In this document: positions 1 through 64,000 of the stretch, piece after piece | Numbering within the stretch: position 1 is the first letter of the stretch | Layout of the letters: the number at the start of each line of letters is the position of its first letter | DNA from: Actinopolyspora xinjiangensis | GTDB taxonomy: Bacteria; Actinomycetota; Actinomycetes; Mycobacteriales; Pseudonocardiaceae | Assembly (NCBI RefSeq): GCF_900104475.1 | Contig: NZ_FNJR01000008.1 | Span: 62,001-126,000 of the forward strand | Direction: 5' to 3' | Length of the DNA stretch: 64,000 nt | Made by a program: the position numbers and the translations under genes | The notes under the pieces: model-generated | What the model was told of the DNA's origin: nothing | Databases searched by the model: none | What the model saw: only the letters and a program-made list of their open reading frames with translations

Positions 1-628
1 CGGTGTCGGTCGGCCCCGGATTGACGCAGTTCACCGTGATGCCGCGCTCGACCAGCGCGTCGGAGAGTGTGGAGGCCAGCTGGTGCAGGGCGCCCTTGGT
101 GGCGGCGTAGGGGATCTCGCCGCTCATCGGGGCCAGATGCTGCCCCGAGGTGAAGAGCACGACCCGGCCGTCGTGCCCGCCTTCCCCTTTCCCGTCCTCC
201 CGGTACCGCCGCGCGAACTCGCGCACCAGCAGCAGGCTCGACCGCACGTTGACCGCCCAGCACAGATCCAGTTCGGCCGCGGACAGCGCGTCGAGGTCGA
301 AATCGGAGCTGCGGGCGTGCGCCAGGATCAGGGTGTCCACGGAACCGAACCGCTCGGTGGCCCGGCTCAGCAGCCGGGCCGGGGCCTCGGGGTCGGCGAG
401 GTCCAGCTCCGAGTGCGAGAACGTCTCCTCGGTGCCGCCCAGCTCCGCGCGGAACTCCGGCGAAGCCGTCTCGTCACCGCTTCCCAGGCCCATCTCCGCG
501 TCGTGCGGCGACCACCCCTGGGCACAGACCCGCATGCCCGCGTCGAGCAGCCGCCGCGCGACCGCGAAGCCGATGCCGCGCCGCCTGCTCACCCCGGTGA
601 CCACCGCGGTACGTCCCGCCAACGCCAT
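1..628 (-). CDS. Short-chain dehydrogenase/reductase, C-terminus cut by window edge
   Basis: Partial NAD(P)-dependent oxidoreductase of the SDR family; about 209 codons are visible. The N-terminus shows the Rossmann cofactor motif TGVSRRRGIG right after the start, and near the cut end the catalytic Tyr-x3-Lys appears as YAATK, followed by the usual ALHQLASTL helix and a VNPG-like segment. The start is the ATG at 628 (MALAGRTAVVTG). It lies downstream of the phosphoesterase gene on the same strand, with a hairpin in the 118-bp gap, so it is probably transcribed separately. The substrate cannot be told from the sequence. Confidence 0.85.
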   Translation of the reverse strand, partial: MALAGRTAVVTGVSRRRGIGFAVARRLLDAGMRVCAQGWSPHDAEMGLGSGDETASPEFRAELGGTEETFSHSELDLADPEAPARLLSRATERFGSVDTLILAHARSSDFDLDALSAAELDLCWAVNVRSSLLLVREFARRYREDGKGEGGHDGRVVLFTSGQHLAPMSGEIPYAATKGALHQLASTLSDALVERGITVNCVNPGPTDT

Positions 629-681
629 GACGGCGAGCCTCGCGACGCGCGGATCCGCCGTCAACTCGATTTCCAGCGGAG

Positions 682-705
682 CGTGGATTCCCCGCGAGAT
701 CCACG
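682..705 (-). terminator. Hairpin between phosphoesterase and SDR genes
   Basis: Inverted repeat CGTGGAT ... ATCCACG (682-688 with 699-705) around a 10-base loop, 42 bp downstream of the phosphoesterase stop codon on the minus strand. It has no T-tract, as is common in actinomycetes. It is loosely related to the GATTTC/GAAATC hairpins seen after other genes in this window. Confidence 0.45.
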
Positions 706-746
706 GCCGCCCGCGAAATCACGGGGACCGTGGTCGCGGATGCCGC

Positions 747-1925
747 TCAGCGCTGGTCGGGCCCCAGCGGCAACGGGTCGATCGGCTGGTCGTTCGGGGT
801 CATGTCGATGCCGAAATCCCTGGCGAAGACCATGCGGGTGTCGCCGATCATCCCTTCGACGCTCTCGTCGAGCTCGAACACCCTGGCCCCGCGCAGCCGG
901 TGTTCCTCGGCTCCGCCGAGCCCGTACGGCCCGAACCCGGTTCCGGAGGAGTAGCCGAGCAGCACGCCGTAGTAGTCGCCCACGTACGAGTTCACGTGGT
1001 CGTGGCCGCAGAACACGCCACGCACGTCACCGCGCTGCAGGATCGCCGTGAACATCCCGCTGTTGAACGGTCCCGGGCACTCGTCCTCGTTTCGCTCACC
1101 GACGATGCCGTGCTTGTCGACGGCCCGCTCGTGGTCCGCTTCCGAACGGCCGTCCACGCTGGAGAACCACATGAAGCGGTGCTCCCAGAGCGGGATGTGC
1201 ATCCACATCAGTCCGGGAACCTTCCCACCGGCCCGGCGTTCGAGGTGCCGCGAGGTCTCCGAGTACCACTGGATCTGGTCCGGGCGCACCCAGCCCCAGT
1301 GCGGATACCCCTGGAAGTCCTGCCCGGCGATCGTCCCGGGGGCGTAGCGACCGGAGTCCAGCAGCCACAGCGCGAACACCGGCCTGCCGCCGCGCGACCC
1401 GCTGACGGGCAGCACCATGTCGCCGGTACCGGTGACGTCGCGCGGGCCACGTTCGTTCCGGTTGTGCCGGTAGGTCATGTAGAAGTCGAGCATGTCCTCC
1501 TCGGACATGCCCGACAGTCGCTCGGAGTCCTCGTCGTGGTTGCCGAAGGTGATCGCCCAGGGGATGCCGCGCGACTCCATCGGGGTGACCACGTTGTTGA
1601 TGGCCTGCTTGACCCGCAGCTCGCTGTCGCAGCCCCCGGTGATGACGTCCCCGTTGATCAGCGCGAAGTCCGGGTTCTCGGAGTCGAGCGTGCGCTCCAT
1701 CAGCTCGATGGTGCGCCGGTCGGTGCGCTCGTCGTCCTGCGTGTCGTTGAACTGCACGATCCGGAAGGTGCCGTCGGGGCGGAACCGCAGCTTCGGTTCC
1801 GGCGCCTCGAAACCGCTCCGGGTTCGCGCACCCGCCACTGCGGGCGATGCCACGGCGGCAGCCGTTCCCACCCCGGTGGCCCGCAACAGCGCACGTCGCC
1901 CGACACTTCCCGCTTCCTCGCTCAT
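747..1925 (-). CDS. Tat-exported calcineurin-like metallophosphoesterase
   Basis: A 392-residue secreted or cell-surface phosphoesterase. It begins with a twin-arginine signal (GRRALLRATG, then an Ala-rich segment ending near AVAGA), so it should be exported folded. The metallophosphoesterase metal-binding motifs occur in order: FNDTQ, NGDVI, GNHDE, and GHDHVN near the C-terminus. The layout matches purple-acid-phosphatase-like or DevT-like exported phosphoesterases, often induced by phosphate limitation, but no Pho box was identified. It is monocistronic, divergent from the GH9 gene across a 417-bp gap. The exact substrate (phosphomonoester, diester or nucleotide) is unknown. Confidence 0.85.
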   Translation of the reverse strand: MSEEAGSVGRRALLRATGVGTAAAVASPAVAGARTRSGFEAPEPKLRFRPDGTFRIVQFNDTQDDERTDRRTIELMERTLDSENPDFALINGDVITGGCDSELRVKQAINNVVTPMESRGIPWAITFGNHDEDSERLSGMSEEDMLDFYMTYRHNRNERGPRDVTGTGDMVLPVSGSRGGRPVFALWLLDSGRYAPGTIAGQDFQGYPHWGWVRPDQIQWYSETSRHLERRAGGKVPGLMWMHIPLWEHRFMWFSSVDGRSEADHERAVDKHGIVGERNEDECPGPFNSGMFTAILQRGDVRGVFCGHDHVNSYVGDYYGVLLGYSSGTGFGPYGLGGAEEHRLRGARVFELDESVEGMIGDTRMVFARDFGIDMTPNDQPIDPLPLGPDQR

Positions 1926-2342
1926 TGCCCGTTCCCGTCGTCCGGTTCCAGTTCGACCCGGTCGAACCTAGGCGGGTGGGATGACCCAGCGATGGGAAAC
2001 GCGGAAACGCCGGGTGAAGACCTCGTGCCCGATCGCGGCACCGGAGCGACCCGCGCCAGGAGCTGGGCGGGAATTCCCGCACCGGGCGGATCCGCCGGGA
2101 GGGGTGACGCCGCTCGACCTCTCCCGGAGCACCTCGGCTTGCCGGGACGCCGGACGGGGGCGAGACCACCGCGCCGGTCGGGATCGGAAGCAACGAGCCC
2201 GGCTCCTTCCGGGCCAGCGGCCAGGGGTCCGCGCGTCGGATTCGGATACCGCGAACACCGGTAGTCGGGAATTCACTCTTGCCATGATCCGACCATCGAC
2301 ACCTAACCTCCGGACAGGTATAGACCAAATCGGAGGGTGGTT
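1926..2342. other. Divergent intergenic region, phosphoesterase / GH9 gene
   Basis: A 417-bp region between two divergent exported-enzyme genes. Apart from the DasR-like palindrome next to the GH9 start and the Shine-Dalgarno GGAGGG at 2332-2337, I see no gene in it. The reading frames across it are not supported by starts or by codon use. Confidence 0.6.
2314..2329 (+). promoter_or_regulatory. DasR-like operator upstream of GH9 gene
   Basis: The 16-mer ACAGGTATAGACCAAA matches 12 of 16 positions of the DasR-responsive element ACTGGTCTAGACCAGT, including both GGT..AGACC arms. It ends 13 bp before the start codon, where a repressor would block transcription or initiation. DasR is the GntR-family GlcNAc sensor of actinomycetes (family knowledge); binding here is inferred. 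Confidence 0.45.
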
Positions 2343-4184
2343 ATGTCAGCAGGTATGGATCGCCGTCGCTTCCTCGCGGGTTCCGCCGCGGTGGGCGGCG
2401 GAACGGCCGTGGGCGCCCTCGGCGGTACGACCGCCGCGACGGCGGCCGGACGAGGTCGCGGCCGGGACGAAGTACGGGTGCACGTGAACCACGTCGGCCA
2501 CACCCCCTCCGCCCCCAAGACGGCCGTGCTCGTGACCGGCGACCGCGCACCGGTCGGCTGGTGCGCCGTGGTCGACACCGGCAGCGGCGAAGTCGTCGCC
2601 CGCCGCAGGCCCCACCACGTCGGCCGGGTCCGGGACTGGGGCGACAGCCACTACTGGACGGTCGACTTCTCCGAGGTCACCGAGGAGGGCGAGTACCTGC
2701 TGCGGGTCGGTGCGGGCAACCACACCCGCGGCGAGTCGGTCCCGTTCCGGATCGAACCGCTCGCGCTGGAGCGGGACACGCTGTCCGACGTCGTGCACTG
2801 GTTCAAGTCGGCACGGTGCTCCGGCCGCTTCGACCGGGCCGACCACTCGCTGCCCGTCGGCGAGAACGGCTCGGGAGGCATCGACGCGCACGGCGGCTGG
2901 TACGACGCGACCGGCGACTTCGGCAAGCACTTCACCCAGCTCTCGCGGCACAGCTACTTCAACACGCTGTCCGTCCCGCTGACCGCCTGGGTGCTGTTCA
3001 AGGCCCACGAACGACTCACCGCTCGGGACGACGAGGAGTTCACCCAGCTGCGCACCTGGCTGTGCGACGAAGGGCTGCACGGCGCCGACTACCTGACCCG
3101 GGTAAAGCGACCGGAGGGCACCTTCTGCCACTCGGTGATGCAGCCCGGCCCGCCGAAGGATCCCGCGCTGCGCTTCCTCAAAGCCGCCGAGCGCGACGGC
3201 GAACCGGTCGTGCGGCAGGTCAACCACCGCGAGGGAGCCGGGGTCGCCATCGCCGCCCTGGCGCTGGCGAGCACCTTCGACGTCAGCGGGGAGTACGACT
3301 CCGCCGAGTACCTGCGCACCGCCGAGAACGCCTTCGCGTACCTGCGCGAGCACAACGTCGAGCTGACCAACGACGGCGCGGAGAACATCCAGGACGACTA
3401 CAACGCGCTGGTCGCCGCCGTCGAGCTCCACAGGGCCACCGGGAAGAGCGGCTACCGGGAGGCGGCCCACGAGCGCGCGGACAACCTGCTGAACCGGCTG
3501 AGCTCCTGGGGACCCTACCGGGACTACTGGCGCGCCGACGACGGTGACCGCCCGTACTTCCACCCCTCCGACGCGGGGATGCCGGTCACGAGCCTGCTGA
3601 GCTACCTCGACATCGCCGGTCCCGGCAGGACCGAGCGGGTCCTGGAGGTGGTGCGCCGCTCGCTGTCCTTCGAGATGTCGATCACCGCCGAAGTGACCAA
3701 CCCCTACGGCTACGCGCGCAACCTGGTGCAGGACGGCACCGGCGACCGGCACAGCTCGTTCTTCTTCCCGCACGACGTCACCCCGCGCGCCGACGACGAG
3801 TGGTGGCAGGGCGAGAACGCGCGAATCGCCTCGCTGGCCACCGCCGCCAGGCTGGCCGCGAAGCGGTTCGAGGGCGAGTTCGCCGAGCGGCTGCGGCGCT
3901 ACGCCGCCGACCAGCTCGACTGGATCCTGGGACGGAACCCGTTCAATGTGTGCATGCTGGGCGGCAGCGGCCGGAACAACCCCCGCTACATGTGGAAGGG
4001 TTCCTGGCAGTTCCTGAACACCGCCGGCGGGATCGTCAACGGCATCACCGGGGAGAATCCCGACGGGAGCGGGATTCTGTGGAACCGGGGGTACGCCGAG
4101 ACCGGCAAGGACTGGGACTGGCGCTGGACCGAGCAGTGGCTGCCGCACACCACCTGGTACCTGTTCGCGGTCAGTGTGGGGTGA
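2343..4184 (+). CDS. Tat-exported glycoside hydrolase family 9 enzyme
   Basis: A 613-residue exported beta-glycanase (cellulase-type or exo-glucosaminidase-type GH9). The N-terminus carries a twin-arginine signal (DRRRFLAG, Ala/Gly-rich to about residue 40). Next comes an immunoglobulin-like N-terminal domain (VRVHVNHVGHTPSAPKTAVL), then an (alpha/alpha)6 catalytic domain. The catalytic region GGWYDATGDFGKH corresponds to the GH9 DAGD motif. The C-terminal block with GYAET and DWRWTEQWLPH carries the likely acid Glu. The ATG at 2343 is preferred over the upstream GTG at 2337 because GGAGGG lies six bases before it. The DasR-like site suggests control by GlcNAc, hinting at chitosan or amino-sugar substrates as well as cellulose. 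Confidence 0.88.
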   Translation: MSAGMDRRRFLAGSAAVGGGTAVGALGGTTAATAAGRGRGRDEVRVHVNHVGHTPSAPKTAVLVTGDRAPVGWCAVVDTGSGEVVARRRPHHVGRVRDWGDSHYWTVDFSEVTEEGEYLLRVGAGNHTRGESVPFRIEPLALERDTLSDVVHWFKSARCSGRFDRADHSLPVGENGSGGIDAHGGWYDATGDFGKHFTQLSRHSYFNTLSVPLTAWVLFKAHERLTARDDEEFTQLRTWLCDEGLHGADYLTRVKRPEGTFCHSVMQPGPPKDPALRFLKAAERDGEPVVRQVNHREGAGVAIAALALASTFDVSGEYDSAEYLRTAENAFAYLREHNVELTNDGAENIQDDYNALVAAVELHRATGKSGYREAAHERADNLLNRLSSWGPYRDYWRADDGDRPYFHPSDAGMPVTSLLSYLDIAGPGRTERVLEVVRRSLSFEMSITAEVTNPYGYARNLVQDGTGDRHSSFFFPHDVTPRADDEWWQGENARIASLATAARLAAKRFEGEFAERLRRYAADQLDWILGRNPFNVCMLGGSGRNNPRYMWKGSWQFLNTAGGIVNGITGENPDGSGILWNRGYAETGKDWDWRWTEQWLPHTTWYLFAVSVG

Positions 4185-4572
4185 GACCTTCACCCGTCTC
4201 GTGGGTGCTCGGTTACCGGCGCGTGAGGCGGCGCCTCACGGCGTTGGGCCGGCTGGTGAGTAGCGACCTACGCGGCGAGCGGCCCTGCCTTGCGAGGCAT
4301 CCGCCGCACGCACCGGGGACAGCCGTGCCGCGCAAGCCACATGGCTGGTGACGCGGATCCCGCGGACCGGTGGTCGTGGGTGGTCACCCGGCGGAATCTC
4401 TCACTGCGGCCAGCCCCGACATCGGGTAGTCGACACGACGTCGGGTCTTCCTCACGAGAGCACCACGAGAGACCCCGCGACCGTGCCGACTGCGAGAGTG
4501 GTGGGGGCTCGGCACTCGTCGGTACCGAGGACATGGCGTTTTCGTGGGAAATCGACGCTGTCCCGGCGGGGA
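4185..4572. repeat. Noncoding region holding copy 1 of a dispersed repeat
   Basis: A 388-bp convergent gap. About 4378-4520 is alignable to about 55406-55560: shared blocks include GTGGGTGGTC, CCCCGACA, a CTCnCGAGAGCACC block, GAGAnCCCGC and GGTGGGGG, in the same order and orientation. The copy lies after a plus-strand CDS in both places. Read on the opposite strand both copies encode a similar short peptide tail (AVGTxAGSL), which I take as a property of the repeat and not as a gene. Confidence 0.55.
4535..4557 (-). terminator. Imperfect hairpin after BASS transporter gene
   Basis: GGCGTTTTC, then GTGG, then GAAA and ACGC with a three-base bulge. It lies 16-38 bp beyond the stop of the minus-strand transporter gene. 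It belongs to the TTTC/GAAA hairpin group also seen at 41357-41374 and 51288-51321. Confidence 0.35.
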
Positions 4573-5544
4573 TCACCCACGCGTGGATTCGACCGCGTCG
4601 GTGTCCGGGTCCTCGCTCCCGCCGGACTCGCGCGACCAGAACGAGGCCACCGCCGCACCGGAGAGGTTGTGCCAGACGGAGAACAGTGCGGCGGGCAGCG
4701 CGGCCAGCGGGGTGAAGTGCGCGGTTGCCAGGCTCGCGGCCAGGCCGGAGTTCTGCATACCCACCTCGACACCGACGGCGCGTCGGGAGGGTTCGTCGAG
4801 CCCGGCCAGCCTCGCGGCGCCGTAACCGAGCAGCAGGCCGAAGGCGTTGTGCAGCACCACGGCCAGCAACAGCAGCGCCCCCACCGAGGTGAGCGTGCTC
4901 GCGTTGGCCCCGACCACGGCGGCCACCACCACCACGATGCCGAGCACCGAGACCAGCGGCAGCAGCGGCAGCGCGCGCTGGACCAGCCTCGGCAGCGCGG
5001 CCCGGACCACGATGCCGAGCACCACCGGGACCAGCACGACCTTGACGATCGACCAGAACAGTCCGAAAAAGCCCACCGGCAGGCTGGAGCCTGCCAGCCA
5101 CAGCACCAGCAGCGGGGTCAGCAGCGGGGCGAGCAGGGTGGACACCGAGGTCATGGTCACCGACAGCGCGACGTCGCCCCTGGAGAGGTAGACGACCACG
5201 TTGGAGGCCGTGCCGCCGGGAGTCGAACCCACCAGGACCAGGCCCGCCAGCAGCGCGGCGGAGAACCCGAACGCGCTGCCGATGGCCCACCCCGCCAGCG
5301 GCATCACCAGGTACTGGGCCACCAGCCCGACCAGCAGGGCCTGCGGTCTGCGCAGCACCAGCGAGAAGTCCCCGGCGCGCAGCGTGAGCCCCATGCCGAA
5401 CATGATCACGCCGAGCAGCGGCGTGATGGCGGGGGCGAGCGCGCTGGTGGCACCGGGCAGCAGCATTCCCACCACACCGCCCAGCAGCACCAGCGGCGCG
5501 AACCATCGACCGACGAAACCGGCCACGCGGTGCGGCACACCCAT
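4573..5544 (-). CDS. Bile acid:sodium symporter (BASS) family transporter
   Basis: A 323-residue integral membrane protein with about nine or ten hydrophobic helices. It has the BASS hallmarks: GVIMFGMGLTL in the third helix, GSTPGGTASNVVVYLSRGD in the unwound substrate/Na+ site, and VEVGMQNSGLAASLA near the C-terminus. It probably imports an organic anion such as a keto-acid, pantoate-like or steroid-like compound with sodium. The start is the ATG at 5544, with GGGGAGGT seven bases upstream, and not the more distal GTG at 5577. It is monocistronic; its neighbours give no substrate clue. Confidence 0.88.
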   Translation of the reverse strand: MGVPHRVAGFVGRWFAPLVLLGGVVGMLLPGATSALAPAITPLLGVIMFGMGLTLRAGDFSLVLRRPQALLVGLVAQYLVMPLAGWAIGSAFGFSAALLAGLVLVGSTPGGTASNVVVYLSRGDVALSVTMTSVSTLLAPLLTPLLVLWLAGSSLPVGFFGLFWSIVKVVLVPVVLGIVVRAALPRLVQRALPLLPLVSVLGIVVVVAAVVGANASTLTSVGALLLLAVVLHNAFGLLLGYGAARLAGLDEPSRRAVGVEVGMQNSGLAASLATAHFTPLAALPAALFSVWHNLSGAAVASFWSRESGGSEDPDTDAVESTRG

Positions 5545-5836
5545 CGCCGAGACCTCCCCACCGTGAAAGCGCACCACGGCCGGGCACCGCTTTCGGGCTC
5601 GACCGAGAAATCCGTGACTTTCCTAGCAGGGTGGATTCCCCCTGTAAACGCCGATCCCGAAACGCGGAAAGCGACGAGGTTCACGCGCCGGAGAAAGCAC
5701 CGCGACGACGACGGAAAATTTCGTTCCGTACCCGTTCCGTAACCGGATGCGGATTTCCCTCCCGGGGCCGGATTCTCCCGGAGGCGGCCCATCGGGAGGC
5801 CTCGTGAACGACCTCGACGACCGGGCGGGAGGCCCG

Positions 5837-6442
5837 TCAGACGGGTGGCCGCGGGGCGTACTGGATCCCTTCCTTCACCTCGGCGGCGCGCTCCGGCGAG
5901 GAGAGCCTGCTCACCAGGTACAGGGCCATGTCGATACCGGCGGACACCCCGGCCGAGGTGATCACGTCGCCGTCGTCGACGAACCGGTCGTCGGGGCGCA
6001 CCTCGATGCTCGGGTCGAGCTCGGCCAGCCTGCCGAGGCTGGGGCGGTAAGTGGTGGCGGGCCTGCCGCGCAGCAGCCCGGCGGCCGCGTAGACCAGCGC
6101 ACCGGTGCAGACGCTGGTCATCAGCGGCACCGACTCGCGCTGCTCGCGCACCCAGTCCAGCCGCGCCTCGTCCTCCAGCATCGTCCGGGTGCCGTCGCCG
6201 CCCGGGTGCAGCAGCACCTCCCACTCGGGCGCGTCGGCGAAGGAGTACTCGGCCTCGATAACCAGCCCCTTGGCGCACTCCACCCGACCACCGTCCGGTG
6301 AGAAGGTGGCGACCGTGTAGCCGTCCTCGGGAAAGAACCGGGTCCAGTACCCCAGCACCTCCCAGGGACCGACCGCGTCGAGTTCCTCCACCCCCGGAAA
6401 AAGAAAGATACCTATCTGCCGAAGTTCGGATGCCGCTGTCAT
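5837..6442 (-). CDS. DJ-1/PfpI family protein
   Basis: A 201-residue cytosolic protein of the class I glutamine amidotransferase-like DJ-1/PfpI superfamily. The nucleophile elbow is SVCTGALVYAAAGLLRG, with the conserved Cys, and the acidic partner lies in the N-terminal FPGVEELDAVGPWEVL. This arrangement is typical of isocyanide-hydratase-like members and of the ligand-binding half of AraC regulators; here no DNA-binding domain follows. The protein ends in ITSAGVSAGIDMALYLVSRL, a conserved helix of the family. The reaction is not certain. It is a single gene with no clear operon partner. Confidence 0.82.
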   Translation of the reverse strand: MTAASELRQIGIFLFPGVEELDAVGPWEVLGYWTRFFPEDGYTVATFSPDGGRVECAKGLVIEAEYSFADAPEWEVLLHPGGDGTRTMLEDEARLDWVREQRESVPLMTSVCTGALVYAAAGLLRGRPATTYRPSLGRLAELDPSIEVRPDDRFVDDGDVITSAGVSAGIDMALYLVSRLSSPERAAEVKEGIQYAPRPPV

Positions 6443-6684
6443 GGGGCTATCCCATCATCGTCGGCGAGAATCCGTCACTCATTTTCCGGCATGGTCGTGT
6501 TTTCGCCCCACCGATGGACGATCCCCCCGCACCGTCGGACGCCACTTCCGCGGTCCTCCCGCCGAGCAGACCTCTCACCGCGAGCGAACCGTCCTTCTTT
6601 CAGGGGCTCGCGGATGCCGGAGTCCGCGCGCGGCGTCATGCTGGCCGGGTCGGCTCGGACGGACTCACTCGGGAAAGGCACGGG

Positions 6685-7101
6685 ATGAGCGGCACTCCCG
6701 CACGGAACTCGCCCTTCGTGGGGCTGCACTGGGGCACCATCGTGGTGCTGGGGGCACTGGGACTGATCCAGCCGGTGCTGGGCGTCCTCCGGGTCTACGA
6801 GACGCTGGGCAGGCCGTGGAGTCCCGTGGTGGTCACCGCTCTCGTCGCGGTGGTCTGGGTGGCCGTGGTGGTGCGGCGCCGGGAACAGCGGCCGGTGCTG
6901 ACCCTGGCGATCGTGGGCACGTTGTACGGGGTGCTGACGATCGCGCTCAACTGGATCGTGCGAACCGTCCGGTACGGCGACCCCACACCGCTGCCCGGCC
7001 CGGCGATCGCCAGCGTCGTGCTGGCCAACCTGCTGGGCGGCGCGCTGCTGGGACTGCTGGCGCTGCTGATACTGCGGGTCATGAGCAGGCAGGGACGCTG
7101 A
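6685..7101 (+). CDS. Small four-helix membrane protein, unknown function
   Basis: A 138-residue protein with four predicted transmembrane helices, separated by a basic loop (VVVRRREQRP) and a polar loop (RTVRYGDPTPLPGP). The C-terminus is basic (RVMSRQGR), as expected for a cytoplasmic end. The ATG at 6685 follows AAAGGCACGGG, an acceptable ribosome site. I do not recognise the family. It is flanked by noncoding stretches and not in an obvious operon. Confidence 0.6.
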   Translation: MSGTPARNSPFVGLHWGTIVVLGALGLIQPVLGVLRVYETLGRPWSPVVVTALVAVVWVAVVVRRREQRPVLTLAIVGTLYGVLTIALNWIVRTVRYGDPTPLPGPAIASVVLANLLGGALLGLLALLILRVMSRQGR

Positions 7102-7601
7102 CCGGAGGCGTTCCGACCGAGCGTTTCGATCGGTTCGCGGCGTCGGCGGTTCACAGCACCGGGAGGCGAGAGCCTCGGGCGGCGCTGTGGCGCTTGTGGA
7201 ACTCGCGATGTCGCGGTGCGCTGTCGTCCGCTGTGGTCCAGGCGAGGCGGTCGGTCTTCACACGGTCCTTCAAGCGCCGAGGAATACCGTCCACTGTGTA
7301 CCGGTGACGGTGAGGTATCCGCCCGGCGCGGTCCTTCGTGTCGCGAACACCGACGATCCGGGTCGCGAAGCCGACCCCCACGCAGTCGTCCGCGCCCCGC
7401 GAGCGACCGGACTCGCGCCGGGTACGCCGGTCGGGTCGGCCACGTCCACCTACTCCGCGGTCCGATGTCGCGGCTCCGTGGTTCGAGGGTCCGGCATCGT
7501 CGCCGTCGCGCGTTCGGATGCCGCTTCCGGCAGCATGTGCGGACCACCGCACGACTTCTCCGGCCCCTGCACTCCGAGTTCCCGGTCCTGCCGGAGCGCC
7601 A
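7102..7601. other. 500-bp stretch without a convincing gene
   Basis: Several overlapping open frames cross this region on both strands. None has a good ribosome site or recognisable domain, and codon-position GC bias is weak compared with neighbours. It may be a decayed gene, but I cannot name one. Confidence 0.4.
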
Positions 7602-7961
7602 TCAGCCCGCGCCCTGCTCCCCGGTCGCCCGCTCGATGCCGCGCAGCAGCCGCTGCCGCTCCTTGTCGGGGGCGTATCCGCCTTTCGTGTAGTTCCGGGC
7701 GAACTCCTCGGCGAACTCCGCGGGATCGTCCCCGACGACCTCGCGGATCGGGGTTCCGTCCGACGCGGCCTGTTCGAACAGCTCGGCGAGGTCCTCGAAC
7801 TCGGAGATCGCGCTCTCGTTGTCGGCGGGAACGAAGTGCATCAGGTAGCGCTCGATCGCCTCGGTCGCCGTGCGGTAGTCCTCGGGAAGCCGCTTGACGC
7901 GTTCCTTGTACTGCCGGTATCGCCGCTTGTCACCGATGATCTTGGACATGAGCATGGTCAT
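7602..7961 (-). CDS. DUF1048 family protein, partner of PadR regulator
   Basis: A 119-residue cytosolic helical protein of the DUF1048 group, commonly encoded directly after a PadR regulator. The sequence is highly charged (RRYRQYKERVKRLPEDYRTA) with predicted long helices and no enzymatic motif. Its start at 7961 overlaps the PadR stop by four bases (ATGA), so the two are translated as a unit. Such proteins are thought to assist or modulate the regulator; the molecular role is unknown. Confidence 0.75.
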   Translation of the reverse strand: MTMLMSKIIGDKRRYRQYKERVKRLPEDYRTATEAIERYLMHFVPADNESAISEFEDLAELFEQAASDGTPIREVVGDDPAEFAEEFARNYTKGGYAPDKERQRLLRGIERATGEQGAG

Positions 7962-8287
7962 CTGCCCCCTTCGCGGAGCCGTTCGAGTCGTTCGGAGAGG
8001 AACCGCCAGGCCGCCCAGAACTCTTCGAGGTACTCCCTGCCCTGGTCGTTGAGGGAGTACACCTTGCGCGGCGGCCCCTTCTCCGAGGGGACCTTCGCCA
8101 CGTCGACGAGGCCGCGCTTCTCGACCCTGACGAGCAGCGCGTAGACGGTGCCCTCCGCGATGTCGGAGAACCCCTGGTTCCGCAGCCACGCGGTGATCTC
8201 GTAGCCGTAGGCGGGTTGACCGGCCAGGATCGCGAGAACGACCCCTTCCAGCGTGCCCTTGAGCATCTCCGTCGTCTGCTTGCCCAC
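7958..8287 (-). CDS. PadR family transcriptional regulator
   Basis: A 109-residue winged-helix repressor. The PadR signature is clear: MLKGTLEGVVLAILAGQPAYGYEI, then GTVYALLVRVEKRGLV as the recognition region and wing, and KVYSLNDQGREYLEEF. The start is the GTG at 8287, with GGAGGGG seven bases upstream; the longer frame to 8317 lacks a ribosome site. It leads the two-gene unit with the DUF1048 protein. A palindrome with ATGT/ACAT ends sits just upstream and suggests autorepression. Confidence 0.85.
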   Translation of the reverse strand: MGKQTTEMLKGTLEGVVLAILAGQPAYGYEITAWLRNQGFSDIAEGTVYALLVRVEKRGLVDVAKVPSEKGPPRKVYSLNDQGREYLEEFWAAWRFLSERLERLREGGR

Positions 8288-8310
8288 GGCGACGCCCCTC
8301 CATCTACTCA

Positions 8311-8332
8311 ATGTCACTCAGTACTGGTACAT
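8311..8332 (-). promoter_or_regulatory. PadR-type operator
   Basis: The segment opens with ATGT (8311-8314) and closes with ACAT (8329-8332), the spacing typical of PadR operators. It contains the inner palindrome AGTACT. It lies 24-45 bp upstream of the padR start in an unusually AT-rich stretch, where the promoter should be. Confidence 0.5.
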
Positions 8333-8396
8333 AGTAACACTGAATAGAAGAGCGGCAAGCCCCCGCGACCACCGCGGAACCGGCCCCGACACGAAT

Positions 8397-8428
8397 CGAG
8401 TCCCCTCCCGAGGGCGAGAGGGGACTCG
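8397..8428 (-). terminator. Strong hairpin terminator after mscS
   Basis: A perfect 11-bp stem CGAGTCCCCTC / GAGGGGACTCG with a 10-base loop, about 48 bp past the mscS stop codon on the minus strand. No T-tract follows, as is usual for actinobacterial terminators. Confidence 0.7.
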
Positions 8429-8475
8429 AAGGTTTCGAGGCCGCCGGACGAGCCCCCGGCGGCACGACCGGAGGA

Positions 8476-9459
8476 TCAGCCCTGCTTGACCGCTCCGACC
8501 CCGTTGCCGGGCAGCACCGGATAGGCCACCCGCACACCGGCGGCGTCGAAACTGCTCTTGAGCCGGGAACGCAGCGCGCGGCCGAGCGCCCACTGCTCGC
8601 CGGGCTTGACCTTGACGATGATCCGCACGGTCACCGAACCGTTGCCGATGCCGATCACACCGCTGAGGTCCGGCTTCTCCAGGATCTTGGAGCGGAACTC
8701 GCTGTTGGCGGCGAAGTCCTCGATGGTCGACTCGATCACGCGCTCGGCGTGGGCGATGTCCACGCTGTAGTCCAACGGGAGTTCGATGACCGCGTTGGCC
8801 CAGTCCTGGTTCATGTTGCAGACCCGCATGATCTCGCCGTTGCGCACGTACCACAGCCCGCCGTTGAGATCGCGGATCTTGGTGATGCGCAGCGTAACGG
8901 CCTCGACGGTGCCGACCGCGTCGCCCGCGTCGATCACGTCGCCCACGCCGTACTGATCCTCGACCATCATGAACACGCCGGACAGGAAGTCCTTGACCAG
9001 GCTCTGCGCGCCGAAACCGATGGCGAGGCCGAGCACGCCCGCGCTGGCCAGGATCGGGGCGAGGTTGATGCCGAACTCGCCGAGGATCATCACGAAGGCC
9101 ACGCCGAACACGATCGTCGTGGCCACGCTGCGCAGCACCGAACCGATGGTCTGGGCGCGCTGCTGCTGCCGTTCGGCCGAGTTGTCGGCCGTTGATCCGT
9201 TGCGCCCGACGAGGTTCCCGGCCTTGGCGGTGGCCTGGTTGATCCGCTGGTGCGAGCTCACCATCCGTCGCACGCCCTGCGTGATGACCCGCCCCAGCAC
9301 GGCGCGCAGCACCACCGCGACGAGCAGGATGATGACGACGTTGACGAGTCCGGAGAACAGCGCCCCGGAGTTGTCGTTGAACCAGTTCACCACCGGATCG
9401 GTCACGCTCGCCGCGGGCGCGGCGGCGAAACGCGTCGTGGCGTTCGCGGCGATCAGCAA
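8476..9459 (-). CDS. mscS: Small-conductance mechanosensitive channel (MscS family)
   Basis: A 327-residue membrane channel that opens under hypo-osmotic stress. Three or four N-terminal helices lead to the pore helix region SAGVLGLAIGFGAQSLVKDFLSG, the MscS signature. Then comes the beta domain (YGVGDVIDAGDAVGTVEAVTLRITKIRDLNGGLWYVRNG, quoted in part: GDAVGTVEAVTLRITKIRD) and a C-terminal alpha/beta cytoplasmic cage. The start appears to be a TTG at 9459, with AGAAAGG eight bases upstream. It is monocistronic, with a strong terminator downstream. Confidence 0.92.
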   Translation of the reverse strand: MLIAANATTRFAAAPAASVTDPVVNWFNDNSGALFSGLVNVVIILLVAVVLRAVLGRVITQGVRRMVSSHQRINQATAKAGNLVGRNGSTADNSAERQQQRAQTIGSVLRSVATTIVFGVAFVMILGEFGINLAPILASAGVLGLAIGFGAQSLVKDFLSGVFMMVEDQYGVGDVIDAGDAVGTVEAVTLRITKIRDLNGGLWYVRNGEIMRVCNMNQDWANAVIELPLDYSVDIAHAERVIESTIEDFAANSEFRSKILEKPDLSGVIGIGNGSVTVRIIVKVKPGEQWALGRALRSRLKSSFDAAGVRVAYPVLPGNGVGAVKQG

Positions 9460-9646
9460 CGAAACAACCTTTCTCGAACAGGGAACAATCGAAAGGGCCA
9501 GCGCGACTCACCCGAATGGGGGAACGCAGTCTGAGCCGTTTTCACGATAGAGCGGAGTTCATCCTGCCAAGGACGTCACGAAATGGCAAAACGCGGCTCT
9601 GGCCGGACGGGAGAACCGGATTTTCCCCACCAAATGTGAACAGAAA

Positions 9647-10033
9647 TCAAAGATATGCCAGCGCCACGGTCGAACCGAATCCGAGCGCCGCCGCCGCGAT
9701 GCCGCCGAGAATCGTCACCAATACGTACCGGACGGCGTGCGAACGTGCCCCCGAGGTGTAGAGCCGGACGGTGTCCTGACCGAACGTGCTGAACGTGGTC
9801 AGCGCACCGCACAGCCCCACCACCAGCAGCGCGCGCGAACCGGGCGAGCCGAGGCCGTCGAACGTAGCGGCACCGCCCACCAACAGCGCGAGCAGGAACG
9901 AGCCCACCACGTTGACCGTGAACGTCCCCCACGGGAAGGCGGACCCACGAGCGTGCCGCACTCCCCGGTCGATCCCGTAGCGCAGCACCGCCCCCACGGC
10001 TCCGCCGAGAGCCACCAGCAGCAGGGTCGTCAC
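9647..10033 (-). CDS. crcB: Fluoride exporter Fluc/CrcB, second subunit
   Basis: A 128-residue, four-helix fluoride channel. Family motifs: GGAVGAVLRYG in helix 1, GTFTVNVVGSFLLA in helix 2, and GLCGALTTFSTFGQDT, with the phenylalanine-box and sodium-site residues, in helix 3. The GTG start at 10033 overlaps the stop of the upstream crcB by four bases. Two adjacent, divergent-sequence Fluc genes generally encode a heterodimeric channel with antiparallel subunits (family knowledge). It protects cytoplasmic enzymes from fluoride. Confidence 0.9.
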   Translation of the reverse strand: MTTLLLVALGGAVGAVLRYGIDRGVRHARGSAFPWGTFTVNVVGSFLLALLVGGAATFDGLGSPGSRALLVVGLCGALTTFSTFGQDTVRLYTSGARSHAVRYVLVTILGGIAAAALGFGSTVALAYL

Positions 10034-10476
10034 GACTCCCCTCCCGTCGCGGTTCCCGGCGCACGCCGCGAGCGCGTGCGGAGCCCGCCCGCCAACGCCG
10101 CGCCGCAGACCACGGCGGGCAGCGCCAGCAGCACCGTCAGCGGCAGGTACAGGGCCGCGTAGAGCGGCTGTCCGGTGGCCAGCAGTCCGCCCGCGTCCGC
10201 CAGGTAGCCGGAGAAGGTGGTGAAACCGCCCAGCACCCCGACACCGAGGAACGGCCGCAACAGGTGGTGCCGCTCGGTTTCCGCCAGGAGCACGGTGAAG
10301 GCACCGATGACGAAGCAGCCCAGCACGTTGACGGTCAGCGTGGGCCAGACGGTGCCGCCGTCGGCGTGCGGCAGCGCGAGCGAGACGCCGTAGCGCAGCG
10401 TCGATCCCAGCGCACCGCCGAGGGCGACGGCGGCGAGCACCCGCGATCGGTGGGCGAGCACGGCCTTGGACAACAC
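10030..10476 (-). CDS. crcB: Fluoride exporter Fluc/CrcB, first subunit
   Basis: A 148-residue four-helix Fluc subunit with GGALGSTLRYG, PTLTVNVLGCFVIG and GVLGGFTTFSGYLAD. The basic C-terminal tail (RTRSRRAPG) differs from the partner and may set membrane orientation. The GTG start at 10476 follows GGGAG. That ribosome site lies inside the 3' arm of a perfect 10-bp hairpin (10481-10512), so translation may be controlled by RNA structure. It is coupled to the second crcB by GTGA. Confidence 0.88.
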   Translation of the reverse strand: MLSKAVLAHRSRVLAAVALGGALGSTLRYGVSLALPHADGGTVWPTLTVNVLGCFVIGAFTVLLAETERHHLLRPFLGVGVLGGFTTFSGYLADAGGLLATGQPLYAALYLPLTVLLALPAVVCGAALAGGLRTRSRRAPGTATGGES

Positions 10477-10480
10477 GGAC

Positions 10481-10512
10481 TCCCTACCCGGAGGTTCTCG
10501 GACGGGTAGGGA
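10481..10512 (-). promoter_or_regulatory. 5'UTR hairpin that sequesters the crcB ribosome site
   Basis: On the minus strand TCCCTACCCG pairs perfectly with CGGGTAGGGA around a 12-base loop. The 3' arm contains the Shine-Dalgarno AGGGA, ending four bases before the GTG start. It lacks the conserved loops of the crcB fluoride riboswitch as I know it. Confidence 0.5.
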
Positions 10513-10728
10513 CCGTTGGCGAAGTCGGCTTCGCGGTTGGTTCCGGCGGGCCCCACCGCCGGGATCCGCTCGCGCGGACCACGGGCAGTGTAGCGAACCG
10601 GAGCGCGAGAACACCTCGGGAAGCGACGTGACACACACCGGAGGGCCGAGGAACAACGGGACAACCGGGCTCACTCCCGAGGGGGTGCCCACTCATGACG
10701 AGGCGCTTGCTCGAGAAGCCGTGCTCGC

Positions 10729-11688
10729 TCAGGACTGCGCGGGCTCGGCCGCGAAGCTCGAACGACGACGGCGGTAGGCCAGCACGGCGATCAGCAGCAT
10801 GCCCGCCAGCACGACAGTGGTGGGAAGTCCACCCTCGATGCCGAAGGCACCACCGTTGAGCAACGCGCTGCCGTCCTCGGCGGGGCGCGTGTCGGCGAGC
10901 GTGGCGGTCAGGTTCATCCCGGAGACCTCTGCGCCGTAGACGTTGCCCTGGCACCAGTTCCACACCGCGTGGAAGGCGCACACCCCCCACAGGCCGCCCT
11001 CGGCCAGCGCCCAGAAGGCCAGCACGAACGAGATCAGTACCAGGTTCAGCAGCGGGAGCGGGCCGAATCCGGTGTTGAGGCCGTGCAGCAGGGTGAACAC
11101 CACAGCCTGCGAGACCAGCGCTGCCGTGATCCCCCACTTCCGCCAGGTGACCTGCATCAGGTAGCCACGGGTGAGGATCTCCTCCGTGCTGGCCTGCACC
11201 ACGAATCCCAGCAGCGTCAGCACGAGCACTCCCACGATCGCGTAGCCCGCCCCGGAACCGCCGATCACCAGCTGGCCCGCACCGACGTTGCCCAGCACTA
11301 GCAGGCTGATCGCCAGCAGCGCCGCCACGGCACCCAGCGCGACGGCCCGTACGGGACGTCGGGCGGGCAGGAAACCGATGCTGCCGAACGGCCTGCCCTC
11401 CTTGAGCGGCAGCCACAGCACCAGCCCCAGGGTGGCCCCCAGGAAGCCACCGGTGAGGGCGACCTGCGCGGCGAGTCCGATGCGCATGCTGCTCAGCACC
11501 GACAGATCACCGGTGAGCACCACCGCCACGGCGAAGGCGACGGCGCTGACGATCTGCCCGAGCACGAAACAGCCGAGCACCACCAGGATCCCGACCACCG
11601 CGCCGGTCGGGCGGCGCGCCCGCAGTATTCCCCGCGGCAGCGGGGACGCCGATTCGGTTCCACCGTCCGTCACGCCGGATGTGTCCAC
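10729..11688 (-). CDS. CPBP family intramembrane metalloprotease
   Basis: A 319-residue membrane protein with about eight helices. The CPBP (CAAX-protease/bacteriocin-processing) motifs are present: STEEILTRGYL (Glu-Glu and Arg), FTLLHGLN (His) and FHAVWNWCQG (His and Asn). Members cleave prenylated or other membrane peptides, or confer bacteriocin immunity; the substrate here is unknown. The GTG start at 11688 has a weak AGG site. It is not linked to the lanthipeptide genes, 4 kb away. Confidence 0.85.
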   Translation of the reverse strand: MDTSGVTDGGTESASPLPRGILRARRPTGAVVGILVVLGCFVLGQIVSAVAFAVAVVLTGDLSVLSSMRIGLAAQVALTGGFLGATLGLVLWLPLKEGRPFGSIGFLPARRPVRAVALGAVAALLAISLLVLGNVGAGQLVIGGSGAGYAIVGVLVLTLLGFVVQASTEEILTRGYLMQVTWRKWGITAALVSQAVVFTLLHGLNTGFGPLPLLNLVLISFVLAFWALAEGGLWGVCAFHAVWNWCQGNVYGAEVSGMNLTATLADTRPAEDGSALLNGGAFGIEGGLPTTVVLAGMLLIAVLAYRRRRSSFAAEPAQS

Positions 11689-11843
11689 TGTGCCTCACCT
11701 GTGGTCGGGAACTGACGAGGCGCATTCTCCCGTGGGCGGCGAAGACCGGAAAAGCGCGGTGCCGGCCGCGCCGAACCGCTGGGCGACCGCACGGTGGACC
11801 GAACCGCTCCGGATCGCGGCGATTCCGGCCGTGCGCACTGGTG

Positions 11844-14615
11844 TCAGCACGCGGCCAGCACTCGGTCCCCGTACTCGCCGCACCAGAGGTCGAGCAGTTC
11901 TTCGAACCGCCGAACCCCCCGTTCGAGCGATTCGACGACTCCGCGCAGCGCTTCCCAATCGAGCGTGCCGGTGTCGAACGCGTCGACGAACCGCCGCGCC
12001 GAGTCGTCGAGGGCTCCCAGCATCTCGTCCCAGAGTTCGGCCCGCCGACTGTCGGGGGGTTCGGGAAACTCGCGGGCCTCGGTCACGACCTCGGACAACC
12101 GGACGGCACTCCCGCGCACCTCGCGCACCTCGGCGTTCGAACTGATGTCCTCCGCGAATTCGAACGTCGCCGAGCTCACCGCCCGGAAGTGTCCCACGCC
12201 CCCACCTCGGAGCCAGACACGCCCGGAGGCGGTGCCGCTCTCCGCCTCGGTGCCATTCGATCCGGTGCGCTCCGCCTCGGCTACCGGGTCCGACGACTCC
12301 TCGTCGGTCTCGAACGGGCTGTTCGGCAGGGCCAGCACGGCGACCGATGCGGTCGCGACGACCGCCGCGACGAGTCGCCCCGCGCGACCGGGTTTCGGTG
12401 TCCCCGCACCGACCGGTGTCCGGACGATCTTCGGGGCGCGAGTGCGGCTCCACCTCCGCAGTACCCGGCGAACGGTGGTGCCGAACAGGTATCCGACAAC
12501 GGCCGCCACGGTTCCCTCCACCGTGACGACGCCGAGCACCGTCGCGGCGTACTCGCCGCTCGTCACTCCCGGGCATCGGGTCGCCATGGCCTGCAGCGGC
12601 GGCACACACGTACCGAGACGGGCGAACGCCCATATCATGCCGCTGACAGTCAGCCCCGTGGTCGCGACGGCGAACAACGCGTGGGCGAGCCCCGCCCTCC
12701 GGAACAGCACGGCGGCGACGGCAGCACCGACGAGGAACTGCGCGAGCAGGAGTCCCGAGAACTCCCACGCGGTCAGCACCGCCCGGAAGGCGTCGGTGGC
12801 ACGCTCCGACAGCGGGATGGTCTCGCGCATCGCCGCCTTGACCGCGAGATCGAAGACCAGCCACGCCGCGGCACCGAGCAGCCCGACCGGCAGCGCGAAC
12901 CGGATCCGCGTGCGGTGCGCCAGCAGCAGCGGAACCACCCACAGCAGCACCAGGCCCGTGCACAGTGCGAGGTTCTGGGCGGCGAACTCCATCACGACGG
13001 GATTCCACGTCACCAAGAGCAGCGCGTGGTCCAGGCCGGTCCACGCCGCCTCGTCTCCGAAATCCGCTATCGAAGCACCGACTCGTCCGAGGTGCGACGG
13101 CACTCGGTCCAGGTTCGTCGGGGAGGACCACAGCGGCGAACAGGACCAGCCGAGCAACGACACCGCCGTACCGATGGCGAACCAGCCGATCACCCGGACC
13201 CGGGCGAGCCGCGTGCGATGCAGCAGGCGCGAACACCGGTGCACCCACCAGGACAACAGCACGAGCTGCCCGATGAGCACCCCGATCGCCACGAGCGCCA
13301 CGGCTCCGGGCAACGGGTCGCCCAATCCGGACAGCGAAAGTCGCTCCCCCAGCAGAGTCCCGGTCCCCAATCCGAAACAGCTCCGAAGCAGCCAGCGCGC
13401 CACGGGAGTGCGCCGTCGTCCGACTGCTGTCACGGCCGCGCCGCGCGCGGCCGCGAAGCCCACCAGCAGTGTTACGAACGCTCCCCAACCACCGCTCAGC
13501 AACCGGAAAACGTGGAACGGCGTACCAGCGGCGAGGAGCGGCGTGGCGGTGTGGACGTAACAGAGCTGCAGCACGATGCCCGCCGCGAGGCACTCACCGA
13601 AACCGGGGCGCAGCAGCGCGACCGGCTCGGCCAGGGCGGCGACACGGCTCGCGGGCCTGGGATGCCTGCGCAGCCAAACCGGTGGCCACCGGGTCACCGT
13701 GCCCGGCAACGCGGGTAGGCACAGGCGCGGATCCGCCGAGCCCAGCCAGGCCGACACCCGCGCGTCCGCGTGGTACTCCCGGATCCTCAGCAGGGCGTTG
13801 CGGAACAGATAGACCAGCAGCACCAGACAGGCTGTGCGCCAGGAGATCCCGGGCGAACTCCGAAACGGAACGTCCTGCCAGGACAACCACAGCAGGCCCA
13901 CCACCATCGGTACCAGCGCCGTGATCAGGAACGATCGCCACACCGCCAGGGCGAAGTAGGTGATCGGCACGTCCCGGTCTCGCACGTGCGCCAGCTCGTG
14001 CAGCACCACGGCCCGGAACGACGTGGGATCGGTCCGGAACAACGTCAGCAGTCCCGCGTCGAGCCGGACGTAGCGTCGGTGCCCGTGGCCGAAGGCGAGT
14101 CCTCCCGCACGCGGGTTGAGCGGATCCACCAGGAAGACCGGCGCCCGGGGCAGTCCCGCCTGGACGACGAGACTTCGCAGGTACGCGGTCAGCTCCGGAT
14201 CGTCGGCGGAGCGCAGCTCCACCAGCCGCTGCCGCCGGATACGCCACCACGGTTGCAGCCGGTAGAGCAGCACCGCGAGCGCGAACATCGCCGACAGCGC
14301 GAACGCCGTCCACAAGACACGATCGGACACCCGATCCGCGAGGCACCCGGCGAAATCGTCGTAACGCTGTATTACCTCGGGCCGCGGCTCGGGGGGCCGC
14401 GGCTCGGGGGGCCGCCCCAGGTAGCTCCCCGAACGCACCTGGCACCGTTCGGCCTCGCGAGTCCAGGCGGCGGGGCCGGAAGGCATCATCACCCAGTGGA
14501 TCGTCGCCGCGATCGCGAAGGTCAGCGCCATCAGCGAGGCGAAGTGGACCGTGGTGCCGCTCGGCGTCCGCAGGCCCGCCACGGCAGGCCGCACGCTCGG
14601 CCTCGCCCCCGTCAC
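11844..14615 (-). CDS. Large M48-type membrane metalloprotease-like protein
   Basis: A 923-residue multi-spanning protein. After the first helix there is an extracytoplasmic segment with a PPEPRPPEPRP repeat, then a second helix. The M48/HtpX-like catalytic region follows: VLHELAHVRDRD (HExxH-type zinc site) and, after two helices, REYHADARV with the third zinc ligand. The rest has many more helices and a C-terminal soluble domain from about residue 760, rich in acidic and Thr residues, with no domain I recognise. It resembles large actinobacterial M48 proteins of unknown role, much longer than HtpX (about 290). The start is weakly defined. Confidence 0.75.
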   Translation of the reverse strand: MTGARPSVRPAVAGLRTPSGTTVHFASLMALTFAIAATIHWVMMPSGPAAWTREAERCQVRSGSYLGRPPEPRPPEPRPEVIQRYDDFAGCLADRVSDRVLWTAFALSAMFALAVLLYRLQPWWRIRRQRLVELRSADDPELTAYLRSLVVQAGLPRAPVFLVDPLNPRAGGLAFGHGHRRYVRLDAGLLTLFRTDPTSFRAVVLHELAHVRDRDVPITYFALAVWRSFLITALVPMVVGLLWLSWQDVPFRSSPGISWRTACLVLLVYLFRNALLRIREYHADARVSAWLGSADPRLCLPALPGTVTRWPPVWLRRHPRPASRVAALAEPVALLRPGFGECLAAGIVLQLCYVHTATPLLAAGTPFHVFRLLSGGWGAFVTLLVGFAAARGAAVTAVGRRRTPVARWLLRSCFGLGTGTLLGERLSLSGLGDPLPGAVALVAIGVLIGQLVLLSWWVHRCSRLLHRTRLARVRVIGWFAIGTAVSLLGWSCSPLWSSPTNLDRVPSHLGRVGASIADFGDEAAWTGLDHALLLVTWNPVVMEFAAQNLALCTGLVLLWVVPLLLAHRTRIRFALPVGLLGAAAWLVFDLAVKAAMRETIPLSERATDAFRAVLTAWEFSGLLLAQFLVGAAVAAVLFRRAGLAHALFAVATTGLTVSGMIWAFARLGTCVPPLQAMATRCPGVTSGEYAATVLGVVTVEGTVAAVVGYLFGTTVRRVLRRWSRTRAPKIVRTPVGAGTPKPGRAGRLVAAVVATASVAVLALPNSPFETDEESSDPVAEAERTGSNGTEAESGTASGRVWLRGGGVGHFRAVSSATFEFAEDISSNAEVREVRGSAVRLSEVVTEAREFPEPPDSRRAELWDEMLGALDDSARRFVDAFDTGTLDWEALRGVVESLERGVRRFEELLDLWCGEYGDRVLAAC

Positions 14616-14664
14616 CGGCGGGATCTTCCGTCCGATCTCCCGAGTCCCGAGGAGAGAGCCATCG

Positions 14665-15195
14665 TCAGTCCTCCCGGTCGAGGGAGTCCACGATGGCGCC
14701 GACGAGCAGTCGCACCCGGTCCTCGGTCAGGCCGAGCGCCCTGGCGCGGGCCTCGGCGACTTCGCGCACCCGCTCCCGCTGTTCGTCGGTCAGCGGCCCC
14801 GTGGTCAACGACCCCGCCGTCTCCGGTTCCGCCGTCTCCGGTTCCGTCGCGGAATCCTCGTCGCCCTCCACCGCGGAACGACGACGGAACCGGGCGCGGA
14901 GCCGGGACAGCACCCGGTCACCGCCGCGCACCACGGCGTCCCCGGCCCGGTCGACCAGCTGGTCGTAGACGGCGGCCGCCACCGCCAGGGCGGCCGGTGA
15001 CAACAGCGCGACGACGGTGTCGATCCCGGACCCCAGCGCCTCGTCACCGCACCGCCGCCCAGCCAGCAGCCGCTCCGGATCGCGCAGGAACGCCTCGCTC
15101 GTCGCGGCGAAGGCGGGCAACTCCTCGGGAGCCAACGACTCGACGACGCGGCGCGCCGTGGTCACCGTGAACTCCCGCCGTTCGTCTTCGCCCAC
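14665..15195 (-). CDS. Conserved hypothetical protein
   Basis: A 176-residue soluble protein. The first half is helical with a hydrophobic patch (VVALLSPAALAVAAAVYDQLV), the middle is basic (RLRARFRRR), followed by an acidic linker with TEPETAEPETA repeats and a helical C-terminus (VRLLVGAIVDSLDRED). It lies 49 bp upstream of, and co-directional with, the M48 protein gene, so they likely form an operon. It may be a cytosolic partner or regulator of that protease (inference). No family was recognised. Confidence 0.6.
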   Translation of the reverse strand: MGEDERREFTVTTARRVVESLAPEELPAFAATSEAFLRDPERLLAGRRCGDEALGSGIDTVVALLSPAALAVAAAVYDQLVDRAGDAVVRGGDRVLSRLRARFRRRSAVEGDEDSATEPETAEPETAGSLTTGPLTDEQRERVREVAEARARALGLTEDRVRLLVGAIVDSLDRED

Positions 15196-15423
15196 CAGTC
15201 AGTCCCCCGGGAACGCTCGGCCAGGGAAACCGATTCTCGTCCAGGGGCGCCGCACCGTCACTCGGCCGTTCGGGCCATATGGGCGAGTTGGACCGCCCGG
15301 GACGAAAGCGGTCTCCGACCTCAGGATGAGGGACCACTCCCCCGTGCGAGCGAGGAACGCGGAGGGCTCGAACTGCTAACGTCCCGACGCACCGACAGTT
15401 CGTACTCAGCCCAGGAGCAGATC
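15196..15423. other. Noncoding stretch upstream of small ORF
   Basis: 228 bp between the divergently oriented hypothetical gene and the small plus-strand gene. I see no gene or strong structure; it must hold both promoters if the small gene is real. Confidence 0.4.
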
Positions 15424-15639
15424 ATGCCTTCCGATTCCCGAACGCACGCCCCGGCGATGCCCCCGCTCGAACTCGCCCTCGAACTGCCCGATCCGGCTCA
15501 CGACGTCGCCGGTAGCCTCGACCAGGAACTCGCCGAGCAGCGAGTCGGGGAGGAAGCCGTGGTGACGGGAATGCCCGGCATCTCGACGATCCACTGCCTG
15601 ACCTCGCGTGCCGCTCCCTTCCAGCTCCCCACGCTCTGA
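15424..15639 (+). CDS. Small acidic peptide, possible RiPP precursor-like
   Basis: A 71-residue peptide with a good ribosome site (AGGAG, six bases before ATG) and mostly G/C third positions. The sequence has an acidic Leu/Glu-rich front part (PPLELALELPD, LDQELAEQRVGEEAV) and a tail with TGMPGISTIHCLTS. An acidic helical leader followed by a Ser/Thr/Cys-bearing tail is the layout of many ribosomal peptide precursors, and it sits at the left edge of the lanthipeptide cluster, convergent with the exporter. It has one Cys only, and I do not recognise the family. It could equally be an unrelated small protein. Confidence 0.4.
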   Translation: MPSDSRTHAPAMPPLELALELPDPAHDVAGSLDQELAEQRVGEEAVVTGMPGISTIHCLTSRAAPFQLPTL

Positions 15640-15969
15640 CTTCGAGCCGGACGAGCGGGATCGCCGACTTCGCCGGACGTCGGGAGTCGAAGCCGACACC
15701 TTCAACACCACGGTGAAGCACGGAGTCGCCGATCTCCTCGTTCCGGTGTCGGCCCGTGGACCGACGGTCCGGCCGCCACTTGTTCGGTCGAGGAACGACG
15801 ATCACCCCCGACCAGAGTGATTCCGACCGCCGGGGAAGAGCCGAGAAACCGACCGATGCTCAAACCAACGGCTGCTCCTCCGGCCCTGCCCCGGTGAGGA
15901 CTCCGGCGAAGAACGACACCGACTTCGGCGAGACGACCGTGCCGCCGAGGGCGATGTCGGACGGAGTAC
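15640..15969. other. Noncoding gap at left edge of the lanthipeptide cluster
   Basis: 330 bp, convergent between the small ORF and the exporter gene. Open frames exist on both strands but lack starts or domains. I see no strong terminator. Confidence 0.4.
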
Positions 15970-17856
15970 TCAGCTCGCTTCGAGCCGGGTGCGTTGCAGT
16001 TCGGCGTAGGCCCCACGTCGGTGGAGGAGTTCCTCGTGGGATCCGGACTCCACGACCCGGCCCTGGTCGAGCACCAGAATCCGGTCGGCTTGTCGGACGG
16101 TGGCCAGCCGATGGGCGATTACCAGGCACGTGCGATCACGCTGCAACTCGGCGAGCGCCCGCTGCACGTGCATCGTCGTCCGCGAGTCGACAGCACTCGT
16201 CGCCTCGTCGAGCACCAGTACCTCTGGCTCGGCCACGAACGCGCGCGTGATGGTGACGAGCTGCCGCTCACCGGCCGAGAGATTGGCGCCGTCGGCGTCG
16301 ATGTGGGTGTCGAGGCCGTGCGGTAGCACTGCCACGAACTGGTCCAGGCCGGTCCGTGAGGCAGCGCGCTCGACATCGGAACGGTGGGCGTCCTGCCGAC
16401 CGTAAGAGACGTTCTCGGCGATGGTGCCCTCGAAGAGCCAGGGGTCCTGCAACACCACACCGATGTGCGAGCGCACGTCGGCCCGAGCGAGCTCTCGCAC
16501 GTCGTGGCCGTCGAGCAGCACGCGTCCCCTCTCGACGTCGTAGAATCGCAGCAGCAGATGCGCGAGGGTGGTCTTGCCGACGCCGGTGGGGCCGACCACG
16601 GCGACCGTCTCGCCGGGCTCGGCCACCAGTGACAGATCTCGCAGCACCGGTTTCCCTGGCTCGTAGCCGAAATCGACGTGTTCGAACTCGACCCGGCCAC
16701 GCAGACGTCGCCGTTCCGGTACTCCGGTCTCCTCCTCGGGGCCGTCGAGGAATTCCAGGACTCGCGCGGTCGAGGCGATGCCCGACTGCAGCTCGTTGAG
16801 CAGCCCGGAGATCTGCCCGATCGGAGAGGAGATCTGGCGACCGTACTGCACGAACGCCTGAATCTCGCCGACCGTCATCGTCGCGCTGGCGACCCGCAAC
16901 CCTCCGACCACGCAGACGAGCACGTAGGAGAGGTTGCCGACGAACGTCATGAGGGGCATGGCCAGGCCGCTGGCAACCTGCGCCCGGACGCTCTCCGAGG
17001 CCCAGCGGTCATTGCGCTCCCCGAGCTCGGCCACGTGCTGTTGTCCACTATGGAATGACGAGATCACTTCGTGACCGCTGATGCTCTCCTCGATGGTGGC
17101 GCTCAAGGCACCCATCTGCTTCCACTGCGCCACGAAACGTGGCTGGGAACGCCGGACGAGAGCACGGGTCGCCCAGACGGCGAGGGGGAGTGTACTGAGG
17201 GTGACCAGCGTCATCAGCGGCGACAGGTACAGCATCGCGACGAGGACGCTGATGAGGGTGAAGCAGGCCGTGAGAAGTTGCCCCATCGCCTGCGTCAGCG
17301 AGGCGGTTGTGTTGTCCACGTCGTTGGTGACCCGCGAGAGCAGGTCACCGCGACCATAAGTGTCCACTGTGGCTACCGGAGTTCGGTTGAGCTTTCGCTC
17401 GACGCGCACGCGAAGCCGTAGCATGACGTGATGAATGGCGCGGTTCGTCTGTCCCACGGCGACGAGCTGCAGCAGGGTCGCGGTGGAGTAGATTCCCACG
17501 GTCACGCCGAGCAGCCGCCCCAGTTCGCCGAAGTCGATCCCGCGCCCCGGGACGAGATCGGTGCTCGCGACAACCCCCGCAAGGGTCTCCCGGCCGGAAG
17601 CGCGCAGCGCCGCCACGACCTCCTCACGGCTCTGCCCGGACGGCAGTTGAGCGCCGAGCAGGCCGTTGACCAGGGTGTCGGTGGCCCGCGCGAGAACCAG
17701 CGGACCGATGGCGGTGAGGCCTACTCCGAAGGCCGTGAGCACGACCACCGCGAGGAAGCGGCCGCGAACGGGCCGCAGGAGTCCGAGGAACCGGCGGGTC
17801 GACGAGCCGGGTTCGAGGGCACGTGGCGTGGCCGTGGAACGGGAGCGGGCGCTCAT
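15970..17856 (-). CDS. ABC exporter, canonical-NBD half (LanT1)
   Basis: A 628-residue half transporter: six-helix exporter membrane domain, then an ATPase domain in the C-terminal third. The nucleotide site is canonical: Walker A GPTGVGKTT, Walker B LVLDEATSAVD with catalytic Glu, and switch His in CLVIAHRLATV. The signature loop is divergent (NLSAGERQL). It is coupled to the preceding half transporter by a 4-bp ATGA overlap, so the two should form a heterodimer. Position directly after the precursor array suggests export of the mature lanthipeptide. It has no N-terminal C39 peptidase domain, consistent with leader removal by the M16 pair. Confidence 0.88.
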   Translation of the reverse strand: MSARSRSTATPRALEPGSSTRRFLGLLRPVRGRFLAVVVLTAFGVGLTAIGPLVLARATDTLVNGLLGAQLPSGQSREEVVAALRASGRETLAGVVASTDLVPGRGIDFGELGRLLGVTVGIYSTATLLQLVAVGQTNRAIHHVMLRLRVRVERKLNRTPVATVDTYGRGDLLSRVTNDVDNTTASLTQAMGQLLTACFTLISVLVAMLYLSPLMTLVTLSTLPLAVWATRALVRRSQPRFVAQWKQMGALSATIEESISGHEVISSFHSGQQHVAELGERNDRWASESVRAQVASGLAMPLMTFVGNLSYVLVCVVGGLRVASATMTVGEIQAFVQYGRQISSPIGQISGLLNELQSGIASTARVLEFLDGPEEETGVPERRRLRGRVEFEHVDFGYEPGKPVLRDLSLVAEPGETVAVVGPTGVGKTTLAHLLLRFYDVERGRVLLDGHDVRELARADVRSHIGVVLQDPWLFEGTIAENVSYGRQDAHRSDVERAASRTGLDQFVAVLPHGLDTHIDADGANLSAGERQLVTITRAFVAEPEVLVLDEATSAVDSRTTMHVQRALAELQRDRTCLVIAHRLATVRQADRILVLDQGRVVESGSHEELLHRRGAYAELQRTRLEAS

Positions 17857-19601
17857 GCCGTTGTCTCCTCGAGTGACTGCGACTCGACGAACTCCCGGTA
17901 GGTCGAGCACGTTCCGAGGAGGTCGTCGTGGTTTCCTTCACCGACGACGGTGCCGCGGTCGAGCACCAGAATCCGGTCGGCTTCGGCGACCGACGCGATT
18001 CGCTGGGTGACTTGTACGACGCCCGCGTCGGCGGTGGCCCGCGCCAGGCCTCGCGCCACCTCGGCTTCGGTAGTGGCGTCCAGGGCCGAGGTGACGTCGT
18101 CCAGGAGGTAGTAGTCCGCGTCGGCGACCAGGGCTCGGGCCAGACAGAGGCGTTGCCGCTGTCCGCCGGAGAAGTTCGTACCACCGGGAGCCACCGGGGA
18201 ATCGAGCCCCGCGGGCAGGTCGGTGACGATCCGCTCGGCTCTGGCCCACCGCAAGGCTTGCCACAGTCGCTCTTCGTCCGCGTCGGGTTTTCCGTAACTG
18301 AGCGCGGAACGGATCGTCCCCGAGAAGAGGTAGGGACGCTGGGGCACCAGGACGACTCGACGTCGCAGGTCGACGAGATCGGCGCTCTCCAGGTCTGTCC
18401 CGTCCAGACTGATCTGTCCACTGTCGATACTGATCTGCCGGGAGATCGCTTGCAGCAGCGTCGTCTTCCCGCTGCCGGTGGAACCGACGACCGCGAGGCG
18501 CTCGCCCGGACGTACCCGCAGCTCGACTTCGCGCAGTGCGGGCTGCTCCGCACCCGGATGGCGCACGGTGGCTCCTCGGACCTCGATCCCGAGCTCCGGA
18601 TCGCGCCACGGTGTTCCCCCGGCGACGGTGGTGCTCTCGGGTGGGGTGTGCAGCACCTCGGCGATGCGCTGGGAGCTCACCCGCGCTCGCGGCAACAGCA
18701 TGACGACGGTCGAAGCCATGAGGACAGCCGACATGAGCATAAGCAGGTAGGAAATGAAGGCGAGGACCGATCCGACGCCTATCTCCCCGGCGGCGGCTTG
18801 GTGCCCACCGAACCAGACGACCGCCACCGCTCCGAGGTTCATCAGCAGCGCGACGATCGGACCGAAGGAGAGGTAGAGACGCCCGACGCTCAGAGAGGTG
18901 TCGATGAGAGCGCTGTTGACCTGCTCGAAACGCCGCTGCTCGTGATCCTCCCGGTTGGCCGCGCGCACATCCCGCAATCCGGTGAGCTGTTCGCGCAGCA
19001 CCGCGTTGACGCGATCGATCTGGGGCTGCATGCGCCGGTACTTGGGAAGCGCCAACCAGGCGAAACCGAGCACCACCAGGACCAGTGCGGGTACCGCGAC
19101 CGCCATGAGCCATGTCAGGCGCGGCTCCTCGCGCAGGCCCATCACCACAGCGCCGATCATGGTGATCGGTACCGTCAGCACCGTGGTGCACATCGTCAGC
19201 ACCAGCATCTGGACCTGGACGACGTCGTTTCCGCAACGCGTGATCAGAGAGGCGGGGGTGAACCCTCGCACGTCCGCGGTGCCGAGCCTCATCACGTGCT
19301 GGAAGAGGGCGGCACGCAGGTCGCGGGCGATCCGGACGGAGATGTAGGCGCCGAGGGCGGTGGCCGTTCCGGCGATGAGCAACTGCAGCACCGCCAGCAC
19401 CGCCATGACCGATCCGAGGCGCCAGACCGTGTCCAGATCCCCACGGGTCACGCCCTCGTCGATGATGCGCGCGTTCAGGTGCGGCAGGTACAGGGTGCCC
19501 GCGACGCTGAGGGTCTGCAGAACGCCCAGCGCCACCAACGGCCACGCGGCCGCCCGCAGGTGGGGACGTAGCACGGACCGGGTGGGCGAGGGCGTGCGCA
19601 T
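17853..19601 (-). CDS. ABC exporter, degenerate-NBD half (LanT2)
   Basis: A 582-residue half transporter with six membrane helices and a C-terminal ATPase. Walker A (GSTGSGKTT) and signature (FSGGQRQR) are normal. The Walker B catalytic Glu is Asp (YYLLDDVTSALD), and the switch His is Gln (VVQVTQRIASV). Its own Walker site is therefore the degenerate one of a heterodimer, as in TM287/288-type exporters. It is the first gene of the exporter pair, 208 bp downstream of the last precursor gene and beyond a terminator-like hairpin. The role is export of the cluster product or self-protection. Confidence 0.88.
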   Translation of the reverse strand: MRTPSPTRSVLRPHLRAAAWPLVALGVLQTLSVAGTLYLPHLNARIIDEGVTRGDLDTVWRLGSVMAVLAVLQLLIAGTATALGAYISVRIARDLRAALFQHVMRLGTADVRGFTPASLITRCGNDVVQVQMLVLTMCTTVLTVPITMIGAVVMGLREEPRLTWLMAVAVPALVLVVLGFAWLALPKYRRMQPQIDRVNAVLREQLTGLRDVRAANREDHEQRRFEQVNSALIDTSLSVGRLYLSFGPIVALLMNLGAVAVVWFGGHQAAAGEIGVGSVLAFISYLLMLMSAVLMASTVVMLLPRARVSSQRIAEVLHTPPESTTVAGGTPWRDPELGIEVRGATVRHPGAEQPALREVELRVRPGERLAVVGSTGSGKTTLLQAISRQISIDSGQISLDGTDLESADLVDLRRRVVLVPQRPYLFSGTIRSALSYGKPDADEERLWQALRWARAERIVTDLPAGLDSPVAPGGTNFSGGQRQRLCLARALVADADYYLLDDVTSALDATTEAEVARGLARATADAGVVQVTQRIASVAEADRILVLDRGTVVGEGNHDDLLGTCSTYREFVESQSLEETTA

Positions 19602-19726
19602 GGTCGGCTCCAGTCGATCCGGTCGGCTCGGGTGCGGCTCGTGACTTCGTGCTGACCAACCTAGGCAGCGCGGCCGTCACGCGGATCCGACTGCGGGACG
19701 ATGTCGCCGCTCCGCTCCAGGGAGGA

Positions 19727-19770
19727 GAAAATCCCGCTCCGTCTCCGCTGCCTGTCGTAGCCGGAGCGGG
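19727..19770 (-). terminator. Attenuator/terminator between precursor array and exporter
   Basis: On the minus strand CCCGCTCCG pairs perfectly with CGGAGCGGG (19762-19770 with 19733-19741), followed by ATTTTCT. This is one of the few hairpins here with a real T-run. It lies about 40-80 bp after the last precursor stop and ahead of the exporter genes. It would keep precursor mRNA abundant relative to transporter mRNA. Confidence 0.65.
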
Positions 19771-19809
19771 GTTTCTCGTCCCGGTTCTCCCGTGCTCTGC
19801 CGTATTCCG

Positions 19810-19977
19810 TCAGCAGCCGTGCTCGAAGGTGTTCTGCACCGAGGCGGCCGAGACGAGCGAGCAGGGCACGGACGAGGTGGCGGTCGGCGTGACGGCGGGC
19901 GCCTCGTCCTCACCAGCGTGCAGCTCGGCGGCGTTGGTGTAAGCGGCGTAACCGGCGATGAGATCCTGAGTGCTCAT
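19810..19977 (-). CDS. lanA4: Class V lanthipeptide (lanthidin) precursor, copy 4
   Basis: A 55-residue precursor. The leader MSTQDLIAGYAAYTN...AVTP (about residues 1-34) is shared with three sister genes. The predicted core begins SSVPC (35-39) and ends NTFEHGC (49-55). Cys39 can ring with a dehydrated N-terminal Ser. Thr50 and Cys55 form a T-x4-C pair suited to AviMeCys after oxidative decarboxylation of the terminal Cys. The pattern matches cacaoidin (SSAPC ... TASWGC). Ribosome site GGAGAGAG four bases before ATG. There is no Tyr at core position 8 and no glycosyltransferase gene nearby, unlike cacaoidin. The leader/core border is inferred by analogy. Confidence 0.9.
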   Translation of the reverse strand: MSTQDLIAGYAAYTNAAELHAGEDEAPAVTPTATSSVPCSLVSAASVQNTFEHGC

Positions 19978-20063
19978 AACTCTCTCCTTATGAATCGACC
20001 GAAGGGACGGCGACCCGCGATCCGGGCGAGTGCCGCCCCTTCGGAACCAACGTGCGAGCTGAT

Positions 20064-20231
20064 TCAGCAGCCGTGGTCGAACGTGTTGTCGACCGAGGCG
20101 GCCGAGATGAGCGAGCAGGGCACGGACGAGGTGGCGGTCGGCGTGACGGCGGGCGCCTCGTCCTCACCAGCGTGCAGCTCGGCGGCGTTGGTGTAAGCGG
20201 CGTAACCGGCGATGAGATCCTGAGTGCTCAT
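20064..20231 (-). CDS. lanA3: Class V lanthipeptide (lanthidin) precursor, copy 3
   Basis: A 55-residue precursor, identical in leader to copy 4. Its core starts SSVPCSLISA and ends VDNTFDHGC. It differs from copy 4 at only three core residues: Val to Ile, Gln to Asp and Glu to Asp. It keeps Cys39, Thr50 and Cys55 for the two predicted rings. Ribosome site GGAGAGAG. Products of copies 3 and 4 should be close congeners. Confidence 0.9.
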   Translation of the reverse strand: MSTQDLIAGYAAYTNAAELHAGEDEAPAVTPTATSSVPCSLISAASVDNTFDHGC

Positions 20232-20318
20232 AACTCTCTCCTTATGAATCGACCGAAGGGACGGCGACCCGCGATCCGGGCGAGTGCCACCTTCGCTGGA
20301 AAATAACGGGAAAACCGC

Positions 20319-20486
20319 TCAGCAACCGCTGTTCAAGGTTTCCGTGACCGAGGCACCGACCGTGACCCCGCAGGGGAACGACGACGTGGTGCTCGGCGTG
20401 ACGGCGGGCGCCTCGTCCTCACCAGCGTGCAGCTCGGCGGCGTTGGTGTAAGCGGCGTAACCGGCGATAAGATCCTGAGTGCTCAT
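20319..20486 (-). CDS. lanA2: Class V lanthipeptide (lanthidin) precursor, copy 2
   Basis: A 55-residue precursor with the common leader. The core differs from copies 3-4: SSFPCGVTVGASV, then TETLNSGC. Cys39, Thr50 and Cys55 are at the same positions, so the two-ring plan is preserved while the middle and hydrophobic positions change. Ribosome site GGAGAGAG. Expressed together with the other subtype, it may give a two-component mixture or independent congeners. Confidence 0.9.
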   Translation of the reverse strand: MSTQDLIAGYAAYTNAAELHAGEDEAPAVTPSTTSSFPCGVTVGASVTETLNSGC

Positions 20487-20570
20487 AACTCTCTCCTTAT
20501 GAATCGACCGAAGGGACGGCGACCCGCGATTCGGGCTGCCCCCCTCCCCGGAAAATAAGGGGAAAGCTGC

Positions 20571-20738
20571 TCAGCAACCGTTGTCGACGGTTTCGGCGAC
20601 CGAGGCGCCGACCGAGACCCCGCAGGGGAACGACGACGTGGTGGTCGGCGTGATGGCGGGCGCGTCGTCCTCACCAGCGTGCAGCTCGGCGGCGTTGGTG
20701 TAGGCGGCGTAACCGGCGATGAGATCCTGAGTGCTCAT
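20571..20738 (-). CDS. lanA1: Class V lanthipeptide (lanthidin) precursor, copy 1
   Basis: The first precursor of the array, 55 residues. The leader has two changes (EDD for EDE, AITP for AVTP). The core begins SSFPCGVSVG and ends AETVDNGC, again with S-S-x-P-C and T-x4-C. Ribosome site AGGGGAGA; unlike the later copies it has a unique upstream region with two dyads (20773-20787, 20809-20823) that probably holds the array promoter. Confidence 0.9.
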   Translation of the reverse strand: MSTQDLIAGYAAYTNAAELHAGEDDAPAITPTTTSSFPCGVSVGASVAETVDNGC

Positions 20739-20970
20739 GATTCTCCCCTGGTTTCGTGATGTAGTGACGGAGGAACCTCGGAGGTTCTCCTGCGAGGCCG
20801 TCCGTGACCTCGTTGAGAACGAGATTAGGAAGCGCCGAAATCATCACTCATCGGCCGCGCGGACCATCTGTACGTCTCCGTCGCACTCACGACGTGGTTG
20901 TCCCCGACTCAGCGATCGAGCTCCTCCGCCGTGTCGATTTCGGATGCCCCTCCAGAGGCGTCGCCGCTGG
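20739..20970 (-). promoter_or_regulatory. Upstream region of precursor array with two dyads
   Basis: 232 bp between the M16 gene stop and the first precursor. It contains GAACCTC-G-GAGGTTC (20773-20787) and CTCGTT-GAG-AACGAG (20809-20823). These symmetric sites lie where a promoter for the array is expected and could bind the cluster response regulators or the Xre protein. I could not fix a clear -35/-10 pair. Confidence 0.45.
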
Positions 20971-22251
20971 TCACGATGGCCGTGCGACCACCTCGACCCG
21001 CCGTTCAGAACCGAGGTAGCGGCGACCCGCCGCCGCTACCTCGGCAGGCTGGAGGTCGGCCGCGGCATCGGCGTGGCGTTCCCACATGCCGAGGGTCTCA
21101 CCACCGAACACCACCGACGCGGCGGCGCCCGCGAGGGCCGATGGAGTCGACAGCCCCACGGTGACGGCGTTGGTGGAGTAACGCACCGCGGCTTTCAGCT
21201 CCTCCGCTTCCGGACCACGACGACACAGCTCGTCGACGGTCTCGGTGACGATGCCGCGCACCGCTTCGATCCGGTCTGCGGGACACTCGAGGGACACGAC
21301 CAGGGTGGCGGCATCGGCGAGCACCTCGAACCCTCCGGTTACCCCGTACACGTCACCCCGACGCTCGCGGAGTTCCTGGTTGAGACGCGAACCGAAGTAT
21401 CCGCTCAGGCACATGCTGAGCTGTTGCAACGCCGGGTGGTCCGGGTGCTGGCGCACCGGAGCGGGAGATCCCAGCCGCAGCGAGGCGATCGGCTCGTCGG
21501 ATGGGAGCCGAAGGACGGTTCGTGTCCCACCCTGGGGAGCGGCCTCATGATCGTCCGGTCGAGCCGCGGATCGACACAACGTCCGGGATGCACGTGTGAC
21601 CGGTTCCGCGAGCCGGGGCCAGACCACGTCCCAGTGCCGGCCCCGGTCGGTGCCGAGGTCTCCTACGACCACCACCGTGGCTCCGTCGAGTGTCAGCACA
21701 TCGGCGGCGACCCGGCACATCTCCGCCGCCTCCGGGGCCTCGGCGAGCACCCCGGTGAAGTCGTCCGTCGAATGGACGGTACGCGCGTAAGGGTGGTCCG
21801 CTCCCCAGCGGAGGCGGGCGAGACTCGGCTGCAGCAACACCTCGCGGTGTCCCGCTACCTGAGCGAATCGGGTGGCCTCGGCACGAAACACGTCAGCCAC
21901 GGCCTCGTCGGTGTAGTCGGGTCGGACCAATCGCCCGAACAGCTCCGACAGCGCCCAGTCGAGTTGGGCGGAAGGCACGGTCGCGGTGAGGTGGAACCGA
22001 TCGACCGCCGTGCCGCCGGTGATGCTGCCGCCCCTGCGCAGCACCCGCTCGTCGTGACCGGCCAGGTTCCGGTCTTCCGGACCGAGCGGCAGCAGGCGTC
22101 CCAGCAACTGGGTCAGCGCCGCTTCTCGACGGGAGTGACGGACCAGGGGAAGTACTACGCGTATCTCCGTGAAGGTGGCTCCGGGCCAGTCGACGGCGAC
22201 CAGATCGGTGCCGTCCTGGGTGCGTTCCTGTCGGTGCGCCGGCAGTCTCAT
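20971..22251 (-). CDS. M16B peptidase-like subunit lacking zinc site (LanP2)
   Basis: A 426-residue protein with two M16 (insulinase/pitrilysin) lobes. The N-terminal lobe lacks any HxxEH; the equivalent region reads LPLVRHSRREAAL. The C-terminal lobe keeps the R/Y substrate-binding motif GSRLNQELRERRGDVYG (about residues 287-303). It should act with the zinc-bearing partner as a heterodimeric peptidase. Class V lanthipeptide clusters such as lexapeptide encode a comparable M16B pair for leader removal. The start ATG at 22251 overlaps the partner's stop (ATGA); the longer frame to 22455 is a shadow of the partner gene. Confidence 0.87.
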   Translation of the reverse strand: MRLPAHRQERTQDGTDLVAVDWPGATFTEIRVVLPLVRHSRREAALTQLLGRLLPLGPEDRNLAGHDERVLRRGGSITGGTAVDRFHLTATVPSAQLDWALSELFGRLVRPDYTDEAVADVFRAEATRFAQVAGHREVLLQPSLARLRWGADHPYARTVHSTDDFTGVLAEAPEAAEMCRVAADVLTLDGATVVVVGDLGTDRGRHWDVVWPRLAEPVTRASRTLCRSAARPDDHEAAPQGGTRTVLRLPSDEPIASLRLGSPAPVRQHPDHPALQQLSMCLSGYFGSRLNQELRERRGDVYGVTGGFEVLADAATLVVSLECPADRIEAVRGIVTETVDELCRRGPEAEELKAAVRYSTNAVTVGLSTPSALAGAAASVVFGGETLGMWERHADAAADLQPAEVAAAGRRYLGSERRVEVVARPS

Positions 22252-23513
22252 GTCGCGTCCGCTTCCGATGGCAGGACCAGAATCGATCCGACGGCTTGCC
22301 CGAGGAGGTGCTCGGCCGCCGCGCCTAGGAGGTCGCGGTCCAGGGCGCGGGCGGGGTCGACGGTGTGGTCGAAGAGAGGGTCCCCGAACAGGAGCTGAGT
22401 CGCGCCCAGCCGCCGGGCGCGGTGTGCGGGACGTTCGGCGCGCTGGTACTGCCACAGCCGCAGCCGCGCCGGGGCGGTTTCCAGCACGGCTGGACGCGGT
22501 CTCCCATCACGCCAGGGCGCGAGGAGTTCGCGCACCATCTCGATGAGCTGGTCCCCGCCAACCCCGTGGCGCGGATGGGTGGAGAGCACCAGGGGATCCG
22601 GGGAGCGCGCGTCGGCGGGCGTGCCGAACCAGCCGGAACGCGCGGTGATTCCGGCGGCGGGGTCGTGGACGGGCAACAGCGTCGCCAAAGCGGTGCATGC
22701 CGCGAACACGAGGGGGTTTCGTCGTGGGTCCGGCAGCCGGAAACCGACCGCCCACACCGGCTCCGGGATGTTGCGGGCCCGGACCACCTCGTGCCGGTCC
22801 CGCTGTCGGGGCGGTTCCGAGACGTCGATCTCCCCTTCGTCGCTGTCGGGGCTGGCCGGGATCGCGCTCAGCGACTCGCGCGCCGCCGCGAGAGCGGAAG
22901 GCCTGAGATCCCCTTCGAGCGTGACGACTATCCGGTGGGGCGCGTACCAGGTCGCGAAGAACCGCGCGGCGTGCCCGGGTGTCACCGTGGCCAGGGTGTC
23001 GAGATCACCGTAGCCGTCGTGAATGTTGGGGTGAGTGGAGTACATGGTCGGAGGGAGGAAACGCCAGGGAAAGCCCCCGTAGGGCGTGGCACCGACCTGT
23101 TCGAGCTCGGCCCGGATCACACCGAGCTGGGTGCGCAGCGTCTCCGGGTCGAGCCGGGGCTCCGACAGGCGATCGGCTTCGAGTCCCACCACCTCGCCGA
23201 GCGCGTGAGCGGGTACGACGTCGAACAGCTCCGTGTAGTCGTGCCGGGTGTGCCCCCCGACTCGGCCGCCGACGCTTTCGACCGCCGCGAAGTGACCGCC
23301 GGGGGCGACGTTGGCACTGCCACCGAACATCAGGTGTTCGAAGAAGTGGGCCATGCCGGAGTAGTCGGCCGGTTCGGATCGGAATCCCACCCCGACATGG
23401 ACGGCGACTGTGGCCACCCCGGTGGTAACGGCCGGAGCGGTGACGAGCGTGAGCCCGTTCGACAGGATCTCGACACTCGGGGTGGCGCGGTCCGAATAGC
23501 TCACTTGACTCAC
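22248..23513 (-). CDS. M16B zinc peptidase, catalytic subunit (LanP1)
   Basis: A 421-residue catalytic half of the leader peptidase. The inverted zinc motif HFFEH is at residues 56-60, with the expected downstream Glu (VIRAELEQ). Otherwise it has the usual beta-alpha M16 fold elements (VGVGFRSEPADYSGMAHF, DYTELFDVVP). The R/Y substrate clamp is in the neighbouring protein, so activity needs both. The GTG start at 23513 overlaps the GPP34 stop by four bases (GTGA); a second GTG lies three codons later. The longer frame to 24224 overlaps the GPP34 gene and is rejected. Confidence 0.88.
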   Translation of the reverse strand: MSQVSYSDRATPSVEILSNGLTLVTAPAVTTGVATVAVHVGVGFRSEPADYSGMAHFFEHLMFGGSANVAPGGHFAAVESVGGRVGGHTRHDYTELFDVVPAHALGEVVGLEADRLSEPRLDPETLRTQLGVIRAELEQVGATPYGGFPWRFLPPTMYSTHPNIHDGYGDLDTLATVTPGHAARFFATWYAPHRIVVTLEGDLRPSALAAARESLSAIPASPDSDEGEIDVSEPPRQRDRHEVVRARNIPEPVWAVGFRLPDPRRNPLVFAACTALATLLPVHDPAAGITARSGWFGTPADARSPDPLVLSTHPRHGVGGDQLIEMVRELLAPWRDGRPRPAVLETAPARLRLWQYQRAERPAHRARRLGATQLLFGDPLFDHTVDPARALDRDLLGAAAEHLLGQAVGSILVLPSEADAT

Positions 23514-24145
23514 CCGTCGGTGATGCTCGTGTAGATCGCGTAGCCTACGGCGACATCGATGACCCGGGTCGCTGTTCGCGGCACCGGTGTCCGCTCCGCC
23601 CGCTCGGCGAGTTCCTGGAGCCGGGCTCGCTGGCCGCTGTCGAACTCGTGGCGCGAGTGGAGACGAGCCTTCACCAACAGGCGGGCCAGAGCCGGCAGCC
23701 GGGGGTCGCTCTCGGCGTCCGGGCCGCACAGCGCGTCGGTCAGGGCCTGTTTGACCTCGGGATCGACCTCGTGCCGGTCGTAGCCGAACAACCCCAGCAG
23801 CTTGCCACGGTCGTAGTTGAGGACACCGGCGGTGGCGGCCGCGTTCTGCTGCACGGCCAGCGCCTCGCGGCGCTGTTTGATCCAGGAGGCCACACCGACG
23901 GGGTGACCGGCCAGTGCGCTGGTCACTTCGGTCACCCAGTCGCGTTCTCCGACGGCGGGCGCGTCCACGATGACCCGCTCGTCCTCGATGTGGGCGTGTC
24001 CCGCCACCACGAGCTCGGCTAGCTCGGCGGTGGCGGTGAGTGCCTGGGGGCGGGCGGTCTCGAACGGCCGACCGTTGTCGGCGTGCAGGAAGGCCATGAG
24101 GGCCTCGGGCAGAGTCAGGGACGAGACGAGGTGGTGCGTGGTCAT
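23510..24145 (-). CDS. GPP34 (GOLPH3-like) family protein
   Basis: A 211-residue protein with the GPP34 hallmarks: an LTLPEALMAFLH N-terminal helix, AELVVAGHAHIEDERVIV, a KQRREALAVQQNAAATAGVL hairpin, and a C-terminal LLVKARLHSRHEF segment. In eukaryotes the fold binds phosphoinositides and retains membrane enzymes. Actinomycetes have many homologues of unknown role. Here it is coupled to the M16 pair, so it may anchor peptidase or exporter at the membrane (inference). Start ATG at 24145 after GGAGAGG. Upstream frame extension has no ribosome site. Confidence 0.82.
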   Translation of the reverse strand: MTTHHLVSSLTLPEALMAFLHADNGRPFETARPQALTATAELAELVVAGHAHIEDERVIVDAPAVGERDWVTEVTSALAGHPVGVASWIKQRREALAVQQNAAATAGVLNYDRGKLLGLFGYDRHEVDPEVKQALTDALCGPDAESDPRLPALARLLVKARLHSRHEFDSGQRARLQELAERAERTPVPRTATRVIDVAVGYAIYTSITDG

Positions 24146-24224
24146 GTCGACCTCTCCTTCGTGATTGCCGATAGCCCCCTCGGGGCAGGGCCGGACGCGG
24201 AGCCGCCCGGGCGAGGAGTCCCAC

Positions 24225-24713
24225 TCAGCTCTGGAGGAGATCCTGGTCGGTCGGGTCGGCGTCCTCCACCGGATCGACGGCGTCACGCAGCCGCCAGGCG
24301 AGGAAGAACGAGGGACCGGCCGCCGCGGGCAGGAACGCGGCCAACATGAGTTCGTGGGACTGCAGGAGCAACGCGTCGTGCCCCCGCTCGGTGAACGCCG
24401 CGACGACCGAGGGTCCGAGGTAGAGCACGAGCGCCCCGCCGAGCGCGGCGTAGTACCCGAAGGTACGGGCCTGGTTGCGCTGGGTCAGCTCGTACTCGTC
24501 GATCTCGCTCGCACGCCGTTCGGCGATGTCGCGGGTGAGTATCCGGCAGAAGATCCACGTCGCGATGACGAGGCCGAGACTGAGGCCCCATACCCAGGAG
24601 TGCGTCCGTGACGCTATCGAGGCGCCAGTGAACACCACCCAGGACAGCAGGCCGACCGCCACTGCGGCCATGGCCCAGTGACGGGACGGGTGCGGGCGCG
24701 CGGTGCGGCTCAT
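24225..24713 (-). CDS. Four-helix membrane protein coupled to Xre regulator
   Basis: A 162-residue integral membrane protein with four predicted helices in two pairs, separated by a charged cytoplasmic segment (RILTRDIAERRASEIDEYELTQ, partly quoted: AERRASEIDEYELTQRNQ). Its start overlaps the Xre regulator stop by four bases (ATGA). Small membrane proteins coupled to Xre-type regulators are common in actinomycete clusters and may sense membrane state or give immunity. The family was not recognised. An acidic C-terminal tail (EDADPTDQDLLQS) is likely cytosolic. Confidence 0.75.
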   Translation of the reverse strand: MSRTARPHPSRHWAMAAVAVGLLSWVVFTGASIASRTHSWVWGLSLGLVIATWIFCRILTRDIAERRASEIDEYELTQRNQARTFGYYAALGGALVLYLGPSVVAAFTERGHDALLLQSHELMLAAFLPAAAGPSFFLAWRLRDAVDPVEDADPTDQDLLQS

Positions 24714-25006
24714 ACCTGGTCTCCTCTCGTGGCACCGGTGTCGGGACGGCCGTAGGCCGCGGTGATCGACTGGAACGGTTCTCGACTGAATACCGCCTCG
24801 ATGGGCAGGCCGAACACGTCACAGATGCTCATGGCGAGCAACAGGCTGGGGTAGTGATCGCCCCGCTCCAGCGCACCGATGGTCTGCCTGTTCACACCGA
24901 CGTGCTCGGCGAGAGCGGCGCGACTCATTCCCACCTCGGCGCGGACAACGGCGACGCGGTTGTAGATGCGCCGACCTTCGTCATCCCGACGGGCACTGCG
25001 AGCCAT
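24710..25006 (-). CDS. Xre-type helix-turn-helix regulator
   Basis: A 98-residue DNA-binding protein. The HTH spans VAVVRAEVGMSRAALAEHVGVNRQTIGALERGD, quoted in parts: MSRAALAEHVGV and NRQTIGALERG, then YPSLLLAMSICDVFGLPIEAVF. It matches the short Cro/YozG-like regulators usually paired with small membrane proteins. The promoter TTGCTT-17-TAAACT puts transcription start at or near the ATG, suggesting a leaderless mRNA. It leads the left operon (membrane protein, GPP34, M16 pair) and likely binds the dyads in the divergent region it shares with the ABC transporter operon. Confidence 0.85.
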   Translation of the reverse strand: MARSARRDDEGRRIYNRVAVVRAEVGMSRAALAEHVGVNRQTIGALERGDHYPSLLLAMSICDVFGLPIEAVFSREPFQSITAAYGRPDTGATRGDQV

Positions 25007-25013
25007 ACGGCTA

Positions 25014-25042
25014 GTTTATGCAACAGAGGACCGAAAAAGCAA
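25014..25042 (-). promoter_or_regulatory. Promoter of the Xre-led operon
   Basis: On the minus strand: -35 TTGCTT (25037-25042), 17-bp spacer, -10 TAAACT (25014-25019), seven bases before the ATG. The short distance suggests leaderless transcription. Confidence 0.5.
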
Positions 25043-25043
25043 G

Positions 25044-25087
25044 CATCTTGACAGAAGAACCTGAAAAGATGTTGTGTTAACCCAACA
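25044..25087. promoter_or_regulatory. Two adjacent dyad operators in the divergent promoter region
   Basis: Dyad 1 (25044-25071): CATCTT and CAG are mirrored by CTG and AAGATG about one centre, covering TTGACA (25048-25053), a candidate -35 for the rightward operon. Dyad 2 (25070-25087): TGTTGTGTTAACCCAACA, with one mismatched pair. They lie next to the Xre promoter, so one repressor could control both operons. Confidence 0.6.
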
Positions 25088-25152
25088 GCTTGTTTAGCGT
25101 ACACGACAAGACGGGCCGTACCGCCCGTCGCCGGCGATCCAGAAGGAGAACC

Positions 25153-26082
25153 GTGCTGGCCCTCGAACACCTCCGCAAGAGCTACGGGACCCGCCCGGTC
25201 CTGCATGACGTGAGCCTGCCGGTGGAACGCGGCGAGATCCTGGGTTTCGTCGGCGGCAACGGTGCGGGCAAGACCACCTCGATGCGCATCGTTCTCGGTG
25301 TCACCGAAGCGGACAGCGGGCGAGTACTGCTCGACGGCGAGCCCGTGGACGACGGCATCCGCTCCCGGATGGGATACATGCCCGAGGAACGCGGCCTCTA
25401 CGACACCATGCGGGTGGAGCACCAGCTGCGATTCTTCGCCGAGCTGCGCGGGCTCACCCGTGGCGACGCCCGGCGCGCGGCGGCGTACTGGCTCGAGGTT
25501 CTCGGGCTGAGCCAGCGTCGACAAAGCCGCTTGCAGGAGCTGAGCCTCGGCAACCAGCAGCGGGTCCAACTCGCGGCAGCTCTGGTGCACGCCCCGGACA
25601 CACTCGTGCTCGACGAACCGTTCTCCGGTCTCGACCCGCTCGCCGTCGACGTCATGTCACGAGTCCTGCGCGAGGAGGCCGACCGCGGCGTGCCGGTCAT
25701 CTTCTCCAGCCACCAGCTCGACCTAGTGGAGCGGGTGTGCGATCGGGTCGCCGTCCTGCGCCAGGGCTCGCTGTTGGCCCACGGGACCGTGGCCGAGCTC
25801 ACCGACGAAGCGCAGCCACGTTACCTGGTACGCAGCGACGCCGATTCCCGGTTGTGGAGCGCTGAGCTGGACTCCGCTGCGCGCGACACGCTGGAGCCCG
25901 CGCCCGACGGCGGGGTGATCGTCTCGCTGGCCGGAACTCCCGAGGGGCCCGACCACCTCGCCGATGCCGTGCGGCGCCACGGCTCGCTGCTGGAACTGCG
26001 CCCCTGGCGCCCCTCCCTCTTCGAGATCTACCGCTCCGTCGTCGACCCGCATCCCGCCGACCAGGAGGAATCCACCGCATGA
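25153..26082 (+). CDS. ABC transporter ATPase (NatA/drug-type)
   Basis: A 309-residue ATPase with Walker A GGNGAGKTT, Q-loop region MGYMPEERGLYDTM, divergent signature LSLGNQQRVQ, Walker B LVLDEPFSGLD and switch His FSSHQLD. The C-terminal 90 residues form the accessory domain typical of NatA- and drug-exporting subunits. The GTG at 25153 is preferred, with AGAAGGAGA just upstream; the ATG at 25090 has no ribosome site. Coupled to the permease by ATGA. It leads the rightward biosynthetic operon, suggesting immunity or a second export route. Confidence 0.87.
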   Translation: MLALEHLRKSYGTRPVLHDVSLPVERGEILGFVGGNGAGKTTSMRIVLGVTEADSGRVLLDGEPVDDGIRSRMGYMPEERGLYDTMRVEHQLRFFAELRGLTRGDARRAAAYWLEVLGLSQRRQSRLQELSLGNQQRVQLAAALVHAPDTLVLDEPFSGLDPLAVDVMSRVLREEADRGVPVIFSSHQLDLVERVCDRVAVLRQGSLLAHGTVAELTDEAQPRYLVRSDADSRLWSAELDSAARDTLEPAPDGGVIVSLAGTPEGPDHLADAVRRHGSLLELRPWRPSLFEIYRSVVDPHPADQEESTA

Positions 26083-27335
26083 GCCTGCCCACCAGCACCG
26101 GAACCACCCGCACGTCCGCCCCCTCCCCCCCGAAGCGGCCGCGGGTCGAGCCCGAGCCCCGGCGCGTTCGCGGCCTCGGCGGGGTATGGATCATGCTCCG
26201 ACGCGAGCTCGCCACCAAACTGTGGACCAGTGCGTTCGCGCTCAGTACCGCGCTCTTCGCGCTGCTGGCGTTCGCCGTCCCCCTGCTCAGCGGTGAGAAC
26301 GACGACCCTCCCACTCTGGCTCACACCGACGCGACAAGTGCTCTCGCCACCACAGCCGCCGGGCTCGACGACCAGCTCACCCTCAAGGAGACGGCGAGCG
26401 GAAGCGACGGTCGCACGCTGCTCTCCAACGGCGAGGCCGACGCCGTGCTGGTGCCGGGCGAAGGGGACCGGGAAGGTTTCCGAGTGCTGGTCGAGGACTC
26501 GCTCGACCAGCAGCTGGCTACCACGCTACGGAGCGCGCTGCGCGACCAAGCTCTGCGCCAGGCGGCAGCGGAGAACGGTGTCGACGCCGATGCGCTCGCC
26601 CGGGATCTGCGTACCGCCTCCCTGTCCGTGGTCACCACCGGGGAGAAGATCGACATGACCGGCGTGCTGACCGGACTCAGCTTCGCGGCCGGAGCCTTGC
26701 TCATCATCCTGTTGTGGGGAATTCCGCTGGCAACCGATGTGATGCAGGAGAAAGCCTCCCGCGTCGTGGAGATCCTGCTGACCAGTGTGCGCCCCTGGCA
26801 GCTGCTGGCGGGCAAGGTCGTGGCCATCACACTCATCGGGCTCGTGCAGCTCATCGTCATCCTCGGCTCCGCGATCGCCGGGATCGCGCTGGGCGGCCAG
26901 CTACCCGATCTGGACGGCACTTCGGCCGGGGTGGTCGCGGTCGGTGCTGTGTGCCTGGTGTTCAGCATAGTCACGTGCGGCACGCTGATGGCCGGTCTCG
27001 CCGCTCGCGTCGAACGCCAGGAGGACCTCAACAGCGCCCTCCAGCCCGCCATGGCGGCGACGCTGCTACCGATGGCGGCGGCGTTCTACCTCGTGTTCGA
27101 CTCCACCGACAGCCGCTTGCTCGACGCCGCCTCGATGGCCCCGGTGTTCAACATGTTCGTACTCCCCCCTCGACTCGCGATCGAGAGCGTCCCGATCTGG
27201 CAGCTAACCACCTCCTTCGCGGTCGCGCTGCTCACCGTCGCCGCGGCCTTCTGGATCGCGGGCCGGATCTACTCCGGATCCGTGCTGCGCTCCGGTGGCA
27301 GCGTCCCGTTGCACGAAGCGGTGCGGAACCGATGA
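26079..27335 (+). CDS. ABC-2 type permease (NatB-like)
   Basis: A 418-residue membrane subunit. The N-terminus is Pro/Arg-rich and cytosolic, then one helix (WTSAFALSTALFALLAFAVPLL) and a roughly 150-residue extracytoplasmic domain. Five or six helices follow, including GIPLATDVMQEKASRVVEILLTSVRPWQLLAGK, the ABC-2 motif (quoted in parts: EKASRVVEILLTSV and PWQLLAGK). It resembles NatB/YhaP permeases. Overlaps both neighbours by four bases, so ATPase, permease and reductase are co-translated. Probable role: self-resistance or membrane clearing of lanthidin. Confidence 0.86.
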   Translation: MSLPTSTGTTRTSAPSPPKRPRVEPEPRRVRGLGGVWIMLRRELATKLWTSAFALSTALFALLAFAVPLLSGENDDPPTLAHTDATSALATTAAGLDDQLTLKETASGSDGRTLLSNGEADAVLVPGEGDREGFRVLVEDSLDQQLATTLRSALRDQALRQAAAENGVDADALARDLRTASLSVVTTGEKIDMTGVLTGLSFAAGALLIILLWGIPLATDVMQEKASRVVEILLTSVRPWQLLAGKVVAITLIGLVQLIVILGSAIAGIALGGQLPDLDGTSAGVVAVGAVCLVFSIVTCGTLMAGLAARVERQEDLNSALQPAMAATLLPMAAAFYLVFDSTDSRLLDAASMAPVFNMFVLPPRLAIESVPIWQLTTSFAVALLTVAAAFWIAGRIYSGSVLRSGGSVPLHEAVRNR

Positions 27336-28417
27336 ACGCCCCGGAGACAACTCACCCCGACAACCCCACTTCGTCGTCAACGGACCGCGACCGCCGCGTG
27401 GGGCGAGCGGATCCGGTCGGAGAGGACTTACCCATGGACCCTCGCCCGGTGCGCAGATCCGACTGCTCGGTGATATATCCGAGCTCACCCGTCGATCCCG
27501 TCGAACTCAAGACCTTCTCCTCCTTCGTCGAGCTCGCCGGGATGCACCGGTTCTACTGCGGCCAGGGCATGATCTTCGAGCCGCACACCGCGTTCGCACG
27601 GCTGATCGCGCAAGGCAACACCACACCGCTGGGCACGGCCGTGAACCTGATGCCGCTTCGGCACCCGGTCACGGCCGCCATGCACGCTCGGGAGCTCGCG
27701 GTCTTCTCCAAGGCGCCGTACGTCGCCGGGCTCGGTCTCGGGTCGCGGCAGTTCAACGAAGCGATGACCGGCAGCTGGCCCGCGAGTCCGCTCACCTACG
27801 TCCGCGAGTACGCCACGATCGTGCGCGACTTGGTCAGCGGGAAGAAAGTCGATCACCAGGGGCGCTACTTCTCGGTACGAGCGAAGCTGAACCCGGATCT
27901 CGACTACCGAGTGGACCTCGGGCTCGGCGTGCTGCGGCCCCGGATGACCGAGCTGGCCGGGGAACTCGCCGACGTAGCCATCTCCTGGCTCACCCCGCCG
28001 GAGTACTGCGCCGAGCGACTGCTGCCCGCGCTGGCTCGCGGTGCTGCCGGGCGCGAGAGTCCGCCCCGGCTGGCAACCGTGGTCAACGTCGCTCTCGACC
28101 GCCCCGGCCGCGACCCGGTGGAACTGGCCCTCGCCGGGCTCGGCGGTCACCTGGCAGCGCCCCATTACGGCGATACGCTCAAGCGGGCGGGTTATAACGT
28201 GATCATCGGCGACCGCGACCACAACGCCGCTGAAATCGTACGCGAGGGCCTGTACGTCTACGGTTCCGCGACAGAGATCGCCGAGCGGCTGTCGCACTGG
28301 CTCCGGGCCGGGGTCACCGAGATCCTGCTCAACGTCAGCGGTGTGTATTTCCAGCACGGCCCCGTCGAGGCGTTGCAGGACCTGCAAGAGATCACCGACG
28401 CATTGGACGAGCAGTGA
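27332..28417 (+). CDS. lanJ: LLM-class (probable F420H2-dependent) reductase, LanJ-like
   Basis: A 361-residue TIM-barrel oxidoreductase of the luciferase-like monooxygenase/F420 class: GTAVNLMPLRHPVTAAMHARELAVFS (in part: RHPVTAAMHARELAVFS), GLGLGSRQF, YVREYATIVRDLVSGKKVDHQGRYF (in part: YATIVRDLVSGKKVDHQG) and ADVAISWLTPP. In lexapeptide, a comparable enzyme reduces dehydroalanine to D-Ala (family knowledge); the same role here would give D-Ala/D-Abu in the core. The ATG at 27332 overlaps the permease stop. The first 35 residues are polar and extra, so an internal ATG (MDPRPVRRSD) is possible. Confidence 0.78.
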   Translation: MNAPETTHPDNPTSSSTDRDRRVGRADPVGEDLPMDPRPVRRSDCSVIYPSSPVDPVELKTFSSFVELAGMHRFYCGQGMIFEPHTAFARLIAQGNTTPLGTAVNLMPLRHPVTAAMHARELAVFSKAPYVAGLGLGSRQFNEAMTGSWPASPLTYVREYATIVRDLVSGKKVDHQGRYFSVRAKLNPDLDYRVDLGLGVLRPRMTELAGELADVAISWLTPPEYCAERLLPALARGAAGRESPPRLATVVNVALDRPGRDPVELALAGLGGHLAAPHYGDTLKRAGYNVIIGDRDHNAAEIVREGLYVYGSATEIAERLSHWLRAGVTEILLNVSGVYFQHGPVEALQDLQEITDALDEQ

Positions 28418-29049
28418 GTGATCCGACCGAGAACGCGGCGAGCGAATTCGCCGAGATACTCGCGACCCTCGAAGGACGACGGGTCGTCGTGGTGGTGACC
28501 GGCTCGCTCAGCGCGGCCTACCTGCCCTACTGGCTGGGATTCGTCAACAGGCTGCCGCATCCGCCACAGCTGCGGGTGCGGCTCACCCGCACCGCCACGA
28601 GCATGGTCGGCACGGCCGCGGTCACCGCGCTACTGGGCAGGCCGACCGAACTCGATTCCTGGGACGATGCGGCATCGGGCAGCACCGCCCACGTCGAGCT
28701 CGCCGAGTGGGCCGACGCATTCCTCGTGCACCCGTGCACCTTCTCCTACCTCGGCCGCGTCGCGAACGGCCTGGCCGACACGCCGACCCAACTCGCGCTG
28801 CAGTGCACGACCTCACCAGTGGTACTGTGCCCCGCTCTGCCGCCCGGCACTCTCGATGCCCCCGCCTACAAAGAGCACCTGGAGCGTCTCACCGGGCGGC
28901 CCGATGTGACCGTTCTCGACCCGGGAACCGGAGTCAGCACGGCAACCGGACGTCGGGAGGGTCTCCCACCCGCGCCTTTCCCGGTGGGCCTGGCATCCGT
29001 GGCCACCGCTCTCACATCGAAGTCGCCGCGGGAGGCCACGGATGACTGA
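28414..29049 (+). CDS. lanD: HFCD flavoprotein cysteine decarboxylase, LanD-like
   Basis: A 211-residue flavoprotein of the homo-oligomeric FMN-containing Cys decarboxylase family. GRRVVVVVTGSLSAAY (21-36) is the FMN-binding start; HVELAEWAD (93-101) carries the catalytic His; HPCTFSYLGRVANGLAD (106-122) stands at the PASANT-like position. It should oxidatively decarboxylate the C-terminal Cys of the precursor to an enethiolate, for AviMeCys formation with the dehydrated Thr five residues upstream. All four precursors end in Cys, which fits. GTG start coupled to lanJ (GTGA overlap). The closest known relatives would be LxmD/TvaF-type enzymes. Confidence 0.85.
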   Translation: MSDPTENAASEFAEILATLEGRRVVVVVTGSLSAAYLPYWLGFVNRLPHPPQLRVRLTRTATSMVGTAAVTALLGRPTELDSWDDAASGSTAHVELAEWADAFLVHPCTFSYLGRVANGLADTPTQLALQCTTSPVVLCPALPPGTLDAPAYKEHLERLTGRPDVTVLDPGTGVSTATGRREGLPPAPFPVGLASVATALTSKSPREATDD

Positions 29050-29944
29050 GTCGGTCGAGCAGGACGACGAGGTACTGCGGACCACCGAGACGGGCTACCT
29101 GCGCACCGTCACGATTCGTAGGCCCGACGGTCGAACAGTGCTGCGCCGGGAGCCGGGACGGTTGCGAACCCCCGGCCCCGGCCTGGTTCCCGCGATGTCA
29201 CGCGTGGCCGAGGTGACCAGGCCCGGCGTGGATTGGGCCCTGCCCCGGGCGCACGGGTCCGCGCTGTACTTCGACGTGCCGGGGCAGGCGTCCTGGGCGA
29301 CGCTGCTCCTCGCCGGTATGCCCACCGCGGCCTTGGCCCGGATGGTGAGCCCCTTGGGGCCGGCCCTCGCCGGGGTCCACGATCTCGGCGCCGCCGCCGG
29401 GCGGGAGCCCACGGGATTGCGCCGTCTCACCTCCTGGCTCCTGGAGGGCACGGGGCCCGGGGCCGCGGCCCGGTTGCACGCCCAACTCCTCGATGAGCCG
29501 GAGCTGCGGGAACTGCTGCTGGACGGAGCGCGCCGGCTGCGCTCGGCTCCCGCGACGCTCGTGCTCGGCGCGCCCGGAGGCAACGCGCTCTACCCCGCCC
29601 CGAGCGGGGAAAGCACGACCGTGCTGGTCACCGATGAGCTCGCTGACGCGCCACCGGAATGGGACCTCGGTTGGCTGCTGGGTGAATCGCTCGAACTCGC
29701 CAACACCCCGTTCGCGGCCTCCGAACCCCAGTCTCTCGACGGTCACCCTGTCGCCGAGACGGTACTGGCAGGTTACGACGGTCCAATCGATCGTTCCCTG
29801 CTCGCCAGGGCAGCCGTGCTGCGCTGGGCGATCCACCTGCACGACTACGCGGCCTACGTGGACTGGCCCGACAACGCCGCGATGCGGTTCGAACGGCTCG
29901 CCGCGCTGGCCCGCGATCCCGGGCTCGTACTCACGGGGGCCTGA
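29042..29944 (+). CDS. Degenerate phosphotransferase-like protein, candidate LanX
   Basis: A 300-residue cytosolic protein overlapping the lanD stop by eight bases. The C-terminal half resembles an APH-fold lower lobe (PPEWDLGWLLGE, then LARAAVLRWAIHLHDYAAYVDW), but it lacks a HGDxxxxN loop and DxD metal site, so it is unlikely to be a kinase. Its position, size and context match the poorly conserved X protein of class V lanthipeptide clusters, which works with K and Y in dehydration/cyclisation. It is the best candidate in this window for a ring-forming (LanX) component. Assignment is by context, not by motif. Confidence 0.5.
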   Translation: MTESVEQDDEVLRTTETGYLRTVTIRRPDGRTVLRREPGRLRTPGPGLVPAMSRVAEVTRPGVDWALPRAHGSALYFDVPGQASWATLLLAGMPTAALARMVSPLGPALAGVHDLGAAAGREPTGLRRLTSWLLEGTGPGAAARLHAQLLDEPELRELLLDGARRLRSAPATLVLGAPGGNALYPAPSGESTTVLVTDELADAPPEWDLGWLLGESLELANTPFAASEPQSLDGHPVAETVLAGYDGPIDRSLLARAAVLRWAIHLHDYAAYVDWPDNAAMRFERLAALARDPGLVLTGA

Positions 29945-29980
29945 GCCGTTCCGGCGGGAGGCGACGGGAACCGCCCGGCA

Positions 29981-30724
29981 TCAGCCCCCTTCTCCCGGCC
30001 GCACCAAACCGCTCTCGTAAGCCAGGGACACGGCCTGCACGCGGTCGCGCACGCCGGTCTTGCTCAGGATGTGGGAAACATGGCTCTTGGCGGTGTACTC
30101 GCTGACGACGAGTTCCTCCGCGATCTCGGCATTGGACAGACCGCGAGCTACCAGGCTGAGCACATCTCGTTCCCGCTCGCTCAGGCAGCCGACGAGCTGC
30201 GGCTGAAACGTGCCTCCCGTCGCGCGTGACGTGAAGTGTCGCAGCACCGTCCGGGTGACCTCGGGCGACATCAACGCGCGACCGTCGTGCACGGTACGCA
30301 CGGCGTGAACGAGTGTCTCACCGTCGCTCGCCTTGAGGAGATAGGCGCTGGCGCCTGCCTGCAACGCCGGGAAGACGCACTCCTCGGAGTCGAAGGTGGC
30401 CAGCATGACCACCTTCGACTCGGTCTCCGCGACGATCCGACGGGTGGCCTCGATGCCGTCCACGGAGCCGGGCATCAGGATGTCCATCAACACGACGTCG
30501 GGCCGCAGCTCATGCGCGACGTCGATCGCGGTTCGGCCGTCGCTCGCCTGACCCGCGACGGTCAGGTCGGGCTCGCTGTCGACGATCATGGCCACACCGC
30601 TGCGCACGAGGTCCTGGTCATCGACGATCAGCACCGAGATGGGGGCCGGCTCCAGCACCGCCTCGGTCTCTTCGGTGGGTGTGGAAACGGTCATGACGGT
30701 TGGCACCGCTGATGCTCTGGCCAT
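29981..30724 (-). CDS. NarL/LuxR-type response regulator
   Basis: A 247-residue response regulator. The receiver (about 28-145) has the acidic pair VDDQ, acceptor Asp in VLMDILMPGSVDG and the conserved Lys in LLKASD. The C-terminal LuxR HTH is SERERDVLSLVARGLSNAEIAEEL, then VSEYTAKSHVSHILSKTGVRDR. It is seven bases downstream of the methyltransferase gene, with GGAG overlapping that gene's stop. No kinase gene adjoins it; the cluster kinase at 35.0-36.3 kb may serve both regulators. Likely activates cluster operons. Confidence 0.88.
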   Translation of the reverse strand: MARASAVPTVMTVSTPTEETEAVLEPAPISVLIVDDQDLVRSGVAMIVDSEPDLTVAGQASDGRTAIDVAHELRPDVVLMDILMPGSVDGIEATRRIVAETESKVVMLATFDSEECVFPALQAGASAYLLKASDGETLVHAVRTVHDGRALMSPEVTRTVLRHFTSRATGGTFQPQLVGCLSERERDVLSLVARGLSNAEIAEELVVSEYTAKSHVSHILSKTGVRDRVQAVSLAYESGLVRPGEGG

Positions 30725-30731
30725 GGTGTGC

Positions 30732-31583
30732 TTACTCCTGGCTCGGGGTCGTGTCCGGATCGGCCACTCGATAGCGCGAGACGTGACTGAGACTGCCCGC
30801 GTTCCAGGAAGTGCCCGCCCAGTCCGCGGAGCGTTCGACCAGTTCGAGCCCGGCCAGACGAGCCATGAGATCCAACTCGGCGGGAAAGGCGTAGCGCACG
30901 ATTTCCTTGACCGTCTCGTGCCGACCGGAGTCGATCGTCGTGTGGCTGACCACGATCAACTGCATGGTGCGTTCGACGATGGTGGTGTCGATCATCAACG
31001 AACCGTCGGGGAACGGGTGCGTCTCGGTTCGTGTTCCCTGCTGGGCGTGATAGTCGCGCGGGTCGAAGGCCTCGATGACGATGTCTCCGCCGGGGGCGAC
31101 CTGTTCGCGCATCAACCGCATCGTCCGCAGTTGGGACTCGAGGGTGCGTGCCACGAAGAACGTGGACAGCGGCACGTACACCACGTCGAAGGTCTCGCCC
31201 GTGCTCTCACTGGTGAAGTCGAGCCTGCGAGTCCGGATTCCGCTGTCCGGATGGAGCTCGTGCAGCTTGTCCAGCATCCGCTGCGAAGCGTCGACCCCGG
31301 TGAGCTGGACGCCCGCTGCCGCGGTGAAGGCACCGACGCGCCCGGTGCCGATTCCCAGCTCCAGCGCCGTGCCCCCGGGGCCCGCGAGTCGGGCGACGTA
31401 TTCACCCGCGGCCTTGGCAGCCGGGGTGACCGGGTACATGTAGTCGTAGACGTCCGCCAACCCGTCGCCGTAGGTGTGTTCCCCGAACTCCCCGGAAGCG
31501 GACCGTCCGGTGTGGTCATGGCGCTGGTTCCCCGGCTCCGTGGGCCGCTGTGTGTCGTCCGTGTGCTGAGTGGCGGTCGTCAT
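30732..31583 (-). CDS. lanMT: SAM-dependent methyltransferase, likely N-terminal dimethylase
   Basis: A 283-residue class I methyltransferase. Motif I is ALELGIGTGRVG, followed by LTGVDASQRMLDKL (motif II acidic) and DVVYVPLSTFFVARTLESQ. The C-terminal part is a beta-rich lid. In class V clusters a CypM/LxmM-type methyltransferase dimethylates the alpha-amine after leader removal, and N,N-dimethyl-lanthionine is known in cacaoidin. The same is inferred here. The ATG at 31583 follows GGAAGGA; the GTG six bases earlier is less likely. It is 45 bp downstream of the HopA1 gene, same operon. Confidence 0.8.
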   Translation of the reverse strand: MTTATQHTDDTQRPTEPGNQRHDHTGRSASGEFGEHTYGDGLADVYDYMYPVTPAAKAAGEYVARLAGPGGTALELGIGTGRVGAFTAAAGVQLTGVDASQRMLDKLHELHPDSGIRTRRLDFTSESTGETFDVVYVPLSTFFVARTLESQLRTMRLMREQVAPGGDIVIEAFDPRDYHAQQGTRTETHPFPDGSLMIDTTIVERTMQLIVVSHTTIDSGRHETVKEIVRYAFPAELDLMARLAGLELVERSADWAGTSWNAGSLSHVSRYRVADPDTTPSQE

Positions 31584-31628
31584 GAGCACGTCCTTCCTGG
31601 GAGAGGAACTCGGAAGCGTTGGTGTCGG

Positions 31629-32606
31629 TCAGCTGTGATCGAAGTTGTCGTCCCCGGTGGGAACCGCGTTGAACGCGAAGGTGTCGGGATCGACACCGGC
31701 TCGCGCGCACTCCGCCGTGAGCAGCTCGTCGAATCCGGGCCCGGGGTCTTCGGCGTGCCGGACCAGAGCGTTGGCCACCACGGTGCAACGGTGCTCGCCG
31801 AAACTGAGTTCGCGGTACTGCGGCCTCGGGTCCCGGGGTTCGTCGGCGACGGCGACACCGTCCGCGATGCGGTGGGCGAATGTCGAGACCTCGTCGAGGA
31901 TTCCGGGCATCCCCGCCACCGCTTCGGCGACGTCGTGGGCCAGGTCCGCGTCGTTCCGCTCGAGGTAGACGACCAGGGCGTCACGTCGGGGGTAGCCCTC
32001 CCGGTGGGACAGCACCTTGGATCGGTAACGGACGCCGAGGTCGTTGAGTACCCGAAGGGCCTCCCGCCACACGGGGCCTGCCGACTCCGGGTCGGCGAGA
32101 TGGATGTAAATCCGTCGGAGACCGGTGGCGCTCCCGCGGGTCGAGCCCCGCGGACCGTCCACCAGATAGAAGCCGCGAGAGAGGCCGGGCCTGGATGCGG
32201 GCAGGGCCAGTTCGGCGACCGATCCGCTCGCGGCGTCCTCGGGCAGCAGCTCCTCCGGCACCCGAACCCGGACATCACCGAGATCGACCACGGCGCCGTC
32301 GTCCTCACGCCGCAGCACGTGGGCACGCCGGGGCGTCGTGTCATGTGGCTGGTTGTCGGCAAACGTCTCCTCGACGTCCTCCTCGCGCAGAATACGGCCG
32401 AGATCCTTCTCCTCGGCGCGGCCCATGTGCAGGACCTCGTACATGGCACCGACCAGACGAGGCCGCAGCTTGGCAGGAGATCCCCCCTCCACGTCGCGGA
32501 GGCCGACGGTGGCGGTCCAGTTCTCCGCGTCGACACGTACCTCGGACAGCGCCTCGAGGACGCGCTCGCGTGCTCCGGCGCCGGTAAGGATGATGGAGTT
32601 GTTCAT
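31629..32606 (-). CDS. lanY: HopA1-domain protein, LanY-like (class V dehydration partner)
   Basis: A 325-residue protein of the HopA1 effector family. Recognisable elements: FYLVDGPRGSTRGS, RIYIHLADPESAGPVWREAL (in part: RIYIHLADPESAG), VRYRSKVLSHREGYPRRDALVVYLER (in part: SKVLSHREGYPRRDALVVY), and a C-terminal tail. In class V lanthipeptides (lexapeptide, cacaoidin) and thioamitides a HopA1 protein acts as a lyase-like partner of a phosphotransferase-like protein, eliminating phosphate from Ser/Thr. Coupled to lanK by a 4-bp ATGA overlap, as expected for an obligate pair. Ends with a small acidic tail (DDNFDHS). Confidence 0.85.
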   Translation of the reverse strand: MNNSIILTGAGARERVLEALSEVRVDAENWTATVGLRDVEGGSPAKLRPRLVGAMYEVLHMGRAEEKDLGRILREEDVEETFADNQPHDTTPRRAHVLRREDDGAVVDLGDVRVRVPEELLPEDAASGSVAELALPASRPGLSRGFYLVDGPRGSTRGSATGLRRIYIHLADPESAGPVWREALRVLNDLGVRYRSKVLSHREGYPRRDALVVYLERNDADLAHDVAEAVAGMPGILDEVSTFAHRIADGVAVADEPRDPRPQYRELSFGEHRCTVVANALVRHAEDPGPGFDELLTAECARAGVDPDTFAFNAVPTGDDNFDHS

Positions 32607-33793
32607 GCGACGGGCTCCTCCGAGGCTGTGGGAAGGGCGGATGTCCGCCCGGACGGGGAAAGTTCGGCGTCCGAGAGACTCGGCAGTCCGAGAGCCGGGG
32701 CGGCATCGCCGGGGTTCAGCAGGGCCTGACGTCCGATGCCCGCGGCGGCCCAGTGCACCGCGGAGACGCGCGGGACGTATTCGGCTACCGCGAGGAGTCG
32801 GTCGAACATGTGCCACCCCGCGAAGCGGGCCGCGCGCCGCACGAACTCGGGAGTCGCGGTATCACCGCGCGCTGCCCAGTAGGACTCCCAGAACCGAGTG
32901 ATCACGGGGCGCTGGCGGTCGAGCGCCGCGGTCCCGCCCGCGACGACATCCTCGTGGTCGAGTTCCAGCTCGGCCGCGGCGGCCCCGGCGGCGGCTCCCG
33001 CGGCTCCGGAGCGGTCGGTGACGATGTCGAGAGCGGCACGGTGCAGCCACTCGCCGACCATCGACCCCACGTCACGGGCAGGATCGCCGCGACGGAACTC
33101 CTCGATGTCCACGAGCCGCAGCACCTCGTCGTGCCCCAGGAGCAGCTGGTCGAGTCGGAAGTCGCCATGGATGGCTGTGGGGGTGGCCGCCGCCTCGTCA
33201 CGCTGCAGCACGCGCAGCGCGTCCGCGACCTCCTCGTCGCGCTGCAGCCGGTTCCACACCCGCAGCACCGACGCGGATGCCTGCCGGTACAGCTTCCACG
33301 GCAAGGCGTCGAGGAAAGCGACCGGTGGCATGTGCAGGGGTTCGGTGCGTTCGGGGACCCGCTCGACGTCGAGCGCGTGAACGGCGGCGAGGATTCGGCC
33401 GAGGGCCCACGCGTGATCGGCGACGGAAGACCGGGCGGACTCCGCGTTCTCCGGCTCCTCGCGTGCGAGTTCGGCCAGACTGGACGCCCCGGCCACCGCC
33501 TCGTAGGCGAGGAACCCGTGCTCCCGGTCCGAAGCGAGCAGCGGAGCGGTGCCCAGCTCCGACCGGATGGTGGTGTTCTCACGCCGCAGCGTCTCGAACG
33601 CCGTGCACGCGGCGAACCTCTCCCGGCTCTCCGCGCCGCTGCCTCGGACGGTCTTGATGAACAAGGGGGTGTCCGTGGTGGTGACCACCAGGAAGTTCGC
33701 GTTGCGGCCGTTCTGCTCCTTGACGGTCTCCGGACGGACCCGACCCAGTTGGTGGGCGGTCAGGAACTCGTCGACACGGGAATCGATACGCAT
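32603..33793 (-). CDS. lanK: Phosphotransferase-like LanK (class V kinase)
   Basis: A 396-residue APH/choline-kinase-fold protein: ATP-lobe FIKTVRGSG (45-53), brenner-like loop AIHGDFRLDQLLL (207-219) with catalytic Asp, and metal region LVDIEEF (227-233). The usual Asn of HGDxxxxN is Gln, and DxD is DIE. It should phosphorylate Ser/Thr of the precursor core, then LanY eliminates. The ATG at 33793 is chosen; a GTG at 33853 would add 20 unconserved residues. First gene of the lanK-lanY-methyltransferase-regulator operon; 521-bp leader region upstream. Confidence 0.85.
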   Translation of the reverse strand: MRIDSRVDEFLTAHQLGRVRPETVKEQNGRNANFLVVTTTDTPLFIKTVRGSGAESRERFAACTAFETLRRENTTIRSELGTAPLLASDREHGFLAYEAVAGASSLAELAREEPENAESARSSVADHAWALGRILAAVHALDVERVPERTEPLHMPPVAFLDALPWKLYRQASASVLRVWNRLQRDEEVADALRVLQRDEAAATPTAIHGDFRLDQLLLGHDEVLRLVDIEEFRRGDPARDVGSMVGEWLHRAALDIVTDRSGAAGAAAGAAAAELELDHEDVVAGGTAALDRQRPVITRFWESYWAARGDTATPEFVRRAARFAGWHMFDRLLAVAEYVPRVSAVHWAAAGIGRQALLNPGDAAPALGLPSLSDAELSPSGRTSALPTASEEPVA

Positions 33794-34314
33794 GTCTGTC
33801 CTAGGGGTCGGGGAGCTGTCGGGCGCAGCCTGCTCGCCCGTCGGTGCCACCACCTTCGCCCGCTCGCGGGCTCACGCGCATCGGCCGCCGGATCGACTTG
33901 TTGACGGCGGCAGCTCAATCAAACGAGTGAGAGCGCAGGAGTCGAGCTCCGTCTCGCGGAGGAGAAAAACCGCCGCGAGGACGAAGGGCACGCTCCAACA
34001 GCGCTCCATCGGGTACCGCGGGAGGGGGAGTGTTCGACCCGTCGGCGCGGGAAGCCCCGATCACACGTTTCGTCACCCGCGGCGCGGCCGATTAACCGCC
34101 CAGCTCGAAGTGCCCGTGCGGGGACCCTCGCGGTTCCAGCGGGAACTCCGCCCACCGGACACATCCGGTCACGGTGAACGATCAGCAGGACTCGGACAAC
34201 GGATGTGCGGGTGTTCTCGGCGAAGTGCTCGTGGCGGGCGGCCACAGCGGGTGTTCGTTCCCCACTGCGCCGTCCGATCGATCACAACGGGCTCACGGCT
34301 CGGTGAGGCACCCC
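33794..34314. other. 521-bp gap upstream of lanK
   Basis: Between the response regulator stop and the lanK start, both on the minus strand. It probably holds the lanK promoter. Open frames here are not convincing: one plus-strand frame from 34174 has a GG motif but no ribosome site and runs antisense into the regulator gene. Confidence 0.5.
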
Positions 34315-35052
34315 TCAGGAGGAGTCCTCGTTGGACTCGACGTTGCCGACCTCGTCCATCAAGCCGCACTCGAACGCGAAGACGACGAGTTTCACCCGAT
34401 CACGCAGCTGCAACTTGTGCAGGCAGCTCGAAACATGGGTCTTGATCGTCGCTTCACCCACCACCAGACGATCGGCGATCTCACGGTTGGACAGCCCTTG
34501 GCCCACGTAGCACAGGATCTCCCGCTCCCGGTGGGTCAGCTCGGCCAACATACGACGGCGATCTCCGGCTCGGGAAGCCCCGCGCCATGCCTCGGCGGCG
34601 CTGCAACCACGACGGATGACCTGGCGGGTGACCTCGGGCGCGAGCAGGGCATGGCCTTCGAAGGCGGCGAACACGGCCTGGACGAGTTGGGCGGGGTCGG
34701 AGTTCTTCAGCAAAAAGCCCGACGCACCCGCCTGGAGGCTCTCCAGCACGTTGTCCTCGTCGTCGAAGCTGGTGAGTATGATCACCGAGGCCTGGTACTC
34801 CGCGGTGATCCGCCACGTTGCCTGGATACCGTCCATCCCCGGCATCTGGATGTCCATCAGTACGATGTCGGGCCGGAGTCGCCGGGTCAGCTCGATCGCT
34901 TCCGTACCGTCACATGCCTCGCCCACGACCTCCAGGAACTGTTCGGTGTTGAGGATCGTGGCGAGACCGGACCTGACCAGCTGCTGGTCGTCGACCAGCA
35001 GCAGCCGAATCGGCCGGGTGAGTTCGTTGTGGCCCGCGTGCTGAACGCTCAC
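34315..35052 (-). CDS. NarL/LuxR-type response regulator, partner of adjacent kinase
   Basis: A 245-residue response regulator. Receiver: LLVDDQQLVRSG, acceptor Asp in VLMDIQMPGMDG, Thr in ILTSFDDE and Lys in LLKNSDP. HTH: THREREILCYVGQGLSNREIADRL, quoted in parts, with ATIKTHVSSCLHKLQLRDRV. It starts with GTG at 35052, overlapping the kinase stop by four bases. With the kinase and the LanM-like gene it forms a three-gene coupled operon, so this system presumably controls lanthidin expression or immunity. The final 30 residues are acidic. Confidence 0.9.
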   Translation of the reverse strand: MSVQHAGHNELTRPIRLLLVDDQQLVRSGLATILNTEQFLEVVGEACDGTEAIELTRRLRPDIVLMDIQMPGMDGIQATWRITAEYQASVIILTSFDDEDNVLESLQAGASGFLLKNSDPAQLVQAVFAAFEGHALLAPEVTRQVIRRGCSAAEAWRGASRAGDRRRMLAELTHREREILCYVGQGLSNREIADRLVVGEATIKTHVSSCLHKLQLRDRVKLVVFAFECGLMDEVGNVESNEDSS

Positions 35053-36347
35053 GTGTTCTCCTGAGGCCAGGTGAGACAGGCTTCCACGCAGTAACCGCCG
35101 TTCTCGGTGGTCGAGGTGCGCAGACTTCCGTTGTGCAGCTCGACCCGCTCGCGCATCCCCACGAGCCCTACCTGGCTGCCCGAGGTGTTGCCTCGGGGGC
35201 GGCCGTTGTCGACGACCCGCAGCCGTACCTCACGAGGGGAGGTGTCCTCCAGGACCTCGACGCACACGTCCACGTGATCGGCTGTCGAATGACGACGAAC
35301 GTTGACCAGGGCTTCTTGGAGGATGCGGTGGAGCGCCAGGGCCGGTGCGGAAGGAATCCGCTCGAGGTCACCGCTCTCCCGTACGTCGATCCGCAGACCG
35401 AGCCGGCGGAAGGACTCCACCGTGGTACGCATGGCCCCGATACCGTCGTGAGCTCCTTCCCCCGTGCCTTTCTCGTCACGTACCCGCAGCGCGCTCAGCA
35501 ACAGCCGCAGATCCTGAGTGGCGGCCCGTGCGGAATGCTCGACCTGGCTCATGGCCTCGACCGCCTTGTCGGGGTCGGTGGTGAGGACACGGCGAGCGGC
35601 ACTGGTCTGAATACCGATCACCGACACGTGGCGCCCGACGACGTCGTGCAGTTCACGAGCTATCCGCAGTCGTTCCTCGCCGACAGCGCGCTCGCTGAGC
35701 TCGGCCGTCTGCTTCGCGATGGTGATCGCCTGCTGGGTCGCGGCGTCCTCCCGTCGCGCCCTCCACCATGTGAGGACACCCGCGAGGGTGGCGCTGAGAT
35801 AGAAAACGGTGGTGGAGAGCAGAACCTGCAGCACGGCCGCGGTGGTAGCGGAGAAGACACCGTAGCTGGACTGCAACGCCAGCGTTTCGAGCTGCTGACG
35901 GATCAGAAAGTCGTACAGGATCCAGGCACCGGCCACCAGGGCGAAGACCAGCGCCAGCACCATGGCGCCGATCCGGTGCCACGCCCAGGCCATGGCATTG
36001 AAAAGGGAGAAGAAATAGTACACCTGCACGAAGAAGACCGGTGACAGCATCGGAGCGAAGATCGCGGTCAGAATGAGGTGGACCGTGGCGATCGCGAGCA
36101 CCGTCAAGGGGAACAGGCGCCGCACAACGAGGGTCAGGATCGGAACGACGACCCACAGCAACTGTTCGACAACGCTCATTTCCACTTCGAGGAGCGAACC
36201 GAGACTTCGGGCCGTCTCCATCGAGAGCAGGGCGCATCCACCGAAGACCAGCGCGAAGAGGAAGTCGATGCGCAGCACCTGGCGGGTGTCGACCGGCCGG
36301 CGCCATTGTTCATCCACACCGGACACATGTCGGAGCCACCCGATCAT
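35049..36347 (-). CDS. Sensor histidine kinase (NarX/DesK type)
   Basis: A 432-residue membrane kinase. The N-terminal 200 residues contain five or six helices with little extracellular sequence, suggesting it senses something within the membrane. HisKA_3 follows, with the phospho-acceptor in RIARELHDVVGRHVSVIG, then a HATPase domain: LHRILQEALVNVRRH (N box), VVDNGRP (G1) and GLVGMRERVELHNGSL (G2). It starts with ATG at 36347, overlapping the LanM-like stop (ATGA), and overlaps the regulator at its end. Membrane-buried sensors of this type often detect lipid II-binding peptides (inference). Confidence 0.9.
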   Translation of the reverse strand: MIGWLRHVSGVDEQWRRPVDTRQVLRIDFLFALVFGGCALLSMETARSLGSLLEVEMSVVEQLLWVVVPILTLVVRRLFPLTVLAIATVHLILTAIFAPMLSPVFFVQVYYFFSLFNAMAWAWHRIGAMVLALVFALVAGAWILYDFLIRQQLETLALQSSYGVFSATTAAVLQVLLSTTVFYLSATLAGVLTWWRARREDAATQQAITIAKQTAELSERAVGEERLRIARELHDVVGRHVSVIGIQTSAARRVLTTDPDKAVEAMSQVEHSARAATQDLRLLLSALRVRDEKGTGEGAHDGIGAMRTTVESFRRLGLRIDVRESGDLERIPSAPALALHRILQEALVNVRRHSTADHVDVCVEVLEDTSPREVRLRVVDNGRPRGNTSGSQVGLVGMRERVELHNGSLRTSTTENGGYCVEACLTWPQENT

Positions 36348-38116
36348 AAGGCTCCGTCTTCCTGCGCGAATGTCGTAGTTCTTCCGGTTTTCCCTGATTC
36401 CCCAGACCCCCACACGTCGAGAGCGCGGTGCGCCGCTTCGGCTTCTCGCTCGGCATCCTCATCGGTCAGCCGGCTCACCGCCCGCAGGCAGTGATCCAAC
36501 GGGGACAGTCGACAGCGGACCCCGGTATCGGCACCGTGTCCGTCACGGACGGACGTGCCGCGCGGGGAAACGCGGAAGCTCGGCATGTCCCCCACAGCGA
36601 GCTGACGCATCTCCGCGTTCACCAGTCGTGGCGGAGTTGGCGGATCGAGCACGACCAGACGCCCGAAGACCCGCCGCCGTGCCTCGTGACCGGCGAAGGC
36701 CGGGTGCGTGGCCATACGCAGTACCTGGTGGTAGAGCATCGTTGGACGGTGTACGTAGCGCACGCTCCCCCGTTCGAAGGATTCCTCGATCGTGCGCAGC
36801 GTCCGTTCCCGGTGGCGCAGTACCCAGGAGACCACGTCGGTGAAACCACCGACCAGCTCGTCGCGCTCGGCCCGAGTCCGAGGGTGGGCGGTGGGTGCCG
36901 GTCCTGGGTGTTCAACCCGTATCGAAGCCATCTCGAGACGCATGTCGTCGCGACCCACGTTGACCGCCTTCCAGCCTCGGAACGGCGAGCGATCACCCGG
37001 GCGGTATGCCAATGCGCCCGGGTCGAACGCACGGTCATCGAACTCGTCGTTCGCGTCGTCAGCCCGCTCACGACGCAGCGAGAGCATGCCTGTCGCCACG
37101 ACGCCGAGCAGTCCGTCGGACCGAGCGAACCCCAGCCCCTCGATGCGAGGGGTCATGAGGGTCTCGGCGTCGACGACCACGGGCAGTCCGCGCGAGTCGG
37201 TGAGCAGGTTCTCGTAGTGGATGTCGGTGGCGTCGAGGAGATACAGCGCCGCGAGCAGGGCGCCCGCGACGCGCGGGTACCCGTGGGCGGGCGGTGTCCG
37301 CCCGTCGAAGTGCTCGACCCAGCCTCGTAGGTCCGTGCTGTAGGACGTCGGTTCGGGCACCTCGATCCCCACCCGCTCCCCCAGCCAGGAAGCGAACCGG
37401 GTGAATCCCTGCTCGACCCACAGGTCGCGCGGCTTGGCCACGACGCGTCGACCGGAGTCAAGGAGGAGGACGGCTACACTTCGGCCACCGCCGTGCGTGT
37501 CGCCTGTGCCGAGGTCGATGTCCTCGATCCGGTCCTCGGGTCGCGCTCCGGCGACCGCACCGGTCACCGCCTCCCACCGCGACTGCGTGTCGTGCAGCAT
37601 CGCCAGCACGGCGTCACGGCGCGTTCGCACCACGAGACGCACCCAAGCGACCATGTCGGGCACGTCGTCGGCGATGTCGGCGATGCCGGACGAGGACGCC
37701 GACTCCGCCACGAAGGCGGCGAAGCGCTCCTCGGCGCTGTGGCCGCGGAGTGCGCCCGCTCGACGCGCGTCGTCCAGCCGCTGCAGCAGGGTGCGAGCCA
37801 CGAGTGCGGTGGCCTGGGCCACCAGGTGTTCCCGCACCCTGTCGATCACGCGGGCAGGACGGGCGATTATCGTGAGAGCGCTCAACGCATCGTGCACCGG
37901 CTCGACGAGATCCCCCACCAGACGCGCCGCGACTTCCCCCAGCCGAGGCTCTCCTTCGGTTCCTCTTGGATATAGTTCCGCGAAAGTACACTGCGGCGCT
38001 TCGCGCGGGCGCCAACGCGATGCTCGTGGTAGCGCCACGGCGTCGATTCTCCCCAGTACAGCATCAAGTTCGTCAGGATCGTTTACCTCGGGGAAAAGCA
38101 CCCTCCAAGGATTCAC
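36344..38116 (-). CDS. Stand-alone LanM-type dehydratase domain, no cyclase half
   Basis: A 590-residue protein matching the N-terminal dehydratase (DUF4135) half of class II LanM synthetases. Diagnostic blocks: GDTHGGGRSV (205-214), VVAKPR (225-230, ATP-site Lys), GWVEHF, LYLLDATDIHYENLL (291-305, catalytic loop), VVVDAETL (313-320), HRPTMLYHQVLRMATHP and AVGDMPSFRVSP. Normal LanM proteins are near 1000 residues, with a C-terminal LanC-like zinc cyclase. Here the frame ends after the dehydratase and the kinase gene begins in the overlap. Kinase-like residues are intact, so it may be active. The GTG start at 38116 has no clear ribosome site; the true start may be internal. Confidence 0.85.
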   Translation of the reverse strand: MNPWRVLFPEVNDPDELDAVLGRIDAVALPRASRWRPREAPQCTFAELYPRGTEGEPRLGEVAARLVGDLVEPVHDALSALTIIARPARVIDRVREHLVAQATALVARTLLQRLDDARRAGALRGHSAEERFAAFVAESASSSGIADIADDVPDMVAWVRLVVRTRRDAVLAMLHDTQSRWEAVTGAVAGARPEDRIEDIDLGTGDTHGGGRSVAVLLLDSGRRVVAKPRDLWVEQGFTRFASWLGERVGIEVPEPTSYSTDLRGWVEHFDGRTPPAHGYPRVAGALLAALYLLDATDIHYENLLTDSRGLPVVVDAETLMTPRIEGLGFARSDGLLGVVATGMLSLRRERADDANDEFDDRAFDPGALAYRPGDRSPFRGWKAVNVGRDDMRLEMASIRVEHPGPAPTAHPRTRAERDELVGGFTDVVSWVLRHRERTLRTIEESFERGSVRYVHRPTMLYHQVLRMATHPAFAGHEARRRVFGRLVVLDPPTPPRLVNAEMRQLAVGDMPSFRVSPRGTSVRDGHGADTGVRCRLSPLDHCLRAVSRLTDEDAEREAEAAHRALDVWGSGESGKTGRTTTFAQEDGAL

Positions 38117-38190
38117 TCGATCAGGTTAACGTGCGAAACAACGTTTGAGAAGCCGAACAGTCTTCACGCATCCCGGTGGACGGCGCGTCC

Positions 38191-38216
38191 GTGCCGGTGA
38201 GGAGATTCACCGGCAC
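38191..38216 (-). terminator. Hairpin terminator after merR
   Basis: Perfect 9-bp stem GTGCCGGTG / CACCGGCAC with an 8-base loop, about 115 bp beyond the merR stop and upstream of the LanM-like gene. It separates the MerR transcript from the lanthidin regulatory operon. Confidence 0.55.
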
Positions 38217-38329
38217 GGCGGACCGTGATGCTCACAGGTTCGTCCAGTGTGTGGGTGCGGGCTGGAACGGACCCGCCCGCAACCGGTGTCACCGGCCGTC
38301 CGGCCTCACCGGCGGTCGCGCCGGACCAC

Positions 38330-39109
38330 TCACTCGCGGGCGCGTTCGGCGTTGGCCAGGATCGCGTCGTGCACGAACCGGGCGCCCCCGACTCCGATCT
38401 CGCGCTCGTAGGTGGCCGTGAACCGCTCGTCGGCCAAATACATCGCGGCCAGCGAGCACTGCATCGCGTAGGAGCACTCGTAGAACCAACCACTGATCAA
38501 CAGGCGGTGCCGTTCGGCCAGGTCCGTCGCACGGGCACTAGTGGCCGACTCGCCCTCGGCCAACGCCGTGGCGAAGTCCCGGTGCAGCTGCCGCTGCTCG
38601 GCGGCCATGCGCTGCCAGTCCTCCCTGGTGTAGGAGGCCGTGCGGCGCCGCGACTCCCGGTAGGGATCGGTGCCGCCCCAGCGCCGCTGTGCCTCCTCGG
38701 CGTGCTCGTCCGGGTCGAACCCGCCGAACAGTTCGAACTTCTCCTCCTCGGAGAGATCGATTCCCATCGTGTTCGCCTCCAGTTCCAGCTCCACGGTGGC
38801 CAGCACCGCCCGCAGCCGGTCGATCCGCTCGGTCAACAGCCGTCGCTGGCGCCGCAGATGCGCAGTGGTGTCACCGCCGTCGAGGATGTCGGCGATGTCG
38901 GTGAGGCCGAACCCGAGTTCGCGGTAGGCGAGAATCCGCCGCAGCCGTTCGAGATCCGCCTCCGAGTACTCGCGGTAACCCGCCGCGCTGCGCCCGCTCG
39001 GTGACAGCAGCCCGATCTGGTCGTAGTGGTGCAGGGTGCGCACCGTGACCCCGGAGAGCCGTGCCACCTCACCGACACCGCGGCCGGAGCCCGCCGCCGA
39101 ACGACTCAT
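38330..39109 (-). CDS. MerR family regulator with TipAS ligand domain
   Basis: A 259-residue activator. N-terminal MerR HTH: GEVARLSGVTVRTLHHYDQIGLL, then SAAGYREYSEADLERL; a coiled-coil dimer helix at about 85-120; then the TipAS antibiotic-recognition domain: RESRRRTASYTREDWQRM and HRLLISGWFYECSYAMQCSLAAMYLADERFTATYE, quoted in parts (GWFYECSYAMQCSLAAMY, DERFTATYE). The Cys at 212 lies where TipA captures thiopeptide dehydro-residues. Adjacent to a cluster making dehydrated peptides, it could sense the product. Monocistronic, with ATG at 39109. Confidence 0.85.
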   Translation of the reverse strand: MSRSAAGSGRGVGEVARLSGVTVRTLHHYDQIGLLSPSGRSAAGYREYSEADLERLRRILAYRELGFGLTDIADILDGGDTTAHLRRQRRLLTERIDRLRAVLATVELELEANTMGIDLSEEEKFELFGGFDPDEHAEEAQRRWGGTDPYRESRRRTASYTREDWQRMAAEQRQLHRDFATALAEGESATSARATDLAERHRLLISGWFYECSYAMQCSLAAMYLADERFTATYEREIGVGGARFVHDAILANAERARE

Positions 39110-39305
39110 GTTCGCTCACCTCGACCACGAGGGTGCTGCCTCACGCGGCGTGAGGGTCAAGCCGGAGTCCGAACCCTCGGACACCACTGGTTTCCCCGGC
39201 GGGAGCCGCCGCCCCGAGGGCTTGCCGAATACCGGCCGTCGTCCGCGAATCGAACGCCGAAGAGCCGGAGCACACCGACGTTCGGGGCGTTTCGACGGTG
39301 TTCGC

Positions 39306-39335
39306 TTGGCAGAAGTTACTGGTAGGTAATATACT
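39306..39335 (+). promoter_or_regulatory. Promoter with TetR-like operator for acyl-CoA dehydrogenase
   Basis: -35 TTGGCA (39306-39311), 18-bp spacer, -10 TATACT (39330-39335). The spacer holds TTACTGGTAGGTAA (39316-39329), a TTAC/GTAA inverted repeat that shares ACCTACC on the opposite strand with the operator at 53986-54007. Start codon is 70 bp downstream. Confidence 0.65.
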
Positions 39336-39404
39336 TGGGTTACCGATGAGTAAGGGCGTGGTACCTGGCCCGCCCTGCACGATTCAGCACGAGGGAGCCA
39401 CGCC

Positions 39405-41249
39405 ATGGGCCATTACAAGAGCAATATCCGCGACCTCGAGTTCAACCTCTTCGAGCTGTTCGAAGTGCAGAATCGGCTGGGCAAGGGCGCGTTCGAACAG
39501 GCCGACGAGGACTCGGCCCGGGGCGTGCTCACCGAGCTGAACACCCTCGCGACCGGCCCGCTGGCCGAGTCCTTCGAGGAGGGCGACCGCAACCCGGCCC
39601 AGTTCGACCCGAAGACCAGCTCGGTCACGCTGCCCGAAGGCTTCAAGAAGTCCTACCAGCAGGTCATGGACGGTGAGTGGTGGCGGCTGAGCCTGCCCGA
39701 CGAGCTGGGCGGCTACGGCATCCCGCCGTCGGTGCAGTGGGCCGCGGCGGAGCTGATGCTGGGCTCCAACCCCGCGATCTTCATGTACATGGCCGGCCCG
39801 AGCTTCGCCACCATCCTGTGGGAGAACGGCACCGAGCAGCAGCGGCGCTGGGCCGAGCTGATGATCGACCGCGGCTGGGGCGCGACGATGGTGCTGACCG
39901 AGCCCGACGCGGGTTCCGACGTCGGCGCGGGCCGCACCAAGGCCGTCAAGCAGGAGGACGGCAGCTGGCACCTCGAAGGCGTCAAGCGGTTCATCACCTC
40001 GGGCGACCAGGACATGACCGAGAACATCATGCACCTGGTGTTGGCCCGCCCCGAGGGGCCCGACGTGGAGCCCAAGCCGGGCACCAAAGGGCTGAGTCTG
40101 TTCCTGGTGCCGAAGTACCACTTCGACGGCAGCACCGGTGAGCCCGGCGAGCGCAACGGCGCCTTCGTCACCAACGTCGAGCACAAGATGGGCCTCAACG
40201 CCTCGGCCACCTGCGAACTCACCTTCGGCCAGCACGGCACACCCGCCAAGGGCTGGCTGCTCGGCGAGGTGCACGACGGCATCGCGCAGATGTTCCAGGT
40301 CATCGAGTACGCCCGTATGATGGTCGGCACCAAGGCCATCGGCACCCTGTCCACCGGCTACCTCAACGCGCTGGAGTACGCCAAGGAGCGGGTGCAGAGC
40401 GCCGACATGCCGCGCGCGGCCGACAAGACCGCGCCCCGCGTCACGATCACGCACCACCCGGACGTGCGGCGCATCCTGATGCTGCAGAAGGCCTACGCGG
40501 AAGGGCTGCGCGCCGTCTACTGCTACGCCTCCGACTACCAGGACCGCATCTCGCAGGCCAAGACGAGCGGCGAGGACGCCAGCCTGTTCGAGCAGGTCAA
40601 CGACCTGCTGCTGCCGATCGTCAAGGGCGTCGGCTCCGAGCGCGCCTACGAGATGCTCACGCTGTCGCTGCAGACCCTGGGAGGCTCGGGCTACCTGCAG
40701 GACTACCCGATCGAGCAGTACATCCGGGACGCCAAGATCGACAGCCTCTACGAGGGCACCACCGCGATCCAGGCACAGGACTTCTTCTTCCGCAAGATCG
40801 TGAAGAACAACGGCCAGGCGATCGGCCACGTGGCGAACGAGATCCAGCAGACCCTGAACGCCTCCGAGGCCGACGAGCGGCTCAAGGAGGAGCGGGAGCT
40901 GCTCGGACAGGCGCTGGACGACGCGCAGAGCATGCTCGGGGCGCTGTTCGGCTTCGCGACCTCCGCCCAGGAGGACGTCAACGAGATCTACAAGGTCGGA
41001 CAGCAGGCCGTCACCCTGCTGATGAGCATGGGCGACGTGCTGATCGGCTGGCTGCTGCTGCGCCAGGCCGAGATCGCGCTGCGCGCGCTGGACAACGGCG
41101 CCACCGGCAGGGAAGCCTCGTTCTACAACGGCAAGGTCGCCGCCGTGCGGTTCTTCGCCAAGAACGTGCTGCCCGAGCTCTCCTCCCGGCGCAAGGTCGT
41201 GGAGAACACCGACAACTCGCTGATGGAGATCGACGAGGCCGCGTTCTGA
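39405..41249 (+). CDS. fadE5: Acyl-CoA dehydrogenase, FadE5-like
   Basis: A 614-residue FAD enzyme catalysing alpha,beta-dehydrogenation of acyl-CoAs in beta-oxidation. FAD/substrate blocks: [49 protein letters not shown]. The catalytic Glu region is [19 protein letters not shown], and the [23 protein letters not shown] block precedes it (both quoted in part length). The extra C-terminal helical domain (about 480-614) is typical of large FadE5/AcdA forms. The start ATG follows the GGGAG of GAGGGAGCCACGCC. In mycobacteria fadE5 lies beside fadA2-fabG4-htdX; here those three genes are 11 kb downstream. Confidence 0.93.
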
Positions 41250-41340
41250 TCCCCGGACCGCGCTCGTAACGACTCACCCGCGCCCACCGGCACCACCGGG
41301 AGAACCCGGCGGAACCGGTGGGCGCGGTTCTTCTTTCGAC

Positions 41341-41390
41341 GGTTCCCGACGAGCGTCGATTTCTCGCGAAATCGCGGCGCCCCGGGAACC
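41341..41390. terminator. Bidirectional compound hairpin terminator
   Basis: Outer stem GGTTCCCG / CGGGAACC (41341-41348, 41383-41390) encloses an inner stem CGATTTC-TCGC-GAAATCG (41357-41374). It lies between convergent fadE5 and adh stops and should end transcription from both sides. Inner motif matches the hairpin after the regulator at 51.3 kb. Confidence 0.7.
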
Positions 41391-41409
41391 GGCAACGCAC
41401 TCCTCGGAC

Positions 41410-42447
41410 TCAGCTCGGGTCGACGAGCACTTTGAGCGCCTTCCGCTCGGCCATCTCCCGGTACCCCTCGGACACACCGTCCAAACCGATCCGCCGGTCG
41501 AACACCCGTCCCGGGTCGAACTTGCCGTAGAGCACGTCGGGCAACAGCTCGGGAATGTAGGCCCGGGCCGGGCAGACTCCACCCGCGATGCCGACGTTGC
41601 GCGTGAACATCTCGCGCACGTCCACACCGTCGCCGTCCTGCGGGACACCGACGTAACCGACCCGACCGCCTTCCCGGGCCACCCGCAGCGCGGTTCGCAA
41701 CGAGTCACCGGTGCCGACGCACTCCAGCACCGACCGCGTCCCCTCGCCGCCGGTCAGCTCGCGGATCCGTTCCACGGCCTCCTCCCCTCGTTCGGGGACC
41801 ACGTCCGTGGCACCGAACTCGACGGCGAGATCCGTGCGATCGGTGTGTCTGCCCATGACGATGATCCGCTCCGCGCCGAGCCGGTTGGCCGCGAGCACCC
41901 CGCACAGCCCGACAGCGCCGTCGCCGACGACGGTAACGGTGCCACCGGGGCGCACTCCCGCGGAGACCGCGGCGTGGTGGCCGGTGGGAAGCACGTCGGC
42001 GAGGGTGAGCAGGCCTGGGAGCAGCTCGCTGTCCGGCTCCACCGGCAGTCGGACCAGGGTGCCCTCGGCGTAGGGCACCCGCACCGCCTCGCCCTGGGCC
42101 CCGTCCGAACCGGACGAGCCCCACAGGCCGCCGTTGACGCAGGAGGTCTGCAGCCGCTCCCTGCAGTAGGCGCACTCGCCGTCGGACCAGGTGAACGGCG
42201 AAACCACCAGATCGCCCGGCCGCAGCCCGTTCACCTCGGAACCGGTCTCCTCGACCACACCGAGGAACTCGTGACCGATGCGACTGCCCGCCCCGTCCCG
42301 CTCCATGCCTCGGTAGGGCCAGAGGTCACTACCGCAGATGCAGGTCAGACTCACCCGCACGATCGCGTCGGTGGGCTCGGACAGCACCGGGTCGGCGACG
42401 TTCTCCACCCGCACGTCCCCCGCACCGTGTATGACGGTGGCGCGCAT
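41410..42447 (-). CDS. Zinc-dependent alcohol dehydrogenase family protein
   Basis: A 345-residue MDR-family oxidoreductase. Catalytic zinc residues: CICGSD and GHEFLGVVEE. The structural zinc lobe GECAYCRERLQTSC retains three Cys. NAD(P)-binding: VTVVGDGAVGLCGVLAANRLGAERII, quoted in part GDGAVGLCGVLAANRLGA. It resembles broad-specificity secondary or glutathione-independent aldehyde/alcohol dehydrogenases. The ATG at 42447 follows CGGAG; an upstream GTG frame to 42480 has no support. Convergent with fadE5. The substrate is unknown. Confidence 0.88.
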   Translation of the reverse strand: MRATVIHGAGDVRVENVADPVLSEPTDAIVRVSLTCICGSDLWPYRGMERDGAGSRIGHEFLGVVEETGSEVNGLRPGDLVVSPFTWSDGECAYCRERLQTSCVNGGLWGSSGSDGAQGEAVRVPYAEGTLVRLPVEPDSELLPGLLTLADVLPTGHHAAVSAGVRPGGTVTVVGDGAVGLCGVLAANRLGAERIIVMGRHTDRTDLAVEFGATDVVPERGEEAVERIRELTGGEGTRSVLECVGTGDSLRTALRVAREGGRVGYVGVPQDGDGVDVREMFTRNVGIAGGVCPARAYIPELLPDVLYGKFDPGRVFDRRIGLDGVSEGYREMAERKALKVLVDPS

Positions 42448-42649
42448 GAAACCACTCCGTTTCCGGTCGGAACCTTCCACCTCTCACACGTGTGGAGTAG
42501 TGGCAGGATTCCCGCGTACCGGCATATATCCGGAGATCGTGCGGCATCACACCCGTCGCGTTCCACGGAAAGCGGCCGAGCCGGCACTGACGGGACGGGC
42601 ATCGCCGTCCCCGCCCGGAGCCAGGGCACCGCCCGGAGGCCGGGAACGG

Positions 42650-45037
42650 CTACTGCTCGTCCTTCTTCTCGCACTTGATGATCGGTTGCGGGTCGTAGAC
42701 GACCTTCCGCCGGTTCTTGGTCACCTCACCGGTCTCGATGTTCTTCCGTATCCGGGTGTTGTAGACCGTGAAACCCTTCTTGCCGCTGCTCTCGATGCAG
42801 TGCTCACCGGCGGGTATCGTCTTCTTCTCGGGCTCGGTGATGTCGGTCTTGTCGCTGGTCTTGGACTTGACCTCGTACTGCTTGGTCCCCCAGAAGGTCA
42901 CCTTCACCGAATCCGGCGTCCACGCGGTCTTGATCAGGATTCCGCTGTCGGAGACGTTCTTGAACTTCACGTCGATCAGACTGGTGCCGTCCTTCTTCTG
43001 GAACACCGTCGCTTCCCGCCCCATCGGGTAGCGGCTGATGTAGTAGCTGTGCTCCCTGTGCTCGACGTCCTTCATACCCGCCAGGTAGGAGGCGTTGTAC
43101 AGCGTGGTGGCGAACTGGGAGATGCCGCCGCCGACGGCCTCGTCGGGACGTCCGTCCTTGATGATTCCGGAGGCGATGTAGCCCTGTTCCTTCTGTCGGA
43201 TGCCGGTGTGGCCGTTGAGGCTGAACGTCTCACCCGGCTTGACGAGGGCACCGTCGACCTCCTGGGCGACGCGTTTGATGTTCACCCCGGAGTCCTCGCT
43301 GAACCCGCCCGTGGTGAAGGTGCTGACCTTCTCCTCGATGCCGAGCTTCTTCGCCTCTTCGGTGGTCAGCTCGGCGGGAACGTCCTTGTAGACCGCCTCG
43401 ATGGTGTCCGAGCCGGACTGGGTGAGCTTCTCGCGCAGCGGCTCGAACGTCTTCTTCCAGTCGATGCCGCGCCCGGTCTCGGAGGGCTCGACGGTGGGCT
43501 TGCCGTCCTCGAAGACGAAGGAGGCGTCCTTGCCCTCCTTGAGGGTGGACTCGACCTGCGGCTTGACGACCTTCTTCGCGGCGGGGACGTCGATGTGCCA
43601 GTCCAGACCGCCCGAGTCGTTCGGCTCGAAGCGCAGCGCGCCGGCGATGTCGGCGGGAGCCAGGGTGGCCTGCACCCCGTCACCGTTCACGGTGACCGGC
43701 CCCGAGACGGCGGGACGGGCCACCCGCTCCAGCGCGCGCCGCACGCCGGACTCGGTGGTGCGGACCTCCTCCTTCGTGTAGGGCAGCGCGACGGGGTCGC
43801 CGCCCACCCAGTCGCGGACCACGACGTCCAACGAGCGCTCGATGTCCACATTCCTGCCGGTGACCGGGAACACCGGCACGGGCTCGGAGCCCTCGAAGCG
43901 GATGGTTCCCTCCACCGGCTCCCGGTGGAGGTCGTTGCGCACCCGCTTCAGCTGCTCCCGAAGCTTCTCCCTGTCGACGTTGCTCTCGGGAGTCACCTCG
44001 CGGGTGGTGAAGAACGAGGTCAGCCTCGTGATCGGGTTCAGCGGCTGCGAGCCCGCCTTGTCCAGTGTGGCGTCCCAGTCCATCGACAGGCCCGCGGCCG
44101 CGGGATCGATGCTGCTGCTGGCCTTGCCCACCTCGAGCCGGATGGGGTCGCTGAGCGAGTCGTCGAGCTGGGAGCGCAGTTCCCGCTCGGCGGCAGCGGG
44201 GTTCAGTCCACCGACGTCGACACCGGCGACCGTGGTGCCCCTGGGCACCTGGCCACTGCTGAACGCCAGGTCACCGATGTAGAGCAGTACGAGCACGCCG
44301 AGGGTGATCCCGGCGGCGAGCCCTGCCCGGAGTAAGGAACGGCGCGGCGGCAGTTTCCGCCCGAGGAGCGAACCAGCCGCGTCCTTCCCCTGAGCCGGGG
44401 CCTCCGCCGGAGCCTCGAACGGGGGCTGCTGGGGGTAACCGGGCGTCCCGAACCGCTGCCCCACCCCGAAGGGCTCCTGCTGGGGCTGGTGGTGACCGAA
44501 CCACGCGGTCGCGTCGGAGGAGTACTCCGGCGCGGCGGTGACGAACGCGGCGGGCGCTGCCGGCTCGACGGTCTCGGTGGTGTCGGCCACGGCGGGGATG
44601 GTGTCGGTGCGCTCGGCGTCTCCCTCGAAAGGCACCACCGTCGTCCCCTCGGCGATCCGGGGGATGGTGTCGGTGCTTTCGGTGTCGTCCTCGGCCGGGG
44701 CCTCGGGCCGGTCCGAGCCGTCCGCCGCGTCGGTGCCATCAGCCCCGGTTCGCCCCGTGTCCGGGCTTTCAGCGGCGTCGAGGGCCGCCCCCGCGGTGTG
44801 TGGCGGTGTGATGCCGGGCCTGGTGTCGCGACGTGACTCGTCGACTTCCGCCGACCCCGGATCGTCCGAGCGCCGAGTGGCGTCCGCCTCCGCTGTGCCC
44901 TCGCCAACCACGTCGCGGTTCGGGGCCCCACTGCCGCTCAGATCACCGGAGAGAAACTGAATCCGCTCGGTCGGTTCGTCCGCTCGCCGGTCCCGACCAC
45001 TCTCGGTGCGATCGGGACGTTCGTGGTCTTCCGGCAC
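42650..45037 (-). CDS. VanW-like cell wall protein with peptidoglycan-binding repeats
   Basis: A 795-residue single-pass membrane protein. The N-terminal 230 residues are disordered, acidic and Thr/Glu-rich with near-repeats (TDTIPRIAEGT, TDTIPAVADTT). They are followed by a basic stop (PRRSLLRAG) and one helix (LAAGITLGVLVLLYIGDLAF). The extracellular part has PG_binding_4-type repeats and a VanW domain: GGGISQFATTLYNASYLAGM, EHREHSYYISRYPMGREATV (both typical), then a C-terminal G5-like beta region. The Thr-rich cytosolic tail could be a Ser/Thr kinase target. Probable role in envelope assembly; loosely linked to glycopeptide resistance by family name only. Confidence 0.85.
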   Translation of the reverse strand: MPEDHERPDRTESGRDRRADEPTERIQFLSGDLSGSGAPNRDVVGEGTAEADATRRSDDPGSAEVDESRRDTRPGITPPHTAGAALDAAESPDTGRTGADGTDAADGSDRPEAPAEDDTESTDTIPRIAEGTTVVPFEGDAERTDTIPAVADTTETVEPAAPAAFVTAAPEYSSDATAWFGHHQPQQEPFGVGQRFGTPGYPQQPPFEAPAEAPAQGKDAAGSLLGRKLPPRRSLLRAGLAAGITLGVLVLLYIGDLAFSSGQVPRGTTVAGVDVGGLNPAAAERELRSQLDDSLSDPIRLEVGKASSSIDPAAAGLSMDWDATLDKAGSQPLNPITRLTSFFTTREVTPESNVDREKLREQLKRVRNDLHREPVEGTIRFEGSEPVPVFPVTGRNVDIERSLDVVVRDWVGGDPVALPYTKEEVRTTESGVRRALERVARPAVSGPVTVNGDGVQATLAPADIAGALRFEPNDSGGLDWHIDVPAAKKVVKPQVESTLKEGKDASFVFEDGKPTVEPSETGRGIDWKKTFEPLREKLTQSGSDTIEAVYKDVPAELTTEEAKKLGIEEKVSTFTTGGFSEDSGVNIKRVAQEVDGALVKPGETFSLNGHTGIRQKEQGYIASGIIKDGRPDEAVGGGISQFATTLYNASYLAGMKDVEHREHSYYISRYPMGREATVFQKKDGTSLIDVKFKNVSDSGILIKTAWTPDSVKVTFWGTKQYEVKSKTSDKTDITEPEKKTIPAGEHCIESSGKKGFTVYNTRIRKNIETGEVTKNRRKVVYDPQPIIKCEKKDEQ

Positions 45038-45200
45038 CGCGTCCCCTTCTTCTCGGTCTTGCGGCGGAGTCGGCGGCGCACACCAGCCAGCCGACCACCA
45101 TCACCGGTACGGCCCGGCCGCGGCGGCCCTCCACCGATTCCGACCCGGTCCCACGTGCGACACAGCGCACATCGGCCCCGTCGAACCGGACGCACCTCGC

Positions 45201-45521
45201 TCAAAGATACAGACCGGTCCCCTGTTCGGTCCGTTCGGAGGCCACGGCGTGCAGGTCACGCTCCCGCAGCACCACGTAGATCTCGCCCCGGACCTCCACC
45301 TCGTACTGCTCCTCGGGGTTGAACAGCACCTGGTCCCCGGTCTGGACGCTGCGCACATGACTGCCCACACCGAAAACCTCACCCCAGAGCAGGCGCTTGG
45401 CCACCTGCGCGGTCGCCGGGATCACGATACCGCCGCTGCTGCGGCGCTCACCGGACTCTTCGGAGACCCGCACCATGACCCGGTCGTGCAACATCTGGAT
45501 CTCAAGCTTGGCATCGGTCAC
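45201..45521 (-). CDS. GroES-like (Cpn10 family) protein
   Basis: A 106-residue single-domain protein of the Cpn10 fold: MLHDRVMVRVSEESGERRSSGGIVIPATAQ (quoted in part: HDRVMVRVSEESGERRSSGG), then GEVFGVGSHVRSVQTGDQVLFNPEEQYEVEV. The central mobile-loop segment (SGERRSSGGIVIP) is present, so it could contact a GroEL, but no groL adjoins it and sequence outside the loop diverges from standard GroES. This is the paralogue type found alone in many actinomycetes. Start ATG/GTG near 45521 with weak ribosome site. Confidence 0.85.
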   Translation of the reverse strand: MTDAKLEIQMLHDRVMVRVSEESGERRSSGGIVIPATAQVAKRLLWGEVFGVGSHVRSVQTGDQVLFNPEEQYEVEVRGEIYVVLRERDLHAVASERTEQGTGLYL

Positions 45522-45605
45522 CCGGAAAGTTTACGCGTCCGGTCGAGACCACCGAATGCGCAGGGTTGCCCGGGTACGCGCAGGGGTGGGGCGGGCACGA
45601 ACCGG

Positions 45606-47486
45606 TCACTGCTCGTCGAGCCCACCCATGACCAGCGGGAGCCTGTCGCTGCCCCCTCGGTCGATCCGGATCGGAACTCCCCAGTCCTGCCTGGTCAACC
45701 GGCACGCCGGGTGCTCTACCGCCGAGTCGTCGTCACAACTGGCCGCCTGCGCGACCACGTGCAGCACCCCATGCTCATAGCCCTCGGCCAGCACCAGGCG
45801 CCTGCTCAGCTCGGTGCCGGTACCCGCACCGGAAACCAGCATGTCCTCGGGGGAGGAACTCACCTCCAGCCGCGTCGAGGGGCCGTAGCGCTCGTCGAGC
45901 TTCTGCCCGGGTGGCGGATCGAACACCACGGTGAGCTCGACCTCACCGGCCCGGATCTCGGTGGCCGGGCGGTTGACCCGCTGCGCTCCTCCCTCGATCA
46001 GGCGCGCGGTCATCCCCGGCGGCACCGGGCGTTCCAGCCGGTGCGCGGCGCTCGCGGCCACCACGAGCTCACCCTCCGAGGTGACGGCACCCGAGGGTTC
46101 GGAGACCCCCGTCGCGAGCGTGGAGACCTCCGCCGTGGCGGGGTCGTAACGACGGATCGCCCCGTTGTAGGTGTCGCAGATCGCCACGGTCCCGTCCGGC
46201 AGCACGGCGACCCCGAGCGGGTGCTGCAGCAGCGCGTCGGCGGCGGGACCGTCGGTGTGGCCGAAGTCGAACAGCCCCTTGCCGATCGCGGTGCGCACCT
46301 CGAATCCCCCGTCGTGGGGTTCGACCCACCGCAGGGCGGAGGTCTCGGCGTCGACGAACCAGAGCCGCTCGGAACCGGCGGGGTCCGTCTCCGCGCTCGC
46401 GGCGGCGAGTCCGGACGGCTGCGCGAGGAAGGTCTCGGCCGCCGAGCCGTCGCGCAGCCCCTCCACCGTGGTGCCCGCGAACCGGGAGAGGCTTCCCTCT
46501 ACCGGGTCGAACAGCCCGAGGGTGTGGTTTCCGGCCATCGCGATCACCACACCGCCCGCGGGCTCCCACCAGGTCACGTCCCAGGGGCTGGTCAGCGGTG
46601 TCTCCAGCGCCGTCCCGGAGTCCGGTTCGTCCCGCCACTGCGCACCGGTTCCCGCGACCGTGACGACGGCCCCGTCCGCCAACCGAACACCGCGCAGCAG
46701 ATGGTTCACGGTGTCGGCGACCACCACGTCGTAACCGGCCCGCGCCGCGACGGCCTCGGGCAGCAGCGCCAATCCGCCGGGCTCGCTGAAGGAGGCGAAC
46801 TCGGCGTCCCCGTCGGCACGGCCCCGGCCGCCGGTGCCGACGCGGCGCAGCGGTGTCTCGCCGTCGGCGGCGAGCTCGACCAGCGAGTGCCGCGCGGAGT
46901 CCGCGACGAGCAGCGTGCCCTCGTCCAGGGCGAGGACCTTCGAGGGGAATCGCAGGGTGGTGTTCGACTCCGGCGCGGGAACCCGAGTCTCGGCCCCACG
47001 GTGCAGGGTGCCACGTCTTTCGTGCTCGGCCACCAGCTCACCGAGTATCCTGCGCAGCGCTTCGACGTGCCCCTCACCCGCGGCCTCGTGCACCACGTAG
47101 CCCTCGGGGTCGATCAGCACCAGGGTGGGCCACGCCTTCACCGCGTAGTCACGCCAGGTGGCCAGCTCAGGGTCGTCGAGCACCGGGTGCTCGACGTCGT
47201 AGCGCTCCACGGCGGCGGCGAGCGCGTCCGGGTCCGCCTCGTGCTCGAACTTGGGGGAGTGCACGCCGATGGTGACCAGTTCCTCGGCGAACTCGCGCTC
47301 CAGCGGCCGCAGCTCGTCGAGAACGTGCAGGCAGTTGACGCAGCAGAACGCCCAGAAGTCCAGCAGTACGAACCTGCCACGCAGCTCGGTCAGCCGCGGC
47401 GTCCGCCCGCCGGTGTTCAACCACTGACGGCCGGTCGGCTCCGGGGCGCGTACACGGGCACGACGATTCCGCTGTTGAGCGCTCAT
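45606..47486 (-). CDS. Thioredoxin-fold and NHL-repeat protein
   Basis: A 626-residue protein, NHLRC2-like. The N-terminal thioredoxin-like domain carries the redox pair in FWAFCCVNCLHVLDEL (CCxxC). Six or so NHL beta-propeller repeats follow (VLALDEGTLLVADSARHSLVEL, GYDVVVADTVNHLLRGVRLADGA, VAICDTYNGAIRRYDPAT; parts of blades), and a C-terminal beta-sandwich. No signal peptide, so cytosolic. Its precise redox or scaffold role is unknown. The ATG at 47486 lacks a ribosome site and could be leaderless. A GTG six codons upstream is the alternative. Confidence 0.85.
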   Translation of the reverse strand: MSAQQRNRRARVRAPEPTGRQWLNTGGRTPRLTELRGRFVLLDFWAFCCVNCLHVLDELRPLEREFAEELVTIGVHSPKFEHEADPDALAAAVERYDVEHPVLDDPELATWRDYAVKAWPTLVLIDPEGYVVHEAAGEGHVEALRRILGELVAEHERRGTLHRGAETRVPAPESNTTLRFPSKVLALDEGTLLVADSARHSLVELAADGETPLRRVGTGGRGRADGDAEFASFSEPGGLALLPEAVAARAGYDVVVADTVNHLLRGVRLADGAVVTVAGTGAQWRDEPDSGTALETPLTSPWDVTWWEPAGGVVIAMAGNHTLGLFDPVEGSLSRFAGTTVEGLRDGSAAETFLAQPSGLAAASAETDPAGSERLWFVDAETSALRWVEPHDGGFEVRTAIGKGLFDFGHTDGPAADALLQHPLGVAVLPDGTVAICDTYNGAIRRYDPATAEVSTLATGVSEPSGAVTSEGELVVAASAAHRLERPVPPGMTARLIEGGAQRVNRPATEIRAGEVELTVVFDPPPGQKLDERYGPSTRLEVSSSPEDMLVSGAGTGTELSRRLVLAEGYEHGVLHVVAQAASCDDDSAVEHPACRLTRQDWGVPIRIDRGGSDRLPLVMGGLDEQ

Positions 47487-47616
47487 GTTCGTATTGAACA
47501 ACACTCGCGGGGCGCGTGTTCCTCCCGCGGATCGATGTGGTCGAGCTCGCCGCGCTCGGCCCCGCCACCGGGAAGTTCCCCTGCCGGAGTGGGCAGGGGA
47601 CGGCGGGCTCGCCGGA

Positions 47617-48579
47617 TCAGCCGACCCCGACAGCCGGGGTGCTCAGCAGCCGGCGATACCAGGCGAGGTGGTTCGAAAACCGCTCACCGAACCCGGGGCC
47701 GGGGTCGAGGTCGAGGTCGCGCCAGATCCGGTCCCCGGCGAACCAGTGGTCGTGCAGCACCATCTCCAGGTCGTGCAGTGCTCGTTCGTCACCGCGCAGC
47801 CTCTCCCGCGCCGTGGTCGAGTCCAGGTCCGGCCCACCTCGCCGAGGGGGGAAGAGGGTGTCGACCGCGTTCATCAGCTCGGCGCACTCGACGGGGCTCG
47901 GGTGGTTGAGGTGGTAGACGTCGCCCGGTATCCGCTCGGCCGAAACCGCGGTCGCGATCACCCTGGCGATGTCGTCGGCGTCGATCAGCGACATCCGCGT
48001 CCGCCAGTCGCGCATCCCGCCGTCGAGCTTCTCCCGCAACTCGACCAGGGCGGGGACCACCCAGCGATCACCGGTGCCGTATACCAGGTGGGGGCGCAGC
48101 ACGATCCCGTCCGCGTTCAGCACCTCCCGCTCGGCGTCGGCACGGGTGCGACTGCGCGCCGAGCTCGGCGCGAGAGGGAGATCGTTCTCCCCGGCATCGC
48201 GGAACGGCCCCCTGCCGTAGACGGCGGCCGTACTCAGGTAGATGATCCTGGGTGTCCGACCGGTACGGAGCGCCTCGCCCACGAGCGCCCGCGTGCCTGA
48301 GGTGTTGACCGCCGCGCACGCTTCGGGGCCGCCGCTGACGAGGGAGGCCAGGTGCACCACGGCGTCCACACCGTCGCAGACGCCGCGCAGGGAGTCGGGG
48401 TCGGTCAGATCCGCCCGCACGGTTTCGAGCCGCGCTGCGCTCTCGGTCTCGGCCCCCTCACGCGGGGACTCGCCCCGGTGCAGGAGCCGTACGGTGAAGT
48501 CCGGCCGAGCGGTGAGTGCCCGGGCCACCCGGCTTCCGATGAATCCGCTCGCCCCCGTGAGCAGGATGCGTGATGTCAT
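47617..48579 (-). CDS. NAD-dependent epimerase/dehydratase (extended SDR)
   Basis: A 320-residue extended SDR: Rossmann GASGFIGSRVARAL, DAVVHLAS, catalytic YLSTAAVYGRGPF with Ser/Tyr, although the typical YxxxK lysine is replaced by a RSRTRADAE segment. This suggests an atypical active site or a reductase subtype. It is divergent from a butyrolactone-receptor-like tetR, across a region holding an ARE-like operator. Enzymes of this family are encoded in gamma-butyrolactone biosynthesis loci, so a role in making the signal is plausible but inferred. ATG at 48579 follows GGAAGG. Confidence 0.78.
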   Translation of the reverse strand: MTSRILLTGASGFIGSRVARALTARPDFTVRLLHRGESPREGAETESAARLETVRADLTDPDSLRGVCDGVDAVVHLASLVSGGPEACAAVNTSGTRALVGEALRTGRTPRIIYLSTAAVYGRGPFRDAGENDLPLAPSSARSRTRADAEREVLNADGIVLRPHLVYGTGDRWVVPALVELREKLDGGMRDWRTRMSLIDADDIARVIATAVSAERIPGDVYHLNHPSPVECAELMNAVDTLFPPRRGGPDLDSTTARERLRGDERALHDLEMVLHDHWFAGDRIWRDLDLDPGPGFGERFSNHLAWYRRLLSTPAVGVG

Positions 48580-48887
48580 TCGACAGCCTTCCGCTGATGC
48601 TACGGCGATACCGTGCGCGTCGGGATCCGACCGGACGGCGGAGTCACGGTGGACCCCGGCCGGAGTCGGGACCTCGCTCGAACGTGGTGGTCCCGGCCGC
48701 CACGCTGCGGTGGGGACGAGCCCCGGACCACGTGTTCCACGCGTGAGCGGGAACAGCCCCGCGACCTCACGGGGCAGGAACACCACTGAGCGATAAAATA
48801 CAAAACAGACGGTATTTTTTCAAGATCCGATTCGTCTCGGCCCAGTACCCGGACTCCGGGCCATCGAGAGCAGGGGGACTACTTTTC
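48580..48887. other. Divergent region, epimerase / tetR
   Basis: 308 bp. The left part is GC-rich, without a gene. The right part (48790-48825) is strikingly AT-rich and contains the ARE-like operator. Promoters for both genes are expected here. Confidence 0.5.
48798..48818 (+). promoter_or_regulatory. ARE-like butyrolactone-receptor operator
   Basis: A 21-bp site opening ATACAAAA and ending ACGGTATTTT fits the autoregulatory element consensus of ScbR/ArpA-type receptors at all but two of its defined positions. Flanking AAAATAC / GTATTTT arms (48795-48801, 48812-48818) make it symmetric. It lies 70 bp upstream of the tetR start. Confidence 0.65.
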
Positions 48888-49526
48888 GTGCCAGTACAGG
48901 AGAGAGCGCTGCAAACCCGCGACACCCTGATCCGCGCCGCGGCCAGCGTGTTCGACGAGTTCGGCTACTCCGGAGCGAGTATCACCGAGATCATCAACCG
49001 GGCCCGGGTGACCCGCGGTGCGCTGTACTTCCACTTCGCTTCCAAGGAGGACCTGGCCAACGGTGTGATCGACGCACAGGCCGAGCAAGTGCGGGTGGCG
49101 CCGAGAGAACTCAGGTTGCAGGAACTGGTGGACCTGACCGTGACGGTCGCGCGGGACCTGTCCGCCGACGTCGTCCTGCGTGCGGGCATCCGACTGGCGG
49201 TCGAGCAGGGGGCGTTCATGAGTGTGCGGGAGAGCCCGTACATGACCTGGATAGACATGTGCCGCCGGATGCTCGAGGAGGCGCGAGGATCCCACGAACT
49301 GCTGCCGCACATCGTGCCCGCCGACACGGCCGAGCTCGTCGTGGGCTCGTTCAGCGGGATCCAGCTGCTGGCGCAGGCCAGGAGTGGGCGGGGCGACCTG
49401 CGCGAGCGGGTGTCGATCTTCTGGAACCACATGCTGCCCGGCATCGCCGTGCCCGGCATTCTCGCGCGGCTGGACACGAGCGCCGTCCTCCCGGACGAGA
49501 CAGGTTCCGGGCCGGCCACGAACTGA
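48888..49526 (+). CDS. TetR-family gamma-butyrolactone receptor-like regulator
   Basis: A 212-residue regulator. N-terminal HTH: RDTLIRAAASVFDEFGYSGASITEII, then ARVTRGALYFHFASKEDLANGVI (both in the ArpA/ScbR style; 'GALYFHF' and 'SKEDLA' are the family hallmark). The ligand domain retains the ALRLA-like VVLRAGIRLAVEQGAF and a Trp in YMTWIDMCRRML corresponding to the ligand-pocket Trp of ScbR/CprB receptors. It may be a true signal receptor. GTG start after AGGGGG. Convergent with the second tetR. Confidence 0.85.
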   Translation: MPVQERALQTRDTLIRAAASVFDEFGYSGASITEIINRARVTRGALYFHFASKEDLANGVIDAQAEQVRVAPRELRLQELVDLTVTVARDLSADVVLRAGIRLAVEQGAFMSVRESPYMTWIDMCRRMLEEARGSHELLPHIVPADTAELVVGSFSGIQLLAQARSGRGDLRERVSIFWNHMLPGIAVPGILARLDTSAVLPDETGSGPATN

Positions 49527-49548
49527 CCGCCGTCGTCCTCCCGGGAAC

Positions 49549-49573
49549 GGCCGGTGGAGCCCACGATCCGGCC
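49549..49573. terminator. Hairpin between convergent tetR genes
   Basis: GGCCGG / CCGGCC (49549-49554, 49568-49573), 13-base loop, in the 71-bp gap between two convergent regulators. Modest strength. Confidence 0.4.
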
Positions 49574-49597
49574 GAAGCGGGGAACGACCCTCGTACC

Positions 49598-50206
49598 TCA
49601 ACCGGTCGCCGCCGGATGGCGCACGGAGAACAGTCGGACTTCCGGCCACAGGGTCGCCCAGAGCTCGGTCACGGTGGTTTCGCGCCACCAGAACCGGTCG
49701 AACCTACCCAGCCCGAACAATCCCATGATCAGCGAACTGAACGTCCAGGCCAGCCCCTGACCGGCTTCGGCCCCTGGATCGACGCTCTCGGCGTCGCGCA
49801 CCGAAGCGATCTTGTCTTGGATCAACCGTGTCCACCGCCGCTGTATCGCGTGCGCGCCTCCCGAGCCGTCGGACTCGCTGCCCAGGTACACCCCCGCGCG
49901 GATGACGACGTCGGTCTCCAGCAGCGACAGCATCGCGACGGTGAAGTCACGGATGGCCACGGGGACGGGGCGTGGGTCGTGCAGCAGCGCGGACTCGTAC
50001 CCGTCGATGCTGACCGCCGCGTGCTCACGTACCGCCGCCTTCAGCTCCTCCTTGGTCTCGAAGTGGAAGTAGAGCGCACCACGGCTGAGTCCGGCGACCT
50101 CGCAGATCTCCGTCAGTCCGGTGGCGTCGGCGCCCTTCCGCTCGAAGAGCTCGGAGGCGGCCTCGATGATCGCCCAGCGGCTGTACCTGGCACGTTCTTG
50201 TCTCAT
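49598..50206 (-). CDS. TetR-family butyrolactone receptor homologue (second copy)
   Basis: A 202-residue paralogue of the neighbouring receptor: RWAIIEAASELFERKGADATGLTEI, then GLSRGALYFHFETKEELKAAV (quoted in pieces), DVVIRAGVYLGSESDG in the ligand domain and a WTRLIQDKI segment with Trp. The conserved pocket residues are less complete, so it could be a pseudo-receptor (ScbR2/JadR2 type). ATG at 50206 with GGAAGGAG. A perfect AAACCGC/GCGGTTT dyad lies 25 bp upstream, suggesting autoregulation, and a related palindrome is in the promoter of the atypical regulator. Confidence 0.85.
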   Translation of the reverse strand: MRQERARYSRWAIIEAASELFERKGADATGLTEICEVAGLSRGALYFHFETKEELKAAVREHAAVSIDGYESALLHDPRPVPVAIRDFTVAMLSLLETDVVIRAGVYLGSESDGSGGAHAIQRRWTRLIQDKIASVRDAESVDPGAEAGQGLAWTFSSLIMGLFGLGRFDRFWWRETTVTELWATLWPEVRLFSVRHPAATG

Positions 50207-50467
50207 CAGAACACTCCTTCCACACCTCACAAACCGCCTAAGCGGTTTTATATTCCTCGGAAGCCTACTCGATGCCGCCGGAAATCACCGCAACACGCAC
50301 TCGAACACAGCGGCACCGCGTCCCGACGCCAGCACGGCCACCCTGTCACGAAGAAGAAAAATCGCTGCTCAAAGTGGTTATGTGCTACGGACCAGCATGC
50401 GACTCGAACACGAAGTGTCACCTTGTGGTGAACATATCGCAACCAGCACCAGAAGCCAGCCCTGCCG
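50207..50467. other. AT-richer divergent region with operator sites
   Basis: The gap between the second tetR and the promoter of the atypical regulator. Composition is clearly AT-richer than the window average. It includes the tetR2 dyad. No gene seen. Confidence 0.5.
50231..50248 (-). promoter_or_regulatory. Palindromic operator of the second tetR
   Basis: AAACCGC-CTAA-GCGGTTT, 18 bp with 7-bp perfect arms, 25 bp upstream of the start codon. It shares AAACC-N8-GGTTT with the site at 50472-50489. Confidence 0.65.
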
Positions 50468-50497
50468 TTGAAAACCAATCGATTGGTTTGTTATTTT
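50468..50497 (+). promoter_or_regulatory. Promoter of atypical regulator with embedded palindrome
   Basis: -35 TTGAAA (50468-50473), 18-bp spacer, -10 TATTTT (50492-50497). The perfect palindrome AAACCAATCGATTGGTTT (50472-50489) fills the spacer, so a bound repressor would occlude RNA polymerase. Confidence 0.68.
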
Positions 50498-50587
50498 GAG
50501 GCCGGTTGCCACCACAGAACGAACGGCTCACCCGCGCCTCCCGCAGTTCGGGACACCGCGACGAGCGATCCATGGGACGGAGTCACT

Positions 50588-51262
50588 TTGAACTTACTCG
50601 TGGTCGAAGACGACACCGCCTCACGCGAGGAGATGTGTCGAGCGCTGCGACGGCACGGTCACTCGGTGGACACTGCTCACTCCGGCAAGCAGGCGCTCGA
50701 GAAGTACCGGAGCTCGGACCTGGTGATACTGAGCCTCGACATCGGCGATCTCGACGGTCTGAAGCTGTGCCGCGACATACGAGCGACGTGCGAGATCCCC
50801 GTGATCGCACTGGCGGCGCGGGCCTCCGAGCCCGACCGAGTGCTCGGGCTGCGCGCCGGTGCCGACGACTACATGACCCGCCCCTGCGGGACGCACGAAC
50901 TGGCGGCACGTGTCGAGGCGGTCACCCGCCGCACCGGCAGCCGGCTCCGGGGCGACCGCGCCATCTCGCACGGACTGCTGCGAATCGACCCGGACGCACG
51001 CGAGGTCCGGTGGAAACAGCGCCTGATCAACGTGACGAGGAAGGAGTTCGACCTCCTGCACCTGCTCGCCTCGAACCCGAAGACGGTCTTCTCCCGGCAG
51101 GAGATCATGTCCGAGGTGTGGGAGGAAGAGTACCGCAAAACCAGCAGAACGCTCGACACGCACGTCAACAGCCTGCGCAGCAAGCTGCACGACAGCAACT
51201 CGATCGTCACGGTACGCGGCATCGGATTCCGGCTCGGGCACGAGCCGGCCACGACCGAGTGA
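50588..51262 (+). CDS. Atypical OmpR-type response regulator (JadR1-like), TTA codon
   Basis: A 224-residue regulator with receiver and winged-helix domains. VVEDD (5-9) is kept, but the phospho-acceptor position aligns to Ser49 (DLVILSLDIGDLDG), judged by spacing on both sides. The conserved Lys is Arg (YMTRPCG, residue 98). It is probably not controlled by phosphorylation, like JadR1-type ligand-responsive regulators. DNA-binding: NVTRKEFDLLHLLASNP, TLDTHVNSLRSKL, TVRGIGFRLG. Start TTG at 50588 with GGAG five bases upstream. Codon 3 is TTA, which in actinomycetes makes translation depend on the bldA tRNA. Confidence 0.85.
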   Translation: MNLLVVEDDTASREEMCRALRRHGHSVDTAHSGKQALEKYRSSDLVILSLDIGDLDGLKLCRDIRATCEIPVIALAARASEPDRVLGLRAGADDYMTRPCGTHELAARVEAVTRRTGSRLRGDRAISHGLLRIDPDAREVRWKQRLINVTRKEFDLLHLLASNPKTVFSRQEIMSEVWEEEYRKTSRTLDTHVNSLRSKLHDSNSIVTVRGIGFRLGHEPATTE

Positions 51263-51287
51263 GCGTCACACGGGGCGCTGGAAATCT

Positions 51288-51321
51288 CCGGGCGTCGATT
51301 TCACGAGAAATCCACGCCCGG
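51288..51321 (+). terminator. Long hairpin terminator after atypical regulator
   Basis: Arms of 15 bases (51288-51302 with 51307-51321), one C/C mismatch, loop ACGA. It contains GATTTC/GAAATC and lies 26 bp after the stop codon. One of several related hairpins in the window. Confidence 0.75.
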
Positions 51322-51529
51322 GTGTTTCGTGGGAATCAGGAACTCTGGATTTCCGATCCGGCCGGAAATCGTCCGACACCGTGGTCGTGCTCCGGGGGAC
51401 AGAGCACGACCTCTCGTCACCGGCACCCATAACCGTGATCGTGTTTCGTACGGCCGTCATCCGGACACGGCCACCGGAGGACGGCTCGAGAAGCCGCACC
51501 GGGCTTCGTGGGCTCAGGGCCTGTCGTGC

Positions 51530-51745
51530 TCAGGCCGCCTTCGAGGTCTCCCTGTCAGCCACCCCGGAATCCACCGGGGCGTCCATGGCGAGCCCACCGG
51601 GCACGGAGGTTTCGTGTTCGCCGAACTCTCCGTCCGTCGTCGGGGAACGGTTGAAGTGCGGTGTAGTGCGGTGGTCGCTTACGTAGAACACGCTTGCCGC
51701 CAGGATCGGCAGCAGTGCACCGATCATCACGATGGCAACGTTCAT
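51530..51745 (-). CDS. Small single-helix membrane protein
   Basis: A 71-residue peptide. Residues 2-22 (NVAIVMIGALLPILAASVFYV) form one N-terminal transmembrane helix, followed by an acidic/polar tail without motifs. Ribosome site GGAGAGG four bases before ATG supports reality. It has no close operon partner; the atypical regulator ends 268 bp away on the other strand. Function unknown. Confidence 0.6.
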   Translation of the reverse strand: MNVAIVMIGALLPILAASVFYVSDHRTTPHFNRSPTTDGEFGEHETSVPGGLAMDAPVDSGVADRETSKAA

Positions 51746-52454
51746 GGTGCCTCTCCTTCAGGCTGTCCGAAACCTCGAGTGATCATCCGATCACTCAATG
51801 TGATCTACATGGGGCCGCGACATCGCCCTGCCTTGCAGGGATGCCGTTATCGGACTCGTCGCTCGCGCGACGAAGAGACACCTCGTCCGGCGCGTGGGAA
51901 CCCACCCGTTGGGCGAGGACGTATTCGAGTCGTCTGCCTACCGCTCGACCGACAAGCAGACAACGGGGGTGGCGAACTCCGCGATGCTGCCAGGTCGGGG
52001 GTCCGACAGCATCGCGGAGTCACCCCGTTCATCGTGCCCGTACATCAAAGTGTTACACCTCCGATATGACGTGTCGTGAATCACATTTAATGATCGGGAC
52101 GGGATGTCGATCGATCGGGATCGAACCGTGAACACGAACCGGACCCGACACGGCACGGACGGTCATAATCGAAGGTGATCGCGCTGCCGCCGAGGTGCGG
52201 AAATCGTGATCGCCGCCGAGGTGCCCACGGGACGAACAGGACCGAGTCGGACGGAATTCCCAACCGGGACAACCAATGTAACCCGGGTCACGAACCCGAG
52301 CACGGCGAGCGCGCCGACGCAGCTCGCGCCGGACACGAACACCGCGCTCCACTTCGGACCGGAATCCAGTCCCGACCTCGGCCACGGAAACCGGGGCCTC
52401 CGGAGGAGAACCACCGGCTCGGCGGGAAACGGAAGGCGGAAGGGTTACTGCCGG
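51746..52454. other. 709-bp intergenic region with a large hairpin
   Basis: Between the small membrane protein gene and the thiolase stop codon. Several short frames cross it, none credible. Its outstanding element is the 25-bp-arm inverted repeat at 51962-52029; the remainder, AT-richer around 52040-52200, shows nothing I can name. Confidence 0.5.
51962..52029. other. Large inverted repeat, possible terminator or small RNA
   Basis: A perfect 14-bp core stem ACTCCGCGATGCTG / CAGCATCGCGGAGT (51976-51989, 52007-52020), extended outward by AACGGGGGTG / CACCCCGTT with a small bulge, around a 17-base loop. It is 425 bp downstream of the thiolase stop, so too far for a normal terminator. It may be an independent structured RNA. 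Confidence 0.45.
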
Positions 52455-53732
52455 TCAGCGTTCGACTACAGCGGTCAGGCCCTGGCCCCCCGCTGCGCAG
52501 ATCGAGACCAGGCCGCGTCCGGAGCCCCGCTCGGCCAGCAGCTTGGCCAGGGTCGCGACGATCCGCCCACCGGTCGCGGCGAAGGGATGACCGGCCGCCA
52601 GCGATGATCCGTTCACATTCAGACGATCGGTGTCGATCCTGCCCAACGGTTCGTCCCTGCCGAGCCGCTCGGCGCAGAACTCCGGATCCTCCCAGGCTTT
52701 GAGGGTGCACAGCACCTGGGAGGCGAACGCCTCGTGGATCTCGTAGAAGTCGAACTCGTCCAACGAGCTCCCCACCCGGTCCAACAGCCTCGGGACCGCG
52801 TAGGCGGGAGCCATCAGCAGCCCCTCGTCACCGCTGACGTAATCCACCGCTCCTGGGACGAAGTCGCCGAGGTAGGCCAGCACCGGCAACCGGTGCCGCC
52901 GCGCCCACTCCTCGCTGGCGAGCAGCACGGTGGCGGCGCCGTCGGAGAGCGGGGTGGAGTTGCCCGCGGTCATCGTGGCCCCCTCACCCCGGCCGAAGAC
53001 CGGCTTCAGCTTGGCGAGCTTGTCCGGGGAGGAGTCCGGCCGCAGATTCTGGTCGCGCGTGAGCCCCTGGAACGGCGTGATCAGGTCGTCGAAGAACCCG
53101 CGCTCGTAGGCCGCGCCGAGCCGCTGGTGGCTGCGGGCGGCCAGCTCGTCCTGCTCGGCCCGTTCGATACCCCAGGCGGCGGCCGTCCTGGCGGCGTGTT
53201 CCCCCATCGACAACCCGGTACGCGGTTCGGCGTTGCGGGGGATGCCGGGCACCACGTGTCCCGGCCGCAGCCCGGTGAGCGCCCGCAGCTTCGCGCCGAC
53301 GCCCTTGGCGTGGTTGGCGCGCAGCAGCACCCTGCGCAGGTCGTCGTTGAGTTCGATCGGTGCGTCGCTGGCCGAGTCCACGCCACCCGCTATGCCCGAT
53401 TCGAGCTGCCCGAGCGCGATCTTGTTGGCCACCGACACGACCGACTCCAGGCCAGTGGCGCAGGCCATCTGCACGTCGTGGGCCGGGGTGCGGGAATCGA
53501 GTCCGGAGCCGAGCACGACCTCGCGGGCGAGGTTGAAGTCACGGCTGTGCTTGAGCACCGCTCCGGCCACGAACTCGCCGACGTCGCGTCCCGCGAGTCC
53601 GTAACGGGCCACCAGGCCGTCGAGAGCCGCGGTGAGCATGTCCTGATTGGACGCCCGCGCGTAGGGACCACCGGAACGGGCGAACGGGATTCGGTTGCCT
53701 CCGACGATGGCGACCCGGCGAGTTGTGGACAT
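52455..53732 (-). CDS. fadA2: Acetyl-CoA acetyltransferase / thiolase, FadA2-like
   Basis: A 425-residue thiolase for the last step of beta-oxidation or its reverse. Active Cys in QMACATGLES, His in FYEIHEAFASQVL and in VNGSSLAAGHPFAATGGR, and second Cys in SICAAGGQGLTAVV, where the usual CGGGxG is AAGGQG. It is divergent from fabG4 across a shared region with a palindromic operator. ATG at 53732 follows GGAGGAA. Mycobacterial fadA2 has the same fabG4-htdX neighbours, so the block works in one pathway. Confidence 0.92.
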   Translation of the reverse strand: MSTTRRVAIVGGNRIPFARSGGPYARASNQDMLTAALDGLVARYGLAGRDVGEFVAGAVLKHSRDFNLAREVVLGSGLDSRTPAHDVQMACATGLESVVSVANKIALGQLESGIAGGVDSASDAPIELNDDLRRVLLRANHAKGVGAKLRALTGLRPGHVVPGIPRNAEPRTGLSMGEHAARTAAAWGIERAEQDELAARSHQRLGAAYERGFFDDLITPFQGLTRDQNLRPDSSPDKLAKLKPVFGRGEGATMTAGNSTPLSDGAATVLLASEEWARRHRLPVLAYLGDFVPGAVDYVSGDEGLLMAPAYAVPRLLDRVGSSLDEFDFYEIHEAFASQVLCTLKAWEDPEFCAERLGRDEPLGRIDTDRLNVNGSSLAAGHPFAATGGRIVATLAKLLAERGSGRGLVSICAAGGQGLTAVVER

Positions 53733-53985
53733 GGCCGATTCCTCCGCGCAACTAGTCGACGAGCGCCGGCCCCGGAAGGGGTTTCCGGCCTGCCAGCAGA
53801 ACCCTGCCACCCCGGATGCCGGGGCGCTCGCTCGGCGGAACCGCCCGGATCACCCCTGCGGGCGGCCACGGCTCCGAGGGAGCCACCGCTCGACCTCCGG
53901 TGCTCACCGACGCCCGGGGGCGGACGCCCCGCTCCGACGCTCGGACACCCGGACGGGCGCACCTGGCAGAGCACTACTGGCAACT

Positions 53986-54007
53986 TAACCTACCGACGGG
54001 TAGCTTA
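53986..54007. promoter_or_regulatory. Palindromic operator between fadA2 and fabG4
   Basis: TAA-C-CTACC-GACG-GGTAG-C-TTA: symmetric except for one C/C pair. It sits in the divergent promoter region 40 bp before fabG4. The half-site ACCTACC recurs in the fadE5 promoter (39316-39329, opposite strand), suggesting one TetR-family regulator for both loci. Confidence 0.6.
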
Positions 54008-54047
54008 TCCGTCGAGTGCCGAACCACGCATGGAGGAGTTGCTCGTC

Positions 54048-55385
54048 ATGGCGGATCCGTACAGCAAGTTGGTCACATCCAGCTACGGGCGACAGCTGGC
54101 CAAACGTCTCGGCCTGCCCACCCCCACTCCGCTGCGCAGGTACCGCCCCGGCGACCCGGTCGTGTCCGGCCCGGTGCTCACCGGCGAGGCCGAGGGATCC
54201 CGGCTCGGCGAAGCCGTGTCCGAGACGCTGGAAGCCGTGCACGCCGAGGTGCACCGGAGACGGGACGAGAACACCGAGTACGCCGCCCTGGTCTTCGACG
54301 CCACCGGAATCGGTGACAGCCTCGCACTGGGCGAACTGCACGAGTTCTTCGGCGACACGATCCGCCGCGTGGGCAGGTGCGCCAGACTGATCGTGCTCGG
54401 CACACCGCCGGAGGAAATCGACGACCCCGCCGAACGCACCGCGCAACGCGCGCTGGAAGGATTCGTGCGCACCGCGGGCAAGGAACTCAAGCGCGGTTCC
54501 ACGGCCCAACTGGTCCAGGTCTCCCGGGGCGGCGAACGGGCGATCGACTCCACGCTGCGCTTCCTGCTCTCCCCGAAGTCGGCGTTCGTGTCCGGCCAGG
54601 TGATCCGTGTCGGAGCGGCCGAAGCGCCCCCCGCCGACGGCTCCCTTCCGCTGCGCGACAAGGTCGCGCTGGTCACCGGGGCGTCCCGCGGGATCGGCGC
54701 CGCGATAGCGGAGACGCTGGCCCGCGACGGAGCCCACGTGGTGTGCCTGGACGTCCCCTCCCAGGGGCAGGACCTCGCCGAGGTCGCCAACCGCATCGGC
54801 GGCTCCACCCTGCAGCTCGACATCACCGCCGAGAACGCACCCCAGCGACTGATCGAGCACGTCGAGCAGCGGCACGAAGGGCTCGACATCGTGGTGCACA
54901 ACGCGGGAATCACCCGGGACAAGACCATCGGACGGATGAGCCGCGACCAGTGGGACGCGGTGCTGCGCGTCAACCTCGCCGCCCAGGAGCGGATCAACAC
55001 CGCTCTGCTGGCCGACTCCTCACCACTGCGCCGAGGCGGAAGGCTCGTCGGCGTCGCCTCCATCAGCGGCATCGCGGGCAACGTCGGGCAGGCGAACTAC
55101 GCCACCTCCAAGGCGGGCGTGATCGGCCACGTGCAGGCGCTCGCGCCACGCGCGGCCGAGCGAGGTGTGACGATCAACGCCGTGGCCCCCGGGTTCATCG
55201 AAACCGCGATGACCGCCGCGGTTCCGCTGTTCGTAAGGGAGGCGGGCAGGCGGATGAACAGCCTCTCGCAGGGCGGACTGCCGATCGACGTCGCCGAGAC
55301 CATCGCCTTCTACGCCGATCCCGGTTCGGCGGGGGTGAACGGGAACGTGGTCCGTGTCTGCGGGCAGAGCCTGCTGGGGGCTTAG
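54048..55385 (+). CDS. fabG4: High-molecular-weight 3-oxoacyl reductase, FabG4-like
   Basis: A 445-residue SDR of the long FabG4 type. The N-terminal 200 residues form a flavodoxin-like domain without the cofactor motif. The C-terminal SDR has VALVTGASRGIGAAIAETLA, NAGITRD, catalytic Ser/Tyr/Lys in SISGIAGNVGQANYATSKAG, and APGFIETAMTA. It reduces 3-oxoacyl-CoA, probably with NADH. ATG at 54048 with GGAGGAG. Followed by the dehydratase gene 310 bp downstream, across copy 2 of a dispersed repeat. Confidence 0.93.
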   Translation: MADPYSKLVTSSYGRQLAKRLGLPTPTPLRRYRPGDPVVSGPVLTGEAEGSRLGEAVSETLEAVHAEVHRRRDENTEYAALVFDATGIGDSLALGELHEFFGDTIRRVGRCARLIVLGTPPEEIDDPAERTAQRALEGFVRTAGKELKRGSTAQLVQVSRGGERAIDSTLRFLLSPKSAFVSGQVIRVGAAEAPPADGSLPLRDKVALVTGASRGIGAAIAETLARDGAHVVCLDVPSQGQDLAEVANRIGGSTLQLDITAENAPQRLIEHVEQRHEGLDIVVHNAGITRDKTIGRMSRDQWDAVLRVNLAAQERINTALLADSSPLRRGGRLVGVASISGIAGNVGQANYATSKAGVIGHVQALAPRAAERGVTINAVAPGFIETAMTAAVPLFVREAGRRMNSLSQGGLPIDVAETIAFYADPGSAGVNGNVVRVCGQSLLGA

Positions 55386-55695
55386 TACGTGTGCGGGACG
55401 GGCTGCGTGGGTGGTCCGGTGGCGGAACCTCACGAGCCGTCTCGCTGCGGGTGCCCCGACACCGAGTAGGTACTACGCCACGTCTCCGGCGTCCTCGCGA
55501 GAGCACCCCGAGAGAACCCGCGGCGGTGCCGACCGCGAGGGCGGTGGGGGTTCGGCTCGGGCACGTCGAAGGAACCGGACTCCGATCATCGGACGAACAT
55601 CCGCACGATTCGATTCCCGCGACAGAACACGAACCCGCCCGAGGGCTCCCGGTCACGGAGTCCCGGCAGACTTACCGCAGGAAGGTGAGACGAGG
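55386..55695. repeat. fabG4-htdX gap holding copy 2 of the dispersed repeat
   Basis: About 55406-55560 aligns with 4378-4520, sharing GTGGGTGGTC, the GCGAGAGCACC block, GAGAACCCGC and GGTGGGGG. It interrupts what would otherwise be a tight fabG4-htdX operon. Noncoding as far as I can see. The GAAGGTGAGA before htdX is its ribosome site. Confidence 0.55.
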
Positions 55696-56559
55696 ATGCC
55701 GACCGAGGAACTGACCGAGTCGCCGAACCTGGGCGCGCTCTATCTGAAGGCCGCGGGAACCGCACCGCTGCGGCGGGCCGGGCGGGACGCCGGCCTGCCG
55801 GACACCGAGTACGTCCGCTCCGGGATCACCGTCGACCGCGATCACCTGGCCGAGTACAACCGGCTGTGCGGGTTCGGCACGCGCGACGAACTGCCGATCA
55901 CCTACCCGCACATCACCTCGTTCCCGCTGGCCGTCCGGCTGATGACCGACAGGGACTTCCCGTTCCCACTGGTCGGTCTGGTGCACGTGGCCAACCGAAT
56001 CACCAGGTACCACCACGTGCTGGTCACCGACCCCATGACCCAGCGGGTACGGCTGGCGAATCCGCGCAGGCACCCGAAGGGGCGGCAGTTCGACGTGATC
56101 ACCGAGACCAGCGTCGGCGACCGGCTCGTCTGGACCGAGACGAGCACCTACCTGCGGCGGAGCGGTTCGGACGAGTCCGCCCCGCGACCGGAGGGGGTTT
56201 CGGAGGTGGCCGCCGGGACTCCCACAGCCACCTGGCGACTGCCCGCGAACCTGGGCAGGCGGTACGCGGCCGTCTCCGGCGACCGCAACCCGATCCACCT
56301 GTCCCCGCTCACGGCCAAGGCGTTCGGTTTCCCCCGCACCATCGCCCACGGCATGTGGTCCAAGGCCCGCTGCCTCGCCACTTTCGAGGGCAGGCTGCCC
56401 GAGGCCTGCTCGGTCGAGGTGGAGTTCGCCAAACCGGTGCTGCTGCCCTCCCGCGTGGACTTCACCGAACGACCCGGCGGGTCGGGGAAACTCTTCGCGT
56501 TGCACTCGGCCTCGGGCAAGCCGCATCTGAAGGGGCGCTGGAGCTCGGAACCGGAGTGA
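55696..56559 (+). CDS. htdX: MaoC-like (R)-specific enoyl hydratase, HtdX-like
   Basis: A 287-residue double-hotdog dehydratase/hydratase. The hydratase-2 motif is in the C-terminal repeat: YAAVSGDRNPIHLSPLTAKAFG, then IAHGMWSKARCL, with catalytic Asp and His. The N-terminal repeat lacks catalytic residues and binds the acyl chain (family knowledge). It should interconvert 3-hydroxyacyl and 2-enoyl thioesters alongside FabG4 and FadA2. ATG at 55696 after GAAGGTGA. Confidence 0.92.
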   Translation: MPTEELTESPNLGALYLKAAGTAPLRRAGRDAGLPDTEYVRSGITVDRDHLAEYNRLCGFGTRDELPITYPHITSFPLAVRLMTDRDFPFPLVGLVHVANRITRYHHVLVTDPMTQRVRLANPRRHPKGRQFDVITETSVGDRLVWTETSTYLRRSGSDESAPRPEGVSEVAAGTPTATWRLPANLGRRYAAVSGDRNPIHLSPLTAKAFGFPRTIAHGMWSKARCLATFEGRLPEACSVEVEFAKPVLLPSRVDFTERPGGSGKLFALHSASGKPHLKGRWSSEPE

Positions 56560-56686
56560 CCCAGATCCCACGCACTCCCCGGCTGCCCGAAGGGAACTCG
56601 CAGGCCAGTTACGCTTTGCTCGTAACGCCGACCATCCGCGCCCGCGCCCGTGGGCCGGATCCGCACAGTTTCCGGGAGCGACGCCC

Positions 56687-56926
56687 GTGGCCCGAGTCGT
56701 TGTCGACGTAATGCCGAAGCAGGAGATCCTCGACCCGCAGGGACAGGCGGTTGCCAACGCACTGCCCCGGCAGGGATTCGAAGGTGTCTCGCAAGTCCGC
56801 CAGGGAAAGCGGTTCGAGCTGGAGGTCGACGAGAACGTCGACGACGACACGCTCGCCCGAATCGCGGAGAATTTCCTGGCCAATCCAGTGATCGAGGACT
56901 GGGCCGTGCGCCGGGTGGAATCGTGA
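56687..56926 (+). CDS. purS: Phosphoribosylformylglycinamidine synthase subunit PurS
   Basis: A 79-residue subunit holding the FGAM synthase complex together. Typical Pur[20 protein letters not shown], then [21 protein letters not shown] and a C-terminal [16 protein letters not shown] start at 56687. Its stop overlaps the purQ GTG (GTGA). Together PurSQL convert FGAR and glutamine to FGAM in purine synthesis. Confidence 0.95.
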
Positions 56927-57609
56927 GCGCCGCCGGGGCCAGGATCGGGGTCATCACCTTCCCGGGGTCGCTGGACGACGGTGACGCCCGTCGCGCGGTG
57001 CGCCGCGCGGGGGCCTCCGACGTGGCGCTGTGGCACGGTGACGCCGACCTGCACGGAGTGGACGCCGTGATCGTCCCCGGCGGGTTCAGCTACGGCGACT
57101 ACCTGCGTTGCGGTGCCATCGCCAAGTTCGCCCCGGTCATGACCGAGGTGGTGCGCGCCGCCGACCGGGGCATGCCCGTGCTCGGCGTCTGCAACGGCTT
57201 CCAGGTGTTGTGCGAGGCCGGGCTGCTGCCCGGTGTGCTGACGCGCAACTCCGGGCTGCACTACGTCTGCCGGGACCAGTGGCTGCGCGTGGAGAACAAC
57301 ACCAGCACCTGGACCACCCGCTACGAGGCGGGAGCGGACCTGCTGGTCCCGATCAAGCACGGTGAGGGCCGCTACGTGGCCGAGGAACCGGTGCTGGACC
57401 GCCTCGAAGGGGAGGGGCGTGTGCTCTTCCGCTACGTGGAGGACAATCCGAACGGTTCGCGGCGCGACATCGCGGGGATCACCGACGAGCGCGGCAGGGT
57501 CGCGGGCCTCATGCCCCACCCCGAGCACGCCATCGATCCACTCACGGGGCCCACCGACGACGGCCTCGGCATGTTCCTGTCCGCCCTCGACAGCCTGGTG
57601 GCAGCATGA
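56923..57609 (+). CDS. purQ: Phosphoribosylformylglycinamidine synthase subunit PurQ
   Basis: A 228-residue glutaminase subunit. Class I amidotransferase triad: Cys in [15 protein letters not shown], His and Glu in [32 protein letters not shown] is the PurQ N-terminus, with [10 protein letters not shown] oxyanion region. The GTG start overlaps purS, and the stop overlaps purL (ATGA), giving a tight three-gene unit. Confidence 0.96.
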
Positions 57610-59939
57610 CCGAATCCACCCACGAATCCGCGGCGCACGACTCCACCGCGCCGAGCGGCACCGAACAAGTGGACAGTGTCGAGCACGCCGCGCGGACCCC
57701 CGAGCTCGCGCAGCCGTACCGCGAGCTCGGCCTCGCCGACGACGAGTACGAGCGCATCCGCGAGATACTCGGACGGCGCCCCACCGAGGCGGAATTGGCG
57801 ATGTACTCGGTGATGTGGAGCGAGCACTGCTCCTACAAGTCGTCCAAGACGCACCTGAAGTACTTCGGTGAGACCACCACCGAGGAGATGCGCTCCAAGA
57901 TGCTGGCAGGCATCGGCGAGAACGCCGGTGTCGTCGACATCGGGGACGGCTGGGCGGTCACCTTCAAGGTGGAGAGCCACAACCACCCCTCCTACGTGGA
58001 GCCCTACCAGGGTGCCGCGACCGGTGTCGGCGGCATCGTGCGCGACATCATGGCGATGGGAGCGCGTCCCGTCGCCGTGGCCGACCCACTGCGATTCGGC
58101 CCCGCCGAAGCCGAGGACACCCGACGGGTGCTGCCCGGTGTGGTCGAGGGAATCGGTGGCTACGGCAACTGCCTGGGGTTGCCCAATATCGGCGGCGAGG
58201 TCGTCTTCGACGAGTCCTACGCGAGGAACCCGCTGGTCAACGCCATGTGCGTCGGGGTCCTCAAATCCGACGAGCTGCAGCTGGCACACGCCACCGGCGC
58301 GGGCAACAAGGTGGTCCTGTTCGGCGCCCGGACCGGTCTGGACGGCATCGGCGGTGTGTCCGTGCTGGCCTCGGAGACCTTCAGCGGCGACGAGACCGGC
58401 AGTGGCCGCAAGAAACTGCCGAGCGTGCAGGTGGGCGACCCCTTCACCGAGAAGGTGCTCATCGAGTGCTGCCTGGAGCTCTACGGTTCGGACCTCGTCG
58501 TGGGTGTCCAGGACCTCGGCGGCGCCGGGCTCTCCTGCGCCACCTCCGAGCTGGCCGCGGCCGGTGACGGCGGTATGCGGATCGACCTGGACACGGTACC
58601 GCTGCGTGCCGAGGGGATGAACCCCGCCGAGATCCTCTCCAGCGAGTCGCAGGAACGCATGTGCGCGATCGTGCGTCCCGAGGACGTGGAATCCTTCATG
58701 GCGGTCTGCCGCAAGTGGGACGTGACCGCGACGGTCATCGGCGAGGTGACCGAGGACGACCGCCTGCGGATCGACTGGCGTGGCGAGTGCGTGGTCGACG
58801 TTCCGCCGCGCACCGTGGCCGACGAGGGGCCGGTATACCAGCGTCCGGTGCGGCGCCCCGCCGAGCAGGACCTGATCACGGCGGACGACCCGAACACGCT
58901 GGCACGGCCCGGAACGGCGGACGAGCTGCGCGAGACACTGCTGCGGATGGCGGCCTCGCCGAACCTGTGTTCCCGCGAGTGGGTGACCGGCCAGTACGAC
59001 CACTACGTGCGCGGCAACACCGTGCTGGCCCAGCCCTCCGACGGCGGGGTGCTGCGGGTGGACGAGGAGACGGGACGCGGCATCGCCGTCGCGACCGACT
59101 GCAACGCCCGCTACACCAGGCTCGACCCCTACGAGGGGGCTCGGCTGGCGCTGGCCGAGGCCTACCGCAACGTCGCGGTGACGGGCTCGAAGCCGGTGGC
59201 GGTCACCAACTGCCTCAATTTCGGCTCGGCCGAGGACCCCGCCGTGATGTGGCAGTTCCAGCAGTCCGTGCGGGGGCTCGCCGACGCTGCCGCCGAACTG
59301 GGTGTCCCGGTCACCGGCGGCAACGTGAGCTTCTACAACCAGACCGGCAGCAGTCCGATCCTGCCGACGCCGGTCGCCGGGGTGCTCGGGGTCATCGACG
59401 ACGTGACCAAGCGGATTCCGACCGGTATCGGGGCCGCCTCCGGTGAGTCGCTGCTGCTGCTCGGCGAGACCCGTGAGGAGTTCGGCGGGTCCGAGTGGAG
59501 CAGGGTGGCGCACGACCACCTCGGCGGCACCCCGCCGCGGGTGGACCTGGAACGGGAGCGGCTGCTGGCCGACGTGCTGGGAATCGGTTCGCGGGACGGG
59601 CTGATCTCCGCCGCGCACGACCTCTCCGAGGGCGGACTCGCCCAGGCCCTGGTGGAGATGTCGCTGATCGGCGAGACCGGGGCACGGATCGTGCTGCCGG
59701 AGGAGGCTGACCCGTTCGTGTGGCTGTTCTCCGAGTCCGCCGGCCGGGTTCTGGTGTCGGTGCCGCGCGGTGCGGAACTGAAGTTCACCGAGCTGTGCGC
59801 CGCCCGGGGGCTGCCGTGCTCGAAGACCGGCGTGGTGGACACCGAGTCGGGAGCACTGGAGATCCAGGGGATCGGCGAGATCCCGCTGTCCGAACTGCGG
59901 GAGGCCTGGGAGGGCACGCTTCCCCGTCTGTTCGGCTGA
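57606..59939 (+). CDS. purL: Phosphoribosylformylglycinamidine synthase subunit PurL
   Basis: A 777-residue ATP-dependent synthetase subunit of the small PurL type. [16 protein letters not shown] near residue 78 holds the catalytic His; [20 protein letters not shown] binds substrate; [19 protein letters not shown] and [19 protein letters not shown] are repeated AIR-synthase-fold motifs. The first 30 residues are a polar extension. A hairpin ends the operon downstream. Confidence 0.96.
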
Positions 59940-59962
59940 ACGACGCGCTCGTTTCCGTCCCG

Positions 59963-60002
59963 GCGGGTGCTGTCGGCACCGAGGTGTGTCGGCGGCACCC
60001 GC
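59963..60002. terminator. Hairpin between purL and lysozyme gene
   Basis: GCGGGTGC / GCACCCGC (59963-59970, 59995-60002), perfect 8-bp stem with a 24-base loop, in the 114-bp convergent gap. Likely stops both transcripts. Confidence 0.55.
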
Positions 60003-60053
60003 TCGCCGGGCCGCCCCACCCGCCACCGTCGTCACGCGGCGCGTCGGGACGCC

Positions 60054-60872
60054 TCACCCACGCGCCAGCCGTCTCAGTTGCTCGTAGGAGCCGTTGAACA
60101 GGTTCTTGTCCAGCGGTGACGAGGTGTACTGCCAGAAGGTGTGGAAGCCCCAGCCGTGCGGCAGCGGTCCGATGTAGTCGTTGTAGCGGGCGACCCACAG
60201 CGGATTGGTGCTCCCGAAGTCCGCGCGCACGCACTCGTTCCACCAGCTGGTGCTGGTGTAAATGGCGGGATACCTCCCGGTCAGGCGTTGGTAGGTGTCG
60301 CTGAAGTCCCGGATCCAGTCCGCCATGGCGCCCCGGCTCTTGCCGTAGCAGATGGGGCCGTACGGGTTGTACTCGATGTCCAGCGCCCCCGGCAGGGTTC
60401 GGCCGTCCGCCGACCAGCCGCCGCCGTTGTTCACGAAGTAGCGCGCCTGGGCGGCTCCGCTGGAGCGGTCGGGCAGCGCGAAGTGGTAGGCGCCCCGGAT
60501 CATGCCCACCTTGTACGAGCCGGTGTACTGGTGGTTGAAGTCCGGGCTGGTGTAGCCGGTTCCCTCGGTGGCCTTCACGTAGGCGAACCGCATTCCCTCG
60601 TTCCACCAGTGGCGCCAGTTCACCCAGTTCTGGTGTCCGCTCACGTCCATCCCCCTGACCGAGGGGTTGCGCGCGGTGACAGGGGCGGCCGAGGGATCGC
60701 CGCCCTCGCGCTCGCGGATCTGCGAGCCCATCGCGTGGCCCGCTCGTTCTCGCCGCTGCGTTGAGGTGTCCACCGCCTGCGCGGAGGTCCCCAGGAGCAG
60801 TACCGTGCCGAACAGCGCTGATAACGCGAAGGTCAGCGCCCTGGCGCGACCACTTCCCCTCGAACGGTGCAT
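60054..60872 (-). CDS. Secreted GH25 lysozyme-like muramidase
   Basis: A 272-residue secreted cell-wall hydrolase. Sec signal: basic HRSRGSGRAR, hydrophobic LTFALSALFGTVLLLGTSAQA, cleavage near AQA (about 31). GH25 motifs: RGMDVSGHQ, YVKATEGTGYTSP, the catalytic DxE in GALDIEYNPYG, and WQYTSSPLDKN at the end. It cleaves MurNAc-GlcNAc bonds. ATG at 60872 with GAGGGG six bases upstream; the longer frame to 61022 has no ribosome site. Convergent with purL. Confidence 0.9.
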   Translation of the reverse strand: MHRSRGSGRARALTFALSALFGTVLLLGTSAQAVDTSTQRRERAGHAMGSQIREREGGDPSAAPVTARNPSVRGMDVSGHQNWVNWRHWWNEGMRFAYVKATEGTGYTSPDFNHQYTGSYKVGMIRGAYHFALPDRSSGAAQARYFVNNGGGWSADGRTLPGALDIEYNPYGPICYGKSRGAMADWIRDFSDTYQRLTGRYPAIYTSTSWWNECVRADFGSTNPLWVARYNDYIGPLPHGWGFHTFWQYTSSPLDKNLFNGSYEQLRRLARG

Positions 60873-61227
60873 GCGTATCCCCTCGTGCTCGTCCTGCGGT
60901 TCGGGGACTCGGCGCCGGCCCCGGGGTAACCGCCGTTGTGGAACTCCGGTCGTGCGTGAAAGACTGCGATCATCCCACCGCACCACTGGATATCGTGTTA
61001 CCTTTTCACCACAATGAGGCAAATCGGACGCCGTGCGTTTCGCGAAACTCGACCCGTTCGAGTGACATGATCAGCCGATTCGATCTTCATCAGCACTTCC
61101 CGCCAATTCACAGCGGGTAGCTACCCTGGGTGAGGGCAGGTTCCGCGTTCGACCAACGGGCCGCATCAGCCGTATGCTCCCCCGTATCTGGCGCGGGCGA
61201 CTACGAGAAGCGGAGGGCGCCGCAGGC

Positions 61228-63402
61228 ATGACCGGCTGGACAGCGCCTGTTTCGAGCGCTCACGACGTGACGGCTGTGGACAGCCAGCGCAGGCGGGACT
61301 TCGCCGCCGCCTGGACCCGTGCGCTCGTGGGGACCAGTTACGTGCCGATGACCGGCGCGGAGGTCGAGGAGCTGCTGGAGGGCTACACCGACCGGCTGGT
61401 CGAAGCGCTGCTGAGCGAGCCCCAGGACACCGACGGTGCTCGCCAGGTGGGTGCCGAGCTGGTCTCCGTACACTTCACCGGGGCCGAATCCCTGGCGAGA
61501 ACGATCCAGAACGTCGGGGAGCGGATGCTGTCGACGTTCGGCATCCCGGAGAGCGGCGAGATGCGCACCAGGGTCTCGGCCGTGCAGTCCGCGATCTCGG
61601 CGGGATTCATGCAGGCGGCCCGCAAACGCACCCTGGACGAGCAGGAGGCCATCCGCCAGGCCGTGCTGGACGCGCGCGACTCCGTCGAGCAGGCGCTGCG
61701 CACCAGCGAGGCGAGGTTCCGGGCGATCTTCGCCGAGGCCGCCATCGGCATCGGGATCGCCGACACGGAGGGGCGGATCATGGAGGCCAACGCCTCGCTG
61801 CGGCGAATCCTGGGACGCACCTCGGAGGAGCTGCGCGGGCTCATGGTCTACGACCTGGTGGACCCCGAGGACAACGACACGGTCTGGCGGGTCTACGAGG
61901 AACTCGTCCGCGGTGAGCGGGAGCAGTATCGCGTCGAGAAGCACTTCACCCGGCCGGACGGCAGCAAGTCGTGGACGGAACTGATCGTGTCACTGGTGCG
62001 CGGTGAGGACGGCATGCCGCTCTACCAGGTAGCGATGATGGAGGACGTCACCGACCGCAAGATGCTGCAGGATCGCCTGCGGCATCAGGCACTGCACGAT
62101 CCGCTCACCGGACTGCCCAACCGCGCCCTGTTCCTGGAACGGCTCACCGAGGCCCTGCGGGAGGACTCGGAGACCACCGACGAGACCGACCGGGTCGCGC
62201 TGTGCTACATGGACCTGGACGGTTTCAAGGTCATCAACGACAGTCTCGGGCACCACGTGGGCGACGACCTGCTGGTGACCGTGGCGGAACGTCTCGCCAC
62301 CGCCGTACAGGGGGAGGACCGGCTGGTCGCGCGGATGGGCGGGGACGAGTTCGTGATCCTCATCCAGGGCTCCCGAGGCACGCAGCAGGCCATCGACGTG
62401 GCCGACCACGTGCTGGAGACCCTGTCCTCCCCGATCCGGGTCGGCAACCAGGAACTCGCCGTCTCGGCCAGCATCGGAATCCTGGAACGCCCCACGGCGG
62501 GGCAGACGCCCGCCGAGCTGATGCGCGACGCCGACGTCACGCTGTACTGGGCGAAGGCCGAGGGGAAGAACCGGTGGGCGCTGTTCGACACCGAGCGCAA
62601 CGCCAGCGAGGTCGCGCAGTTCCGGCTCTCGGCCACCATGCCGGCTGCTCTGGAGCGCGAGGAGTTCTACGTCGACTACCAACCGCTGGTGGAACTCGGC
62701 GAGTACGGCGTCTCCGGGGTGGAGGCGCTGGTGCGGTGGTGGCACCCGGAGCTGGGCAGGCTGGGGCCCGACCGGTTCATCGGTCTCGCCGAGGAGACCG
62801 GGATGATCGTCTCGCTGGGGCGGTGGGTGCTGCGCAGGGCGTGCGAGCAGGCGAAGGCATGGCAGGACGAGTTCGGCCGGGACGCGCCTTTCATGAGCGT
62901 GAACCTGGCCGTCCGACAGTCACGGGATCCCAACCTCGTCTCGGACGTCACCGAGATCCTGGAACAGACCGGCCTGGATCCCGCCAAGCTGCAGCTGGAG
63001 CTGACCGAGAGCGCGATCATGGGCACGGCGGACGAACCGCTCGAAGCCCTGCGCACCCTCTCGCGGATGGGAGTGCGCATCGCGATCGACGACTTCGGCA
63101 CCGGGTACTCCAACCTCGCCTACCTGCGGCACCTGCCGGTGCACGAGCTCAAGATCGCCGGTTCCTTCATGGAGGGATTGGCCGACAGCGAGCACATCGA
63201 CCCGGTGGACGCCCGGATCGTGAGCACCCTGGTGGACCTGGCGCACACGTTGGGGCTGACCGTCACGGCCGAGGGCGTGGAAACCCACGCGCAGGCCAAG
63301 CGGATGAGCGAGATCGGCTGTGAGACCGGGCAGGGATGGTTCTTCGCCAAACCGGGACCCCCGGACTCGGTACGGGAGCTGCTGACCGCGAAGGCTCGGT
63401 GA
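61228..63402 (+). CDS. PAS-GGDEF-EAL cyclic-di-GMP protein
   Basis: A 724-residue cytosolic signalling enzyme. An N-terminal helical region (about 1-150), a PAS domain (FRAIFAEAAIGIGIADTEG...RTSEELRG), GGDEF with HDPLTGLPNRALFLERL and intact ARMGGDEFVIL, then EAL with SGVEALVRW, SVNLAV, LELTESAIM, IDDFGTGYSNLAYL, ELKIAGSF, TAEGVET and GQGWFFAKP. Both catalytic centres look intact, so it could make and degrade c-di-GMP, which controls development in actinomycetes via BldD. ATG 61228 follows CGGAGGG; ATG 61174 is an alternative. Confidence 0.92.
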   Translation: MTGWTAPVSSAHDVTAVDSQRRRDFAAAWTRALVGTSYVPMTGAEVEELLEGYTDRLVEALLSEPQDTDGARQVGAELVSVHFTGAESLARTIQNVGERMLSTFGIPESGEMRTRVSAVQSAISAGFMQAARKRTLDEQEAIRQAVLDARDSVEQALRTSEARFRAIFAEAAIGIGIADTEGRIMEANASLRRILGRTSEELRGLMVYDLVDPEDNDTVWRVYEELVRGEREQYRVEKHFTRPDGSKSWTELIVSLVRGEDGMPLYQVAMMEDVTDRKMLQDRLRHQALHDPLTGLPNRALFLERLTEALREDSETTDETDRVALCYMDLDGFKVINDSLGHHVGDDLLVTVAERLATAVQGEDRLVARMGGDEFVILIQGSRGTQQAIDVADHVLETLSSPIRVGNQELAVSASIGILERPTAGQTPAELMRDADVTLYWAKAEGKNRWALFDTERNASEVAQFRLSATMPAALEREEFYVDYQPLVELGEYGVSGVEALVRWWHPELGRLGPDRFIGLAEETGMIVSLGRWVLRRACEQAKAWQDEFGRDAPFMSVNLAVRQSRDPNLVSDVTEILEQTGLDPAKLQLELTESAIMGTADEPLEALRTLSRMGVRIAIDDFGTGYSNLAYLRHLPVHELKIAGSFMEGLADSEHIDPVDARIVSTLVDLAHTLGLTVTAEGVETHAQAKRMSEIGCETGQGWFFAKPGPPDSVRELLTAKAR

Positions 63403-63572
63403 GGCCGTCCCGGGACGGCGGATTCCTCTCGCCGAGTGCCTGCCGTTCGAGTCCCGATTTCCGGGCTTAACGCCCGTCCGAGTGAACCGAGAGGGGACAT
63501 CCTCGCTCCGGCTTCCGGGAGGGGGCACGCCACCACGAGCGCCCATCGGGCAGGGCGGCCTCCTCCGGAGGA

Positions 63573-64000
63573 TCAGTCCTTCAGCTGTCGCTCCGCGCGG
63601 TTGATCACCGAGTGCACCGAAGCGTTGCCGTCACTGGTCACCCAGGAGACCCGGACGCTCGGGCGGACCTGCCTGCGCTGCAACCGCATCGGGCGAACCA
63701 CCGCACCGCGCGCACCCTCCGCGATCTCGTCACCGGTCCCACTGGGGTGTTCCACGACCACGGCGAACTCGTCCCCGCCGAAACGGGCGACGGTGTGCTC
63801 GTCGGCGACGCTCTGCCGCAGCCGTCCCGCCATCATGGTCAGCAACTCGTCGCCCTGCGCGAAACCGTACTCGACGTTGAACTGTTCGAGCCTGCGCACG
63901 TCCACGAGCACCAACGTTGTCAGGGTTCCCCGGCACCGGGCCCGCGCCAACGCCTGGTCGAGCCTGTCCAGCAGCAGCACCCGTCCCGGCAGCCCCGTCA
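63573..64000 (-). CDS. GGDEF domain protein, N-terminus beyond window
   Basis: The C-terminal 142 residues of a GGDEF protein running off the right edge; the frame is still open at 64000, where LTGLPGRVLLLDRLDQAL begins the domain. The signature ARFGGDEFAVV is intact, so cyclase activity is possible. The end (SVHSVINRAERQLKD) is the normal last helix. It is convergent with the GGDEF-EAL gene. Confidence 0.88.
   Translation of the reverse strand, partial: TGLPGRVLLLDRLDQALARARCRGTLTTLVLVDVRRLEQFNVEYGFAQGDELLTMMAGRLRQSVADEHTVARFGGDEFAVVVEHPSGTGDEIAEGARGAVVRPMRLQRRQVRPSVRVSWVTSDGNASVHSVINRAERQLKD

What the first reader, a model, noticed from the sequence alone, without database searches (positions are those of the whole stretch)
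15970..38116. A cacaoidin-like class V lanthipeptide (lanthidin) cluster
Seen: four precursors with S-S-x-P-C core starts and T-x4-C ends, next to a HopA1 protein, a phosphotransferase-like protein, an HFCD decarboxylase, an LLM reductase, an N-methyltransferase, an M16 pair and ABC exporters. Known: class V lanthipeptides (lexapeptide, cacaoidin, pristinin) use LanK/X/Y with these tailoring enzymes, and cacaoidin has SSAPC ... TASWGC. Inference: the products carry an N,N-dimethyl-lanthionine ring, D-amino acids and AviMeCys. Absence of a glycosyltransferase and of core Tyr8 predicts non-glycosylated relatives.
Basis: partly seen in the sequence, partly recalled or inferred. Interest (0 to 1): 0.93.

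Follow-up and report, generated by a model that had tools for sequence, protein, structure and literature searches.

The report
Class V lanthipeptide cluster, extra dehydratase
This is a gene cluster for a recently recognised kind of ring-containing peptide, probably an antibiotic, sitting on a 23-kb inserted piece of DNA; it has the expected parts plus one odd extra enzyme, half of a synthetase from a different class, that was not seen alone in the other clusters examined.

Summary
A 23-kb island (window 15276-38324), absent from the nearest same-genus genome, carries four 55-aa precursors with LxmA-type leaders, an LxmK-type kinase (LanK), a HopA1 lyase (LanY) with CaoY's catalytic spacing, a LanX with RosX's Glu/His/Asp triad, decarboxylase, LLM reductase, methyltransferase, M16 pair and exporters: the class Va set. 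It is a new member.

(1) The core probably starts at V/I29 after "APA", as in lexapeptide-type precursors, not at SSxPC, and the methyltransferase resembles those of lexapeptide-type loci; this predicts N,N-dimethyl-Val/Ile, not N,N-dimethyl-lanthionine. SSxxC and T-x4-C are common in class V cores. Of 98 other LanK loci (about 93 distinct), 4 have a DUF4135 protein nearby, each with a LanC domain. Its role is inferred, not shown. New variant of a known kind.

The parts
15276..38324 (.). Genomic island carrying the whole cluster
   Evidence: Nearest same-genus genome G177 aligns up to window 15275 and again from 38325 with 111 bp between; G117 shows nearly the same junction (15273 | 38339) with 105 bp between
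15970..17910 (-). ABC exporter (membrane + ATPase)
   Evidence: PF00664, PF00005
17853..19601 (-). ABC exporter (membrane + ATPase)
   Evidence: PF00664, PF00005
19810..19977 (-). LanA precursor; core probably VTPTATSSVPCSLVSAASVQNTFEHGC
20064..20231 (-). LanA precursor; core probably VTPTATSSVPCSLISAASVDNTFDHGC
   Evidence: NF038146 LxmA_leader 46.6 bits, cut-off 25
20319..20486 (-). LanA precursor; core probably VTPSTTSSFPCGVTVGASVTETLNSGC
20571..20738 (-). LanA precursor; core probably ITPTTTSSFPCGVSVGASVAETVDNGC
20971..22251 (-). M16 family protein, no HxxEH (inactive partner)
   Evidence: PF05193; no HxxEH
22248..23504 (-). M16 peptidase, HFFEH present (probable leader peptidase)
   Evidence: PF00675; translation
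23510..24145 (-). GPP34-domain protein, role unknown
   Evidence: PF05719; no tblastn match at 1e-5 in 98 LanK loci
24225..24713 (-). probable membrane protein
   Evidence: no family above cut-off
24710..25006 (-). HTH_3 regulator
   Evidence: PF01381
25090..26082 (+). ABC transporter ATPase
   Evidence: PF00005
26079..27335 (+). ABC-2 membrane protein
   Evidence: PF12698
27434..28417 (+). LanJ, LLM/F420-type reductase (start chosen among candidates)
   Evidence: PF00296; best NCBIfam model TIGR03564 (MSMEG_4879 family), 99.7 bits, below its cut-off 234
28414..29049 (+). LanD, HFCD cysteine decarboxylase
   Evidence: PF02441 above cut-off; NCBIfam CoaBC and CypD models 81.7 and 73.5 bits, both below cut-off
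29042..29944 (+). LanX, kinase-fold AviMeCys cyclase
   Evidence: iterated profile hits 66 of 99 sources, window included; model pLDDT 92.9, best match TvaE, LxmK at rank 4; E218/H265/D268 match RosX E220/H269/D272
29981..30724 (-). LuxR-type response regulator
   Evidence: PF00072, PF00196
30732..31589 (-). SAM methyltransferase (N-terminal dimethylation inferred)
   Evidence: PF13649/PF08241/PF08242, no Methyltransf_2; homologues in 33 of 98 LanK loci
31629..32606 (-). LanY, HopA1-type phosphoSer/Thr lyase
   Evidence: PF17914, 8.5e-43; R165-K197-R207-Y214 has CaoY R187-K219-R229-Y236 spacing
32603..33853 (-). LanK, Ser/Thr kinase
   Evidence: NF038156 367.2 bits, cut-off 315
34315..35052 (-). 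LuxR-type response regulator
   Evidence: PF00072, PF00196
35049..36347 (-). sensor histidine kinase; start codon overlaps the DUF4135 stop (ATGA)
   Evidence: PF07730; junction sequence
36344..38116 (-). Stand-alone LanM-type dehydratase domain (DUF4135), no LanC domain
   Evidence: PF13575 3.2e-60, no LANC_like hit; LanM model 240.5 bits, cut-off 304; CylM/LicM2 by sequence and fold; residues
15424..15639 (+). Small ORF with a good ribosome-binding site, possible second precursor (speculative)
   Evidence: no NCBIfam or Pfam hit; family search gave no convincing homologue

Best explanation
A class Va lanthipeptide cluster on a 23-kb island in a member of the Pseudonocardiaceae (family inferred). 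LanK phosphorylates Ser/Thr in the core of each of four precursors and LanY eliminates the phosphates. The first ring (Ser7-Cys11 in a 27-residue core beginning V/I-T-P) forms largely by itself from the Dha-Dha-x-Pro-Cys stretch. LanD decarboxylates the terminal Cys and LanX closes the AviMeCys ring Thr22-Cys27. LanJ reduces some dehydro residues to D-amino acids, the M16 pair removes the leader after APA, and the methyltransferase then dimethylates the free N-terminal Val/Ile. ABC proteins export the products or give immunity. Gene content, signatures and predicted folds are shown here; the order of steps, ring pattern, cleavage site and methylation are inferred from lexapeptide, cacaoidin and rosin. 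The stand-alone LanM dehydratase domain lies in the same island and keeps its catalytic residues; I think it most likely adds dehydrations (phosphorylation, then elimination) to a peptide of this island, which is inference at about 0.4.
For: LxmA leader and LxmK models above curated cut-offs. HopA1 and the CaoY catalytic spacing R-x31-K-x9-R-x6-Y (in 92 of 98 LanY-like ORFs, the window's own included, and in 14 of 20000 shuffles of this sequence). LanX: profile hit in 66 of 99 sources; Foldseek ranks 1-2 are TvaE 8jsu (best E 1.4e-8) and ranks 4, 8 and 21 LxmK, among many other APH-fold kinases (229 matches at E <= 0.001); RosX triad conserved. LanD, LanJ, M16 and methyltransferase by Pfam. 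Similar gene sets in other LanK loci. A26-P27-A28 matches CaoA's A-3 P-2 E-1 and, from that cut, L6, Y10, Y13, E18 and L19 lie one residue off CaoA's M-24, F-20, Y-17, E-12 and L-11. The lexapeptide-type core fits literature numbering with the cut after APA. 39 of 68 distinct cores begin x-[ST]-P in this frame, the window's four included. Island boundaries enclose all parts.
Against: No product or expression data. Class V was described by its lack of class I-IV synthases, yet a class II dehydratase domain is present. LanD and LanJ are below NCBIfam cut-offs. LanX departs from its relatives at several positions conserved in over 90% of 38 sequences (window L34, F77, G162, L175, T197 and one gap), though not at the tested triad. 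LanK identity to any found is at most about 40%, so details may differ. Leader spacing alone is a weak guide: the distance from the Glu-hydrophobic pair to AP varies, mostly 7 to 12, among the 89 of 120 precursors that fit the pattern, and a cut before SSxPC would put the leader residues five off CaoA's positions, not absurdly far. The cleavage site is not known by experiment.
Confidence: 0.85

Rival explanations
1. Cacaoidin-like lanthidin: a 21-residue core starting at the first Ser of SSxPC, N,N-dimethyl-lanthionine at position 1.
For: Same S1-S2-x-P-C5 start and T-x4-C end as cacaoidin's SSAPC...TASWGC (cacaoidin core from PMC8068269). The M16 pair's specificity is unknown, and leader length varies in the family.
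Against: The conserved A-P-A would then lie at -9 to -7 instead of -3 to -1. The methyltransferase is not the Methyltransf_2 type of Cao4 but has homologues in 13 of 16 loci with lexapeptide-type precursors. No glycosyltransferase among 19 island proteins.
Confidence: 0.15
2. The DUF4135 protein belongs to a separate minor class II-like pathway inside the island, acting on another peptide such as the 71-aa ORF at 15424-15639, with no role in the four class V products.
For: Two of the four LanM genes beside other LanK loci have their own small precursor-like ORF just upstream (L131; L057); for the other two none was convincing (L122, L066). The window domain groups with the L131 LanM (local support 0.948, long branches). 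The 71-aa ORF has a good ribosome-binding site and coding-like GC by position.
Against: The 71-aa ORF has no convincing homologue; its likeness to the L131 precursor ranks 15th of 10325 small ORFs; it lies over 20 kb from the DUF4135 gene and no LanC-type cyclase is beside either.
Confidence: 0.25
3. The DUF4135 gene is a leftover of a lost LanM and does nothing.
For: It lacks the LanC domain, and no other of the 98 loci shows it alone. LanK/LanY suffice for all dehydrations in cacaoidin and rosin.
Against: Open 590-codon frame; all ten checked CylM residues kept; it ends where the dehydratase domain ends, with a histidine kinase after it, not LanC remains; its stop overlaps the kinase start.
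Confidence: 0.25
4. The DUF4135 protein phosphorylates a peptide without eliminating the phosphate (EmbM-like), or serves regulation with the adjoining two-component system.
For: EmbM, a LanM dehydratase-like protein without a cyclase domain, leaves phosphothreonines in phospeptin; that cluster also has a sensor kinase and response regulator (PMC9505594, passages). Here the gene overlaps the kinase gene.
Against: EmbM lacks the residues for phosphate elimination; here those found necessary in CylM (D252, H254, R506, T512) are all kept.
Confidence: 0.1

Closest known systems
Lexapeptide (lxm) cluster, class Va lanthipeptide
   Same: LxmA-type leader, LanK, LanY, LanX, LanD, F420-type LanJ, M16 pair, related methyltransferase; hydrophobic-[ST]-P core start (FSP in lexapeptide-type precursors, VTP/ITP here)
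   Different: Four precursors, 27-residue cores with SSxPC ring, two response regulators and a kinase, GPP34 protein, and a stand-alone LanM dehydratase domain
Cacaoidin (cao) cluster, lanthidin
   Same: SSxPC and T-x4-C motifs, LanK/Y/X/D/J and M16 genes
   Different: Ring not at the N-terminus in the predicted core; different methyltransferase family; no glycosyltransferase; extra DUF4135
Rosins (ros) cluster, Microbispora rosea ATCC 12950
   Same: RosX Glu/His/Asp triad kept in LanX; ring preceded by a short N-terminal stretch; several precursors; M16 pair
   Different: ros has no N-methyltransferase, and no LanM domain is listed for it
PoyF and EmbM, LanM dehydratase-type proteins without a cyclase domain
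   Same: LanM dehydratase domain without LanC
   Different: They act in a proteusin pathway and on a Nif11-type leader; here the domain sits in a class Va cluster that already has LanK/LanY

Membership tests
Class Va lanthipeptide cluster | Precursor with class V (LxmA-type) leader | tested here: met
   NF038146 46.6 bits vs 25 for the one precursor scanned; all four in the iterated profile
Class Va lanthipeptide cluster | LanK kinase | tested here: met
   NF038156 367.2 bits vs 315
Class Va lanthipeptide cluster | LanY (HopA1) lyase with catalytic residues | tested here: met
   PF17914; R165, K197, R207, Y214 spacing (CaoY residues)
Class Va lanthipeptide cluster | LanX cyclase with Glu/His/Asp | tested here: met
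   E218, H265, D268 aligned with the L071 (M. rosea ATCC 12950) residues; fold
Class Va lanthipeptide cluster | LanD decarboxylase | tested here: met
   PF02441 above cut-off; NCBIfam CypD model below its cut-off, 73.5 vs 215
Class Va lanthipeptide cluster | No complete class I-IV synthetase and no LanC in the cluster | tested here: met
   No LanC, LanB, LanKC or LanL among 19 island proteins scanned; but a LanM dehydratase domain is present. The genome's one LanC above cut-off lies in a class I cluster on another contig
Class Va lanthipeptide cluster | Product with Lan and AviMeCys rings | not testable with these tools
   No metabolite data
Cacaoidin-type lanthidin | N,N-dimethyl-lanthionine at core position 1 | tested here: inconclusive
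   APA position and lexapeptide analogy argue against; not observable directly
Cacaoidin-type lanthidin | Methyltransf_2-type methyltransferase (Cao4-like) | tested here: not met
   Methyltransf_25/11/12/23 and TehB hits only
Cacaoidin-type lanthidin | Glycosyltransferases and deoxysugar genes | tested here: not met
   None among the 19 island proteins
Class II LanM synthetase (DUF4135 protein) | Dehydratase domain with kinase and elimination residues | tested here: met
   Ten CylM residues kept (roles of nine); fold match to CylM and LicM2
Class II LanM synthetase (DUF4135 protein) | C-terminal LanC cyclase domain; NCBIfam LanM cut-off | tested here: not met
   No LANC_like hit; 240.5 bits vs 304, profile 5-519 of 932

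The most novel reading that the evidence does not exclude
A class V/class II hybrid: the stand-alone LanM dehydratase domain works on the same four precursors as LanK/LanY, taking a subset of Ser/Thr (for example the Thr-rich stretch V/I-T-P-x-x-T before the first ring), so that two different ATP-dependent dehydration systems share one core peptide.
Probability: 0.3. Interest if true: 0.7.

Novelty: new variant of a known kind. Interest (0 to 1): 0.45.

Why it matters
The cluster adds four new cores and a divergent enzyme set (LanK at most about 40% identical to any found) to class Va, a family whose first member, cacaoidin, is active against MRSA. The extra LanM dehydratase domain makes a clean question testable: can class II and class V dehydration enzymes be used on one peptide, and how are residues divided between them? 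A yes would widen the rules for combining lanthipeptide enzymes. The revised core start also changes the masses to look for.

Tried and rejected
Rejected: that the DUF4135 protein is a frameshifted full LanM (the histidine kinase, not LanC, follows it). Rejected: that the genome's LanC serves this cluster by neighbourhood; it lies with LanB and two PCMT-type methyltransferases on another contig, and a second, sub-cut-off LANC-like match lies near it. Not supported: the 71-aa ORF at 15424-15639 as a second precursor. The family search gave 15 of 297 genomes, own included, best non-self E 1.1e-4; in the forward frames of the five loci printed I saw no precursor-like ORF (other strand not read, two 12-kb stretches fetched not examined further). 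Its likeness to the L131 precursor is weak: 9 of 5000 shuffles as good, 15th of 10325 small ORFs; a motif scan gave mostly unrelated ORFs. A genome-contig scan with the DUF4135 protein found no relative; it uses exact peptide patterns, so only close relatives would show. A phylum sample of 396 genomes gave 3 with a match at 1e-15, own included; the other two sit in frames over 1000 codons, and those two genomes have no LxmK. Plasmids: 110 records, none covering 80% of the query.

Faults in my own steps: the DUF4135 profile took in three wrong-frame sequences; a clean profile of 18 rows, without the window and without three of the four class V-locus LanMs (the fourth, L066, was never in the alignment), gave the same five sources. 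By tblastn only 3 of 98 loci match (L057, L122, L131). Two queries (M16b, LLM) were in the wrong frame; corrected. The 98 loci are the best 80 of 152 relatives plus 18 family stretches; five pairs gave the same LanK alignment, and several loci are cut by contig ends, so 4 of 98 is a lower bound. The DUF4135 model alignment used 21 of the 24 relatives, all LanMs, so its likeness to LanM structures is partly built in.


Full report
Observation. The four precursors are real: 55-aa ORFs on the - strand at 19810-20738, tandem copies spaced 252-255 bp with 97, 84 and 71% identity to the first over 228 nt; the one scanned hits the NCBIfam LxmA leader domain above cut-off.

Class. LanK scores 367.2 bits against the LxmK equivalog model, cut-off 315. 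LanY is a HopA1 protein whose R165, K197, R207 and Y214 have exactly the spacing of CaoY R187, K219, R229 and Y236, residues tested or discussed in PMC9486802 (parts 1-3 of 5 read); 92 of 98 LanY-like ORFs, the window's included, share the pattern, and 14 of 20000 shuffles do. The 300-aa protein at 29042-29944 has no Pfam or NCBIfam hit but is LanX: its iterated profile finds a relative in 66 of 99 sources, the window included, in L052 and L053 in one frame with the decarboxylase; its model (pLDDT 92.9) best matches TvaE (ranks 1-2), with LxmK at ranks 4, 8 and 21 among many APH-fold kinases. Glu220, His269 and Asp272, essential in RosX (PMC12291118, parts 1-4 of 6 read), are E218, H265 and D268 here. 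That alignment is anchored on the LanX of locus L071, Microbispora rosea ATCC 12950; that L071 is the ros locus follows from the strain name, and its numbering in my slice is offset by two. LanD, LanJ, the methyltransferase and an M16 pair with one active (HFFEH) and one apparently inactive member complete the class Va set. No LanC lies in the island.

Island. The nearest same-genus genome, G177 (99% in the marker protein), is 96-97% identical on the left flank and 90-97% on the right; it aligns to window 15275 and again from 38325, with 111 bp between. G117 shows nearly the same junction with 105 bp; G165 has the same edges with 1.4 kb between. In G097 and G150 the nearest flanking matches are 6.6 and 8.4 kb apart, too close for the island. 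In G134, G072 and G188 the contig ends; G038 matches only on the right. None of the nine other genus members has an LxmK. So the cluster, DUF4135 gene included, sits on one segment of about 23 kb that relatives lack, while the TipAS-type regulator at 38330 is outside it. No tRNA was found in the window. The genus was not determined.

Core start. In CaoA (leader ...EAPE, core SSAPC...) Met-24, Phe-20, Tyr-17, Glu-12 and Leu-11 matter for dehydration, and A-3 P-2 are conserved in its group. With a cut after A28 the window has L-23, Y-19, Y-16, E-11, L-10, A-3, P-2; with a cut before SSxPC the five would be five off and A-P at -9 and -8. Spacing is not fixed in the family, so this is support, not proof. 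Stronger: lexapeptide-type precursors (16 loci; called lexapeptide-type from recall of LxmA and the S. rochei record L120) read ...APA-FSPTIPW...; from there the L120 core is 38 aa, its only Phe is residue 1 and residue 28 is Ser, which fits N,N-dimethyl-Phe (PMC10373908, passages) and D-Ala28 (PMC8068269, outline, one section and passages). In this frame 39 of 68 distinct cores begin x-[ST]-P (cores taken by pattern from 120 precursor hits, the window's four included). The methyltransferase has homologues in 13 of those 16 loci and no Methyltransf_2 hit, whereas Cao4 is a Methyltransf_2 protein. I therefore predict N,N-dimethyl-Val or -Ile and a V/I-T-P-x-x-T stretch before the ring. Ser-Ser-x-Pro-Cys fits the (Dhx)2-x-x-Cys motif that cyclises by itself in rosin.

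The extra enzyme. Window 36344-38116 encodes 590 aa matching DUF4135 (3.2e-60) and LanM profile positions 5-519 of 932, below the LanM cut-off. D206, H208, K228, D298, H300, N303, D316, E318, R453 and T459 align with CylM D252, H254, K274, D347, H349, N352, D364, E366, R506 and T512; all but E366 are reported as mutated and important for phosphorylation or elimination in PMC4550811 (passages). The model (pLDDT 76.5) matches CylM and LicM2 at E about 1e-20, the next hit at 2.5e-5; its alignment was of LanMs. It is the only DUF4135 match in the genome at E 0.001. Its stop codon overlaps the start of the histidine kinase. Excised dehydratase domains of CylM, HalM2 and NukM are reported sufficient for dehydration, while CcaM's is not (PMC10676384, passages). 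PoyF and EmbM are natural cases without a cyclase domain, the second a kinase only (PMC9505594, passages).

How rare is it? A DUF4135 profile over 98 other LanK loci (about 93 distinct) hits 4 besides the window: L122, L057, L131 and L066, each with a LANC_like domain. L131 and L057 have their own precursor-like ORF beside the LanM. In a tree of 22 dehydratase domains the window groups with L131 (support 0.948), both on long branches. PMC12291118 states that no LanC or LanC-like domain has been identified in class Va clusters. My nine answered literature searches turned up no paper on a stand-alone LanM dehydratase in a class V cluster that I recognised; most hits were seen as listings only, and the library holds open-licence papers only. 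PMC11162475 (passages) was also looked at and says nothing on this.

Result against the bold reading: the lexapeptide-type loci and most other class V loci with the same x-[ST]-P core start show no DUF4135 nearby, and LanK/LanY alone did 8 or 9 dehydrations in cacaoidin and rosin, so there is no need for a second dehydratase that I can see.

Noticed in passing
window 23510-24145 (-): A GPP34 (Golgi phosphoprotein 3-like) protein is in the island, next to the M16 genes; no tblastn match at 1e-5 in the 98 LanK loci compared.
   Followed up: partly
L145 (own genome, contig 33), 6479-16475: A separate class I lanthipeptide cluster (LanB, LanC, second Lant_dehydr_C protein) with two PCMT-type methyltransferases.
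   Followed up: no
window 15424-15639 (+): Small ORF with good ribosome-binding site and acidic middle part, in the island; possible but unsupported second precursor.
   Followed up: partly
L064:17569-17736 (Nocardia mexicana): A class V precursor ending SVDNTFDHSC, almost the same C-terminus as window SVDNTFDHGC, on an otherwise different core.
   Followed up: no
L057 and L131: Full LanM genes with their own precursor-like ORF within 8 kb of LanK/LanY: mixed class II/class V loci.
   Followed up: partly
L049: Two LanK-LanY pairs in tandem, with two LanX-like genes nearby.
   Followed up: no
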